The notes under the pieces: generated by a model | Database searches by the model: none | Seen by the model: the letters and a program-made list of their open reading frames with translations, nothing else | Told to the model about the DNA's origin: nothing | Position numbers and translations under genes: made by a program | Part shown: piece after piece, positions 1 to 64,000 of the stretch | How positions within the stretch are numbered: position 1 is the first letter of the stretch | How the letters are laid out: the number at the start of each line of letters is the position of its first letter | DNA from: Branchiostoma floridae | Lineage: Eukaryota > Chordata > Leptocardii > Amphioxiformes > Branchiostomatidae | Assembly: GCF_000003815.2 (NCBI RefSeq) | Contig: NC_049995.1 | Coordinates: 15,248,721-15,312,720, forward strand | Length of the DNA stretch: 64,000 bases | Direction of reading: 5' to 3'

Positions 1-79
1 TCATTGAACGAGTGCTCTAGAACCCATTCCTTAATTCGCTCATTAACTGAAGCTACCACCAAACAGTTTGAATGTACAG

Positions 80-145
80 GTCTCCAGACGGGTAGCAGAA
101 GCGAACATATAGGAGCGAACTACTACCCGGATGGTACCCAGCCTA
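80..145. mobile_element. fragment of a MITE (TACTACCCGG family)
   Basis: The stretch has GGGTAGCAGAAGCGAACATA followed by ACTACTACCCGGATGGTAC. The same pair occurs in a fuller element at 7031-7190, where it forms the right terminal inverted repeat. Only the right end is present here. Confidence 0.5.
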
Positions 146-1013
146 AGAGACGATTTATTGCTCCAGTGCGAAGGCCATTAAGCACCAAAGACAAACTGTG
201 GAAACTGAAGCACTCAAATTCATAACGAATAATCCACGAGCAAACACAAAGAAAACAGTTTGTAGTCTTTTTGAATATTTATTCTGCCAGAAAGAATCAA
301 ACATCAAATATTGTAAACTTGGGTGCGAAGTTTCATGACAAAAGTGGTGCGTTAAAGGGGCATTCCACTCCAGAAAGGAGTGGTGTTTTCCAATAGATAA
401 TGTGTCAATGAATACATAGTCAGCCGAATTTGTGGAATTCACCTTGGGATGAATTGGGCGATGTGTATTTTGTAAAACAATATAACACTCACTAAACCCA
501 TGCAGACCCTACCCATGCATTCCCTATACGCATAGACACTTTGTTTATTGTGCATATTTTCGGAATAAATGAGGTTCGCTAAGCACACCGAGAAGGCTAA
601 TTGTTGATAAGATAGCAAAGAATACAAGACAAGACGAGATTTCTTAGCGAACCTGAAATTAGTTTTGTAACCTTGCCTAAAAGTTTTGCATTGTATTCAG
701 CCATAGGATTAATTCAATTAGAGGGTACCTGGGGAGTTTAATAGAAGACTGAACGCTTTTTGAGGCACGTGGAGCTACCGGGTACTTTTTCGTATAATGT
801 AAAGTTGTATGCATTTATCACTTCCTAGGATTTATATATGTCGGAAAATAACACTCCCATGTGGAGTGGAATGCCCCTTTAATAACTGCACCCTCACAAC
901 ACAGATTCAGCGGATGATGAGTTGTCCTCGAACAACGTTGACAGGGGTAACTTGTACAGGCACTACAGAAACTAAAAGTGCTTTACTGTTTGAACTTGTA
1001 CGCTGCACTTTAC
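146..1013. other. no gene seen; probable 3' flank of the zinc-finger gene
   Basis: AT-rich, with only short chance frames. Two AATAAA signals for minus-strand transcripts lie at 544-549 and 278-283, the nearer one about 465 bases beyond the zinc-finger stop. Confidence 0.4.
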
Positions 1014-2318
1014 CTACATACATTTGTTAATAGAATGTTTAACTTTGTGTCTCTTTAGTGATCTTGTATCTGCAGCAGTAAAGTCACATCGGTCACACTT
1101 AAACGGCTTCTCGCCTGTGTGTTTTCTTATGTGCCTGATCAAACTTGACTTGCTAGCCGTCCCAAATCCGCACTCCTCACACAGGAAGGGTTTCTCACCG
1201 GTATGGTTGACCATATGTCTAACCAATGATTGTTTAAAGGCGGACGAATACTCACAGAAAGAACAGTTGTACGGTTTTTCGCCAGTATGTGTTCTCATGT
1301 GTACGGTGAGATAGTGTTTGTCTGCTGTCTTGAATCCGCACTCGTCACACTTGTAGGGTTTCTCACCGGTATGATTGGTCACATGGATGTCTAACTTTCC
1401 TTTGCGAGTCGAGGAATAGTCACAAAGAGAACATTTGTACGGTTTTTCACCGGTATGGGTTCTCATGTGTTTCGCCAAGTTGTATTTTATCGCTGTGCTG
1501 TACCCACACTCCACGCACATGTAGGGTTTCTCACCGGTATGCTTCGCCATATGGCTGACCAAATTCCTATTGTATATCGATGAGTATTCACATAGAGTAC
1601 ACTTGTAAGTCTTTTCGCCAGTATGCGTTCTCATATGTTTAGACAAAATATTTTTCTCTGCTGCTCTATATCCACACTGCCCACACGTGTAGGGTTTCTT
1701 ACCGATATGCTTTGCCTTGTGTCTTCTCAGTCCTTCTCTTGTATTCGTCTTGAAATCACACTTGTCACATTTGCACGGCTTTTCCCCTGTGTGCCTGGTC
1801 ATATGATGGGAGAAGGATGTTTTGTGTGCTGTTCTGTACCCACACTTATCACACATGAAGGGTTTCTCTCCTGTGTGCCTGGCCGTGTGCCTTTTCAACG
1901 AATCTTTTAGAGATGTTTTGAAATCACACTCCGTGCACTTGTAGTGCTTCTCACCCGTGTGTGTTCTCATATGTTTGGACAAGTTGGATCTATAAGCCAA
2001 TCTGAAACCGCACTCCCCGCACTTGTATGGTTTCTCACCGGTATGTTTAACAGTGTGCCTCTTTAAACGATCCTTTGTGGTTGCACTGTATTCACACTGG
2101 TCACATTTGTGCGGCTTATCTCCTGTGTGTCTAATCATATGTTGGGATAGAGACTGTTTGTAAGCCGTTCTGAACCCACATGTGTCACACCTGAACGGTT
2201 TTTCTTCGGTGTGTCTTGTCATATGTTCTTTCAGCGCCTCCTTGCGAATTGCAGTGAAATTACACTCTGTGCACTTGTACTGCTTGTCGCCGGTGTGCGT
2301 TTCCATATGTTTCGACAA
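1014..2318 (-). CDS. C2H2 zinc-finger protein, 15 complete fingers
   Basis: This 434-codon reading frame is an almost uninterrupted chain of classical C2H2 fingers: CxxC, 12 residues, HxxxH (HxxxxH not needed), repeated every 28 residues with TGEKP-type linkers. I count 15 complete fingers plus the last part of one more at the N-terminus. The short tail after the last finger is SINKCM. Such arrays bind DNA in the nucleus, but no target or partner domain (KRAB, BTB, SCAN) is visible. The ATG at the top end lies inside a finger, and an in-frame TAG sits at 2349-2351 exactly where a finger would read CG-E-C, so the frame probably began further upstream and has lost its head. Candidate poly(A) signal, minus strand, at 544-549. 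It may be a functional shortened gene or a decaying member of a large amphioxus-type zinc-finger family. Confidence 0.75.
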   Translation of the reverse strand: MSKHMETHTGDKQYKCTECNFTAIRKEALKEHMTRHTEEKPFRCDTCGFRTAYKQSLSQHMIRHTGDKPHKCDQCEYSATTKDRLKRHTVKHTGEKPYKCGECGFRLAYRSNLSKHMRTHTGEKHYKCTECDFKTSLKDSLKRHTARHTGEKPFMCDKCGYRTAHKTSFSHHMTRHTGEKPCKCDKCDFKTNTREGLRRHKAKHIGKKPYTCGQCGYRAAEKNILSKHMRTHTGEKTYKCTLCEYSSIYNRNLVSHMAKHTGEKPYMCVECGYSTAIKYNLAKHMRTHTGEKPYKCSLCDYSSTRKGKLDIHVTNHTGEKPYKCDECGFKTADKHYLTVHMRTHTGEKPYNCSFCEYSSAFKQSLVRHMVNHTGEKPFLCEECGFGTASKSSLIRHIRKHTGEKPFKCDRCDFTAADTRSLKRHKVKHSINKCM

Positions 2319-2500
2319 GTTGAAGTTGTAAGCCGTCCCGAATTCACACTATCCGCACATGTAGGGTTTCTTATCAGTATTTTTGTCCTTTGTTCCTCAA
2401 CCGCAAGTTTTCGAACTATAGTAAAGTCAATCTCATCGAACTTGAAGCGTTTTTCTACTGAAAACGTGGGGGGTTTCTCGGTGATATGGTTTTCCACGTT
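2319..2500 (-). pseudogene. broken 5' part of the zinc-finger gene
   Basis: Reading on the minus strand upstream of the intact finger array, residues resembling further fingers continue. One is intact in spacing but interrupted by TAG at 2349-2351. A preceding degenerate one (FKFDEIDFTIVRKLAVEEQ) has lost both zinc cysteines and lies in another frame, so a frameshift falls near 2385. An ATG at 2497 followed by ENHITEKPPTF could be the old start or another linker. Confidence 0.55.
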
Positions 2501-3738
2501 TAGTCGGTATATTCGACGTGGATGATATCACGTCCAGTCTTTCCTTTGCTTTTCCTCAAATATGACAACTTGCAGATAATTATGCTTTCTTGTAGCTTGT
2601 TATTTTGTCGTTGCAAAGGCCAACCTCATGCTCTAAGCACTCCCTAATATTCTTTGTCTTAAACCGTGTTCCAGGCACTGGACAGAAAGACAAGAAGATA
2701 ACAGTGAATACACATATAGAGAAGACGAACAAATCTGAGTACTATTTGCTAAATCTACGTTTATAAACTATAGATTAACCTTCAAATATAAATCGTTAAG
2801 TCTTATATATATAACAACAAATACACAGGTCACCATAACGTAACTTAACCAGTTTCTGTATCTATGTTTACACCACAAACTTGCGTCCTAAGTACCCTAT
2901 CAAGTGCAAAAGTTACCCATTATAATTACGAGATCTATAATCATTATGCTTTTCTAGTAAAGAGAGTGCGTTTAAAACTCAAAGAGTTAGCCATGTTGCA
3001 ATAATTGTACAATAAATCGTCTTCACTTACCTAAGGATTTAAAAAGACACCAGATATGCTTTCAGTTGTTATGTTCACGTCCGTTGTTTTGTTGCAAAAT
3101 AACTTCGTTACATGTTAGAGCGTTCGAGCCGCATGTTCTGTTCGAATCGTTCTACTGCTCAATTCGAACACGCGTGTGTTCTATAGTTCTATAGTGTATG
3201 TGCGAACAGTTACCTCAAATAACCTTTCTGATGGGACTGTAAACAGACGTTTACATATCGGGAAATGAAATAGCATTGAAGAAAAGTACCTGACAGTGTT
3301 GTTGTTCTTGTTTCTTATGTTATAAATTGTATATTCACCTCAACGTTAAAATGTTTCAAAGATTGACGTGATATAGGTCATTGACGACCTATTTGCCAGC
3401 TAAACGTTCATAATTTACCACGCATTCCTCTGAAAGGATGCCTACTACTACCTCTGCAAGAAGACAAAAATTATGACTTTTCTGGTAACGTTGAATATTG
3501 GAAAAAAATAACATATTGAAGGAAAGTGTTTGGTAGCTTTCAGGGTTCAAATAAAGCGGACTTGGCAAGAAAGGAAGTGCTTATGGGTTATGAGAGAACT
3601 ATAATTAGGACGTTCGTCATACCATTGTTATCAGATGGCAAAAATAGTACCCCTCAAGCGGTGACCCAAATACCTTGTGAAAAAGTTTGAAAACACACAA
3701 AGACGATCTTACAGTGGCACGTGGCGCAGTGGCATGTT
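2501..3738. other. no gene or repeat recognised
   Basis: AT-rich spacer upstream of the zinc-finger gene. A cluster of GTTCGAA/TTCGAAC words around 3120-3190 resembles pieces of the foldback repeat seen at 23.1 and 30.0 kb, but is too diffuse to call. Confidence 0.3.
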
Positions 3739-3985
3739 GCCATCACGGGTGGCCTAGTTGTTATCTCAGCATCCCGAGGTACTGGGTTCGAATCTGTGAC
3801 AGGTCCCGATGCTATGCACTTCCAAAAGCACTCAAAATGAATATCTTGCATCGCATAGGGACGTCCGACCTTTGCTAGGGCATTGCTTTAGCACGTAAAA
3901 GAACCCACCACAGTTATCGAAATGAGTGGTGTAACGTTACATCCAGTTGTGAGTGTATCAAATACAAGCACATCTGCCTAAATAT
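3739..3985 (+). mobile_element. tRNA-derived SINE
   Basis: An internal RNA polymerase III promoter is visible: an A-box-like GGTGGCCTAGTTGTTATC near 3749 and a B box GGGTTCGAATC near 3784, spaced as in a tRNA. A non-tRNA body follows (GGGACGTCCGACC, then AAAAGAACCCACCACA near 3895), a layout typical of invertebrate tRNA SINEs. No clear poly(A) or target duplication was found. Confidence 0.6.
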
Positions 3986-6725
3986 GTAGCTTGTTGGTTC
4001 AATACAAACTTTATTTAACTTGTAACGCCGTGAGACGGTTTACCACTAAAAAGAATAGTGCAATAAAGAAGAACTAAAACCGCGAAAGTTGGACAAAGGC
4101 ACGAAAGATCATGGAGCTTTGTGAGTGTTGTTTATTACGACGATGTTCTCCCTTTGTTTACGATCAAAACAGTTCCTCACGTGGGTTCCAACTATTGCCT
4201 GGGGCAAGCAAGAGCTCTCTTTTAGAATTCAGAGACCCGCCTTCCAAGAATTCTACCACCCCTTATCGAGGTGGTTTCTCCCTGTGACACCAATTTTCCA
4301 CTTGACAGTTCCTACCAGAGAGTACGCCCATTCATCACGTAAAGTCCTTACGTGTCAAGGCGGCTCTATGTGCGTCATTTCACCACCACCTTAGCCGCCA
4401 TTGTGGAGAAGACTTGAGGCATGGAGAGGTACTACAACCAAGGAGGTGGGTTTAAACTTATATCATCTTGATCACATGCCTGTTACATTTATTTATTACC
4501 GTATAGAAAATGAAGCCCATTTGTAGTAGAGTGCTCTATATACAGTGATATACGTAATTCTTCCAGCATTGCTCCCAGTGTAGACACACGATGTAAACAA
4601 GCAACCAAAGACGACTTATTTGTATGTATTATGACAGCCACAGACAACATTGTACAACAAAAACTATCTGGGTTCGTATACACTTGTTTTAAGAAGAGGG
4701 AAGAGTCATGTTAACAATAGCTAGCAACAGTGATAGCATGGCTTGACTGTGAAACAAACACAGCCAGAGCTGTATAACTAGTCAAGTGGTATTGCAGAGG
4801 GTCTAACTCTGTTGATAAAGGCAATACAGAATGTGTGTTTGAACAGAAAACAACTGTTACATTATGTTACCGGCATCATTGCATTGTAGTCTCGTCTCTG
4901 CATAGATAAGAGACTTTCTGGAGACCTTAACAGCAAAGAACCAGACGTTATTCTCCCCAAGACAAGTTCAATGATGACCTTGAAAGACACTGAGGTCACT
5001 GTAGGAAACGTAATAGAATAATGTTCTATCTCATTATGTAGCGAGCGTTATGCAACAGCATTATGTAAAGGAATGGCGTAACAACATGAACAAATACCCG
5101 CACAAACTTAGGTCACGTAAGCACCGCAGTCTGGGTTGTATTTATACAATAATGCCAACCTATTGAACGTTTTAAAACCCTCATATTTAGTTCATAGGCA
5201 CTTTGTCGAATGTGTTCAACTTTGGACGATTTTAAAACCACGTGTACGACAGTAGTATTGGTACGATTTTAACGTTACTCTTCCATTTAAAAGGTAGGCG
5301 TACATGCTAAAAAGCATGATTATAAACGCACCCTTCGTGTGGTATTCAACTGAAATGCCTTCGCAATGCGTAGAACGAAAACTACACCGCATCAGTGCAA
5401 CTCCGTGAGTGGAAGTAATCCAGCCCCAGTCAGTTCATATGTAGAATTTTGTGTGAAGAAACAAAAGTAGGACACAGGAGTTACTTCTGACTTCTTTGAT
5501 CCTGTGAAATGGGTTGAAAGTAATTAGACGGAGGCATTCTTTTTAATCTCCTTATCAACTTACTTGCCGGAGGGTAGAACGGAAGCGGGTCACACACAAA
5601 CATACAGCTATGTCTTATCTTTTTTTTACCTTCGCCAAGAAGGTTATGTTTTCGGTAGCGTTGGTATGTATGTATGCGTGTTTATGGGCGCACAGCATAA
5701 TTCTAGAAGGCCTATGGGGGTAGCTCTTGGTGAATATGTTTCATTCAAAGAAAGGAAAGGAATTGAATAGTTGATTCTACATTTTTTGCACAACTGAGAG
5801 TCACGACAATGACATGTTTACAAACATAAACTAGACTACACAAACTTGCAAACAAATACACAAACGTGGACTTAAGTCTACTACAACTACTGTACACTAG
5901 ACTACGATACTCTTACGGTCTCTTCTCTCTTTGCTAGCGATAGCAAAAATTGTAGGGATTTAGCTATAGTCGTCTTATTAACGTAGTTTTTAGTCAGTTT
6001 TCATCATTAGCAAAATTTATGATGAAAAATGAGCAATAGTAGGAGAGGAGAGAACATACAGAGAGAACACACCTGAGAATGCATGAATGATTTGCATGTG
6101 TCAGACTGACGATCGCCAGAGGCTATGCAGATATCTATCAGTAGAGCGCATCCTTTGAATTCTGCTGTTGTTGTTTTTGAGGACAGACAGACCAAGACAG
6201 ACACATTCTTTCGACAGAAATTGTCAAGACATGTATTTATAGAAAGCATTAGAATATTAGAAAAATACATGGAGCCAACGGTATGTATGGTATTATCATA
6301 AAAACGTTGCTGAAAATAAACTGGAACGACGAATAAAAGAGAATGAGTGACGATAGAATTAAGAAAAGTAGATATTAAGCAAAGGACACAAAGAAGACAT
6401 TCTACAGGGCCAATAGTTAACGACTCCTTAAAAACCTATGATTATGACCGTATACTCCACTCCCTTCACAGAACTGCAATTATGACCACTTGATTACCCT
6501 GATAGTCCATGCAGATGTAAATACTTTACTCATTCCCATGCTTTACCTATGTTTTTACAACATTTAGTACTATTTTCAATTGTTGTATTTTCTAAACGTT
6601 CTTCTCCTCTGTTAAAAAGTATGATACTACAAAAGACTTGCAAAACAGGCCGTGAGGCACTGAGAAAGACCCGGGTTCTTACATCTGCTTGAAATTACCC
6701 TCCCACTTCTTTAATTAGGCCATGT
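3986..6725. other. spacer without recognised genes
   Basis: Nothing protein-like or RNA-like stands out. Around 5625-5760 is a repeat beginning CTTCGCCAAGAAGGTTATG with short TATG runs; a related sequence with a longer (TATG)n tract is at 63490-63600. Confidence 0.35.
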
Positions 6726-6970
6726 TGATTTGATTATATGGATGACATCCTCTGGGAACACCCAAACTAAAGCGTTCGTGCAAATAAAAAAAGTTGACTT
6801 CATTATAAGATCTAAGTGGTCAGGAAGGTTGAACAAATTACTAAACACACAGAGTACCGTACTACGGTATACCAAAGAATGGATTCATTTTTGTTGTTGC
6901 ATAATTTCTTTTTTGAGCATAGAATTGAGTTTTGCATTCTATGACATTATCATCCGTTTTCAGATTTGTT
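6726..6970. repeat. dispersed ~250-bp repeat, copy 1
   Basis: Aligns by eye with 62350-62610: shared words include GATGACATCCTCTG, CAGAGTA, TTTTATGACATTA-like text and a common end near AGATTTG. No terminal repeats were found, so the class is unknown. Confidence 0.5.
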
Positions 6971-7030
6971 TTTTGCAATCTAAGGCATATTTTTATTCAT
7001 TTTGCTACTGCTTTCTCGGTACGACGTACA

Positions 7031-7190
7031 AGCCTGGGTGCCACCCGGAAAGTAGTTCGCTCCGACGCGTATTACACACTATATACAGTCGCTTCTAGCT
7101 CTTACATTCATCATACACCATATACTGTCGCTTCTCTGGGTAGCAGAAGCGAACATATGAGCAAACTACTACCCGGATGGTACAGAGGCT
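7031..7190. mobile_element. MITE with AGCCT...ACTACCCGG terminal inverted repeats
   Basis: The left end AGCCTGGGTGCCACCCGG then AGTAGTTCGCTC is mirrored at the right by GAGCAAACTACTACCCGG then ATGGTACAGAGGCT. The centre holds a repeated TATACWGTCGCTTCT. It has no coding capacity. Confidence 0.6.
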
Positions 7191-7209
7191 AAAGATTCAC
7201 GGTATGGAT

Positions 7210-7382
7210 TAATCTCCAAGCAGATCCTACGGTAGCATAAGATAGTATCAAAAGCTGGTAGAGGATTGAAGGCCGCTTAGGACTGTGTTTCGCTACCGGC
7301 AAATGCACACCTCTTAGCTGACTACACTCCTTGGCTAGTTTAGTACTATCTTAAGCCATCGTAGGATCTGCTTGTAGATTAG
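7210..7382. mobile_element. hAT-like MITE (TCTCCAAGCAG family), copy 1
   Basis: Terminal inverted repeats TAATCTCCAAGCAGATCC and its complement enclose ~170 bp. GTATGGAT occurs directly before the element (7202-7209) and after it (7383-7390), an 8-bp target duplication as made by hAT transposases. Non-autonomous. Confidence 0.65.
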
Positions 7383-7479
7383 GTATGGATGACGTTTTGT
7401 GTTGAAACGGCCGAATATTCATGCACTCGGATGCCATCCATATAATAAAACCAACGCAGCTTAATGGCCACTTCAAACA

Positions 7480-7647
7480 ATTTCCAAGCAGATCCTACGA
7501 TGGCATAAGATTGTACCAAACTGGCCAAGTAGTGTAGTCAGCCAAGAGGTGTCCATTTGCCCCAGTAGTGAAACACACTCCTACGCTGGCTTCACTCCAC
7601 TGCCAGCTTTTGATACTTATGCCATCGTACGATCTGCTTGGAGATTA
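7480..7647. mobile_element. hAT-like MITE (TCTCCAAGCAG family), copy 2
   Basis: Same ends and length as the element at 7210. Its right flank (AGGTATGGGTGAT, CGGCCGAATATT, ATGCCATCCATATA-like, AATGGCCACTTCAAAC) also matches the right flank of that copy, so this is a tandem duplication of element plus ~96 bp of flank rather than a second insertion. Confidence 0.65.
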
Positions 7648-7889
7648 ATTAGGTATGGGTGATTTTTTTGTGTGGAAACGGCCGAATATTGCTGCGCGCG
7701 CGGATGTCATCCATATAGTCAAACCAATGCAGCCTAATGGCCACTTCAAACCCTTGGAGACTGATTGAATAGAACAGCTGGCCACCGACCCAGAAAACAG
7801 CCCTCGGTATTTAAATCTAACCTTTTCAAACTGGTTCACCAACTAGCGTGAGTCATGATTGGGGGATTAACTATCATAACAACCTGTAA

Positions 7890-8222
7890 CAGGGCTCGAA
7901 ATACCACCTGCATATGCACATTAGTGCAGGTAAAATTGGAGCTGTGCAGGTATTTCTGGTGTCTACCTGCACCTAACTTGCACTGGTCCATGTACTGGGT
8001 TTTATACATAAAATGTCATATGATGTAGGTGCATGTGGATTGTTATTAGCTGCATGGAATGTTACTACCTATAAAGTATGTGGTTCCTGAACAATTGTAG
8101 TATGATCCATACTTCCTAAGTATAAATTCAGAGTGGTGCAGGTAAAATTTGTCTGGTGCAGGTAATTTTCAATGTTATCTGCACCAGTGGAGGTGTGCAG
8201 AAAAAAGGATTTTAAGCCCTGC
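7890..8222. mobile_element. non-autonomous hAT-like element, CAGGGCTCGAAAT ends
   Basis: Left end CAGGGCTCGAAATACCACCTGC; right end complementary, GCAGAAAAAAGG then TTTTAAGCCCTG. Internal GTGCAGGTAAAATT is repeated in both orientations. CAGGG termini fit hAT elements. I could not find a clean 8-bp target duplication. Confidence 0.5.
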
Positions 8223-8633
8223 GTAAGCACGAGAGGTCACAGGTCAATCTGACTAAATCCTCTCCCGCGCAGAAAGATGTAAACAAAACACAGATGACTG
8301 TTACGACAGGAATTGTGATTGCTACAGGCTTCAAGCTTTTATCAAGGCTATTCCGAGTTTTTTTTGTTTTTTTTTAAATGTGTTTCTGTAACGCATTGTA
8401 TGTCGTTCAGTATGACTTAACTTAATGACGAGACAAAACTATATGTACGTCCCAACCCATTGGGCTGTCGGCCAGTCGATTAGCAATACTTGGAATAGAT
8501 ACTTCATAATGTGTAACAATAGAATAATTACTTTTGACTCAAAATAAAATTTGGCTACCAAAATAGCAAAATACTAGTAATTTGAGTTCCCTTAAGCTTG
8601 CAGCTGTCTTTCAACTTACGGCTAGCATTCACT

Positions 8634-8712
8634 ATGCCAAGCAAAGCCAACATCGGATGGTACGCTGCACTAGTGTGGCTTTTCACTGCATTGCTGCTTT
8701 ATTTCCAGTTGG
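8634..8712 (+). CDS. possible signal-peptide exon (exon 1 of the Gly-rich gene?)
   Basis: From ATG 8634 the frame reads MPSKANIGWYAALVWLFTAL followed by LLYFQL: a charged start, then a long hydrophobic core, as in a signal peptide or anchor. A GT donor candidate (G|GTAGCG) at 8713 would leave phase 1, which matches the phase of the exon starting at 12177. Joined, the junction codon is Gly. Against it: the intron would be 3.46 kb, the donor is weak, and it coincides with the end of a MITE. The link to the downstream gene is conjecture. Confidence 0.3.
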
Positions 8713-8713
8713 G

Positions 8714-9274
8714 TAGCGCTACTTCACCTTTATCCGCGGGGAAACTTATATCCGCTCCTTTGCCGCAGTGTATTTCGTGATATTAAATCGAAGGACGTGA
8801 ATCTTAAATTGTTGTATTTTCACAATATAAGAGCAAATGTCTGTATGGATCAAACAATGGTGGCAAAGGTCAAAAAATAGATTTGGCTCATATTTTGCAC
8901 AGTGATAGTACTTGGTCCACAACCCCTCAAAATAGCTTTCTTTTAGATCAAAACTCCTTGTTGCCATGGTAACGGGCCAACGAAGTTTTCTAGCCATTTT
9001 CCCCAATTTCCGCATCTCAAAAACACAGAAATTGGCATACTTTACGGCATTGTCACTCCAACACCTTTTATTATATCGTCAAAAAACAAAACAACGCCTG
9101 AATAGACCAACATTTTGGCTTTTTAGAAATTGTATTGAAATTTCCAACGAGATAAAATTGAGTTCTTGGTAAGTAAGATTAAAAGCACCGTCCGTCGATT
9201 TGATGTCCCCAGACACCCTGCTTTTATCACAACGGATATAGGTTACCCCATGGATAAAGGTGAACTAGCGTTAT
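8714..9274. mobile_element. MITE with TTCACCTTTATCCG terminal inverted repeats, copy 1
   Basis: Left TAGCGCTACTTCACC then TTTATCCGCGGGG and CTTATATCCG; right CGGATATAGGTTACCCC then ATGGATAAAGGTGAAC and TAGCGTTATA. The two ends are inverted repeats of ~43 bp. A second copy lies at 47404-47618 and a fragment at 27339-27455. Confidence 0.65.
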
Positions 9275-9937
9275 ATATATTCTTCGATGAAGGTTATTAG
9301 AAATCAAGGTAAAAAGATACGCCAAACACCAGTTACCCTTTGACAAGCAACTTGATATGATTTTGGAAACGGTCATACACCCAAAATTGTCTTCAGCTCT
9401 TTTCTTCTCTTGAACATTCATAGTTAGGGTACATTTTGTATTATATATAAAAGACCAGTCTCTCCAAGATCACTTCAGTTTCACTGACGAAAGATGGTGG
9501 TTGCCATCCGTTTCGAAAACCATATCCAATTGCTTGTCGAGTAACTGATTTTTGGATCGTTATATGCTGCCTTCTGCTCCTTCTGCATTGTGAGCTCTAT
9601 ATATGTCGCTTCTGCTTTAGGTCAACACCGCGGCAGTACGGGCTCGACTGCCACGCTTTCCACGAGCAGCTCGCTTGACTCCTCGGTCTCCTGGGATGCC
9701 TGCACGTCTGTTGTCTCCTTCAGATCAGAGCGAGACAAGCAAGGCATGAGAATACGCTATGAGCCGAGACTTGCTAGCGCTAGTAAGTTGCTTTCTGCAG
9801 ATTCTTTCTTGCTTCTTGCGATTCCTGCACTTTTGTAGAATAATCATGTTCATAGGATGGAGCAGCGAGACAAGCCAGACTGGAGAATATGCTTCGAGCC
9901 GAGACTAGCTAGCGCCAGTAAGTTGCTTGAAGTGCAG
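9275..9937. other. repeat-rich spacer, no gene seen
   Basis: Contains two direct copies of GAGACAAGCMAG then GAGCCGAGACTWGCTAGCGC and AGTAAGTTGCTT (9732-9800 and 9864-9927), with related text again at 10225-10310. No coding signal. Confidence 0.4.
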
Positions 9938-10222
9938 TCAGACGAGCGTGTATATCAAGCCCGTATGAGGTTCGTACTGACAAGTATTTTCATACGCAGC
10001 CGCACGGACAATACGCATCAGATAGGCATCTCAATCGTTTTGAGCCAGTTTTAGGTGCGTGTACTGGTCCGTGCTGTACGCGTACCTGCGTGCCTATTTA
10101 TAAAACTGACACAAAACGACCGAGATGCGTATGAGGTGCGTATTGTGCGTACGACTGCGTATGGAAACATGTCAGTCAATACGGCCCTCATACAGACTTG
10201 ATATGCACGCTCGTGTGACTCC
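9938..10222. mobile_element. foldback element with ~125-bp arms
   Basis: The arm starting AGTCAGACGAGCGTG at 9938 is mirrored by the arm ending CACGCTCGTGTGACT near 10222. Matching stretches such as CATACGCAGYCG and GTCGTTTTGTGTCAGTTTTA-like text run through both. The RNA or DNA strand would fold into one long hairpin. Likely a MITE; no target duplication found. Confidence 0.55.
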
Positions 10223-10708
10223 ACCTTTGCTGCTCTTTCTTGCTTCATGCGTTTCTTGAGGGTACTGCACTTTCGTGGAGGGGCCCATTTTCACAGGATG
10301 GAACAACAAAAACGCATCGGCCATTGAGATCACCTAAAGATTATTGAAAGAGATCACTTCAATTTCATTGAGACCTTGGAGATCATTGAGAACTTATTGA
10401 AAGACCTTTGAAAGTTCTGTTGAGAGTTTCGTCTCTCATGTCCTTGGTCTCATTTTTAGAGAGGTACAAGTAATAAACTTGGCACAAAATGTTTGGAAAA
10501 TTCAACTTTGTCTGATCATATTACCGACATCTCTTATTTCTACCGTTTGCCTTATTACTAATTATTACCGTTATACATTCATTTCAATGTATCATACAGG
10601 CATTAGAAAGCCTGTGAGATGAGATTTCCTTTACTATGATACCGGAAATACAATCGACTAAAATTGAATATCCCATTTTTTATAAACAACGTAGGCAGTT
10701 GCTCAGTG

Positions 10709-10871
10709 TAGTCTGCAAGCAAACCCTACGGTGCCTAAAGAGATAGCATCAAAGCTGGCAAAGGAGTATAGCCGGCCAAAGGGAGTCAAACGGGCACCTG
10801 GTGCTGCTATACTAAGTCGCCAGCTTTGATGATACTATTTCTAAGGCACCGTAGGATCTGCTTGGAGACTA
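10709..10871. mobile_element. hAT-like MITE (TCTCCAAGCAG family), copy 3
   Basis: Termini TAGTCTGCAAGCAAACCCTA and GGATCTGCTTGGAGACTA flank 163 bp. The 8-bp sequence GCTCAGTG stands at 10701-10708 and again at 10872-10879, a perfect target duplication. Confidence 0.75.
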
Positions 10872-11073
10872 GCTCAGTGTACAGTAAGGGCATTACAATA
10901 CATCTTTTTATGATTATATACATAAATTTGTTCCAGTTATGGCAGCAGCGACATCTAGCGAGAGGGATGTGATGGGCAAACTTGCAGGCTTGTCCCAAGC
11001 GGTAGGAAGTGCCCAACGTAAAGGTGCATGGACTTCATTTGATTTGATTTTCAATTGATACGAAGAAATAGTC

Positions 11074-11341
11074 AAATACAATTCAATCACTAAAACTAGA
11101 TTAAAAAAAGGAGATTTACTTCCGGACGTTTCGAGTTACATCCATCACTCTTTTTCAGTGTCACTAGAATGGACTGGCAGAACAATGAAATGCAATTACA
11201 GTTAATTAGAAAGAACGGTTGAACATATCAATTCACTAGCTCCTAGCTAGCGTATGCAGTGTCCCCCAAATGAAACGAAACATTCAGAAGTAAATCTCCG
11301 TTTCTTATCCAATTGTAGAGATTGAATTGTATTTGAATCTT
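11074..11341. mobile_element. foldback MITE with ~50-bp arms
   Basis: Left arm CAAATACAATTCAATCACTA then GGAGATTTACTTC is mirrored by GAAGTAAATCTCC then TAGAGATTGAATTGTATTTG on the right. Inside the left arm is CGTTTCGAGTTACAT...TTTTTCAG, a motif shared with the foldback elements at 26.3 and 29.5 kb. Confidence 0.6.
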
Positions 11342-11495
11342 GCTCACCTGGATGTCTAACCTTCATTTATGATATGGAGAAATACCCTCAGCTTGCTCTC
11401 GCAATTAACTCAAAGATCGTCAATCCATAAAACCTTTTGTCTTATACAAATAAATCAAGGTAAGGGTAAAGAAAAATATTTTCAAAAACTTTGTG

Positions 11496-11567
11496 AGCCA
11501 CCTGTGAGGTTCGAACTCACGACCCCTGGTTTACGAGACCAGTGCTCTACCTCTGAGCTAAGGTGGC
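11496..11567 (-). tRNA. tRNA-Thr (anticodon CGU)
   Basis: The minus strand folds as a 72-base tRNA: acceptor GCCACCT pairing with AGGTGGC, D arm TTAGCTCAGAGGTAGAGCA, anticodon stem CTGGT/ACCAG with loop CTCGTAA (anticodon CGT), and T arm with GTTCGAACC. All conserved positions look normal, so it should be functional; no intron is present. Confidence 0.93.
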
Positions 11568-11965
11568 TGATGCATATGCATGGTGTATGTATCAATGTTC
11601 GCGCATATTCAAGCGTTACTCTAGTCTATTTGTTAAACTTTGAAATGTATTCGAGAGCTGCCAACGGAGTTGTTTCATTTATTTTCTCTATCTTGCTTAC
11701 ATATGAAGAAATAAGAAGGTTCGTAGTGTCAAGTACACATACGCAGCGGTATGCACTGTGGGTAATGTGACAACGTTGAAGGGTCATGCGACATTAAGAA
11801 ACATGCCTGAACGTACATTAAGCATTTGCTAGACAAGAATCGTTAAAAAGTACCTATACCTTTCGAATATTACGCAAAAAATCTTAATAAGCATGCGCAA
11901 CCATGATTTCTGATGTGCAATGCTACATTTTTCGTGTTTTCTGGCATGGTATTTTCATGTGATAG

Positions 11966-12176
11966 GTAAGATACACGGAGGAATGGTCCCAGGAATGATG
12001 ATATCTGATGTGTTTTTGTCTCATGTAGGTAAGATGACTGGGAATATGGTCCGAGGAAAGATCATATTACATTCATTGTTACAGTTATTTTAGTGACGTA
12101 GGCAAGATGCCGGAGGAAATATCTGCGGAATAATGTAAGTTGAATTGTTGTTATTGTTTTGTTTTTTCTGATGTAG
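11966..12176 (+). pseudogene. three truncated tandem copies of the 12177 exon head
   Basis: Starting at 11966, 12029 and 12102 are sequences resembling TAG|GTAAGATGACGGGAGG then AATGATCCCAGGAAAGATC, the head of the exon that begins at 12177, each with an upstream AG. Spacing is 63, 73 and 75 bases. None continues into the rest of the exon, so they look like decayed tandem duplicates of the intron end plus the exon head. Confidence 0.65.
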
Positions 12177-12301
12177 GTAAGATGACGGGAGGAATGATCC
12201 CAGGAAAGATCATGTCGCAGGTGCAGGCCCTGGCTACCCCGGACAGTATCTCCACTCTGGACAAGATGGGCATGCTGACCAAACTCGGACCCCTCGCTCC
12301 C
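12177..12301 (+). CDS. internal exon of a Gly-rich repeat protein
   Basis: Begins after a good acceptor (TTTTTTCTGATGTAG) in phase 1 and ends before GTAAGAATT. Encodes KMTGGMIPGKIMSQVQALAT then PDSISTLDKMGMLTKLGPLA and P, amphipathic and without cysteine. Spliced in phase 0 to the exon at 12772. Not recognised as any known family. The 5' exon is unknown; a hydrophobic leader at 8634 is the only candidate seen. Confidence 0.6.
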
Positions 12302-12771
12302 GTAAGAATTTTATTACCAGACAGATTCACTTGTGACCAGTTAAGTCCTTTTTGCCAGTTGTTCTCCTTGGCCAGCTTTTTACTATCGTATGCCACTGGT
12401 AAATTTTCTTGTAGGGAATCATCTATTCAAATGTGTCAATAGATAGTGTCCTAGCAAGGATACACAGTTGTTCATAGACCCTATAGCTATATAGAGATCA
12501 TATAGAATGTCACGTAGCTAGAATGTTGGCATTTTCTTTAGAGAATAGACATCGACATGCTAGCGCTATATACATGTATGTATTACTGTACCTGTAGTGT
12601 TGAGCCACATTTAACTAATTGTAGTCAACACGTTGGGGTTTCTATCTGCGTCGTTGCAAGACGATGACGATACTCAGTGCGAATTAATTTTTTTTTGTAT
12701 GATGTTGTAGAGGGAACTAAATACCTTTTCTTCATGACTTTTATTCCTTTCTTCTTGACAATACACTACAG

Positions 12772-13638
12772 GTCCTGATAGGCATGTCGGGAATGAACAA
12801 AGGTGGCAAGAAAGGAAGCAAAAAAGGCGGCAGTTTCTTCAAGAAACTAGGAGGGAGTAAAGGAAAAGGCAACAACATCGACCTGGGCGCGCTGCAAAAG
12901 CTGGGGTCCCTGCTGGGCGGTGGTGGGTCCTCCGGGATGGCCGGGATGGCGGCAATGGCAGGAGCTATGGGCTCGAAGATGCCGGGTTTGGGAGGCGGTG
13001 GAGGCCGCGGAGTTTTCAACCCTGCGGACGGGCTGGATATGCAGGACGCCCGAGCGCTGGCCGGGATGGCGACCCGGTCTGAGAAGCAACGGGGACCGCA
13101 AGGGCGCGGGTTCAATCCCTCAGACGGGCTGGATATGCAGGACGCCCGAGCACTGGCCGGGATGGCGACCCGGTCGGAAAACCCGGGACAACGGGGTCCG
13201 CAAGGGCACGGCTTCAACCCTGCAGACGGGTTGGACATGCAGGACGCCCGAGCACTGGCCGGGATGGCGACCCGGTCGGAGATGCCAGGACAACGAGGAC
13301 CGCAAGGGCGCGGCTTCAACCCTGCAGACGGGCTTGATATGCAGGACGCCCGAGCACTGGCAGGGATGGCGACCCGGTCGGAAAACCCGGGACAACGGGG
13401 TCCGCAAGGGCGCGGGTTCGATCCCTCGGACGGACTGGACATGGAGGATGCCCGAGGGATGTACGACGCGTATAGAGGACAGTCTGAAGGACGTGCCGGT
13501 GGTTATAGAAACCAGTCGGACCCGAGGGGCGCTCCCTCGGGATACGACGGTCGCGGGGGACCGAGGTTTGACATGAGTGACGGGATAGATATGGAAGATA
13601 TGCAGGCAGTAGCTGGGAGGGTAGGAGGGAGGTATTAG
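12772..13638 (+). CDS. terminal exon, Gly-rich protein with DGLDMQD repeats
   Basis: After the acceptor CACTACAG the exon reads VLIGMSGMNKGGKKGSKKGG, a Lys/Gly-rich basic stretch (SFFKKLGGSKGKG), a Gly/Met/Ala segment, then six repeats. Repeats 1-4 are nearly identical 34-residue units with core FNPADGLDMQDARALAGMAT; the fifth (FDPSDGLDMEDARG) and sixth (FDMSDGIDMEDMQAVAGR) diverge. Stop TAG at 13636. There are no cysteines and no catalytic motif. The exon is GC-rich against AT-rich flanks. Without similarity to a known family I can only say it looks like a structural or secreted matrix-type repeat protein. AATAAA signals at 14351-14356 and 14533-14538 could end the transcript. Confidence 0.7.
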   Translation, partial: VLIGMSGMNKGGKKGSKKGGSFFKKLGGSKGKGNNIDLGALQKLGSLLGGGGSSGMAGMAAMAGAMGSKMPGLGGGGGRGVFNPADGLDMQDARALAGMATRSEKQRGPQGRGFNPSDGLDMQDARALAGMATRSENPGQRGPQGHGFNPADGLDMQDARALAGMATRSEMPGQRGPQGRGFNPADGLDMQDARALAGMATRSENPGQRGPQGRGFDPSDGLDMEDARGMYDAYRGQSEGRAGGYRNQSDPRGAPSGYDGRGGPRFDMSDGIDMEDMQAVAGRVGGRY

Positions 13639-14830
13639 AAAACAGCCTTCCGAAAATATTTTCGTCAGGCTGGTAGAATATAGGATATAGGAGAATTTTA
13701 CACCAGAATTTATATCATCGTAAGCAAAGTAAGTACATTTTAATTGTGTAAAAAAGTTCTCAAATATCCCATTAGAAAATAACCCTCCAAACTTTGGATT
13801 TTTACGTACAGAAGTATGTTTTAAGGGCTTACGTATCGACTTAAAAGGTTTGCTTAGAATTGAATATCATGAAACAGAGCCGTAGTCTAATTCAAGATAG
13901 TGATATACGTTTATAACAGTTATGATTAGTGTAAACAGTGTTAGATAAAGATCTATCTTTTACTTATATATTTTTCAGCAGCTTACTAATACTATATAGT
14001 ATATTACGTAGTTATGTATATGTTACACATACTAGTAATCTTAAACATAGATGTATATGTTTCAGCAAAGTTATAATTTGAATATTAAATACAGCATGCT
14101 GTACGCAAAATAACAGTATCTTACGCAACTAGAAAAGACGTTGGCACTTTTTTTAGGTCACTGCTATTTGTTGTATACACACCTGAATGTACATTTAGTG
14201 TTATTTATTTATATATAAACTAAATATTTCATTGTTGTCCTTTATAAAGGGGTACGTGAATTAACTAAATTTTGACAATCGTGTAAAGAAGAGTAATGTG
14301 TTTGTAGCTTTAGATTATATGCATGAGATGCTATAAATGATTAGGTTCAAAATAAAGACATATAGACCGTCCATTCTAACTTAGCTTACTATAACCTGTT
14401 CTTTGTATAGTCAAAAAGAAAAGAGAACTAAAACGACGGTGTGTTATATAGTCAAGTAAACTGTCAATAGCATTTTGTTTATAATGCCTATGCAGTAAGT
14501 CGTATTTCAACTATTTCATTCTCTGATATTACAATAAAGTACTACAAAAACTGCAGTAGTTTTAATCATGCTATTTTACAGTATTATGCCATATGCAGTT
14601 TGTATGTCAGGTAAAGGTACGGTGTCAAGCTTAACACCATTTTTACTAGGAAATAAAAGTCTTGAAGTTCACTCGGACATGTTATCGTCTGTTCGTGACA
14701 TCTCTTAGACTGGTAAAACCTAAGAACCTGTTACATCATAGGGTTTCAAACCTCGCCGCCCATGGTTAGCTCTGTTTCAGGACATATACAGAAGACTGTT
14801 AATGTTGGCGTTTATCTTAAGAGTCATAAG
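13639..14830. other. AT-rich 3' region, no further gene
   Basis: Probably 3' UTR and spacer of the Gly-rich gene. Poly(A) signal candidates on the plus strand at 14351-14356 and 14533-14538. No repeats or frames of note. Confidence 0.4.
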
Positions 14831-14846
14831 GCGTTGGTGCTGTATA
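14831..14846 (+). pseudogene. broken tRNA-Gly copy (5' end only)
   Basis: GCGTTGGTGCTGTATA matches the first ~14 bases of the tRNA-Gly genes at 15032, 20710 and 21071 and is preceded by the same kind of flank (ACAGAAGACTGTTAATGTTG, CTTAAGAGTCATAAG) as the 20710 gene. The rest of the tRNA is missing. Confidence 0.55.
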
Positions 14847-15031
14847 CATTCATTTTTTTCTATAAAATTAAAGTATCAAAATTCACTCTTACGTTGTTCT
14901 TTCAGTTCGCAACAAAATTTCTCTGCCCATAATTACAACAGAATCTGTTAAACCGAAGGCAGGATTTCATTATCTATTATGACATACACAAAAAGCTCTT
15001 AATATTCTTTATCCTCTTGAAGCGTCATGCG

Positions 15032-15103
15032 GCGTTGGTGGTGTAATGGTCAGCATTGTTGCCTTCCAAGCAGTAGATCCGGGTTCGATTCCCGGCCAAC
15101 GCA
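15032..15103 (+). tRNA. tRNA-Gly (anticodon UCC), copy 1
   Basis: Starts GCGTTGG and ends CCAACGC plus A, giving a perfect 7-bp acceptor stem. A box TGGTGTAATGGTCAGC, anticodon stem GTTGC/GCAGT around loop CTTCCAA (anticodon TCC), B box GGGTTCGATTCCC. 72 bases, no intron. Confidence 0.93.
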
Positions 15104-15381
15104 ACGACACTTTTTATATATTCATTTTCAGTTTTACAATGAAATAAAAGTCTTGAAGTTCACTTAGACAGTCAGTTCGTGAAATTTGTCTGCCCAGTAA
15201 TACAACAGAATCTGCTACACTGAAGTTTAGCAGAATTTCAAGTCAGGCTGACCCATGATTAGTTTTAATTAAGAACATATAATATACACTTTTATTAAAT
15301 AAAGTCTTAACGGATATTGTTCTTGTCATCAACTGAAATTTCTCTGATTGGTAAAACCTCAGAATCCGTTACACCTAAGGA

Positions 15382-15489
15382 GATTCCCAATGATATCACA
15401 ATGGAATGAACTCTCGCGAGATCTCCACTCGCGTGAGTTCATGACATGTGATATAACTCCCCCTCTATTCACAAGTGAATCATGAGCCG
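15382..15489. repeat. 108-bp direct repeat, left copy
   Basis: Identical by eye to 19821-19928. It contains an imperfect hairpin, GAATGAACTCTCGCGAG paired with CTCGCGTGAGTTCATG around ATCTCCA. Likely a small dispersed element. Confidence 0.6.
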
Positions 15490-15877
15490 CACGAACAGGA
15501 CGTTGTCTAGCAGAGCTCCTGTAGCGCTGTACCAGCCATGTGCAAGTCGGTGACATCTTTTACTTCTGGGAACGTATCTTGCCGGCAGCAAAGGACTGAG
15601 TAGTTTCCTATGGCGTTAGTATCACTAACCTAGAAGACAAGGCTGTATCACCACCAGGACTGTCGTAATCCTTGTTTTCTCGCGCAAGGAGCCTAATGGA
15701 GCAGAACAACACTGAACTGATCACCGAGGGCCTGGAGGAGCACCTGACATTCCTCCCCTGACGACAACAGTGGTTAAACTTATTACTGACACCGCTGTGG
15801 GTGAGTTAAGCCATTTTTTGGAAACTTCGGGCAGTCGTCAAAGTGGTGGTCAATGTTTTTCTGTGTGTGCCGAAGCG

Positions 15878-16835
15878 NNNNNNNNNNNNNNNNNNNNNNN
15901 NNNNNNNNNNNNNNNNNNNNNNNNNNNNNNNNNNNNNNNNNNNNNNNNNNNNNNNNNNNNNNNNNNNNNNNNNNNNNNNNNNNNNNNNNNNNNNNNNNNN
16001 NNNNNNNNNNNNNNNNNNNNNNNNNNNNNNNNNNNNNNNNNNNNNNNNNNNNNNNNNNNNNNNNNNNNNNNNNNNNNNNNNNNNNNNNNNNNNNNNNNNN
16101 NNNNNNNNNNNNNNNNNNNNNNNNNNNNNNNNNNNNNNNNNNNNNNNNNNNNNNNNNNNNNNNNNNNNNNNNNNNNNNNNNNNNNNNNNNNNNNNNNNNN
16201 NNNNNNNNNNNNNNNNNNNNNNNNNNNNNNNNNNNNNNNNNNNNNNNNNNNNNNNNNNNNNNNNNNNNNNNNNNNNNNNNNNNNNNNNNNNNNNNNNNNN
16301 NNNNNNNNNNNNNNNNNNNNNNNNNNNNNNNNNNNNNNNNNNNNNNNNNNNNNNNNNNNNNNNNNNNNNNNNNNNNNNNNNNNNNNNNNNNNNNNNNNNN
16401 NNNNNNNNNNNNNNNNNNNNNNNNNNNNNNNNNNNNNNNNNNNNNNNNNNNNNNNNNNNNNNNNNNNNNNNNNNNNNNNNNNNNNNNNNNNNNNNNNNNN
16501 NNNNNNNNNNNNNNNNNNNNNNNNNNNNNNNNNNNNNNNNNNNNNNNNNNNNNNNNNNNNNNNNNNNNNNNNNNNNNNNNNNNNNNNNNNNNNNNNNNNN
16601 NNNNNNNNNNNNNNNNNNNNNNNNNNNNNNNNNNNNNNNNNNNNNNNNNNNNNNNNNNNNNNNNNNNNNNNNNNNNNNNNNNNNNNNNNNNNNNNNNNNN
16701 NNNNNNNNNNNNNNNNNNNNNNNNNNNNNNNNNNNNNNNNNNNNNNNNNNNNNNNNNNNNNNNNNNNNNNNNNNNNNNNNNNNNNNNNNNNNNNNNNNNN
16801 NNNNNNNNNNNNNNNNNNNNNNNNNNNNNNNNNNN
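15878..16835. other. assembly gap (958 N)
   Basis: Unknown bases. The right edge falls directly inside the 62-bp tandem array, so the gap probably hides more copies of that array. Confidence 0.95.
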
Positions 16836-17205
16836 CCCAGCTCCTGTCGGGCTGATCGGCGGGGAGCAGTTCGGCACTAACCCGGCGTTCTTTCCTCCCC
16901 AGCTCCTGTCAGGCTGACTGGCGGGGAGCAGTTCGGCACTAACCCGGCGTTCTCTCCTCCCCAGCTCCTGTCAGGCTGACTGGCGGGGCCCAGTTCGGCA
17001 CTAACCCGGCGTTCTCTCCTCCCCAGCTCCTGTCAGGCTGATCGGCGGGGCCCAGTTCGTTACTAACCCGGCGTTCTCTCCTCCCCAGCTCCTGTCAGGC
17101 TGATCAGCGAGACGTAGTTTCGGAGTGGGTCGCAGTTTTGCACTAACCCGGTTATGATTCTCTCCTCCCCAGCTCCTGTCAGGCTGATCAGCGGGGCGCA
17201 GTGGT
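16836..17205. repeat. 62-bp tandem array, about six copies
   Basis: Unit starts CCCAGCTCCTGTCAGGCTGA then CTGGCGGGGAGCAGTTCGGC and ends ACTAACCCGGCGTTCTCTCC plus TC. Copies near the gap are close to identical; the last two are longer and divergent. Confidence 0.85.
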
Positions 17206-17317
17206 CTGATTTCTTAGTACCGAGGACGTAACTTTTGTGGGGAAACTTTAGGTTTTGACTCTGTATGACTGAGGATCGTCGATCGATTTAATGTTTTAAT
17301 TGGTTAGAATTCGCCGT

Positions 17318-18600
17318 CGAACAACGGCACCGTCGGTTGACGTAATAAAGTAATTGTTGTATATTGTATTCGCTGTCGGACAGCAGCACCGTCGGACGGT
17401 GTGGTACAGTAATTTGTGTATATTGTATTGGCTGTCGGACAGCGGCACCGTCGGACGGTGTGGTACAGTAATTTGTGTATATTGTATTTGCTGTCGGACA
17501 GCGGCACCGTCGAACGGTTTGGTACAGCAATTGTTGTATATTGTATTGGCTGTCGGACAGCGGCACCGTCGGACGGTGTGGTACAGTAATTTGTGTATAT
17601 TGTATTTGCTGTTGGACAGCGGCACCGTCGGACGGTTTGGTACAGTAATTGTTGCATGTTGTATTTGCTGTCGGACAGCGGGCACCGTTGGACGGTGTGG
17701 TACAGTACATACATCGTGTATGTTGTATTTGCTGTTGGACAGCGGCACCGTCGGACGGTTTGGTACAGTAATTGTTGCATATTGTATTTGCTGTCGGACA
17801 GCGGGCACCATTGGACGGTGTGGTGCAGTACATACATCGTGTATGTTGTATTTGCTGTTGGACAGCGGCACCGTCGGACGGTTTGGTACAGTAATTGTTG
17901 CATATTGTATTTGCTGTCAGACAGCGGGCACCGTTGAACGGTGTGGTACAGTACTTTGTTGTATATTGCATTTGCTGTCGGACAGCGTGGCCGCCGGACG
18001 GTGTGGTGCAGTATATGATTGTATGTTGTATTCCTGTTGGACAGCGGCACCGTTGGACGGTGTGGTATAGTACATGGTTGTATATTGTATTCGCTGTCGG
18101 ACAGCAGCACTGTCGGACGGTGTAGTACAGTACATGGTTGTATGTTGTATTCGCTGTTGGACAGCGGCACCGCCGGACGGTGTGGTACAGTACATACATG
18201 GTTGTATGTTGTATTCGCCGTTGGACAGCGGCACCGTTGGACGGTGTAGTACAAGTACATGGTTGCATGTTGCATTCGCTGTCGGACAGCGGCACCGTTG
18301 GACGGTGTGGTACAGTACTTTGTTGTATGTGGTATTTGCGGTTGGACAGCGGCACCGTTGGAGGGGGTGGTGCAGTATATGACTGTATGTTGTATTTGCT
18401 GTTGGACAGCGGCACTGTCGGACGGTGGGGTGTAGTACATGGTTGTATATTGTACTCGCTGTTGAACAACGGCACCGGTGGACGGTGTGGTGAGATTGTT
18501 GGACAATCGTGTAGAGAATTCGTTGTTGGACAGCGGGGTGCGTCAGATGGTATAGTGGATTTTCGCTGTAAGACAACGGGCGCCGGTGAACGGTAATCGT
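17318..18600. repeat. 59-65-bp palindromic minisatellite, ~20 copies
   Basis: Each unit contains two odd-centred perfect palindromes, GCTGTCGGACAGC and CACCGTCGGACGGTG, separated by a few bases, and then an AT-rich linker (GTGGTACAGTAATTTGTGTA). The array decays at both edges. Long frames on either strand here only reflect the repeat. Confidence 0.85.
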
Positions 18601-19820
18601 AACTTTGAGTCGGTGTTTCATTTGATATGACGACAGGTTGTTGGATAACCTCAGATTTTGTTTGGTTTCTTGCATGGTTGGTGAACAAATCCATGGTAGG
18701 TAACAAGACCGTACGGTAGTACAGTGAAGACCTACCTTGTTGGACAGGTCAGAAGTAAAGGTCAAAGGAATGGAGGACACAATGGGAACAATGGAACTTC
18801 GGTTGTCATAATTAGATTGTGACCTTGGACGACATGCAATTTTCGATAAGGTCCGCAGCGTCTGCACGGTAATGTTGGATGGTGATTTTACCGTCGACTG
18901 AACCGGTGTTTGCGTTTCTTGTTTTGCAAGTTTTGAATAAAGACAAAGATCATGACGAGTTTCTCGTGTCACATTCCTTCCTACCATTGGATTTTCTGTG
19001 TTCCTGTTTATTGGCTACCTTTAGCTGGCCTAGTTCTCACTCGTGGACCGTGTTCAGCTCCCTTAAGCTGTTGCCACCCATACTGGCTTCGGCCTGGTGG
19101 TCCGGGAAGCGAGTGGGGCCTGTCCAGACTGAAATACATAGAACTGTGCGTAAAGGTCGACAGTTACAGGTTGGATACTGAGCAAGCATTGTGGTGATAG
19201 CTTTCTCTGCAGCTGGAATATTGTTCTTGTATACGCAGAGAAATCAATGTTTGATTTCCAACACGACGCAAGATGAGTTGAACTACTGTAAACCTGGGAG
19301 AGGTTGGTCTCAGGTAATCTCTAAGGGTTCTCTGTCTAATCGGACTGGTCGTCGACCATTCCACTGAGTTCGGATTGGACAGGTCCCACTCGAGCCGGAC
19401 CTTAGGCGCCCAAGGAACTTAGCTGAGAACCAGGGATCAATCTGCATTCCTGAGGAACACCTAAAGACTGATGACTGTGATAGTCTTACACCCACCCTGT
19501 TGATAACAACAAGCATGCACAGCAGACCATAGGGACCACAGCAGACTGCTGTGTTGTCAAGGTGGCTTAATGCATACGTAGAGGGTTTTGTACGGAAAGG
19601 CACAGAGGTGAGGGAGTAAATATAAGGGATTGGGGGAATGAAGACAATAAGGATTGGGAAAAGGGAAAGGAGAAGAATAAGGATTGGGAGATGATTAAAT
19701 GAAGGGAAATGTAGGAACTTAAATTAGGGGAATAATGGCACTCGGGAGAAGCGGGTGCCGAGGTCTTCTCACCCCAGTCCTTAACTCTCCACTGAGGCAA
19801 CGTGAGTGGGAATATATTAT
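18601..19820. other. spacer, no gene recognised
   Basis: From 19750 to 19820 runs a block (TCTTCTCACCCCAGTCCTTA then ACTCTCCACTGAGGCAACGT) that recurs at 20578-20637; the rest shows no coding or RNA signal. Confidence 0.35.
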
Positions 19821-19928
19821 GATTCCCAATGATATCACAATGGAATGAACTCTCGCGAGATCTCCACTCGCGTGAGTTCATGACATGTGATATAACTCCC
19901 CCTCTATTCACAAGTGAATCATGAGCCG
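19821..19928. repeat. 108-bp direct repeat, right copy
   Basis: Same sequence as 15382-15489. Here it directly follows the block ending GAGTGGGAATATATTAT, which also occurs alone at 20578-20637, so the larger unit is modular. Confidence 0.6.
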
Positions 19929-20084
19929 GGCGGGAGGGACACAGCCTAGCAAGAGTAGACTAGTCTAGCTACAGTCCATGGTCAGAGGCAATGTAGGTTT
20001 CTAGTGTAGCCGCTTTTCACCAGAGGGATATCTCCGATCTGTGTGGATTATCCAAAGCTCCGAAGTTATATGCAACTACCACCC

Positions 20085-20260
20085 TACATGCGCTAGATGT
20101 TTGTGTACTGCAGGGATCAGAGTACACGAACCAAAGCAAGTAGTCAACTGGTTGTCCCAAAGCCTAAGCGAGAGACCTTCAGAAGATCAATAGCCTACCG
20201 TGGGCCCAATGTCTGGAACAGCCTACCGCCAGACACAAAGAGTGTATGGCTCTTTCTCAT
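20085..20260 (+). mobile_element. LINE fragment (reverse transcriptase C-terminus)
   Basis: The frame reads TRTKASSQLVVPKPKRETFR then RSIAYRGPNVWNSLPPDTKS. The pattern LVVP...GPxxWNSLP is the usual C-terminal signature of CR1/L2/RTE-type non-LTR retrotransposon polyproteins. Only the last ~55 codons remain; 5' truncation is normal for LINEs. Confidence 0.6.
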
Positions 20261-20709
20261 GTGGTACAGCAGTCGGAATAAAACCGAGTGTCAGTCATTT
20301 GGTACTTTGGGTAATGATAGTTGCCATATCATGTACAATTGTCGGTCAATAAAGTTCTGTTCAAGTGTAGGTGTCTTTTCTGTGTTATATCTGTACAACA
20401 GAGCGCAACACATGATATTAAGTTTCGGAGCAATTCTTCACCTTTTCTGCTGAAGAGGATATTAGTAGATGGGGGGAGCACGGGAAAGAAGTGCAGTCAA
20501 ATTTTTAGCCCCCCCACCCACCCACCCCCTAAGTATTTTACGGGTAAGCATGGAATCTCGGATTCCACGATGCCTCGGTCTTCTCACCCCAGTCCTTAAC
20601 TCTCCACTGAGGCAACGTGAGTGGGAATATATTATTTTCACAAGTAGTGTTGTCTCAGGACATAAACAGAAGAATCTTAACGTTGGCGATTATCTTAAAG
20701 AGTCACAAA

Positions 20710-20781
20710 GCGTTGGTGGTGTAATGGTCAGCATTGTTGCCTTCCAAGCAGTAGATCCGGGTTCGATTCCCGGCCAACGCA
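20710..20781 (+). tRNA. tRNA-Gly (anticodon UCC), copy 2
   Basis: Base for base the same 72-base gene as at 15032. The upstream flank (CAGAAGAATCTTAACGTTGG then CGATTATCTTAAAGAGTCAC) resembles that of the broken copy at 14831, and the downstream flank (TTGAAATAAAAATTCTTGAAG) resembles that of the 15032 gene, so whole blocks were duplicated. Confidence 0.93.
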
Positions 20782-21070
20782 TTAATCCTTTTTATATCCA
20801 TTTTTACCTTGAAATAAAAATTCTTGAAGTTCACTCAGATATTGTCCTGTCCTTAATTTTTGTCTGACAAGTAATACAACAGAAACTGATCCATACATAA
20901 TTGTCATTCGTCTGTCTAGTCGACGAGGACCGCTTCTGTCATCATCTTGTTTATCATTCAGATAGATCATCATGTACTAGTAGGATACAAGTCTGGCCCA
21001 TAATAGATTTTGTTATTCGGACATACACAGAAGGCTCTAAACGTTCTCTATTCTCTTCCAGCGCCATGCG

Positions 21071-21142
21071 GCGTTGGTGGTGTAATGGTCAGCATTGTTG
21101 CCTTCCAAGCAGTAGATCCGGGTTCGATTCCCGGCCAACGCA
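21071..21142 (+). tRNA. tRNA-Gly (anticodon UCC), copy 3
   Basis: Identical in sequence to the other two copies. Preceded by CTCTTCCAGCGCCATGCG, like CTCTTGAAGCGTCATGCG before the 15032 gene, pointing to duplication with flanks. Confidence 0.93.
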
Positions 21143-21574
21143 ATAAGAGTTTTAACACTCCATTTTCCTCTTTTCATTAACTGCTAATAGAATAAAAGCT
21201 ACAAAATTCGATCGCTCATGGCTCTTATCATGAGGCGATGTTTTATGTAAAAGAATCATAAATGATCGTAGACTTGTATGTCTGTGAGTTGTTCCAATGT
21301 CTGTGAGCTGTTCCACAGGACTAAGTTCTTAACATTGTGGCAGCAATGTGGCTTAATACGATGGCCTAAAGCATTGCAACCTCCAAGCAGTGTAGTTGGT
21401 TTTCATGCCTCCCACACAAGATGGTACATAGGACAGCGCACAACTCCGTATCAATAGCCCTTGGGACACACAACCTTGAGCAATCACTACAGCATTGACT
21501 GGTCCACTGGTACAGACAGTGTGACAGACTGGTCGATTCGAAAAGTCGCCAGACTAGAAAGATTTTTTTGTGTG

Positions 21575-21750
21575 CGTAGTCCAGTTGTTAGCGGCCCTGC
21601 CCATGGAACTAGAAGCCGTGAGTTCGATTCCGGCTGTGTCGCTCACCCGACAAACACGTTACCGGAAAGGGTTGCCGTTTTAGGACGGGACGTTAAGCCG
21701 TGGTCCACTGTTCCATTGTCCATGTCGGAAAAAGCTAGTGGAATTTCCTC
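21575..21750 (+). mobile_element. tRNA-derived SINE, second family
   Basis: A-box-like TAGTCCAGTTGTTAGCGG and B-box-like GAGTTCGATTCCGG at tRNA spacing, followed by a body with TTTAGGACGGGACGTTAAGC then CGTGGTCCACTG, a layout common in invertebrate tRNA SINEs. Confidence 0.55.
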
Positions 21751-21968
21751 TGGTACAATGAATCTCTAAATATTGTACACAGCATCTTTCAGTTCTCTGT
21801 TGCGACCAGTGGAAGAGAAGGTCTTCGTTGAGCTAAATCGGATCGATATCACTTCCAGATATCAAATTTAAAAGCCGCCGGGCTACTTTCACAAGGGACG
21901 ATTCTTGCCCAAAACAAGTCCTGATCCGAAGAAAGACTTTGCAATGCACTACATCTTTCGAGAGTCTG

Positions 21969-23023
21969 TTACAAAGGATCGTAGACTCTTGAGATAGTCA
22001 GAGAGAGCCCTGAATCCAAAAACTGTGTTATCATGACATAAACACAGTACAAAACTGTCAACGGGAGACTCTGACTGTAACTTAGCGACGATGTCCCCCC
22101 AACGAGATACTGTCGGAATTTGAAGGGTGGGCATGGGGTTTTCGTCAGATTCAGTGTGTATGTTAGATTGAACCTTTTCCATAATTCTTCAACACTTGAA
22201 GAACCGTCTGTCCCAGTGTCACCGTTACCAGATCCAGGTTTCCATCCAGGTGGATACGTACCGTTGCCGTACGGGCCGCCATTCGGAGTCCACCAAGATG
22301 GATACGTACCGTTTCCGTACGGGCCACCGTTGGGACTCCACCAAGATGGATACGTACCGTTTCCGTACGGGCCGCCGTTGGGACTCCACCAAGGTGGGTA
22401 TGTACCGTTTCCGTACGGGCCACCGTTTGGACTCCACCAATCCGGATACGTACCGTTTCCGTACGGGCCTCCATTCGGGGTCCACCAAACTGGATACGTA
22501 CCGTTTCCGTACGGGCCGCCATTCGGTCTCCACCAATCCGGATAAGAACCGTTCCCGTACGGGCCACCGTTCGGACTCCACCAAGTTGGGTACGTACCGT
22601 TTCCGTACGGGCCACCGTCCGGACTCCACCAATCTGGATATGTACCGTTTCCGTAAGGACCACTAGTCGAAGTCCACCAATCCGGATATGTTCCGTTACC
22701 ATACGGGCCTCCATTCGGCCTCCACCAATCCGGATATGTACCGTTGCCATACGGGCCACCGTCGGGACTCCACCAAGCTGGGTACGTACCGTTTCCGTAC
22801 GGGCCACTAGTCGAAGTCCACCAATCCGGATATGTACCGTTGCCATACGGGCCACCGTTGGGACTCCACCAAGATGGATATGTACCGTTTCCGTACGGGC
22901 CACTAGTCGAAGTCCACCAATCCGGATATGTACCGTTGCCATACGGTCCACCGTCCGGCCTCCACCAAGATGGATACGTTCCGTTACCGTATGGTCCACC
23001 GGTTCCTGGGATCGAGTCATTCC
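21969..23023 (-). CDS. mosaic gene exon 9: NGTYP/DWW repeat block B and C-terminus
   Basis: From the acceptor TATTCTACAG the frame reads [20 protein letters not shown], then 15 regular 16-residue units, then [14 protein letters not shown] and a unique tail ([20 protein letters not shown], ..., SRVYDPL) to TAA at 21969-21971. The tail has two extra sequons and a moderately hydrophobic stretch ([20 protein letters not shown]). The repeats are closer to one another than to those of block A's start. A possible donor GGATCTG|GTAACG near 22235, also phase 1, would skip the unique tail, so the stop exon is not certain. Confidence 0.6.
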
Positions 23024-26000
23024 CTGTAGAATACGTATATGATATATAATCAAAGTTTGATTCAATTACCTGGCGTCAGAAATCAAGAACTGGAAGTACG
23101 AATAGCATCATTTTTGACGGAGGTACATCATTTCGAACAAATAGAACCCCTGTTCTATATAGAACACCTGCATAGAACAGGGGGTTCTATTTGTTCGAAA
23201 TAGTGTTCGACAGGTTCGGTCTATTGTTCGCGGTAAAAAAAATCCTTTACCTGTTGTGATTGCGAAGAAGTTCATTTCCGTGAGGAAAGGCTGCCCTCCC
23301 CCGTAAGTCTCCGTGACCACGAACCTCCAGTACCGAGCCGTGGCCTCAAAACCGCCGAACTCCTGCGTCTCACTCGTCCCGTTCAGTACGTCATCAACAG
23401 ACACCACGTCCTCCCAGCTGTACGGGCTCCCGCCCTGCGACATCTGCAGCGTGAAGGCGGCGATGTCGTGGGTGGTGTCGCCGTAGTTGTTGACTGAAAT
23501 ACCGGTCAGAGTTTGTACCTGGGTGAGGTCCAGGACTATGTACCAGCCGCTGGAGTTGTCATTGTTGTTACCTAGAGAGAACGAAAGATTAACAACAATG
23601 AATGGAGGAAGGTATGAAGGAATGAAGGAAGGAATGAATGAAGGAAGGAAGGAGGGAAGGAAGGAAGGAAGGAAGGACTGAAGGAAGGAAGGACGGAAGG
23701 AAGGAAGGAAGGAAGGACTGAAGGAAGGAAGGAAGGAAGGAAGGAAGGAAGGAAGTAAAGAAGGAAGAAAGGAAAACTGTCTTGGTAGTAACATTTTATA
23801 GTGAATTTAGACAACCCTGTGATTGTGATTGTAAAACATATCTGTTTCTTTGTTTCTACATTTCACCATTGCAAAGAAGCGAGAAGTCGAGCTCAGTAGA
23901 AGGCAAATCCTTGTGCTCGGTTCACATTGATTAACTGCATTTCTCAATTAATATATATACATGTAGTCGGTACCTTGTGGGTTCCAATACGTTGTACTGT
24001 TCCCATCCAACACTTTCCCTGCGTCGTATGTTACCCCGTTGCTGTCGACGTGCGGTGTGCCGGTGGAGTCAACAACCCATGAGGGGTCCATTGTCAGCCA
24101 TTCACCTAGTGAAAGGGGTACAGAATCGTTAATCAAGCTATATGTTTATAGAACAAAATATAGTTTGCAGTTCCAGAGCAAGCTGCTAGGGGGCCCAAAC
24201 ATGACTCGCCTTTTCCTTACATCACAAGCTATCTGGCGCCAAAATATTTAGACCGTACCTTCTCCAAGTCAAAAGATACAGAAATATAGACGTTCTGCTG
24301 CAGTGCCCAGATTACATACTAGGGGGCCCAAAATTGACCTTGACCTTCGGCTTCCCAACACCTGCCTACAAACCACGTACCATCTTAATCCGTTAAAAGG
24401 TTCTTGAGTTATGCAGGCTACAAAAATATGGAAACACACACACACAAACACGCACACAAATACATACACTCACACAGACACACCCAGAAATATCGCCATT
24501 TTCATGGATAAAAAGAGAACGGAAAGCATTCACGTAATTTTTGTCCAAGCAGTCTAAATTGCAATATTTTGAAAATAAAGATTGTGTAGTGCAATTTATA
24601 TGAAACCACCGTCATTGACGTGATATCCCAAAATATCATATTTTTCAACAACAGATATACGTTATGTCACCCCGTAAATACTTGCGTAGCCTTTCAAAGA
24701 CATGATTTTGACACGGAAAAGATACCATGATACGTACCGTTGGCATAAGGGTCTCCACCAGTCCCGGATTCAGGGCGCCACCAGGGAGGATATGTACCGT
24801 TTCCGTACGGTCCACCGTCCGGACTCCACCAATCCGGATATGTGCCGTTGCCATACGGGCCTCCATTCGGACTCCACCAATCCGGATATGTACCGTTTCC
24901 GTACGGTCCACCGTCCGGCCTCCACCAATCCGGATATGTGCCGTTTCCGTACGGGCCTCCGTTCGGACTCCACCAAGGTGGATATGTACCGTTACCATAC
25001 GGGCCGCTAGTCGAAGTCCACCAATCCGGATATGTACCGTTGCCATACGGGCCTCCGTTCGGACTCCACCAATCCGGATATGTGCCGTTTCCGTACGGGC
25101 CTCCGTTCGGACTCCACCAATCCGGATACGTACCATTTCCGTACGGGCCACCGTTCGGACTCCACCAAGCTGGGTACGTACCGTTTCCGTACGGGCCGCC
25201 ATCTTCAGGATACGTCCCGTTTCCGTATGGCCCATCTGGGTACGAACCGTCCCCTCCAGGCGTATACGTACCATTAACATAAGAGCTGTTACCACATGGA
25301 TACGAGCCATTTCTACACGGCCCACCTCCTCCATGTGGGTACGTGCTGTTACCGTACTGGTCACTACCGTTTCCAGACTGACCAGGGTACGTTCCATTCC
25401 CGTATCCGGGTGGGTAGGTACCGTTACGGTTGGGATACGTGCCGTTTCCGTACGGCCCGCCTGTGTTGGGCCCGTAATTACCGGATGAGGAACGTGTGGT
25501 TGCCGCAGCTGTGGTGGTAGGAGGAACCCAGTCTGGATATCTTGACGGGAAAAGTGGTGCTGGAAGTAGATGAGAAAAAGTGCGATTACTCTCTCTTTCT
25601 CTGTTTTCCTTGGTTTGTCTGTTTGTTTGTCTTTCTGCCTCTCTCTCTCTCTCTCTGTCTCTCTCTGTCTGTCTCTCTCTCTGTCTCTCTCTGTCTCTCT
25701 CTGTCTGTCTGTCTGTCTGTCTCTCTGTCTCTCTCTGTCTCTCTCTCTCTTTCTTTCTTTCTGTGCACTTCATTATTACTGCCTCTGTTTCCATCTCTCT
25801 ATCTCTCTTGTCTGATAATGTCACATTTTCCCTCCAAGACATAATGAATCCAACAACCCACAGCCTCAACGGCTAGTCTCTACCAGACTCCGGTCTGGAC
25901 GAAGTAATAGGTGACTTTGGCCAAATTAGGAATAAAAGCCTAGAAGTAGTTAATTGGCCTAGGAGTGAACTATCTGGACGGCGGATAGCTGCCTAGGCTG

Positions 26001-29000
26001 CAAAAGACTGACTGAAATCCCATGGCAACTTATAGATATTTGTCCCAAGTTCTTCTCTTTTTTCACCCAGCTGACACAAGGCCGGCCTCAAAACTACTTT
26101 TTTTATGAAAGATTCTCACCACAGAAGTTGATATCCTCGTCTCCCGCGTCGTTACAGTCCTGATATTCGTCGCAGATGAAGTGTTCGGGGATACAGATCC
26201 CGTCGCTACATTCAAACTGGTCCGCTGCGCAACCTGGAAAATGCATTGTGTAATCATAGGACATAGGAATTTTCTCTTACACAACCAGTTTATCTCACCT
26301 GCTGACGTTTCGATGTCTGTCAGACATCTTCCTCAGAGCTTCTAACTGGAGTTCTGCTTCTCGCCGCTATATGTAGCCGATGTAGGTGGCGCTTTTCCTC
26401 TGAGGAAGGTGTCTGACAGACATCGAAAAGTCAGCAGGTGAAATAAACTGGTTGTGTAAGAGAAAATTCCTATGTCCTATGATCCACCAACCTGATGAAA
26501 TTATTTTCGGAAATTGTGTAATCATTCCGATGTCACAGCTCAAGCACAGCCAGCATCACGTGTAGGAACGTTTAAAGCCAAGGACAAGAGCACTACCCTG
26601 ATTTTTGGAGGGTATTCATGGAGAAAATGAAAGCACGAACAACCGTATGTTTTCTTTGCCTAAAATGATTGCAATCTTAATCCAAACATTGATGTATCAA
26701 CAACTAAAGGAGTCAATGAACAATGAACAATAAACAATAAAAGAAAAGAGCCATAATAGCCGCTAGAGTTCTTGTCCATGCCTTTAAGATCTTCATCAGT
26801 AATGAATGAATTCTTAAGGGCTACTGTCTGTACTTTTGCATTGTCAATTTAGTGACAGCCGTCATGTAGAAACTTTTAGCCATATTTGGTCGACAAAGCT
26901 TATTTCTGCTATAGTGGCCACAGATATATGTGGCCCAAGGGCTATAGAAATGGAGATAGGCACCGCCCTATTCACCGAAAGAAGTGAGAATGGTTATCAA
27001 AATTATAGTAATAAACTGGTGAGTAAGGATAGCCCGTGTGCATCATACGTGAATTACGCACCCTCTGGTGATTTCTTTCAACAATTATCTATGAATTTGA
27101 ATTAGTAAGTGTACTTAACACCACTCTGCTGTAAGCATTAAAGCACGTGTTATGAAGTGTGTGATCCTAGTAATTCTCACCACACCTCGCTTGTAAATTC
27201 ATCTAAAACATATCCTACAAGCACGACTGCCACCAGGAATCATAAAAGCATATAACACAATTCACCTTTTTTTTTATGCGGGTAACATTAACCTATATAT
27301 GTTGTATTCAGAAGTAGAGGTTTTTAGGGATGTTAAGGCGACTAACGGTAGTTTCAAATTACAAAATTTTCAAAATCTTGCAGTGTGAAACGTCCATCCC
27401 CAAGTACCATGTTGTCAAAACCAACGGATATAGGTTACCCCGCGGATAAAGCTTCTTCATTAGCACCCAATTATGCACCACCAGACCACCGCAGATTTTA
27501 GCCTTTGTGGCTAACTTACGACAGTCTTGTTCGTCGCTGAAATCCTCACAGTCGTAAAAATTGTCACACACAGTGGAGTGAGCTATGCACACGAGGTTTA
27601 GCACGCACTGAAACTGGTCGTCCCGGCAGCCTGGAGGAAGAGCGGTACAGTACAAATTGTCACACACAGTGGAGTGAAAGAAAAGTGGAACAGTACAAAT
27701 TGTCACACACAGTGGAGTGAAAGAAAAGTGGAACAGTAAAAATTGTCACACACAGTGGAGTGAAAGAAAAGTGGAACAGTAGAAATTGTCACACACAGTG
27801 GAGTGAAAGAAAAGTGGAACAGTAAAAATTGTCACACACAGTGGAGTGAAAGAAAAGTGGAACAGTACAAATTGTCACACACAGTGGAGTGAAAGAAAAG
27901 TGGAACAGTAGAAATTGTCACACACAGTGGAGTGAAAGAAAAGTGGAACAGTAAAAATTGTCACACACAGTGGAGTGAAAGAAAAGTGGAACAGTAAAAA
28001 TTGTCACACACAGTGGAGTGAAAGAAAAGTGGAACAGTAGAAATTGTCACACACAGTGGAGTGAAAGAAAAGTGGAACAGTAGAAATTGTCACACACAGT
28101 GGAGTGAAAGAAAAGTGGAACAGTAAAAATTGTCACACACAGTGGAGTGAAAGAAAAGTGGAACAGTAGAAATTGTCACACACAGTGGAGTGAAAGAAAA
28201 GTGGAACAGTACAAATTGTCACACACAGTGGAGTGAAAGAAAAGTGGAACAGTAAAAATTGTCACACACAGTGGAGTGAAAGAAAAGTGGAACAGTAAAA
28301 ATTGTCACACACAGTGGAGTGAAAGAAAAGTGGAACAGTAGAAATTGTCACACACAGTGGAGTGAAAGAAAAGTGGAACAGTACAAATTGTCACACACAG
28401 TGGAGTGAAAGAAAAGTGGAACAGTAAAAATTGTCACACACAGTGGAGTGAAAGAAAAGTGGAACAGTACAAATTGTCACACACAGTGGAGTGCGCTATG
28501 CACACGAGGTTTAGCACGCACTGAAACTGGTCGTCTCGGCAGCCTGAAGGAAGAGTAGTACAGTAACAGTAACAGTAAAAATTGTCACATACAGTGGAGT
28601 GAGCTATGCACACGAGGTTTAGCACGCACTGAAACTGGTCGTCTCTGCAGCCTGGAGGAACAGCGGTACAGTACAAATTGTCACACACAGTGGAGTGAAA
28701 GAAAAGTGGAACAGTACAAATTGTCACACACAGTGGAGTGCGCTATGCACACGAGGTTTAGCACGCACTGAAACTGGTCGTCCCGGCAACCTGAAGGAAC
28801 AGCGGTACCAGTCATATCGTTATGCTACAGCAACTTGATATGATTTTGGCAAAAGTTAGAAGTTTCAAACAACATCCGTTGTTAATTGTCACACACAGTG
28901 GAGTGAGCTATGCACACGAGGTTTAGCACACACTGAAACTGGTCGTCTCGGCAGCCTGGAGGAAGGAGCGGTCATACCATTATTAGTAGTACTAGTAGCA

Positions 29001-32000
29001 ACTTAGCAACCGTATACTGTATCAATTAGTTGATCTGTGCATGTTAAAATTAAGGGCTAATGACCCTCCCCGAGGTGTATATGGCATTATAACGCCTGGT
29101 CCTTTGCCATAAACACCGAATAAAACCACCGAGAGAGCCAATGCCTGCATATCCCTTATTTTCCTATGTATTGCTCCTTCTAATTGGCCGGTGTCGGTGT
29201 CAATTCATTCTGACCAATCAGAACTTAAGGAGCGATAAACACCGGGCTGGCCGGAATCTATGTGTTACGGCATAATAACCAAGGTGGGAGAGGGGCTTCT
29301 GATTGGTCCGCGGCGCCTGACTATATGATAATTTAGATTATTCACTTGTAATTAGCCCACATACAATCATGTCATGTTGGAACGTTAGTATCAAAAGTGA
29401 GCCAGTGTTACATCCATTGCATCAGGTTGGTACGTCACTGAATAGAATGACTTTTTTACGAAACATTGTTTAATTCTCACCAACGTTTCGGTGACCGTCT
29501 GTCACCTTCTTCAGGGCATATACTAGTACTTTACGTTTTGTAACCGCATCTAAACTGTGATCAGCGACACCTGTCCTAGCCTCGCATGCTGCAGTACAAT
29601 GTGAACCACTCAAGATTGCCCTGAAAAAATGTTGATGAGAATAAAGCGACAGATTTGTAAAAAAAAAGGATCTTTATTCTGAACTAACTTAGTTTTCAGA
29701 TTCAGTTTACATTATAGTCTTGATCTTCCTTGCACTTGGTTCACTTCTTGTGGGTGTAGCTGGTTTGTAGCTTTAAAGCCTCACTTGGTATCCAGATTAT
29801 GCCTTCTTATTATATACGTAGTGTATCTATATGTTGCCACTTAAATTTTACTGTGTTGCACGTGCTGATGTAATTTTCATGTGAGGGAGGGCAACTTGTA
29901 ACCCATCAGTTTGAGATGAATACAAGCGAACAAATAAGTTCTAAGATCCAATGGACCGATCCTGTCGAACGCCATATCGAACAAATAGAACCCCTATTCT
30001 ATTTCGAACACGTCCGTCAAAACCTGTCCCCGTGGGACAAATGTCTATTTTTGACGGAGGTGTTCGAAATAGAACCATGATCGAACAGGGGCGGGGTTTT
30101 GGGATCTGTCCATTATAAAGAATTTTAGAATTTCTCACTTGGTTTGTTATCAGAGCCCGAGTCTCCTCCTCCGTCAGTACCACCATTGCTGCCACCGGTA
30201 TTGTTACCAGCACCCGCACCGGTGCTGTTACCAATGCCGGCACCATTGCCGCTGCCTCCGGTACCGCCACCATTGCTGCCACCGCCTGTATCTCCAGTTC
30301 CACCAGAGGAGCCACCACCTCCAACGCCTGTACCTCCACCGTTGTCTCCGCTGTCACCAGTACCTCCATTGCCATCTGTACCTCCACCGGTACCTCCACC
30401 AGCGCCTCCACTACCATTTGTACCTCCATCGGTTCCAGTACCCCCACCTCCACCGATATTACCACTACCATCTGTACCTCCACCGGTACCGGTACCTCCA
30501 CCCGTACCTCCACTACCATCTGTACCCCCACCTCCATCCGTACCTCCACCGGTACCGGTACCCCCACTACCATCTGAACCTCCACCGGTACCGGTACCTC
30601 CACCGGTCTCAGTACCCCCACCTCCAACAATACCACCGCCACTATCTGTACCTCCACCGGTACCTCCACCATTTCCTCCTCCCGTGCCTGTACCTCCACC
30701 GGTACCTCCACCGTTACCAGTACCATCCGAAGGGTTCGAGGTTCCTTCTACGGTGTAGTCCGTAACTGCGGTGTGATCGTCCGTGGATTCCGTGGTTGTA
30801 GAATCACCACCTTCTGTACCACTGTTACCGGTTGACGCAGTTGGCGATCCACCTAACCCTTGGTTGTTGTTAGATTCTGTAGCTTCTGTTGAATCTTGAT
30901 TATTAGAATCTCCTGATGACCCAGATGCAGACGTTGCTTGGGATGATGCCATCTCCTCTAGTGATGTTTGTACATGTGTGGTGGCCATGGTTGTGGTCAT
31001 GAGCGTTGTAGGAAGCGCCGTTGTAGTCTCCGGGGTGGTTGTGATTGTTGTCGTTGTCAGTGTGGTCGTCGGTAGTGTTGTCGTTGGAACTATAGATGCA
31101 GGAATAGTAAAAGTTACATGCGACCGTAAGAAGAATTTAATTACCTTGTAGAAACATCCCTTTTAGGTATATTCTAGCAATAACATGAAAACCTTCCCAT
31201 TGTCACATTTACTAAGACACAAATTTTAATATCATGACGTACTCACAATGAAAAATGCTAATTGCAGGTACAAAGCTATTTTGCTACTGTAGAAAATAGA
31301 TAGTACCAAGAATATCAATGATCGCAGACCTCACACGCTTGTCAATACTTTTTGCAACCCTTCTAGACCCACCTACAAGCACAATAACACTTGGGATGAT
31401 TTTGAAATCCTGCTTTGTGTACATCAAACATTGCAGAAACACATGCAAACATACATAGATATACAAATAGACAAACCATAAAATCTTCACTTTCGTAAAA
31501 TGAGGTTATCTTTAGAGTAATTTAATTTTTACGATTAATGAAAATAAACATAGATGCTGTGGTTACCGCAGTTCGGTACGGGACAGTCGTGGAACGAGAG
31601 CTGGTCATCATTATACGGGTTGAGGATGAAACAGTACGGCTTCCTGTCAAACTCCGGAGTCGGGTTCCTGCAGAAGTTCTCCTCCAGATGGTAACGCTCG
31701 AAGTCGCTGGGCCTGTAGAAGGCTCTGACCATGGGGGAACTCCAGGGGAGGCAGTCCAGGCTCGACGTGGTGAAGTTGATGGTGCCCCGGTAGGTTTCGC
31801 CTAAACCGTCGTAGCATTCCCTGAAGGGGTCGGCTAGAACGACAAAAGAACATGCAACAACATTGAGTCACTCTTTCTACTAGAGGCTGTGACCTAAGAG
31901 TGTCCAAAGAATTGACAGATCACTCAACTAATTTCATTATTAAAGAACTCCAGGGGAGGCAGTCCAGGCTCGACGTTGTGAAGTTGATGGTTCCCCGGTA

Positions 32001-34687
32001 GTTCTCGCCCAAACCGTCGTAGCATTCTCTGAAAGGGTCGGCTAGAACGACAAAAGAACATGCAACAACATTGAGTCACTCTTTCTACTAGAGGCTGTGA
32101 CCTAAGAGTGTCCAAAGAATTGACAGATCACTCAACTAATTTCATTATTAAAGAACTCCAGGCAGTATAAGCTGGACGTGGTGAAGTTGATGGTTCCCCG
32201 GTAGGTTTCGCCTAAACCGTCGTAACATTCTCTGAAAGGGTCGGCTAGAACAAACAAAAAAATGCAACAACATTGAGTCACTCTTTCTATTAGAGGCTGC
32301 GCTGTTGAGACCTCTGAGCGTCCAAAGATTTGACAGATCACTCAACTAATTTCAATATTAAAGAACTCCAGGGGAGGCAGTCCAGACTGGACGTGGTGAA
32401 GTTGATGGTCCCGCGGTAGGACTCGCCTAAACCGTCGTAACATTCCCTGAAGGGGTCGGCTAGAACAAAAAAATGAAACAACATTGAGTCATTCTTTCTA
32501 CTATAGGCTTCGACCTATGAGTGTCCAAGGATTTGACAGATCACTCAACTAATTTCATTAAGAACTCCAGGGGAGGCAGTCCAGGCTCGACGTGGTGAAG
32601 TTGATGGTACCCCGGTAGGTTTCGCCTAAACCGTCGTAGCATTCCCTGAAGGGGTCGGCTAGAACAATAACAACAAAAACATGCAACAACATTGAGTCAC
32701 TGTTTCGACTATAGGCTGCGACCTATGAGTGTCCAAAAGAATTGACAGATCACTCAAATAATTTCATTATTAAAAAATTCCAGGGCAGGCAGTCCAGACT
32801 GGACGTGGTGAAGTTGATGGTTCCTCGGTAGGACTCGCCTAAACCGTCGTAACATTCCCTAAAATGGTCGGCTAGAACAAAAACATGCAACAACATTGAG
32901 TCACTCTTTCTACTATAGGCTTCGACCTATGAGCGTCCAAAAGAATTGACAGATCACTTAACTAATTTCATTATTAAAAAACTCCAGGGGAGGCAGTCCA
33001 GCCTGTAAGTGGTGAAGTTGATGGTGCCCCGGTAGGACTCGCCTAAGCCGTCGTAACATTCCCTGAAGGGGTCGGCTAGAACAACAACAACAAAAACATG
33101 CAACAACATTGAGTCACTCTTTCTACTAGAGGCTGTGATCTATGAGTGTCCAAAGAATTGACAGATCACTCAACTAATTTCATTATTAAGTTAAAGAACT
33201 CCAGGCAGTATAAGCTGGACGTGGTGAAGTTGATGGTTCCCCGGTAGGTTTCGCCTAAACCGTCGTAACATTCTCTGAAAGGGTCGGCTAGAACAAAAAT
33301 AAAAACATGCAACAACAGTGAGTCACTCTTTCTACTTTCTCAAACAAGATGCAACAAGGAAAGGGACATTACCACACGTGGAAGTCACCACGGAAATACT
33401 TAAACATTAGCCAGGTACTTGTAAACCGGGCCCGTCAACTGAACATTCTCTAAAGGGGTCGGCTAGAACACAAACATTGACAAACATCCTGTGTGGAGTG
33501 GGGTAAAATCTAGTACCATTTGACTCATTCAGTCAATTTCTCAAACATGGAAATACTGTCATCTAACATCTAGTGTAGAGTGGGAATATATAACTCCTTG
33601 GTTTGACTCACTCATTCAATTTCACAAACTTGCATAAACTGTCAACAAACGTAACATCTTGTGTAGATTGGAAATATAAGCATAGATTCACACTAACTCT
33701 CAGAGCTATTGATGAAGGCAACGACTAATAATTGTTATCTCATATTCACGGCAGACTGCGCCTAATGTAACTCAGTACTCGTCTCAGCACCATTTGCTTT
33801 CACGCCTTGGGAGACTTGAGACTTTATTTGAAAAGGTTTACTCCTTTTTTCTTGAAACAATGGAAGACGAAAGATCCTACTTTTTTCTGTATTGCGTGAG
33901 TGTTGTGATGGTAAAAGCATTATGATTTTATTTTAGTCTCTGTATAGGTGGAGAAAATAGATGAAATTTGGTGGCTTCTAGAAACAAAGCCCTTCAATCG
34001 TGATTGTAGAATGGAATGTGACGGAAAATAAATGTAACTCGCCTTCGAACATGTTTACGGTACAGTGCATTAATCACTATTGCAGTGAAAATGATAATAA
34101 ATTGAGACTGCCCATGACTCTCTTCATTGTCTGTTTTCTGTTGTAGATTGTACATAGCGTGTACACACAGTGGTCCAATGACTCAGACTTTATCACATTA
34201 GAAGTCCCACCTTAAGAGTTGTCAGCGCCCATTAACCTTTGATATTAGAGACAAAACACAAGTAAAAGCATACGTCGACTGGAGTTAGCAACATTGTCCA
34301 TTACTGTTACTTTGAATGGATCGGCACAGAAAACAGGACACCGTGTAATGTTAAGATTGACAACATCAATTTATGTTCATTTTGGTAAATGCATTGATTC
34401 CGAACTGGCATACATGTAATTTGAAGTTCAGTGTCATTCATCTTACAACGTAAACATGGTAATCAGAGATAGCAGACTTAATGTAACTCATACATTCGCA
34501 TATACGCCCCCCACCCCAACCACACACATAAATCCACGCACATACCGACACTTAGCGCACACATGCACACACACACACACATACACATACACAGACACAT
34601 TAACACACACACACACACACACAAACTCACACACACCGACATTCACATAAACACACACATACATGAACATTAACACACAGACACACG

Positions 34688-34722
<35 letters not shown>

Positions 34723-35539
34723 GCACACACACGCACGCACATACAAACACACACACACACATACTTTCTAGACCTTTGTCTTCTATAACAGTTCTGAACT
34801 CACGTGTAGTCTGAGAATAGTCTAGAATCGGAGATCCTTCTGTGGGAACAGCTCGTCCTGCTGTAATGGCTTGAACAGTAGCCGCTGATGTGGTGGACAT
34901 TTGCCCTATTCTGTTAGTCCGAACTGAAGTAAACAATCTCCCAACTGTTGTAGATTCAGCAGTAGGTAACAACGGCCCAGCTGTCGACGAATGTCTCAAA
35001 GTATTGGATAGAATAGATGTTAATAATGACCGCCCTGTAGTATTTGGCTGGCCAGTTTGTGAACTGTGCCTGGCCCTTGTTGTTGGAGAGCGTCTGGACT
35101 GGCTAGAAGCTAAGGTGTGACCAATTGTTGTTGGTTCCTTTGTGGTGTAAGATACTACAGAAGTCCATGACAGTTCAGTAGTCTGAGACTCATCCGTAGA
35201 TTGTTCGGATGTCGGAGACTGTCTTACAGGTGAAGAATCTCTTGTAGTAGAGGACAAAATAGAAATCAACGACCGTCCTGTGGTCGCAGACTTCCCCGTT
35301 GGTGACGAATTTGCAGTTGAGGACTGTCCAGAACTAGGAGACTGACCAGCAACCACAGAGGACTCAGTAGAAGTCTGGGGCTGCCCAGAGTTCTTAGCTT
35401 GACCGGAGAGTGTTGCGTAGTTTCCAGATGATGTCGATGACAATCTAAGGGCCAGTGAGTACCCAGGTGACATGGTGGAGGACTGAGATGCGACGATCGG
35501 CACCAGGATGAAGATGATGACGTTCTCAATGACCAACAT
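21969..35539 (-). CDS. mosaic extracellular protein: mucin-kringle-LDLa-F5/8C with NGTYP repeats (whole gene model)
   Basis: Nine minus-strand coding exons, all bounded by consensus AG/GT sites and all in phase 1, can be joined: 35539-34804, 31833-31567, 31089-30139, 27630-27520, 26233-26120, 25559-24738, 24105-23974, 23571-23251, 23023-21969. The sum is 4509 bases, 1502 codons plus stop, in one frame. Domain order: signal peptide, Ser/Thr-rich region, kringle, Thr then Gly/Ser-rich region, two LDLa, 16-residue NGTYP repeat block, F5/8C, second repeat block, C-terminus. Phase-1 symmetric exons are the hallmark of shuffled extracellular modules. The protein should be secreted or surface-bound, Ca-binding (LDLa) and densely glycosylated. 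The exact exon set and the 3' end are inferred; two genes or extra exons cannot be excluded. The function is unknown and I recognise no named orthologue. Confidence 0.65.
23110..23225. mobile_element. foldback repeat (TTCGAACAAATAGAACCCC)
   Basis: ATTTCGAACAAATAGAACCC then CTGTTCTAT is mirrored by ATAGAACAGGGGGTTCTATT then TGTTCGAAAT, an almost perfect 30-bp hairpin in the intron. A related element is at 29950-30110. Confidence 0.6.
23251..23571 (-). CDS. mosaic gene exon 8: F5/8 type C (discoidin) domain, second part
   Basis: 107 codons between TTCTCTCTAG and ACAACAG|GTAAAG, phase 1. Reads [40 protein letters not shown], then [19 protein letters not shown] and [16 protein letters not shown], the FTLQMS strand and the ARYWRFVV strand are standard F5/8C signatures. 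The pair of terminal cysteines usual in the family is absent, as in some bacterial and amphioxus-type members. Such domains bind glycans or phospholipids. Confidence 0.85.
23580..23770. repeat. (GGAA)n microsatellite
   Basis: About 180 bases of GGAA/GGAAGGAA-type repeat. In the transcript it is TTCC, forming an oversized polypyrimidine tract directly upstream of the F5/8C acceptor. Confidence 0.9.
23974..24105 (-). CDS. mosaic gene exon 7: F5/8 type C (discoidin) domain, first part
   Basis: 44 codons between TTTCACTAG and CACAAG|GTACCG, phase 1. Reads [20 protein letters not shown] then [20 protein letters not shown] and WNPQ. The AxKVLDGNxxTYW stretch is the typical start of a discoidin beta-barrel. 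Confidence 0.75.
24185..24480. repeat. dispersed repeat with CTAGGGGGCCCAAA and (CA)n tail
   Basis: CTAGGGGGCCCAAA occurs twice, and GTTCTTGAGTTATGC is followed by ACACACAC. A related copy is at 62955-63260 (GCTAGGGGGCC, CCGTTCTTGAGTAAT, ACACACAGACAGACAG). Class unknown; intronic here. Confidence 0.5.
24738..25559 (-). CDS. mosaic gene exon 6: NGTYP/DWW repeat block A
   Basis: 274 codons from the acceptor ACTTCCAG to AACG|GTACGT, phase 1 both ends. After a short [15 protein letters not shown] lead come irregular NGTYP, NGSYP and NSTYP motifs, one CGNSS/PCRNGS pair with cysteines, then nine regular 16-residue units [16 protein letters not shown] with variants AWW, PWW, TSTS, RPD. Every unit has the N-glycosylation sequon NGT (or NGS/NST). 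I do not recognise the repeat as a known domain. A (CT)n tract lies just upstream of the acceptor. Confidence 0.75.
25610..25770. repeat. (CT)n/(CTGT)n microsatellite
   Basis: About 150 bases of CTCTCT and CTGTCTGT on the plus strand, i.e. a polypurine GA tract in the transcript, 50 bases upstream of the repeat exon's acceptor. Confidence 0.9.
25870..25995. mobile_element. fragment of the TAGTCTCTACCAGACT element
   Basis: GCTAGTCTCTACCAGACT also occurs at 43332. The remainder contains GGCCTAGGAG and CTGCCTAGGCTG words. Class unknown. Confidence 0.35.
26120..26233 (-). CDS. mosaic gene exon 5: second LDL-receptor class A domain
   Basis: 38 codons between TTTTCCAG and TGTG|GTGAGA, phase 1 both ends. 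Reads [20 protein letters not shown] then [19 protein letters not shown]. Six cysteines; the calcium motif DCNDAGDED is nearly standard. No duplicated fragments accompany this exon. Confidence 0.85.
26250..26487. mobile_element. foldback MITE with ~85-bp arms
   Basis: ATCATAGGACATAGGAATTT then TCTCTTACACAACCAGTTTAT at the left is mirrored at the right (ATAAACTGGTTGTGTAAGAG then AAATTCCTATGTCCTATGAT). Each arm also carries the hairpin CTGAGGAAG..GTCTGACAGACATCGAAA. It inserted 17 bases upstream of the second LDLa exon's acceptor. Confidence 0.7.
26488..27338. other. intron of the mosaic gene, nothing recognised
   Basis: AT-rich intron sequence between the two LDLa exons without visible exons or repeats. 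Confidence 0.4.
27339..27455. mobile_element. fragment of the TTCACCTTTATCCG MITE
   Basis: GGTAGTTTCAAATT, TTGCAGTGTGAAAC and CCAACGGATATAGGTTACCC then CGCGGATAAAG match parts of the element at 47404-47618. Lies in the intron just downstream of the first LDLa exon. Confidence 0.5.
27520..27630 (-). CDS. mosaic gene exon 4: LDL-receptor class A domain
   Basis: 37 codons between CTTCCTCCAG and GACTGTC|GTAAGT, phase 1 both ends. Reads [20 protein letters not shown] then [17 protein letters not shown]: six cysteines and the acidic calcium motif DCxDxSDExxC (here [11 protein letters not shown]), so the fold should bind Ca2+. Upstream lie a minisatellite and four truncated copies of this exon. Confidence 0.85.
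27640..28495. repeat. 43-bp minisatellite derived from the LDLa exon, ~19 copies
   Basis: Unit, plus strand: AAATTGTCACACACAGTGGA then GTGAAAGAAAAGTGGAACAG and TAN. The piece TAAAAATTGTCACACACAGT then GGAGTG is identical to the interior of the LDLa exon (coding HSTVCDNF); the remaining ~17 bases are foreign. Copies differ mainly at one base (A/G/C before AAATTG). Confidence 0.85.
28485..28955 (-). pseudogene. four truncated copies of the LDLa exon head
   Basis: Top ends at 28543, 28651, 28790 and 28955, each following a TCAG/CCAG acceptor and reading [20 protein letters not shown], then lost at VCDN. None reaches the calcium-binding half or a donor. The highest one reads a changed codon (GTG TGC to GTG TGT-like, VC retained). 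Confidence 0.75.
29463..29650. mobile_element. foldback element with CGTTTCGGTGACC...TTCAGGG motif
   Basis: TTTAATTCTCACCAACG (29469) is mirrored by GTTGATGAGAATAAA (29632-29646). The left arm holds CGTTTCGGTGACCGTCTGTC then ACCTTCTTCAGGG, a hairpin motif also present at 26.3 kb. Possibly derived from a Penelope-like retroelement, where such CTGA..GAAACG hairpins are known. Confidence 0.45.
29950..30110. mobile_element. foldback repeat with TTCGAACAAATAGAACCCC
   Basis: ATCGAACAAATAGAACCCCT near 29974 is partly mirrored by TTCGAAATAGAACCATGATC near 30063; TTTTGACGG words occur in both directions. Related to the element at 23110-23225. Lies immediately downstream of the Gly-rich exon. Confidence 0.45.
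30139..31089 (-). CDS. mosaic gene exon 3: Thr-rich then Gly/Ser/Thr-rich region
   Basis: 317 codons from the acceptor CATCTATAG to CCAA|GTGAGA, phase 1 on both sides. Starts with a poly-Thr stretch ([20 protein letters not shown]), then Ser/Thr/Asn-rich, then ~170 residues of irregular [13 protein letters not shown] units. Low complexity, no cysteine; likely an O-glycosylated flexible spacer. If the donor is ignored the frame ends four codons later at TAA, so it could also be a terminal exon in some transcripts. Confidence 0.6.
31567..31833 (-). CDS. mosaic gene exon 2: kringle domain
   Basis: 89 codons between GTTCTAG and G|GTAACC, phase 1 at both ends. Six cysteines with kringle spacing: [56 protein letters not shown]. 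The GxxYRG and CRNP motifs are the kringle core. Kringles bind proteins or lysine-containing ligands in extracellular proteins; the conserved PWCY part is replaced by PYCF, so ligand binding is unpredictable. Preceded by an array of half-copies (31946-33465). Confidence 0.85.
31946..33465 (-). pseudogene. array of seven half-kringle exon copies plus a remnant
   Basis: Copies with top ends at 32041, 32244, 32459, 32658, 32871, 33075 and 33287 (mean spacing ~207 bp), and a stub at 33441-33465. Each keeps the intron end (ATGTT..TTCTAG) and the first ~90 bases of the kringle exon up to TGGAGTTC, then switches to the same intron text (TTTAATAATGAAATTAGTTG). Two copies have a shortened LYCLEFF end. 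All retain an AG acceptor; none has the second half of the domain or a donor. Confidence 0.8.
33466..34499. other. intron of the mosaic gene, nothing recognised
   Basis: Between the kringle array and the mucin exon. Degenerate repeats GTGTAGAGTGG...ATATA and CTCATTCAATTTC recur near 33490-33680. No exon signal seen. Confidence 0.4.
34500..34760. repeat. (CA)n microsatellite
   Basis: About 250 bases of CACACA with interruptions; TG/GU-rich in the transcript, starting 40 bases after the donor of the mosaic gene's first coding exon. Confidence 0.9.
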
Positions 35540-35600
35540 TTCTGTAGACTAATTCTTCTCTTGCTGAAGAACTCCCTGGTGACGTAGATTGTTTAGCTTC
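34804..35600 (-). CDS. mosaic gene exon 1: signal peptide and mucin-like region
   Basis: Exon starts after the acceptor TTTATTTTCCAG (35601), so an untranslated exon lies upstream. ATG at 35539 opens [20 protein letters not shown], a clear signal peptide. About 220 residues follow that are mostly Ser, Thr, Gln, Gly, with loose repeats (TGRSL, SSTT, TSEQS), as in O-glycosylated mucin stalks. Donor ACTACAC|GTGAGT at 34803 leaves phase 1. A (TG)n tract lies just inside the intron. Confidence 0.7.
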
Positions 35601-35635
35601 CTGGAAAATAAAACACCGCGGTGCCTTTAGTCCGA

Positions 35636-35860
35636 TTAGAGTCAGTTTTAAGGGTCATCGTAAGAATAGTTTTAAGAAATACCTGCAGATAGATGATCGT
35701 AGATGTGCAAAAGTTAGATACGACAGGTCGTTCAATCTAATACAACCAGCTGCTGCCGTTCCGCGTGCCTGCGAAGCTGGTGTGTTACGCCGAAGAGTGG
35801 TTATACCGGCTATATAGAAACAGATACTGATACAGATAGAGAAATGGCATAAGATTCTAG
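35636..35860 (+). mobile_element. LINE 3' end fragment
   Basis: Plus-strand frame reads GHRKNSFKKYLQIDDRRCAK then VRYDRSFNLIQPAA, and AGVLRRRVVIPAI, followed by CGGCTATATAGAAACAGATA. The same protein end and 3' UTR appear inverted at 60200-60625. CR1/L2-type non-LTR retrotransposon, 5' truncated. Confidence 0.6.
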
Positions 35861-36084
35861 CGAAACGATTTTTTGTTATCTTGCCATTGTTATTACTATT
35901 GCTATAAGTTTACAATGTTCTTTGTAATTGGTACACTAAAAATAAACTATTGACTTGAGTGTAGCGCCGCATTGTCCTTGCCTTTGTCTTAAACAAATAA
36001 TCAATGCTTTATCGCTCAGAAAATCGATATGGATTTCATGCAAGTCTTTCAGCATGGATTTACAACCGACACGTGGTCTACACA

Positions 36085-36405
36085 AGACAGGCATCACTGG
36101 TAGTATCTTTAATCAGTCACGCGAATAGTGACGACTCCACGCATCGGGCCTAACCGGTCGGAAAGAAACAACGACTGTGTCGGAATGCCTCGCTCAAATC
36201 TCGCTCTGCCGACTCAGAATATCTCCACAAGAACGCAGAGAAGGCTTATCTAAAGTAGAAACGGGTAGTTTCTGTCAGGAATCGCGATTTTGGGGCAAAA
36301 ATTTGCGTCAGTGTTAAAATTTGCAGACGGCGGCTTGTGACAAGACAGACACCAATGGTAATCTTTCAATCAGGCACGCGAATAGTGACGTGTCTACGCG
36401 TCATT
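36085..36405. repeat. ~200-bp block shared with the GMEB promoter region
   Basis: 36146-36345 aligns with 45725-45925: shared AACGACTGTGTCGGAATGCC, TCGCTCAAATCTCGCT, CGCGATTTTGGGGCAAAAAT and GCAGACGGCGGCTTGTGAC. It is bracketed here by two direct copies of AAGACAG-CA-CA-TGGTA then CACGCGAATAGTGACG (36088 and 36346). Confidence 0.7.
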
Positions 36406-36799
36406 CGTTTGATAAGACAATACATTAATGCTTTCAAGGCCTTCATATAAGATTATGATGTTCATCTATAAGCTGTTTAATCTCGTTCTTCATGAATGCC
36501 TTGTTCACTGACTATTTGCACTTCTGTCACTTAGGTTAATTCCACATCCTGTTGTTTTTACCTTCTTTGTTTGTTCTTTCTTTATCGTTCGGTCTGATCT
36601 GCGAGACGTCGCACGCACTGTTTGGACAATAAAAAGGTGGTCGTCGCGACATATTACGTCTTGATCAGACGATAAAAACGCGACCTCTATTATGACTTGT
36701 TTATGAGTATGCCGTAAATCAAATTGTTTCCATTGGTTATGGTAGCACTTCGACAGATTTGATTGTATAAGCTAAAGCTAAAACTAAAGTTGCCATACA

Positions 36800-37060
36800 T
36801 CACATTTTGATGCGTAGGCCCGGCACCCATCTCCGTTTTTAAGCCCTGGGGTCACACATATATAAGTCACTACAGCAGGGGGCCAGTCCACCGGTAGTGA
36901 GGTGTGTTTAGCTTCCATACTCTTCCTCTTTGCAGAGAAAGAAGTATGTACCATTTTTAGAGTCTTTGGTATGACCCGGCTACAACATCCAGTCTTCCTT
37001 GGTGGGCTCCCATCCAAGTACTGTCTGGACTGCACGTTGCTTAACTTCCGTATTGTATAA
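36800..37060 (-). mobile_element. 5S rRNA-derived SINE
   Basis: On the minus strand near 37050-36990: CGGAAGTTAAGCAACG then AGTACTTGGATGGGAGCCC, which matches the 3' half of 5S rRNA (GGAAGCTAAGCAGG, AGTACTTGGATGGGAGACC). A SINE-type body follows (GTGTGACCCCAGGGC, GGAGATGGGTGCCGG). It is not a 5S gene because the first half is gone. The tail sequence recurs many times at 39660-40225. Confidence 0.6.
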
Positions 37061-38780
37061 GGTAGCTATAGTGTTCGCATGTATAAGAATAATATCCCGT
37101 ATATCTGCGTACAAATTATGTAGCTGTGAACTTGTGTCGGAAAAGATATCTTATACAACAGACGAAATTTGATATAATCAATATATTTGCAATAGAAAGA
37201 CTTGAAAATGATTCATTGAAATTCATACATGATATTATACGTGTATGTCTCTTTGATATTTGGGGACATAAAGGAAATTTGGTGACGGCAACGGTGAACG
37301 TCCCAGGTTATGATATTTAATATAAAGAACATCCAAAATGGACCAGAAATTATACTTTACAATCAGTACTCAAATCATAACGGGGTAACACACTACGTAC
37401 GTAACGGCTTCGAAAACAAAATTTTCTGTATGATATTATAGAAATAAGCTTGAGAAGAAAAAAGAATACATAAAGACAACCTGACGTGTACATTACAGGA
37501 TAAAAAAATCATGATTAAAACATAACACATACGCAAATTATTGTTTTAATCTAACCTGAGAACAAGTCATTTGAATACATGTATCATTCGAGCAGAAAGT
37601 ACCACAAACTAATACGATAGAGGAATGCCAGTATTGGCGTGACTGTTTCAACGCAAGTGCGATCCTTGAGGTAGAAGGTCACACGTTGTCAATGATGTGG
37701 TCATTCTTGCACAATAATACAACCTTGAATTAAAAAATCATTTGCATTTATCATAACTTAAACACAGCAAACGAGCATTGATACAACATAACCCCCTCGT
37801 TCCTTTTTGAAAGTATTCTATCAAATGTAGCTGGTTATATAACGCTTGTACGGACGTGCTCTTTAACCTACATATTAACAGCCAAACGGTTACAAAATGA
37901 CAAATATGTACAATCAATCATTTTGTGACTTAAACACAATTAAAAATCTTACCTGAAAATGTTTGCAAATAAACAAGGGTCTTCGTTTGGGGCGTTCTCC
38001 TCGCCACCGACGTATAAACCACAAACATTCAGTCTGATCTTTGCTGAAAAATGACGCTTTGCCCGTCACATTCCTGGAACTATGTCTGGATTACAACACC
38101 TGCTGGGATGGTGATAGGCTACGAAACAGGCTTCTTGGTGGGCCGTTTTATCTTAGCATGTGTGGTTTTCTGCTTGTATATGAATGTTATTGTTGTCCCT
38201 GAGTCCAGAAGACTGTCAAAGCTTTTCAAGTATAATCTGTTACCACTCCATGTTCATATATCTATTGTGACTTTGTAAAAATGATGTAATCTGAATCTTT
38301 GTTAGTAACATCTTGCCTGAGCCTTCCCTCAAATGAAATATCGTAGACTTCAATGAAGAGTTGCCTGGAGGCTGATTTGAGCTCCTCGTGAAGAAACAAA
38401 AGTCCAAACAAACAAACAAACAAACAAACAAACAAACAAACAAACAAACATGATACACAATCTTCTAGAAAATTGAATCAGATATACAATCAGCAAACCG
38501 TGAGCACATTACAAAGCCTCGTACAAAAAGTCCAAATAAAAAGCCTTCTATGGAGGCTACGATAACATGCAATTAATAATTCAAAATCAGCTGTCCCAAC
38601 ATATTGAGCGGTATACGCAGCAGCACTGGGTTTTCCTCTACCCGCATGCGTCCTGTATATAATGATAATCCAAAAGATAACTCAATCAAATCTACAAAGA
38701 CGTTCCGACGTTGCCTTTTCGCACAGCCCATTGAACTGATGGGATTGAAGCGACAAGGTCAATCGGTGTTATTATATCGG
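37061..38780. other. spacer, no gene recognised
   Basis: AT-rich. Contains a (CAAA)n run at 38405-38450 and no convincing frame; a 75-codon plus frame at 38051 has no recognisable features. Confidence 0.35.
38405..38450. repeat. (CAAA)n microsatellite
   Basis: About eleven CAAA units. Confidence 0.9.
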
Positions 38781-38789
38781 TTCATGATC

Positions 38790-40226
38790 TTAAACCACTC
38801 GCGTGTCTTGGGATATAGGCTGATTTAATACTGCCAAACCCGGATATATCCGGCACACATATACATGCCCTGTGTGCCGCGCCCGGATATATCCGGGATA
38901 GCATATTCCCTTGAAGTAGCAGCTTTGCGCACGTGTAGCGCACGAACCCCGAAAGTTAGAGACGGCTCCGGCCTTGTTCGGGGGTTTCTTTTTGGAGGTC
39001 AGCGGCCAACCCTGGCAATGATAGCATTTTAGAAAACTCTAGGGCTGAAACTCTGGCAGTTAAAGGGTTAAGGCCCGTCCTACATTGCCGCACCCAAGAG
39101 GGGGGCCAATCAGTCCAGGGCAGCGGAGTTTGCGCTACACAGACTAGGAGAAGTCAAGCAGGGAATCGTGGAACTAAATACGTCAAGTTAAGGTACTCTC
39201 CAAGCAGAGGTGAGGCTCCGGCTGTTTTTTAATGTTTTTTTTTAGTCGTTTGTATCGGGCTTTCTATTTTGTCATTTTTCTTGATGTGCGCCAGCCAAAC
39301 AGGTTTTGACACGGCCAGATATAAACACAAATAGAAAGCCCGATAAAAACGACTAAAAAAAACGTTAAAAAACAGCCGGAGCCTAACCTCTGCCTGGAGT
39401 TCAAGAAAAATGACAAAAAAGAAAGCCCGATAAAAACGACTAAAAAAAACAGCCGGAGCCTAACCTCTGCTTTGAAAGTATCTTGGGAGAAGTCAAGCCT
39501 GATTTTATCGCGCTTCTTAAGGCCCGTCCTACATTGCCGCGCCCAAGAGGGGGGCCAATTAGCCCAGGGCAGCGGAGTTTGCGCTACACAGACTAGGAGA
39601 AGTCAATCAGGGAATCGTGGAACTAAATAAGTCAAGTTAAGGTTGCCCGTGCATCTGTAGTGGATGCTTAAGGGTGGCGCCCATCTCCATTCCTGTAGCC
39701 CTTTGGCCACACATTTGTGCAAATAATTCGCGTGTCTTGGGAAAAGTCAAGCGGGGAGTCGTGGAACTGAATAAGTCAATTTAAGGTTGCCCGTGTATTT
39801 GTAATGGATGCTTAGGGGTGGCGCCCATCTCCATTGTAGTCCTTGGGCCACACATTTGTGCAAACCACTCGCGTGCCTTGGGAGACAGAAGTCAAGCGGG
39901 AATTTGTGGAACTGAACAAGTTAAGCTAAGGTTGTCTGTAACAGATGGTTAGGAGTGGCGCCCATCTCAATTTCTATAGCCCATATATTTGTACCGGCCA
40001 CTACAGCAGGAGGCTAGTTCGCTAGTGGCGCCCATCTCCATTTCTGTAACCCTTGGGCCACACACATTGTGCAAGTCACTACAGCAGGGGGCTAGTTCGC
40101 TAGTGGCGCTCGTCTCCATTTCTGTAGCCCTTGGGCCACACATTTGGTACAGCCACTACCGTGAGTAGGGGGCTAGTGCGCTGGTAGTGATGTGTGTTTA
40201 ACTCCCATTCTCTCATACACACAGGA
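38790..40226. repeat. degenerate tandem/nested array of SINE-tail units
   Basis: Two ~125-bp blocks (39066-39195 and 39519-39650) begin AAGGCCCGTCCTACATTGCC and end GGAATCGTGGAACTAAATA. From 39650 follow several units of GTGGCGCCCATCTCCATT then TTGGGCCACACATTTGTGCA and CTACAGCAGGGGGCTAGT, the tail of the 5S-derived SINE. A fragment related to the first block also occurs at 57125-57225. Confidence 0.6.
39194..39480. mobile_element. TACTCTCCAAGCAG foldback MITE, copy A (rearranged)
   Basis: Left end TACTCTCCAAGCAGAGGTGA then GGCTCCGGCTGTTTTTTA; the complementary right end occurs twice, at ~39370-39400 and 39450-39480, showing a partial internal duplication. Sits between the two 125-bp blocks. 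Confidence 0.6.
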
Positions 40227-41092
40227 TACAGTGGAAGCCGCTTAAATGCACACCCAATTTGCCAGCGAATTCCGTGCAATTATCCGGCGTGTGCGATAAT
40301 GCGGAGTTGGTCATTTGGACCGCATCACCACGGTCGGAGGGGCCGAGAGGTGGTATGGGGGGTAGTACAACGCACAGTTTATTTACGTGTTACAGTATAG
40401 TAGTGCTGTACCTGTTGTGCTCCGGACGTCTTATACATGTCTTCACGAAACGTCGTACTGCAATGCACTTAAAATCGAAACTAAAAGAAAGTTACTGTAT
40501 ACGTTATGTAGCTTCCTGATCACGAAATTTAAGCATCGCCGCCGAAGGCGAGTGTTATGTCCGTCTGTAGGCCCCGAGTCGCTGTGTCACGGTTTCCGAC
40601 TGGCTGCCAAGAACATAAAACTACTGCATAAGTATTTCCCCGCGACCCTGGCCTAATTACAGTAATTAGACAATGGACAGATAGAGAACAGTTTTTATTT
40701 AGTATGTCAGAGCAAGTTGTCTGCCAAATCGTAATGCCGGCTTTGACGACCTTAAGCTGGCGGGCGTCTCTTCATGGTGCCGACCCAACAATATCGCGTT
40801 CTTTTGATCCCAATAACAATTTCATACATGTTGTCAGTATAGCGACTTCACAAAGGCCGTTTTCGGCTTATTTGTACCGTGTCTGACGATTTTAGCACGC
40901 ATTTTTAGTCAATTTCTTGACGATGTTTGACAAATTTTCGTGCAATTATCCGGCGTTCGTGATTTTTTGTCGTGCAGATAAGCGAAGTCACTAACAATGT
41001 AGTGAATGGGAGACGGTTTGGGATTTTGGGATTCCGTGCAATTACCCGAAGTGTGCGTTTATCCGAGGTGCAATTAACTGGCTTCCACTGTA
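40227..41092. mobile_element. pogo/mariner-like element, non-autonomous, 866 bp
   Basis: Ends TACAGTGGAAGCCGCTTAAA then TGCAC and GTGCAATTAACTGGCTTCCA then CTGTA are inverted; TA at both outer edges fits the Tc1/mariner/pogo target. Repeated internal TCCGTGCAATTATCCGGCGT. It interrupts a SINE tail, whose right part (AGTAGGGGGCTAGT) resumes at 41101. No transposase frame. Confidence 0.65.
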
Positions 41093-41571
41093 CTATGAAC
41101 AGTAGGGGGCTAGTCTGCAGGTAGCGATGTGTACTAGTAACTATGTAAACAAAGGTGTTGAAGCATCATCCACTGTGTATACATACACAATTACACATGT
41201 ACATGTCATTTGTCTCCAAGGACGCCGTGTCTTGCAATAGCGCTCCTACCGGGAAATACAAGCATTGCACACATTTAGTACAAGCCTTGGATGCTTGGTT
41301 GACCTAACTTGCTATTAAAAAACGGGTTTACGCAAGATGTCGAACTTCTATAGCAACAATCCTATCTTACCACGTAGAATGTTTGATTTTGGGATACGTA
41401 GCAGGTTTCTTTATTATCAGCCGTTCTTGTGTTGTCATGATTTTGGAGATTTGAGGTCATTGATACGGTTCAAGCTTACGCGAATAACTCAATAAGAGCT
41501 TCCTAGCGGTTTCTATTTAAACTGCAGATGTGTGTGTTTTGTTGGTGTCGCATAGATGACAATTTTATGGC
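41093..41571. other. spacer, SINE tail remnant then nothing recognised
   Basis: The first ~40 bases continue the interrupted SINE tail. No other structure seen. Confidence 0.35.
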
Positions 41572-41581
41572 CTGGGTCACG

Positions 41582-43285
41582 CAGTGCTGTCTCCAGGACC
41601 CGTCCCTCCGTCCCTGGACGGAAATTTACTTGTTGGGACGGAAAAAAAATTCACCCACTCCGTCCCAAAAAATCTTAATTTCATGACATGAAAATGCAGT
41701 TTCGTAAGCTTAAAATGGCAGATTCAATAACTAAGATAGGCTTCCGACTTCAAATTTAATGGACTTTTGCCTTTTCCTTCACGACGCCCCCACGTTCCAA
41801 GCCGCGAGATGAACGAGGCCCCGACTTACGGAGATGTGTGGAGATCAGAGATCGGCAAAGCGTGCTATTCGCGTGGCGCAAAAGAAGGCGGGGCTGCGGC
41901 GTTATCTTACATTACCACTGTGCCTTACCACAGTTGTGGCTCTTTAGCAAGTTTAAGCTAAAGTCCCAATGTCGACCAGCACCAATGTCCAAACATAAAC
42001 TACTGGGACCGGTGGATGCATGACTCTCGAACTGATGATGTGGCGAACACGCGGTCTAACGCCTGTTCTTTTCATAAACATTTTCCAGACACGCCCTATT
42101 GGCGAAAGTTCGGGGTTTAGCAGAAATCAGCTTCTTTTCATAAGCAGGCCGCCCGGGCGTTGGGCGGAGAACGCATCCCGCCCAATTTGTTTCCGTATTG
42201 TAAAAGCCTTGTTGTGTGTGTACTGGTGTATGCATTATGAACAAACATGACAAGAAAACATCGGTAATAATCACTTTTATTCAATGTTTTATTTTGCAAT
42301 GCCGATCGAATCACCCACCCGGCCCTTGTACGTTTTAAAATCAACATTAACGGGAAACTGCAATTCATTATGAACCTGACACGGTGAATCAGAAATTATC
42401 TTTCTTTACTCGGCCGTCGTGTGTGTGTCGGAGGCCTCAGTAAACCGTCACACTGGTGATCTCCATAGTTCTACAACAAAGGACGTTTTCCCCGCGGTGC
42501 AAACTGTAAACAAACGGCAAACACCATATTCTCACCGTCTACGTCTAAGATGTGACGAAACCACGGCCGATTCTTGCGCCATTTATCTTCAAAATCACGT
42601 CTGTGCTTGGATTTGGGACCGAGTTCGCAGCGCCGTGTTCGTAAAGTTCCACGCTTCTTCGTGATTGACATGGTGTTACCGCTTTGTCCACGCCGCTGCT
42701 GGTTGTGATAGGTGGGAAGTTGATTGGATTTGTAGAATTATCACGCACGCCCTGTCGCAGGCGCTACTTCAGAAGGCTGCCGCCGGACCTGCTACCATGG
42801 TAACGACACGTCTAGCCACATTTTCCAACTCGCTACAGCTTATACATAATTTTCGGCGGAATGTAACCCGATAATCACGGGAAAATATTAGGAATCGAAC
42901 TTGTATAGCTTTTGCCGATCTTCCACTAAAATTATGCGGAAGTAGCCCGCGACAGTAGTCTTACCGCAACACTGCTTAACGAACAAAATATTTCGTCAGC
43001 GAAATGCCCGACCAAGGGCCGAGCAGTCGGAACAAAGCCTTTTGTTTCGAGATCGTGGGGTGTCGGTAGTCCTACTTTGCGAAATGAAATTTTGCATCTG
43101 AAAATACGTGAAATAGCGTTTTAGAGGGTTTGAATTTTCAAATTTTCCCGGGGGAGCATACCCCCGGACCCCCCTAGTTTGGCGAGCGCCGTAGGCGCTC
43201 GCGTCGGGCCTTCGGCCCGATTCCCCCCACAATTTACAAATGTTAGGGACGGAAATAAATCTCAAGCTGGAGACAGCACTGCCTG
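41582..43285. mobile_element. hAT-like element, ~1.7 kb, no intact gene
   Basis: GCAGTGCTGTCTCCAG at the left and CTGGAGACAGCACTGC at the right are perfect 16-bp inverted repeats, followed inward by GTCCCTCCGTCC and GGGACGGAAATAA. Near the right end is CCCGGGGGAGCATACCCCCG then GACCCCCCTAG, a stretch common in metazoan hAT elements. CTGGGT stands on both outer sides. Only short frames inside. Confidence 0.6.
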
Positions 43286-43330
43286 GGTGTCATTATATTT
43301 GGTTTGCCACGGCTCATTTCCGTTAGCAAG

Positions 43331-43660
43331 CATGGTAGCTAGTCTCTACCAGACTGACCACGCTGGCTATTATGGGGAGAATAATTTGCCAGGCAAGGTT
43401 TGCTACCGGAGGAGTTGGCCGGCCGCGGAGGGGTACCCTGGGAGCCAGACAGGACCGGGTAGCTAGCGAGTTTTGTTCGGGGAGACGGGGACCCAAGGCA
43501 GTCAGCCCGCAGATCTCACATTAGTGCTCCGGGGGAGTTTAAGCCTGAAGGAGTTTAAGCCTGAAGGAGTTATCGCTACCCTTTCCATCGCACACCCTGG
43601 GAGAAGGGTAGATAAACTGTCCTAGCTGCCCAATCCCGGCTGGCTCCCAGGGTACGGAGG
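43331..43660. mobile_element. foldback element with GTACCCTGGGAGCCAG arms
   Basis: GTACCCTGGGAGCCAG at 43433-43448 is exactly complementary to 43640-43655, and matching continues into GGGTAGCTAG/CTAGCTGCCC. GAGTTTAAGCCTGAAG is tandemly doubled in the loop. The left edge carries TAGTCTCTACCAGACT as at 25873. Confidence 0.5.
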
Positions 43661-43907
43661 GGGAAATGCTGACCTAAGCGTTGACAGACTCCCCTGGCCA
43701 ATTTCCCGATTTTTTTGCCGAATTCTACGATCGATCCTCGCCCCATTGGGAAGGTCAGGCGGAGGCTACATAAACCCGGTAAACTAACTAGGATGACAAC
43801 TTTTACAGGATAAAGAGAGTCATGGGAGTAGTTATGTTTCAATTAAAAGCAGTGAAAAGTAGATAAGAACTCCAAAGAAGAGCTGGAAACAAGGACAACA
43901 TATAATA

Positions 43908-44113
43908 TACTGTAAATGCAAAAATGTTTGCGGTGGATTAATGTTCGCGGTTTTCGCGGTGACCACTTCACCGCGAACTTAAAACCAACGCGAACATTTT
44001 TCTATTAAAAAGTATTATGGTATTAGACTACAGTCTATGGTGTTACCGCGGAAATAAAACCACCGCGAAAAGTTCTTTTTCCCACTACCGCGAAATTAAA
44101 TGCATTTACAGTA
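43908..44113. mobile_element. TACTGTAAATGC MITE, copy 1
   Basis: Ends TACTGTAAATGCAAAAATGT and TTAAATGCATTTACAGTA are inverted with TA edges (mariner-type target). Interior rich in CCGCGAA/TTCGCGG words. Copy 2 is at 62746-62947. Confidence 0.75.
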
Positions 44114-44193
44114 GTCTGTAGATCATCAATGAGGTTCTGGATATTTTCCCTCGTCTTCAAGGATAACGAACTTGGATCCATCCCAAACTGTGC

Positions 44194-44398
44194 TACTCTC
44201 CAAGCAGAGGTTAGGCTCCGGCTGTTTTTCACGTTTTTTTTTAGTCGTATTTATCGGGCTTTCTATTTTGTCATTTTTCAAGTACGCCAGTCAAACGTTT
44301 TGAAACAGCAAGATAAAATTAAAAAAATAGAAAGCCCGATAAAAACGACTAAAAAAACGTTACAAAACAGCCGGAGCCTAACCTCTGCTTGGAGAGTA
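44194..44398. mobile_element. TACTCTCCAAGCAG foldback MITE, copy B
   Basis: Ends TACTCTCCAAGCAGAGGTTA and TAACCTCTGCTTGGAGAGTA are perfect inverted repeats, and most of the 205 bp is one hairpin (CGGGCTTTCTAT/ATAGAAAGCCCG). AAACTGTGC precedes (44185-44193) and follows (44399-44407) it, a perfect 9-bp target duplication, or 8 bp with one ambiguous base. Confidence 0.8.
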
Positions 44399-44569
44399 AA
44401 ACTGTGCAGTACTGTAGTGGCGCCCTTGGTAGCGGCCTATAGTATCGCTTGTAATACGATACAAAGAAGTTCAGTGTTTCTGTCCTTAGCCTGTTTATTT
44501 TTAACTTTTGTCTTTCTGTTGATTTTAAAGTGAACGTGGAGCAACTAAATGGAGTCATTAGTTTTAGAA

Positions 44570-45370
44570 GTTGAGGTCAAATGACTGAATGTATGAGAGG
44601 TTAAATGAATGGATGGAAATGAATGAATCAGACAACGCCTTTTCCAGCCCATTTCCCCAGATTTACTTCAAGTTCAACATACGCACATATCGGGATAAGA
44701 GAGATTAGATGGAAGAATGAATCAAACAATGGCACTCTGCTGATTCCGAATGAATGAATGAATAAAAGAATCATCAAAAACCTTATACTTCCCATTTCTT
44801 TCCCTGAGCAAATTCCGAATGGATGAATGAATGAACTACTAAATGAACGAACGAGTGTGGAATGGATGAATAAACGAACGAGTGAATAAACGAACGAGTG
44901 AATCACTGAATGAATGAATGGTTGAATGAATGAACGAACGAACGAGTGATGGAAGAATGAATGAATCAAACGATGGCACTCTGCTGATTCCGAATGAATG
45001 AATGAATGAATGAATGAATGAATGAATGAATAAAAGAAATAAACACCTTATAAACCCATTTTCTTTCCCTGAGCAAATTCCGAATGAATGAATGAATGGA
45101 TGGATGAATGAACGAGTAAATGAACGAACGAGTGTAGAATGGATGAATAAACGAACGAGTGAATGAATGAATGAATGAATGGTTGAATGAATGAACGAAC
45201 GAACGAGTGATGAATGAAGAATGAAAAACGAACGAACGAGTGATGAATGAAAGAATGAATCAACGAACGGACGAACGAACGAACGAGTGAATGAATGAAT
45301 GGTTGAATGAATGAATGAATGAATGAATGAATGAATGAGTGAGTGAATGAACGAACGAACGAATGAATCC
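44570..45370. repeat. AATG/AACG tetranucleotide satellite
   Basis: About 750 bases of GAATGAATG, GAACGAACGAG and GGATGGATG with two inserted copies of CGATGGCACTCTGCTGATTC and of CCCATTTCTTTCCCTGAGCA, so longer units have also been duplicated. Open frames rich in FIHS residues here are artefacts. Confidence 0.9.
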
Positions 45371-45414
45371 TGATACTTCCCATCCTGACCCACCCCCTGG
45401 ACACGACATCAGTT

Positions 45415-45515
45415 GGACAGCCCCGCCCCGGCTTCCCGCCTTGCGTGATCGCAGCCGTGCAGGACGGTGACGTCACGTCTCCCTATAAATACCGCCGTGC
45501 GTCGGCGCCTCACTT
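45415..45515 (+). promoter_or_regulatory. probable promoter of the GMEB-like gene
   Basis: GC-rich block with a GC box CCCCGCCCC (45421), a full CRE TGACGTCA (45468-45475) running into a second ACGT, and a TATA box TATAAATA (45484-45491). Transcription would start near 45515. It faces the exon ending at 45630. Nearby coding sequence on the plus strand is only the GMEB-like gene, 3.9 kb downstream, so assignment is inference. Confidence 0.55.
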
Positions 45516-45630
45516 CCCACCGTCTTCCCTGCGTCAGGCGGCGCCACGTCTACGGCTGCTCCGGCCCCGAATCGCCGCGACCGAGCGCTCCGATCCGCCG
45601 TGCGACCCGTGCCGACGTCTCTGCGTAAAG
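45515..45630 (+). other. probable untranslated first exon (GMEB-like gene)
   Basis: GC-rich sequence starting ~25 bases after the TATA box and ending CTGCGTAAAG|GTAAGG, a strong donor. It has no ATG, so it would be a 5' UTR exon splicing to the acceptor at 49507. Confidence 0.45.
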
Positions 45631-45724
45631 GTAAGGGTCTCCCGGTCAAGGTTGTACGGCATTTGAGCGTGAGAAGATCGGAGTTTGTCGAGTTTTGGGA
45701 CGTTACGTCAGTTGGACGGGGGCG

Positions 45725-45925
45725 TCGGGGCCTAACCGGCCGGAAACAAACAACGACTGTGTCGGAATGCCTCGCTCAAATCTCGCTTTACCGACTCAGA
45801 TTATCTCAGCAAGAACGTCGAGAACGCGTAACTATAGTAGAAATGGATAGTTCCTGTCAGGATTCGCGATTTTGGGGCAAAAATTTGCGTCGGTGTCAAA
45901 GTTTGCAGACGGCGGCTTGTGACTT
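45725..45925. repeat. block shared with 36146-36345
   Basis: See the copy at 36 kb; similarity runs ~200 bp at high identity. Here it lies ~100 bases after the putative first exon's donor. Confidence 0.7.
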
Positions 45926-47019
45926 TCATGTCAGTCACGGCTGACGTCACGCTGCGCACGTACAGACATTCCAATGGCCTGGCGTGACCACGTCTGCGAG
46001 CAGACAAAAAAACTAACATTTTCACCGTTTTCTCTCACAAGATCTCTCCCAAAACTTGCCTCCTTGCAAACTTTCGAAAGAGGATGTTGTTTGGCTGCGG
46101 TTTTTGTGATCTACATGGGGGATTTCGGTGCAGTTTTTGGTGTTTTGGAGCAGCAGGTATGGCTGGCACCCCAGCACTGCCAGGGGATCGTGTTACGACC
46201 AGCGTCCTGCCCAGTCGGCCGTGGTCGTCTTGTTTTCAAGACAGACACGTCCTTTTTCTCTGCGATCCGGGCGACGGGTTTTTCACGCGGTGCTGGTTTT
46301 AGATACAACACGTCGTCCGAGTGGCCGGTTGAGTCATTGAAATGCTGGACATGTTTTGGAGGGTGGAAAAAGCGGAACAGAGTACGGGGTGACCATGCAT
46401 GCACATCCCCACGGTGACCTCATGCGGTGGCAGGCAGCGCACATCAGGAAGTCCCCTGCGGCTGGGGGTGGTACGTTATAGACGGGGGCGGTACGTTACG
46501 TATCCCAGGGGTGGGGTCTAGGAGGAAGTGGGCGAAAAATGTCACGACTTCCCTCCCAGTGGGGTTAAAGATGACAGACTTCTAGATAAAGCAACCAATT
46601 AATGCAATTTGCTGACTCAGACTGGCTCAGAAAAACGCACGCTGAAGTTGCAAAACATTCATTCATTCTTATGCTGATACTTTGAGGATTCTTTGGTGAA
46701 TAAAGGGATTATAGAAGAACTTTATAAAACCTCCTTGAGTGGATATATTATATAACTCATTGAGTTATATAATATACTTCACTGCCTGTGGTGTGACCTT
46801 CCTATCTTTCATTGGAAATAGTGTTAGAAGGACTTTGGAATAATAATAACAGACAAAACATTTTTTCCCAGACTCCAAATAAATAAATAAACTTGTTTTA
46901 TTTTTAAAAAAACAGACCCGAAGAAAGAAAGAGAAAAAAATAAACAATCAATGACTAAAATCACACAGAAGAAAAAATTTAAAATGTGCAAGTCCTTTAA
47001 CGAACAGAATATTTAATGT
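45926..47019. other. intron 1 of the GMEB-like gene, no further feature
   Basis: A 28-bp perfect palindrome-like stretch ATTATATAACTCATTGAGTT then ATATAAT lies at 46747-46775. No exon or repeat family recognised otherwise. Confidence 0.35.
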
Positions 47020-47165
47020 CTTATCCAAGGCACTTTCCTAGGAAAGTTGAGTAAAGTGCTTTTCCCATCTCGAATCCCAGGTTTGTAAGATTGGTGGCAT
47101 ATCACCGGATTTGAACCCTGTACTAGTACCTCTGGGGTCTGAGCCAAACACCTGGACAAAAATTG
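47020..47165 (-). mobile_element. tRNA-SINE-like fragment
   Basis: Minus strand has GGTTCAAATCCGGTGATATG (B-box-like) after CAGACCCCAGAGGTACTAGT, and further along TTTCCTAGGAAAGTGCCTTG then GATAAGACATTA, a common SINE tail pattern. The A box is unclear. Confidence 0.35.
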
Positions 47166-47403
47166 ATGTGTTTGCATGTCACTCATATATGATATTATAA
47201 TCAAATCAACATGGTCTTTGTTTTGAAAAAAAGAGATTCCATGTCATCCTCCTAAAGCTCATAGATAAACAACCTCTATAACGTGACACGCTACAGTAAA
47301 CAAATTGTGTTCTGAGTGATTGTTGTGGATTCCTTAACAGGTCTTTGTCATACTGTCACAGCCCATTGATTAAGCAAAGTACACAAGACTTACTACATAA
47401 CAT

Positions 47404-47618
47404 TAACGTCAGTTCACCTTTATCTGAGGGGTAACCTATATCCGTTGTGTTGCTAAATAGGGTACCCAGAGATAGTGTATCTATTTGATGGAAGGTAGTT
47501 TCAAATTGTACTATTTCTGAGATATTGCAGTCTGAAACCATCAGCTGTCGACTTGATTTCCCTTAATACAATTGTTCTTACAATGGTTACCCTACGGATA
47601 AAGGTGAACTAGCGTTAT
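47404..47618. mobile_element. TTCACCTTTATCCG MITE, copy 2
   Basis: TAACGTCAGTTCACCTTTAT on the left and ATAAAGGTGAACTAGCGTTA on the right are inverted; interior matches 27339-27455. Confidence 0.65.
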
Positions 47619-48344
47619 ACACACAAAATCAATGTCTGTAAATATCAAAGTCTAGATTTGTATTAGGGACTCAATTCTGTCAATGCTTGATTGTTAGACT
47701 ACAAATTACTCTGAACAAATTGTAAAAGAAGAAGAATCATTTTTATTTATCCCACATTCACAGACTAGTTGCTTTAGCATTGCTGGGTGCAATATAACCC
47801 CTCAGAGATTTGTACTTCGTCTTGTGTAGTAGTTTTTTTTATAAAACTTTGTAAAGAAAATATTGTAAAACTTTGCAATTCTGCAGGTTCAAAAGATATA
47901 CACCACTGTCTAGCTCTTGAGTTTGCTGTGAAGCATGTAGCAATTTGGATGTTTGTGGAAAGATTTCATGATTTTCAAATTACAATTTCTCACATTAAGT
48001 TACACCTTGATATGATGATTGTGATGGGTTCTTATGTTCAACAGACAAACAACTTGAAATGCTGCAGGGCTAGGCATATAACGTACTGCATTTACGATGA
48101 AAAGTGTTTTGCTTTGAGAGTCTTGTGAGTGAAAAACCACATGACATCATAAGAAATGCATCTGTAACACTAACAGTTTCAGATGCCAACTCTCATTAAG
48201 ACTGTTGTAGACTTGTAACTGAGCTGTTCCGCTGTCACTGTTAACATGAAGAGTGCAGTTGTTAGGTCCAACAAACATTGTTACATCACTGACCCTTGTG
48301 TAGTGGTGTTGTAATTCAAATCAAAGCACTAGTAGTAGTACTGG

Positions 48345-48652
48345 AAGCAGGCCTCAAAATTAACTTTTTTCCCTACTGTCCCAGCATTGTCCCAAAAATA
48401 AATTTCAACTGTCCCGAAGTGAGGATGGACTGTCCCAACCCTATTTTCAGAAATTATGTATTACAACAACTGTAAGTCAGAGTACGCACGCCTGACAACC
48501 GCGGGCCGCGGGGAGATCGGACATTCTGATGTTGATTCGTTGATTATTTTCCTATTGTCCCAAAAGTGTCCCCAAAAGATTTTTCAGTTGTCCCGGCCTA
48601 AATTTTAGTGGCCCCGGGACATCGGGACATAGTTAACTTCGAGCCCTGTGGA
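48345..48652. mobile_element. hAT-like element with AAAATTAACT/AGTTAACTT ends
   Basis: Left CAGGCCTCAAAATTAACTTT and right GACATAGTTAACTTCGAGCC then CTG are imperfect inverted repeats; TGTCCC words are dense in both halves. TGGAAG occurs just outside both ends. Confidence 0.5.
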
Positions 48653-49506
48653 AGTCTCTAAATTGTTACTATCGTTACAAGTTTCAATTATATAAATGGC
48701 ATCAGATTGTTGAAAAAACAGTATTTTCTATGTTGTTGTAATTTAAGTCCTATTCTTTTCTAATTTTTTTATTTTTTTTTCTAATTTCAAATTGGCAGAA
48801 AAAAAAACTTGTCTGGTCAACTATTCAGTTCCATCATGGGATGTTCCCTTATGCCTGAATCACATGACAATGACTAATGGTAGATACCATTTCTGTGTAG
48901 GGGTGTTTGTTAGGATTTGAAAAAGGAGAGTGTCACTGCAATTATTTTTGTTCACATTAAAATGGTGTACTACATGTACTATGATGTACATGTGTGCTCA
49001 TGTTAGAAACATACCCCAACTTTTATTCCTTTTGTATAGGAAGATAAATTAAATTTCTGACAACTTTTACTTGACGTCATACAAAATGTCCTCAAGGAAA
49101 TGTATCTTGGTAGTGCCCCAAAAAAGGAGAGCTACACCTAGAAACCGTTTTGTATGGGCAATTATTATCAATTAATCAATCAAATCAGTCTATCTGTCAG
49201 TCATCTACATATAGCCTTTTTTTATAGGCATCATGTGTCAAAGATAGCCTTGAACTTTGAAACCCACAGCTTAGCTGTTTCACTATAGCTTTAAACATAT
49301 GGGGCTGCATTTAGTATACCTATGTACATATGAATTTTATAAGTCCCTGAAATATGTACCCTGTGTCATTTTTTCATAGGTCTCCAGGTCAATTTCACAC
49401 ATTTGGGTTGATAGCACAGATAGTGCAAACTGCAGACTACAAAGATTTGGTCTTGTTTTTTGGCAACATCTCATATACCCACTTCTCTACATTGTTCCTT
49501 GCACAG

Positions 49507-49704
49507 GTTTCTGGGTAATATATTGCCATGGCGACCAGGGAAGCAGCCAATGAGGACCCTCGGTCCAGGTCTCCAGTGAAGAGTGAGGATGGCGATGGGG
49601 AGGGGGGCGATGAGGTGGCGTATCCCGTCATGTGTGGGGACAACCAGGGGCTCCTGATCTGGAAGAAGTTCATCTGTCCTGGCATCCACTCTAGATGTAT
49701 CAAG
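49507..49704 (+). CDS. GMEB: GMEB exon 2 (first coding exon)
   Basis: Acceptor CTTGCACAG, 21 bases of leader, ATG at 49528, 59 codons, donor ATCAAG|GTAGGA, phase 0. Codes an acidic N-terminus (SEDGDGEGGDE) and the start of the SAND domain with cysteines 36, 49 and 57. Confidence 0.9.
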
Positions 49705-52700
49705 GTAGGAGCCTGCTAGGAGAAAAGTGTTAAGATCTTTTAGGTACACAGTAGAAGCCGTTTAATTGCACGCCCCATATGCCAGCGTATTTTGTGCAAT
49801 TATCTGGATGGTGCAATAATGCAAAATTATACAGCTGGATTGCACCAGTTTGTGACTCAGTGCAATAAACAAAAGTGTGCCGTAATCCGTTGTGCTTCTA
49901 GTAAGTTCTACTGTAGTATCTCCTAGACCTAGTCCTACTTTGTATGTACAGGTGTGTACAAGTCTTCCCAACTTCAGTTTATGGTGAGTCGACTGTGCAC
50001 ACAAACCTTCTTTAACGCATGTTTTATAAGTCACATGCAAAATGTACATGTTCGCTGTAGTTGCAGTAGTTACTGGTCCTGCTATATTGCTACATTGCCT
50101 ATACTTTTTTTTTATAGTCTAGGGATTCAATACTATAGGTGTCCTTGCATGAACGTACTAGGATGGTACTCAGACTTGTATCGATATGCATGGTCACTAG
50201 AGAAAGGTACCAAAACACTAGTCATCAACACAGAAACAAAAGACCTGTCTGTTACCCTGCAAAGTACCAGACAAGAGATCTTGTTACAGCAGGACTTGGT
50301 TCACTGGAGAGGCTAACTCTGTTATTAACACTGTTGCTACCACATGTACCAGTGCTGACATTCCACTGGGCTTACAGCATACTTTTTTTGGTGCAGGCAA
50401 AATTTAGAATTACCTTACCAAACACAGTTTGCCTGCACCACTCTATTATTTGTTGAATTTTACTAAAGTTCATCAAAAAAAGATTGTGGCAGTATTATCG
50501 AACCTGGTGGAATTATGAGAGTTTATGTTACATGTAACTACAGGGTAGACATCAGAGTCAGGGTTGTCCATAGGAGAGCTTGTTAAAATAAACTGAATGA
50601 AGGCCTAAAAAGTACTAACCCATATTTTAATCTTTAAAATTCTTTTCCATCAGAAAGTCACTTGGGTCTTTAACCATTCAAAGAATACAGGGTTGTTAGG
50701 CTCATTCTCGAAAAAAAGCTCACTCTATGAAAGACTCTTAACCTCACAATTGACCCAAGTTCCCTCCTTATACAACTGGTAGCACCCATCAACTCAAATC
50801 TGTTTTTACACCAACTAAACTGCTGAACTGAACAAATTTTGACCAATACAGGAGAGCTTAGACCCTACCTGTCCTTTTTTAATCAAAAAGTCACCAGATT
50901 GGGCAAAAGCATTCAAGGAAAATAAGGATTTTCAAGGAATTGAAGTGGCACTAAAATCGTATTTCCCATTTTGTGCCCTCTACTGCGCAATACAACGTGA
51001 TGTCAGCCATACACTAAACCTGACTGTGTAGATGGTATTTGAAGCCTGTACAAGACAGGGTTGAGTGGACAGAGTAACAGTGCTAAAACTTCATGTTTAT
51101 AAGATGCACTCGAGTATGACTCTGAAAATAAATGTGGAGAATAGGGTACCAGCTAGTGCAAACAGGAGCGTAGCCTTCCGAAAACAAACAAGTGAACTCT
51201 AAAATGCCACTTGCACAGCAATGTACGTGTACAGTTGTTACTGAACTGTACAGCAGAGCAAATTGTGACAGAAGGGTACCATTGCCTTGTGAAAACATAC
51301 AAGTGAACTTTAAAATACCACTTGCACAGCGTGCAGTTACATATACAGTTGTTACTGAACTGTATAATAGAGCAAATTTTAACAGAAGGGTACCATTGCC
51401 TTGTGAAAACATACAAGTGAACTTTAAAATACCACTTGCACAGCGTGCAGGTACATATACAGTTGTTACTGAACTGTACAATAGAGCAAATTTTAACAGA
51501 AGGGTACCATTGCCTTGTGAAAACATACAAGTGAACTTTAAAATGCCACTTGCACAGCGTGCATGTACATGTACAGTTGTTACTGAACTGTAGGGCTGAC
51601 GTCAGAGTTGCGTTGCGCGGTAGAGGGCAAAAAATGGGAAGACGATTTGGGTGTGACTTAAAATCCTTGAAAATCCTTCTTTTCCTTGAAAATTTTTGCC
51701 CAATCTGGAGACTTTTTGAGTTAGAAGAGACAGGTAGGGTCTAAGCTTTCCTGTTTGGGTCAAAATTTGTTCAGTTCAGCAGTTCAGCTGGTGTAAGGAC
51801 AGGTTTTAGTTATAGGGTGCTACTGGTTGTATCAGGAGGGAAAATGGGTCAAAGGTGAGGTTTCTTTCATAGAGCGAGCTTTTCTCCGAGAATGAGCCAA
51901 ACAACCCTCTGTTTTCTTTGAATGCTTATAAACTAGACCCAAGTGACTTTCTGGTGGAGAAGAATTTTAAAGATTGAACTATGGGTTAGTACTTTTTTGA
52001 AGCCTTCATTCAGTGTATTTCAACATGCTTGTCAATGGGCAGCCCTAACTTCGATGTCTGACCTGTACTGCCCCCCACCCCCATTTTGCATTTGAGGCCT
52101 TTTGAACCATAAAGCTGTCTCAGATTTGCTGAAACCATGTTGCAATATCGTATACAAGAGGTTTTGTCAAGTGTGGACCCAGTTTTGTGCATGAATTTCC
52201 CAAAAATGTAGCAAAAATGTGATATTTTGTGATTTTTTGCAGCATAAAGTATGTGCATGCATGTATTGGAAGCTGTCAGGAATAACTCAGATAGCATAGA
52301 TTACTACAAAAGTGGTATGAATTCAATGAAAATGATGGACTTAATGATGATTTAGTCCCATGTAATTGTATGCCTTACCAATTAGGACCTGCCAATCATA
52401 ATGTGCCCTACTGGTGTTCACCCCCCCCCCCCCCAGCAACACTGACTTGGATACTTTTTGATCCTATGAGACCCTAAAAAGAGGAGCTATTGCAAATAAT
52501 ACTCCTGAATGTAGTACAGGGCAATACTTGCTGTCCATTAAACAGGATTTTGCTGTATGTAGGGACATTTCAGCTGTGTAATGTTGTGTTTTGTGTGTAC
52601 AGTTTGCCAGTTTCATTGAAACAGCATTGTATGAAAACTAGTAAAAAAAGTTGTAAAAAAAGAAAACCCTCTATTGAAAAGTTGCAATTTTACATCAGAG

Positions 52701-55700
52701 ATGTAGAACTGACTATGGTTAGTAGTTATTAAGACTTGCTAAGAGATAAACACCTATGGATTTTGGAAAAGTCACATGACTTTTGGTACACTACCCCACT
52801 GCTTTACATGCCTTATTGCATGGGGTAAGCTGTGGTGCACTGGGTATAGATTTGGCTCTAAATTCCCAAGGGAGCAATCAATACAGTTCATCTTTGGGAA
52901 ACGCTATCGCATCCCCTCCCTGTATCAGCTGGGATAATAATTTTTCCTCAACTCCCTTATTCGGGTACCCAGTAGGGCTGACGTCAGAGTTGCGTTGCGC
53001 GGTAGAGGGCAAAAAATGGGAAGACGATTTGGGTGTGACTTAAAATCCTTGAAAATCCTTCTTTTCCTTGAAAATTTTTGCCCAATCTGGAGACTTTTTG
53101 AGTTAGAAGAGACAGGTAGGGTCTAAGCTTTCCTGTTTGGGTCAAAATTTGTTCAGTTCAGCAGTTCAGCTGGTGTAAGGACAGGTTTTAGTTATAGGGT
53201 GCTACTGGTTGTATCAGGAGGGAAAATGGGTCAAAGGTGAGGTTTCTTTCATAGAGCGAGCTTTTCTCCGAGAATGAGCCAAACAACCCTCTGTTTTCTT
53301 TGAATGCTTATAAACTAGACCCAAGTGACTTTCTGGTGGAGAAGAATTTTAAAGATTGAACTATGGGTTAGTACTTTTTTGAAGCCTTCATTCAGTGTAT
53401 TTCAACATGCTTGTCAATGGGCAGCCCTAACTTCGATGTCTGACCTGTACAATAGAGCAAATTTTAACAGAAGGGTACCATTGCCTTGTGAAAACAAACA
53501 AGTGAACTTTAAAATGCCACTTGCACAGCGTGCATGTACGCGAACAGTTGTTACTGAACTGTACAATAGAGCAAATTTTAACAGAAGGGTACCATTGCCT
53601 TGTGAAAACATACAACTGAACTCTAAAATGCCACTTGCACAGCGTGCATGTACATGTACAGTTGTTACTGAACTGTACAATAGAGCAAATTTTAACAGAA
53701 GGGTACCATTGGCCTTGTGAAAACATACAAGTGAACTCTAACAACATGCCACTTGCACAGCATGCATGTACGTGTACAGTTGTTACTGAACTGTATACTA
53801 TAGAGCAAATTTTAACAGTAGGGTACCATTGCCTTGTGAAAACATACAAGTGAACTCTAAAATGCCACTTGCACAGTGTGCATGTACATGTACAGTTGTT
53901 ACTGAACTGTACAATAGAGCAAATTTTAACAGAAGGGTACCATTGCCTTGTGAAAACATACAAGTGAACTCTAAAATGCCACTTGCACAGCGTGCATGTA
54001 CATGTACAGTTGTTACTGAACTGTACTATAGAGCAAATTGGGTCAGGAAGTTACCGTGGCCTTGTGAAAACATACAAGTGAACTCTAAAATGCCACTTGC
54101 AAAGTGTAAATCTTAGGCTGTCACTCAACTCTACAATGGAGAACTCTGTAGGAAGACAAGCGTGTTGGAACAAAATGTAGCAGATGATGACTTGTGCTGT
54201 GCAGTGAACCAAGTCTTGTTGCAAAATGAGAAAATATCTGCCACTCCATTTAAAAAAGGTATGGCAAATAAATACTAATATCAATAGAATGTCATTCCCC
54301 CATGCAAAGAAGATATGAAAGAACAGAAATAAAGAACTTATTGTTCTGTATTCCATACTCTGTGTTCAGTCATTTGTTCAACCGTTTGTTTGTTTGTTTA
54401 TCTATTTTCAAACACCTGGGTAGCCTATTCAGTGCTAATACACTGGTTTTCAACAGGGTCCACTTAGACTTCATTATGAATGAAACTTTGCTTTTAGACT
54501 TTTTTTCTATCATTTGCTTGCTCACATCAATTTTTTTGATTCCCAGAGGATGTCCTCCGTATCTTCAAATCATCATGGTCTAACATTAGGGCTGTGTACC
54601 TAAACAAATTTCAGGTACAGGTACACGGGTCCGGACCTGCACCTGTACCTAGAAAAGTTTAACCAAGTATATGTAAGTTAAACATGTAGCTGTCTTTTCT
54701 TGTCATCTTTGAATGAGGAATTACATATTTGAATCTCAAAACAATTTCTTTGCAAGTTTTCTTAAGTTTCAACTGCAAGATTATCATCATTGTCATTGTC
54801 ACTTGTCCAGCAGTCTTAAAAAGTTGTTTAATAGTGATTTAGTTTGTTTAGGTACAGGTACAGGTACACAGATGTTTAGGTCCGGACCTGTACCTAAACA
54901 ATTTTTTAGGTACAGTACAGGTACGGGTATTTAGGTACACAGCCCTATCTAACATACATGTATATGTAAGAATTTGAAAGTCTTGATCAAGTTTGTAATG
55001 AACCACTGTTTTATTGCAGTACAATGGCATGATGAGGACCCCTAAGGAGTTTGTTGTGGAGGCGGGAAAAGCTGGTCTGAAGGACTGGAAGAGAGCCATC
55101 AGGATTAATGGAACCATGATCAGGTAGGTTGTCAACTTATATGTTATATTTACCATGTTCAACAGTCCCTTCAACATTGCATATACAACAGGTTAGGAAG
55201 CAAAGGTATCCATGGTTGAACTGGATAAGTAATTCACATTAACTTGTGAACAGTACAGTACTGTAGTACAAAGTTTTATGTACAAAAGTTTTTACATGCA
55301 AAAAGGGTATGTGGTAATGGTCAAGTGAGATCCGGAAAGACACAACTAACTTGGACTTTTGGGAGGCAATGGACGGAGGCCAAGACAAATAGGAGGACTT
55401 TTTCAAGAGGATATACAAACAACAAACCATGTCTACACATAATCATGGATACTAAGCTCAACTCTGCTTTATTAGAATGTCCCAATGTGTATTGCTAATG
55501 AATGTTATCTTTTTACGTCAGAAAGGCTGATTCTGGTTGCAAGTACAGCAATGGGCATCATCTAAGAAATGCGATTTCATCTAACATGTCATCTAAAAAA
55601 TGCAGTCTTGCACCACTGTAAACAGTTACATGTCTACTGAGCCTCCATTAAGTTAAGAATTAAATGATATTTCTGTCCATCAGGCGAATGATGGAGACAG

Positions 55701-58700
55701 GTGAGCTGGATTACTACCAGCACGAGCAGGTGTGCTCCAAGACGTGCCGCAGTAACCGCTTCGACGTGCCGTCAGGTGTGGCGCTCCAGCTTAGTCTGCA
55801 GGCCAGCGGGCTCCGGCCACCTGAGTTCGTACAGACGGAAGGACAGGGCATACCACAGGTAAAGAAACTTTCTTCCTTTCTGTCATATCTGTATGCTAAA
55901 TACATTATGAAAAAGAAACTGTGGCCAAGTAAGTACATACTAACGGAAGGACAGGACCTAGTCTCTTAACTGGTGGTAAAACTACTAAAAGACTCAAGCC
56001 CCCAGAGTGTACAGAGTGAGGGTCAGACAGCATTCTGTTATTGTTAAGATCGCTTCCTACTGTACCTACAACCTTCTTAAAGTTCAAGACGAGATCTACC
56101 AGGTTGATTAAGAAACAGAATACATCTCGAAAGTTTCCCAAGTTACGAACTGCAGTTGTGTGTAATTTTGTTAAAAATTTTGTCAAAAACATTCTGTCTG
56201 TCTTTGTGTTTGTATGTTTCTTTCATCTTTGTGTTTCTCTTTTTGAAATGTTGACAGTGCAATTGTTTCCAAACATCTTCAATTTTATTCTGTGTACATG
56301 GGACTGTAAGAATCACAAAGCAGGAAGTAATAAGGGCAGAGTGGGTGAAATCTGCCCTCTCTGATTGCCTGTATTTATGTTGTGATTGTTGAGGATTTGA
56401 AGTTTGTTTGTTTTTTATTCTAGATGGTTCCAGCAGAGAGGCTGTACGCAGCAGCTGCAGCTCTAAGTGCCTCCACTCCTCGATTCACTCCAACATCTCC
56501 TACTCCTGTGTCTCCAGAAGGTAAGGAACCTTGTCTTAGCTCTCAAGATGTCTGAATTTCTGGTCTTCAAAAGAACACAGTAGGACTTAAATTAAGATAA
56601 GTTATAAACTAGATGCTGTTAAGTTTGTTGCTTGGCTGTTGAGCATGCTGTTAAGTTTAAACATTCAAATGTAAGATGTGTAAACATTATTGATTGCACA
56701 GGTTGTCTATTTGAAATGTCAAATGCTGTTCTGCAGTCAAAGATCAACTTTCTAACATCTTAGGTTCAGTACATTTAGAATAGAACCTCCAATAAACATT
56801 TGGTTGATGTTAATAATTGCTGTGTGCCTATTATCATGGTCCTTGCTTTTTATCAGAGAATGTCTTGACATAGGTGATGATGGGTAGACATTTAGGTACA
56901 TTGTTTCACAGAATGAACTACTTGTCTGTACATAAATAAGACATTATGTACTTGATTTCAGATTCCCTGCTGTTCTGGTCAGGTATCCGTGAAGTGGGCG
57001 TGTTGGACGGAATCTTCACCTGGATATTTGATGCCCTGTCTGACTTACAGCAGTGTGTGCAGCACGGGTCCTGCACTGCAGAAGGTTGGTACTTCAGACA
57101 TTACTAGCCTCATTAAATCTCGCTTTTAGCAGCCCGCCCAGTAACATCCGCTGGCTTCTCTGTGGGGAGGGGCCAGTTAAAGCCCTGGACAACGGAGTTT
57201 GTGTTACACAGACTAAGGCCTCACCAGTTTACTTTCTTCTTCTTCATCAGTTTATGTACTGCCATGCCCCTTCAAAAAGGATTACTAGCAGTGCACATGT
57301 GTCAGTAACAAGTGATCGGAACAAATAAATATAGGGAAAAAGGGAAAGACACTTAGGATCATAAACAACTGATTTGTGGGTGCAGAGCTAGACAAGCATA
57401 ACTGAATTTAGTGGGTATTATTAGCAATGGAGCAATGCCCTCCCCAATTTGGTTTTTACCAGGAGAGAGGCCCCTCCTCTGCCACACCAGGCTCAATTTC
57501 GTTCCACTCTTTGATGGTGCGAGGGAAGAACGAGTGTGCACCTTAAAAGCGTGGTTGGTGTGGAAGGAGCATCAAGTCGCCAGGACCAGATTTGTTTTGA
57601 GTGGTAGGAGAAGAAGAGTAGTTCAAGCTCTGTTTGGCAGTGTAAGACAGTATGCCTGAATAATAGTGAATTAGTGAATATTGAAGAAACAGTTCACCCG
57701 CAGATGTCACGAAAAATCTTTGGAACTTTATCTGTGGATGCTCAGATGTTTTGAATGGTCTTGGCCTAATGGAAGAGGTAAAAGCTCGTCTGGCCCAACA
57801 GAAATCATTAAAACTTAAAGATAAAATGAAATAACTTGGTACTGTGTTCGTAGATGCCCAGATGCTGACCAGTGTTCTGAATGGGCTGGGCCTGATGGAA
57901 GAGGTAAAAGCCCGTCTGGCCCAACAGAGATAATGAAACTGACAAATAAGACAAAATAATGGAGGTTTGGTACTGTGTTTGTAGATGCCCAGATGCTGAC
58001 CAGTGTTCTGAATGGCCTGGGCCTGATGGAAGAGGTAAAAGCTCGTCTGGCCCAACAGAAGACCGAGGCCGACAGGCAGGTCGAAGAGTACAACCGAGAT
58101 CTGCAAGGTCAGCAATCTTCCACACATATCCTGGGTGAATATTTTATGATTACCTTAAACTAACCAAACTGCATGGGACGACGCACCCACTCACCCCCTC
58201 TAATGGTACGGCCCAGTCATGACCCTATATGGACATGGCACCAAATATGGTATGGTGTTCCTGACCATATTTAGCCATGATTGCCAAATATGGTAACCCT
58301 TTTTCTGACCATATATAGGCATGATTGCCAAATATGGTTTGCCCGACCCAGACCATATATATGAGCATGATGCCAAATATGGTACTAAAATTTTCAAAAA
58401 ATTGTTACTATTTTTTCACAATTCCTTCTTATTTGGAAATATTGCCCTTTACCCTTTATATCATTGAAAGAAGAAAATTTGACTGTTAATTTTAAAAGGA
58501 ATGAATTTGAAGGATGTTTGGTCAAAAAAAGTTTCAAGGCCATGTTGCCATATTTGGTAGTGACTCAAGCTGGTGGAATGTTCCACTTTCTAAAGAGGGG
58601 ATGAGTGGGTGCCCAGACTGTGACAACTCACTGCATGGAATCAAGTCAACAATCAAACAATAATCAACAAATGTCAAATGAAAAAAAACTGAATGTATTA

Positions 58701-59440
58701 TTTGTTTACTATTGTATATATACTTGTTAGACCTGATAGACTGAGTATTTTATTTGCACAAGTAGAAACTTTATGTATGACAGGAAATGTAATGTCTATT
58801 ACTGAAAAAAAAAAGCAAAGAGTTGTGTTACAGAAAATTCTACCTTAAGGATAAGACATCATTTTTATAAAGAGCATTTAAAGAGCATGCATTAGAATAG
58901 TGCACTAAAACAGTCAATGGAAAAATATGTATGCATGACATAAAACATCATTGTTTTCTTCTGTATGAATGTATGAACTTGTTAGTGTACTGAGCTAAAA
59001 TATTTTGCATTAATTGTAGGAAATTGTTGTTAGGAGTGTTTTCAATGCCTTTCTTCACAGAACTAGAGAGACAGTGTGCGGAGAGACGGCGTCAGTCTCA
59101 GGCCTTGAAGCGTCGTCTCGAGAGACTCGAGAACGTTCTTCAGCACACACCAGGGCGGAAAAGGGCGCGGGCACTGTCCCCACAACAGGGGGCAACCCCC
59201 AAACCATCCTCTGCCGCCACTGCGCAAACAAACAGGCACCTGTCGCCAGAGGCAGCCCCGCAGGACCTGAGCATGAAGAACGGGCACTCCGTGAGCTCTC
59301 CGCTGGACAGCTCTTTGTCCTCAAGTCGTAGCAGCACGCCAGGGATTCACTACATGAACGGAGAAACGAACGAAAGAGAAGACCGTAGAGGACGAATGGT
59401 TGCAAAATCGGAAGTCAACTCCAGGTCTTCCTCTAGGTAG
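49528..59440 (+). CDS. GMEB: GMEB-like SAND-domain transcription factor (whole gene model)
   Basis: Seven coding exons join in one frame with consensus splice sites: 49528-49704, 55020-55123, 55684-55858, 56424-56520, 56962-57084, 57985-58107, 59061-59440. Total 1179 bases, 392 residues. Residues ~30-120 form a SAND domain (YPVMCGDNQGLLIWKKFICP, then TPKEFVVEAGKAGLKDWKRA) with the DNA-contacting KDWK motif at 80-83. Residues ~235-300 (EEYNRDLQELERQCAERRRQ, SQALKRRLERLENVL) are a coiled coil as in vertebrate GMEB1/2. These nuclear proteins bind paired PuCGPy half-sites as homo- or hetero-oligomers and modulate glucocorticoid-receptor and CREB-type transcription. The ATG has a good context (GCCATGG). 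It is shorter than human GMEBs (~530-570 residues), lacking most of the C-terminal region. Single copy here; identification is strong. Confidence 0.9.
49747..49915. mobile_element. pogo/mariner-like MITE related to 40227
   Basis: CACAGTAGAAGCCGTTTAAT then TGCACGCC at the left resembles the end of the 40227 element; the right end TTCTACTGTA is its inverse. Intronic. Confidence 0.55.
50539..51010. repeat. inverted, diverged copy of the 478-bp repeat
   Basis: Minus strand matches 51591-52068 with many substitutions: GACATCAGAGTCAGGGTTGT, AAGTCACTTGGGTCTTTAAC, AACTGCTGAACTGAACAAAT and CGCAATACAACGTGATGTCA are counterparts. With the 51591 copy it forms an inverted repeat around the first 110-bp array, like a foldback transposon. 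Confidence 0.65.
51175..51590. repeat. ~114-bp tandem array, first block (four copies)
   Basis: Unit: ACAGTTGTTACTGAACTGTA then CAATAGAGCAAATTTTAACA, GAAGGGTACCATTGCCTTGT, GAAAACATACAAGTGAACTT and TAAAATGCCACTTGCACAGC plus GTGCATGTACATGT. Confidence 0.85.
51591..52068. repeat. 478-bp direct repeat, copy 1
   Basis: Begins TAGGGCTGACGTCAGAGTTG, ends TTCGATGTCTGACCTGTAC. Same length and, as far as read by eye, identical to 52973-53450. Confidence 0.85.
52973..53450. repeat. 478-bp direct repeat, copy 2
   Basis: Identical to 51591-52068 by eye, 904 bases downstream. Unlike copy 1, its right end leads straight into the second array. Confidence 0.85.
53445..54115. repeat. ~114-bp tandem array, second block (about six copies)
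   Basis: Same unit as 51175-51590, with small indels in copies 3 and 4; the last copy is divergent (GGGTCAGGAAGTTACCGTGG). Confidence 0.85.
54587..54947. mobile_element. hAT-like MITE with perfect 8-bp target duplication
   Basis: Ends TAGGGCTGTGTACCTAAA and TTTAGGTACACAGCCCTA are inverted repeats; TCTAACAT occurs at 54579-54586 and 54948-54955. GGTACAGGTACAGGTACA-type repeats inside. It lies 70 bases upstream of GMEB exon 3's acceptor. Confidence 0.85.
55020..55123 (+). CDS. GMEB: GMEB exon 3 (SAND core, KDWK)
   Basis: Acceptor TTTTATTGCAG, donor ATCAG|GTAGGT, phase 0 in, phase 2 out. YNGMMRTPKEFVVEAGKAGL then KDWKRAIRINGTMI. The KDWK motif is the SAND DNA-binding loop. Confidence 0.95.
55684..55858 (+). 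CDS. GMEB: GMEB exon 4 (end of SAND domain)
   Basis: RRMMETGELDYYQHEQVCSK then TCRSNRFDVPSGVALQLSLQ. The ELDYYQHxxVCSxTCRS stretch, with its zinc-type cysteines and histidine, is diagnostic for GMEB. Leaves phase 0 at CACAG|GTAAAG. Confidence 0.95.
56424..56520 (+). CDS. GMEB: GMEB exon 5 (Ser/Thr/Pro linker)
   Basis: MVPAERLYAAAAALSASTPR then FTPTSPTPVSPE; proline-directed S/T sites (TP, SP) suggest a phosphorylated linker. Acceptor TTTATTCTAG, donor GAAG|GTAAGG, phase 1 out. Confidence 0.85.
56962..57084 (+). CDS. GMEB: GMEB exon 6
   Basis: DSLLFWSGIREVGVLDGIFT then WIFDALSDLQQCVQHGSCTA. Hydrophobic helix pattern resembling the conserved region between SAND and coiled coil in GMEB2. Acceptor GATTTCAG; donor GCAGAAG|GTTGGT is the weakest of the gene. 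Confidence 0.85.
57738..57935 (+). pseudogene. two truncated copies of GMEB exon 7 head
   Basis: Starting at 57738 and 57854 are copies of GATGCCCAGATGCTGACCAG then GTAAAAGCYCGTCTGGCCCA and ACAG, which then run into intron-like text. The second keeps the acceptor (TTCGTAG); in the first it reads TGG. Spacing 116 and 131 bases to the intact exon. Confidence 0.8.
57985..58107 (+). CDS. GMEB: GMEB exon 7 (start of coiled coil)
   Basis: DAQMLTSVLNGLGLMEEVKA then RLAQQKTEADRQVEEYNRDL. Phase 1 in and out; acceptor GTTTGTAG, donor CAAG|GTCAGC. Confidence 0.9.
58177..58629. mobile_element. MITE carrying five CArG-type boxes
   Basis: CGCACCCACTCACCCCCTCT near the left is mirrored by AGAGGGGATGAGTGGGTGCC near the right. 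ACTGCATGG stands at 58168-58176 and again at 58630-58638, a 9-bp target duplication. Inside, CCAAATATGG occurs at 58241, 58284, 58328 and 58373, and its complement CCATATTTGG at 58548. Confidence 0.7.
59061..59440 (+). CDS. GMEB: GMEB exon 8 (coiled coil and C-terminus)
   Basis: Acceptor TTTCTTCACAG. Reads ELERQCAERRRQSQALKRRL then ERLENVLQHT (coiled coil), a basic GRKRARALSP patch that could be a nuclear signal, and a Ser/Gln/Pro-rich tail ending VNSRSSSR. Stop TAG at 59438. No clear AATAAA was found within the next kilobase. Confidence 0.9.
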
Positions 59441-59755
59441 TAACAAGCAACACAATGTATAAGCAATATAAAGGACATTACAGCAAAACTCAAGTGTCTT
59501 TGGGATCTCAAAGAAAGCTTGATGCCACAGCAAAGGAGCATTTGTACTACATAGTGATAATTATGTATAAGTTATTAGTGCTTGCTTTTGTATATCTTAT
59601 TAGTACGAACTTTTCATATGTGCAAGGTTGTAGCATAGGAAATAGGTTCAAGTCTTCTTCCATAGATTGTAGTAATAGCAGTATTCTTGCCATGGGACCA
59701 ACCAAAAGAAATGTTTTCTTCAGTCAATTTCAATCAAACATGTAGTATGATGTAC

Positions 59756-60044
59756 CTTAGCAGTTTTAATAGAAATACATGTATTTCAAAATTTGTAGTA
59801 ACACATCTTTCAGACCAACGTCTGTTAGTACCTTAGCAGTTTTAATAGAAATATTTCGAAATTTGTAGTAACACATCTTTCAGACCAACGTCTGTTAGTA
59901 CCTTAGCAGTTTTAATAGAAATATTTCGAAATTTGTAGTAACACATCTTTCAGACCAACGTCTGTTACTACCTTAGCAGTTTTAATAGAAATATTTCGAC
60001 ATTTGTAGTAACACATCTTTCAGACCAACGTCTGTTACTAAGTG
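59756..60044. repeat. ~73-bp tandem repeat, four copies
   Basis: Unit TACCTTAGCAGTTTTAATAG then AAATATTTCGAAATTTGTAG and TAACACATCTTTCAGACCAA plus CGTCTGTTAG. Near-identical copies, just downstream of the GMEB stop, perhaps in its 3' UTR. Confidence 0.85.
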
Positions 60045-60199
60045 CCTCTTTAGGATATGGTTTGATTTCTGTCTTGGCCAGAAAGCCAGACTGTATCTAG
60101 GGCTATATTGACTAGCTCCTTGTCTCCAGAGCCAACATGCCCCCAAGGAAATTTTGACGACACCTAGCTTTGTCAGGGGTCCAGGCAAAGAGTCGTTGG

Positions 60200-60625
60200 A
60201 AGCATGTATCTGTTTCTGTATCTATATAGCCGGTATAACCGCCCTTCGGCGTAACACACCAGCTTCTGTATCTGTATCTATATAGCCGGTATAACCGCCC
60301 TTCGGCGTAACACACCAGCTTTGCAGGCACGCGTCGCGGCAGCAGCTGGTTATATTACTCCGAAGGACTCGTCACACCTAACTTTTGCACATCTATCTGC
60401 AAGCATTCTTTGAAACTATCCAGGGATGATACCCCTACTGTGCTTGGTGATAACAAATTCCACTCTACTATAGTTCTGGGAAAATACGAATTTTTGAACA
60501 CATCAATCCTAGGTTGGTAACTCTTGTACTTGAAGTCATGGCTGTTTCTTGTTCGTTTTTGAGCTGGTATTAGTCTCTGGCATGTTGTGTCTGAAGCCAA
60601 GGAGCTGACCAATGTAGGTCCTGGA
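60200..60625 (-). mobile_element. LINE 3' end fragment with duplicated 3' UTR
   Basis: Minus frame reads SLASDTTCQRLIPAQKRTRN, YQPRIDVFKNSYFPRTIVEW and NLLSPSTVGVSSLDSFKECL, the typical RT C-terminal tail (FFPRTIxxWNxLP...SFKxxL). It is followed by GCTGGTGTGTTACGCCGAAG then GGCGGTTATACCGGCTATAT present twice in tandem. Same family as 35636-35860. Confidence 0.7.
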
Positions 60626-61020
60626 AACAGGCTTGTTGGAAGTTTCTCTTTCCCACTTCCATACTTTATTTGAAATTAGAGGGATAAACATTGTAAATAT
60701 TGTACAAATGCTGAGAACACAGTATATGTATTACAACTTAGGAAGTCAGTGAGCCCTATTTTTGATAATGTTGATGTCATATACCTCCGGTCTTTTTATA
60801 GAACATTGTTAAATCCTTGAAAATTTGATGAAAGTCGTTCAGCTCTAAGATCTTGGAAGGACCAAAGCTAGTATCCTTATCCAGAAAAAAGAAAGTTACA
60901 ATATTTCTTTGTATCACTAAAAAAAGCTAAAAATTAAAACAGTAAAGTACATTTACTTTTTGTAAAATGTATCTAGTACTGATTTGATATCAATGGTCCA
61001 TATGTGGAGGTGGTGACTTG

Positions 61021-61267
61021 TAGTCTCCAAGCAGACCCTACGGCGCCTTAGAAATAGTATCAAAGCTGGCAAGGGACTTAGTATAGCGGCATCAGGCGGG
61101 GCAGCAACACCATTGTTGAATAGAAACGCTCCACCCTGTTTCAGTGCAGGCAGACCTCTGGTGCCCGTTTGACTCCCTTTGGCCGACTATCTCCCTTTGG
61201 CCGGCTATACTCCTTTGCCAGCTTTGATACTATCTCTTTAGGCACCATAGGGTCTGCTTGGAGACTG
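61021..61267. mobile_element. hAT-like MITE (TCTCCAAGCAG family), copy 4
   Basis: TAGTCTCCAAGCAGACCCTA and TAGGGTCTGCTTGGAGACTG flank 247 bp. GTGACTTG occurs at 61013-61020 and 61268-61275. Longer than the other copies because the middle contains an extra ~80 bp. Confidence 0.75.
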
Positions 61268-61434
61268 GTGACTTGTACAGTTTTGAATGTACTTCATTTA
61301 GAACTGTAAGCAGCCATACTTGCTCTCAATGGTTTTGGGGTAAAACCTGTATATACATGTTCATCTAGACAGGATGTTGCATTAAGGTATTGAAGCAATA
61401 AGATATGCAAACAAGCCTCCTTACCCTCTGTACT

Positions 61435-61751
61435 TAGGCCCAATCTAGACACAGTTTTTCCCGATATCTGTGAGCCGACAACCTCTCGCCGACAGCTTTT
61501 TTTCAGCGTCTAGATGGAACTGCAATATCGCTATAAAGATATCGGCAGAATTTCTCCCGAAAGGTCCGGAGCATTCCCCCGATAGCTTAGCAGGGGTCCC
61601 CGACAACTTCTGCCTATGTGTAGATGCGTCCCGACTTCGGGAGGGCTCATTAGGCTATATAGCTGTTTATGACTGTCCCGCAGCCAACGTTCCAGATCCC
61701 TCCCGACATCTCCACAGATATCGGTAAAAACTGTGTCTAGATTGGGCCCTA
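61435..61751. mobile_element. MITE with GGCCCAATCTAGACACAG ends
   Basis: TAGGCCCAATCTAGACACAG then TTTTTCCCGATATCTGTG is mirrored by CACAGATATCGGTAAAAACT then GTGTCTAGATTGGGCCCTA: ~36-bp inverted repeats with TA at both edges. Confidence 0.75.
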
Positions 61752-62349
61752 GAATACAGTTTGTTACAGTTGATACTCAGATAGAGTCTGTTAGTGCCTC
61801 TGCTTAGGTATGTGCCTTGTATAATCTAGTATAGGCTACAGCATCTAAACTTTATGGATGACATCCTGTGTAGACTGAAAATCTTATATTAGAGCACAAG
61901 CAAAAACTATATGACTACATGTTCAAATTAGAGACTATCACAAGAACTGAAGTGACAAAATATGGCATCACAGCCAACAAGTCTTTTATTCCTGTATTCG
62001 AGACGTGCAAAACTTTTGCACTTGTGTGGTAGCCTAAGCTATTTTTTTGTAATGTCTTGGAAAAAGAAAAGTGTCAAATGTCATACAAAAAGTTTACTTG
62101 CTGTAGCCAAAGCAACATTTGATACTATGTCAATATTGTAAGAAGAAGACGAAAAAAAGAGTTTCCTTTTGTAAAGTGCACTGGTTGCACAGAAGTTACA
62201 TTGTAATAAACAAAAGCCAAACATAAAATCCAAAATTGCATTGTGCTTTTTATTGGTTGTTGTTCCTTATCAAATTCATAAGATAAAACAGACATATCTG
62301 TAGTATATTTAATGTTTGTTTTGCCTGAAAACAGACCTAGCGCATAACA

Positions 62350-62610
62350 CATTTGATTTCATTACAAAGATGACATCCTCTGAGCAGAACAAAACTAAGC
62401 GAGCATGTGAAGAAAAAATGTTACAAAGTAATATTGTCTTTATAATGAAAGTCAAGTGGAAAGGGAGGCTGAACAATTAAAAGATACAGAGTATGGTGAA
62501 CCAATGAAGAGATTATGTATTTTCGGTCTTTCACATCTACTTTTACTAAATTGGAATCGACTTTAGCATTTTATGACATTAGTATCATTATTTCCTGATT
62601 TTTAAAGATT
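62350..62610. repeat. dispersed ~250-bp repeat, copy 2
   Basis: Counterpart of 6726-6970; see there. Confidence 0.5.
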
Positions 62611-62745
62611 TGTGTAAAAGAGAGAGAGAGATCTATCGTCAGCCTTAGTGTTATCGAAACTTTATCTGAGAAAACAATGTAACATACCAACAATTATAAT
62701 GACAAGTTATTCCCACAAGTCTTAGTATGCCAATGTCTTCCTGCA

Positions 62746-62947
62746 TACTGTAAATGCAGAAATGTTCGCGTTGGATTAATGTTCGCGGTGACCACTTCAC
62801 CGCGAACTTAAAGCCACCGCAAACATTTTTCTATTGTGTAATTTGACTGCAGTCTAAGCTGTTACCGCAAAAATAAAACCACAGCGAAAAGTCGTTTTCC
62901 CGCTACCGCAAAATTAAATCCCCGCTAAATGAAATACATTTACAGTA
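62746..62947. mobile_element. TACTGTAAATGC MITE, copy 2
   Basis: TACTGTAAATGCAGAAATGT and AAATACATTTACAGTA are inverted, with TA edges; interior CCGCGAAC and AATAAAACCAC match copy 1 at 43908. Confidence 0.75.
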
Positions 62948-62954
62948 ATCAAAG

Positions 62955-63260
62955 TAGTCTGGGGTCCCCTAGTCACTCCTACTGCATTGAGAGTGGGGGG
63001 CCCTGTAAGCCAAGTACGACGAAACCCGACTTTTTCAGAACACAAGATATCGAGACTGGAAGTTCGTCTCAAGTACCAAGGGGAGCCGCTAGGGGGCCAA
63101 AATGTAATCATTCCCAGTTTTTGTCACACATTACCAATACCTCAAGTCTGAAATTAATTCATCCAGCCGTTCTTGAGTAATATTGTTGACACACAGACAG
63201 ACAGATGCTCATAAAACTAGAGTTCCTCGAACACATATCTTCGCCAAATAAACAATTTCT
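62955..63260. repeat. dispersed repeat with GCTAGGGGGCC, copy 2
   Basis: Related to 24185-24480. Ends with AACACATATCTTCGCC, the complement of the start of the repeat at 63490 (GG..AG-CTGGTTATGTTTT) and 5625, so the two may be halves of one family. Confidence 0.45.
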
Positions 63261-63517
63261 ATGGAAGATAGTTCTTTTTGAATGATTAATGTGTATAAGT
63301 CCATATGTTATCTAGTCACATCATGTAGTGGTTGGTTGGATTATGAACATTGTGAGTAGATTAGTCTATTCTGTCGGTGTACATAATGCAGCAAATGTTT
63401 TGGCGATGTGAATGAATGTCTTTGCATAATCAGAACAATTTGTACAGGTATGAGGTTACTGTTCTATTTTGTGTTGTCATAATTACTTTCGGAGAGCTGG
63501 TTATGTTTTGGGTAGCG

Positions 63518-63562
63518 TTTGTATGTATGTATGTATGTATGTATGTATGTATGTATGTATGT
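63518..63562. repeat. (TATG)n microsatellite
   Basis: About eleven TATG units within the CTTCGCCAAG-type repeat. Confidence 0.9.
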
Positions 63563-64000
63563 AGAAACCAGCAAATTGAAGACCGGCTGAATGGATTGAA
63601 GTGATATTTGGTATGTGGGTAGGTCTTGGAAACCTGGAAACCACAGGAAGTCACGCCGATAATTGCATTCGTCACTCACCAAACCCCGGCCACTGTTGTT
63701 CCTTCCAATTTACGGAACTTTTTAACTCACCAAGGGTCATCTAAGGGCCATATGTAAGGATTGCTACGACCCCCGCCTTGGTGAACGTTTGTTTCAATCT
63801 CATGAAAATAGAAAGTAAAGTTTTGCAGTCGCGAGTTAAGTCAGAGGTATTTTACAGAGTCCAAGGTTATGATTTCTGCGACTGTCCGATGACAGCCGCC
63901 TGTCACCTTTGGCGATTTGTATTTCTCGCAATGATGTCAGTTCTTTCTAGCCGACCTTTCCCTTACAACATGACATCTCTGTTAAGATTTGAGGAATGCG

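Follow-up and report, generated by a model that had tools for sequence, protein, structure and literature searches.

Tandem duplications of exon-intron boundaries, termed mirages, are reported from amphioxus Adh3, from the globins and from other loci in the available sections of PMC3087553, and troponin C is also mentioned as a case in those of PMC3902484. According to the same sections of the two papers, mirages carry AG/GT signals, have units of 10-160 bp and differ in unit number between haplotypes (PMC3087553, PMC3902484); differing lengths among haplotypes or body cells also characterise the class. BflGb6 of Branchiostoma floridae bears head-side repeats of 150-160 bp, with haplotypes of six and of three units, while BflGb9 of the same species has a donor-side duplicate of 157 bp (PMC3087553, in part). 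The available text of that paper also mentions concerted evolution within the BflGb6 clusters, takes Adh3 data and globin RT-PCR to suggest that splicing is regular and, in the legend of its Figure 6, allows duplication at 5' and 3' boundaries alike. Two arrays are described in PGBD5, whose first repeats abut the 5' splice site, plainly so at exon 4 and less plainly at exon 3; re-examined Sanger and new Illumina data confirm these repeats (PMC3902484, in part). The accessible portions of PMC3087553 describe B. floridae as highly heterozygous and report an aberrant draft assembly for one BflGb6 haplotype. Unit numbers in any assembly may therefore be wrong.

The window analysed here is a stretch of 64,000 nucleotides of the B. 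floridae genome. It contains four arrays which, judged from their sequence, are new members of the known amphioxus mirage class and ordinary in kind. A first-pass annotation of this DNA had suggested a genome-wide process, and the description of mirages in several amphioxus genes bears this out (PMC3087553, PMC3902484, both in excerpt).

Truncated exon heads in the window

The features concerned are the following.

11963..12120, plus strand: three decayed Gly-rich head copies (first exon bases 11966, 12029, 12102)
12177..12301, plus strand: intact Gly-rich exon (GKMTGGMIPGKI...), donor GTAAGA at 12302
27520..27630, minus strand: intact LDL receptor class A exon (Pfam LDLa, E 2.4e-9)
27647..28493, minus strand: 43-bp minisatellite of 19.7 units (repeat finder)
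28473..28972, minus strand: four LDLa head copies (first exon bases 28543, 28651, 28790, 28955)
31567..31833, minus strand: intact kringle exon (Pfam Kringle, E 1.2e-18)
31834..33336, minus strand: seven kringle head copies (starts 32041, 32244, 32459, 32658, 32871, 33075, 33287)
33444..33474, minus strand: kringle stub, an acceptor with about 19 exonic nt (exon part from base 33462)
57719..57803, plus strand: GMEB head copy 1 (first exon base 57738), AG lost (TGTGG), 10-bp deletion
57836..57928, plus strand: GMEB head copy 2 (first exon base 57854), acceptor intact
57985..58107, plus strand: intact GMEB exon (DAQMLTSVLNGLGLMEEVKARLAQQKT...), AG/GT flanks, open frame

Repeat finders, self-alignment and direct reading agree that all four exons have, on their 5' side, tandem copies of intron end and exon head at the places where they had been annotated: three for the Gly-rich gene, seven and a stub for the kringle exon, four and a 43-bp minisatellite for the LDLa exon and two for the GMEB exon. 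The four arrays are confirmed as genuine repeats, far above chance; none of 1948 random pieces of the window attained the score of the weakest copy of all, the short third Gly-rich one. Exon ends in the window are predicted from AG and GT flanking an open frame, and exon lengths and flanks were rechecked. Pfam gives nothing convincing in the Gly-rich and GMEB exons themselves. The gene name GMEB comes from an ORF about 2 kb upstream that matches the GMEB1 structure 1oqj (E 7.7e-7).

Copy starts are spaced 63-75 bp apart in the Gly-rich array, 116-131 bp in GMEB, 108-165 bp in LDLa and 199-215 bp in kringle. The annotation held that every copy ends before the second half of its exon, which is correct for kringle (at most 97 of 267 nt covered) and for the Gly-rich exon (acceptor AG plus about 18-37 of 125 nt in each copy), but not for LDLa (about 71 of 111 nt) or GMEB (74 of 123 nt). 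The acceptor AG, a splice signal of the mirage class, was likewise said to be kept throughout: it is present in 16 of the 17 copies, the stub counted, with TTCTAG in all seven kringle heads and CAG in all four LDLa heads, and is missing from GMEB copy 1. The statement that the copies contain no donor is a loose one, since Gly-rich heads 1 and 2 start with GTAAGA directly after the AG, and the GMEB heads contain GAGGTAAAAG, a sequence also found within the intact GMEB exon. When read from the acceptor in the frame of the parent exon, all 17 copies reach a stop before the intact exon. Thus they are not plain in-frame exons, and the inclusion of any one in full would require a cryptic donor. The observed layout fits the mechanism originally proposed, a tandem duplication whose two breaks lie in the intron and in the exon. 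No donor-side array was seen within the window, whose other exons are only partly annotated.

The 43-bp minisatellite is built partly of LDLa exon interior, which contributes 22 nt to each unit, and a single 43-bp unit sits between two of the LDLa head copies. An inverted repeat at 26253-26483, with 86-nt arms 97% complementary and 59 nt apart, lies directly upstream of a minus-strand LDLa-coding stretch and resembles a small fold-back element. Coding repeats of 48 bp occur on the minus strand next to the LDLa and kringle exons, at 22251-23001 and 24788-25197; an ORF with an F5/8 type C domain separates the two places.

Other repeats are found in the window. At 15878-17202 a run of 958 N is followed directly by an array of 62-bp units that contain TCTCCTCCCCAG and look like a repeated splice acceptor. 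This array (16836-17202) was considered as a fifth mirage and left uncounted, because its intact exon was not found and the N run borders it; that exon may lie within the N run. The region 51173-54141 contains two 114-bp arrays separated by about 2 kb, and a stretch of 479 bp there is repeated at 100% identity (51590-52068 and 52972-53450), reflecting either a recent duplication or an assembly duplication. A tRNA-Gly (TCC) is duplicated in a repeat of about 148 bp (20658-20804 and 21019-21166), and a third lies at 15032-15103.

Arrays at both exon boundaries

The assembly searched comprises 513 Mb. A globin search gave nine matches, with one head-type and one tail-type array among them, so that both exon boundaries are affected across the genome. 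In the head-type locus, L031, the exon is preceded by three head copies whose starts follow at intervals of 154-158 bp; the locus appears to fit BflGb6 haplotype 2 in side, unit length and number. In the tail-type locus, L027, the exon tail and donor are copied 157 bp downstream; direct reading reveals that the exon end and its donor-side copy both finish with CTGTTCGAC followed immediately by GTAAGTAG. L027 fits BflGb9 in side and unit length and is believed to be the same locus. Repeats at globin loci L030, L026 and L023 lie outside the matched exon part.

Of 528 candidate kringle exons, 150 were scored; 40 of these 150, hand-picked for contig spread, were fetched with 500 bases on each side. 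Two head-type arrays (L037 and L064) and no tail-type array were detected among the 40. Overlaps in L032, L038, L053 and L070 fall on other listed kringle matches and were taken as neighbouring exons. Repeats that start at or past the donor (L048, L052, L055) or make no contact with the matched exon (L040, L042, L059, L061) were counted as intronic. Two short decayed copies in L037 are preceded by a longer head copy at 1-118, of which 118 nt with 92% identity are visible, the start lying beyond the edge of the locus; one exon can thus have copies with differing break points.

No head or tail copy was visible among 87 chaperonin matches (PF00118) from 76 candidates, a search in which short copies could be missed, and an overlapping chaperonin pair on C2 that was fetched contained no duplication. 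Twenty random stretches of 10 kb (200 kb) yielded 26 local duplication clusters. Scanned by eye for synonymous bias, these gave no clear exon-boundary array; exons in these stretches are unannotated, and decayed arrays are invisible to such a scan.

The first-pass annotation had made a rule of the 5' position and derived a selective filter from it. The corresponding explanation assumes a polarity throughout the genome, whereby decoy donors downstream of an exon are harmful and decoy acceptors upstream of it harmless, and only head arrays arise or survive. All four window arrays and both arrays among the 40 kringle exons agree with it, but four of four on one side gives a two-sided p of 0.125, and donor-side arrays exist, namely L027 here and BflGb9 and PGBD5 in print (PMC3087553, PMC3902484, in part). 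These exclude a strict 5' rule and make the general explanation unlikely; the selective filter, which had been deduced from the polarity, is left unsupported. The count of heads against tails that the annotation proposed, here made on a small census, stands at three to one outside the window among 49 exon matches with flanks (9 globin, 40 kringle), or at 3:2 or 3:3 when the PGBD5 arrays, as printed in the accessible part of PMC3902484, are added. It speaks against the strict rule and does not contradict a moderate head-side bias, which may exist.

Substitutions in the copies and the kringle mosaic

The copies in five of the eight arrays differ from their working exon mostly by synonymous changes, an observation that is new here. 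Synonymous changes make up 19 of 27 distinct changes in kringle, 6 of 6 in LDLa, 8 of 10 in GMEB, 12 of 16 in L031 and 9 of 12 in L027; Gly-rich copy 3, the kringle stub and the 43-bp units are left out of these counts. There is no such excess in the Gly-rich array (4 of 13), in L037 (13 of 36) or in L064, which was trimmed to 45 nt, with junction letters removed, and has 4 synonymous and 4 other changes. In GMEB copy 1 the count depends on gap placement, with 5 synonymous and no other changes when aligned by hand, and 6 and 2 by MAFFT.

Where the exon itself accepts synonymous changes alone, a freely decaying copy of it would show a synonymous fraction of at most about 0.40-0.47. Compared with this bound, P is 0.005 for kringle, 0.007 for LDLa, 0.04 for GMEB, 0.009 for L031 and 0.05 for L027, modest values when taken singly. 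Pooling these five arrays, which were picked after looking, gives 54 synonymous of 71 changes (P = 2e-7). All eight together give 75 of 128 against 44% (P = 5e-4), to be read with the arrays being a non-random sample with no outgroup root, with changes within one array being non-independent because they share its tree, and with a slight lean to synonymous, since the call takes either codon as background.

The kringle array is a mosaic in which heads and introns have different histories. The working exon and copy 2 have 0 of 111 differences in the intron and 7 of 97 in the head (Fisher 0.004), whereas the working exon and copy 5, whose head is the nearest to it, have 1 of 97 in the head and 9 of 111 in the intron (Fisher 0.02); copies 3 and 8 have 0 of 92 in the head and 16 of 70 in the intron (5e-7), these three pairs having been chosen after looking from the 28 possible. 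This pattern fits no single duplication register tried by eye, so a transfer of sequence among the units, with the working exon taking part, is probable.

Within their intron part, the kringle units contain a dispersed repeat of about 60 bp (32306-32366 in the window, and the matching stretch of other units), which the outermost unit lacks. The array has one full match in the assembly, which represents one haplotype, and its other 19 genome matches, of 78-88% identity, all lie on the dispersed repeat; six genomic places of this repeat that were fetched are alike in that stretch. The repeat ends where the truncated exon head joins, and by eye GAAC stands on both sides, as would be expected of a microhomology join.

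Synonymous excess could also arise if the copies were used and translated in alternative transcripts. Besides the excess in five of eight arrays, this proposal could draw on the acceptors retained in 16 of 17 copies and on the donor-like GT within the GMEB heads and two Gly-rich heads. It is made improbable by the stop that all 17 copies reach in frame before the intact exon and by GMEB copy 1, which has lost its AG and suffered a 10-bp deletion, yet has mostly synonymous changes. Moreover, globin RT-PCR and Adh3 data suggest regular splicing (PMC3087553, in part). A simpler model is that each copy is a snapshot, born from the working exon and decaying freely with no exchange. The Gly-rich, L037 and L064 arrays conform to it, as does the unit pattern of L031. 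Extended to all arrays it is doubtful, though less so than translation of the copies, because it predicts no more than about 40-47% synonymous changes against the proportions observed in the five and in the eight arrays and leaves the kringle mosaic unexplained.

It could finally be argued that the arrays are artefacts, in which alleles of a very heterozygous genome have been placed head to tail by the assembler. The differences do look allelic in being synonymous, the window contains an N run, and both the high heterozygosity of B. floridae and the aberrant draft of one BflGb6 haplotype are on record (PMC3087553, in part). Yet one sharp truncation point recurs up to seven times, unlike what false allelic duplications would produce, and the BflGb6-like array is present again in the assembly searched (L031). 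With the Sanger and Illumina support for the PGBD5 repeats added (PMC3902484, in part), an artefact is very improbable.

Proposed origin and likeness to known systems

The reading that we consider probable as a whole is that of mirage arrays formed by boundary duplication and unequal exchange, with one working copy and silent copies that exchange or decay. A tandem duplication that spans from an intron into the adjoining exon would copy the boundary, giving the layout described above, and the array would then expand and contract through unequal exchange, a step taken from the published class. Of the copies in a head-type array, the last alone retains the rest of the exon and the donor. Given that acceptor and donor are paired across the exon, splicing should use only that copy and skip the upstream acceptors. 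Tail-type arrays are the mirror image at the donor side. In arrays that still exchange, the working exon and the silent copies would pass sequence to each other; as the former is under selection for its protein, the latter should carry mainly synonymous differences. Arrays that no longer exchange (Gly-rich, L037, L064) would decay.

We infer from the synonymous pattern that silent copies exchange with one working terminal exon, and exchange as such is argued from one array only, the kringle mosaic. A case for exchange in L031 was withdrawn, since its heads 2 and 3 are identical and so are the introns that follow, which amounts to simple duplication. The nine synonymous changes in 93 nt of L027, and likewise those of GMEB copy 1, look high for recent exchange. 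It is only tentatively, and with the balance somewhat against it, that we propose that continuing exchange keeps the silent copies coding-like, that selection on the terminal copy polices them and that the arrays provide the working exon with a reservoir of silent alleles. Should the excess prove general across the genome, recombination would be frequent enough for selection on one copy to shape its silent neighbours. The excess also cautions against taking a coding-like substitution pattern as proof that an exon copy is used. Mirages place strong-looking decoy splice sites beside real ones and are therefore natural tests of exon recognition; they are also a proposed source of new introns.

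Like published mirages, the arrays described here are tandem boundary repeats with repeated splice signals and an intact exon at one end, and both boundary types occur genome-wide. They differ in that the kringle units exceed the 10-160 bp range, and in that neither their hosts (the kringle/LDLa gene, GMEB and the Gly-rich gene) nor a synonymous excess or a head/intron mosaic is mentioned in the available sections of PMC3087553 and PMC3902484. No report of a synonymous excess in silent mirage copies was found in the openly licensed literature, as far as the accessible text goes. Gao and Lynch, as cited in the available part of PMC3087553, described how duplication across AG/GT can turn repeat units into introns or exons, and the duplication of splice sites is alike here. 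Unlike in their cases, no new intron is seen, and the copies appear to remain silent.

In gene/silent-copy conversion systems, silent partial copies swap sequence with one expressed copy. Unlike in those systems, variation in the arrays is mostly silent, with no sign of programmed or diversifying exchange. The likeness lies in the partial silent copies, which are proposed to exchange with one working exon.
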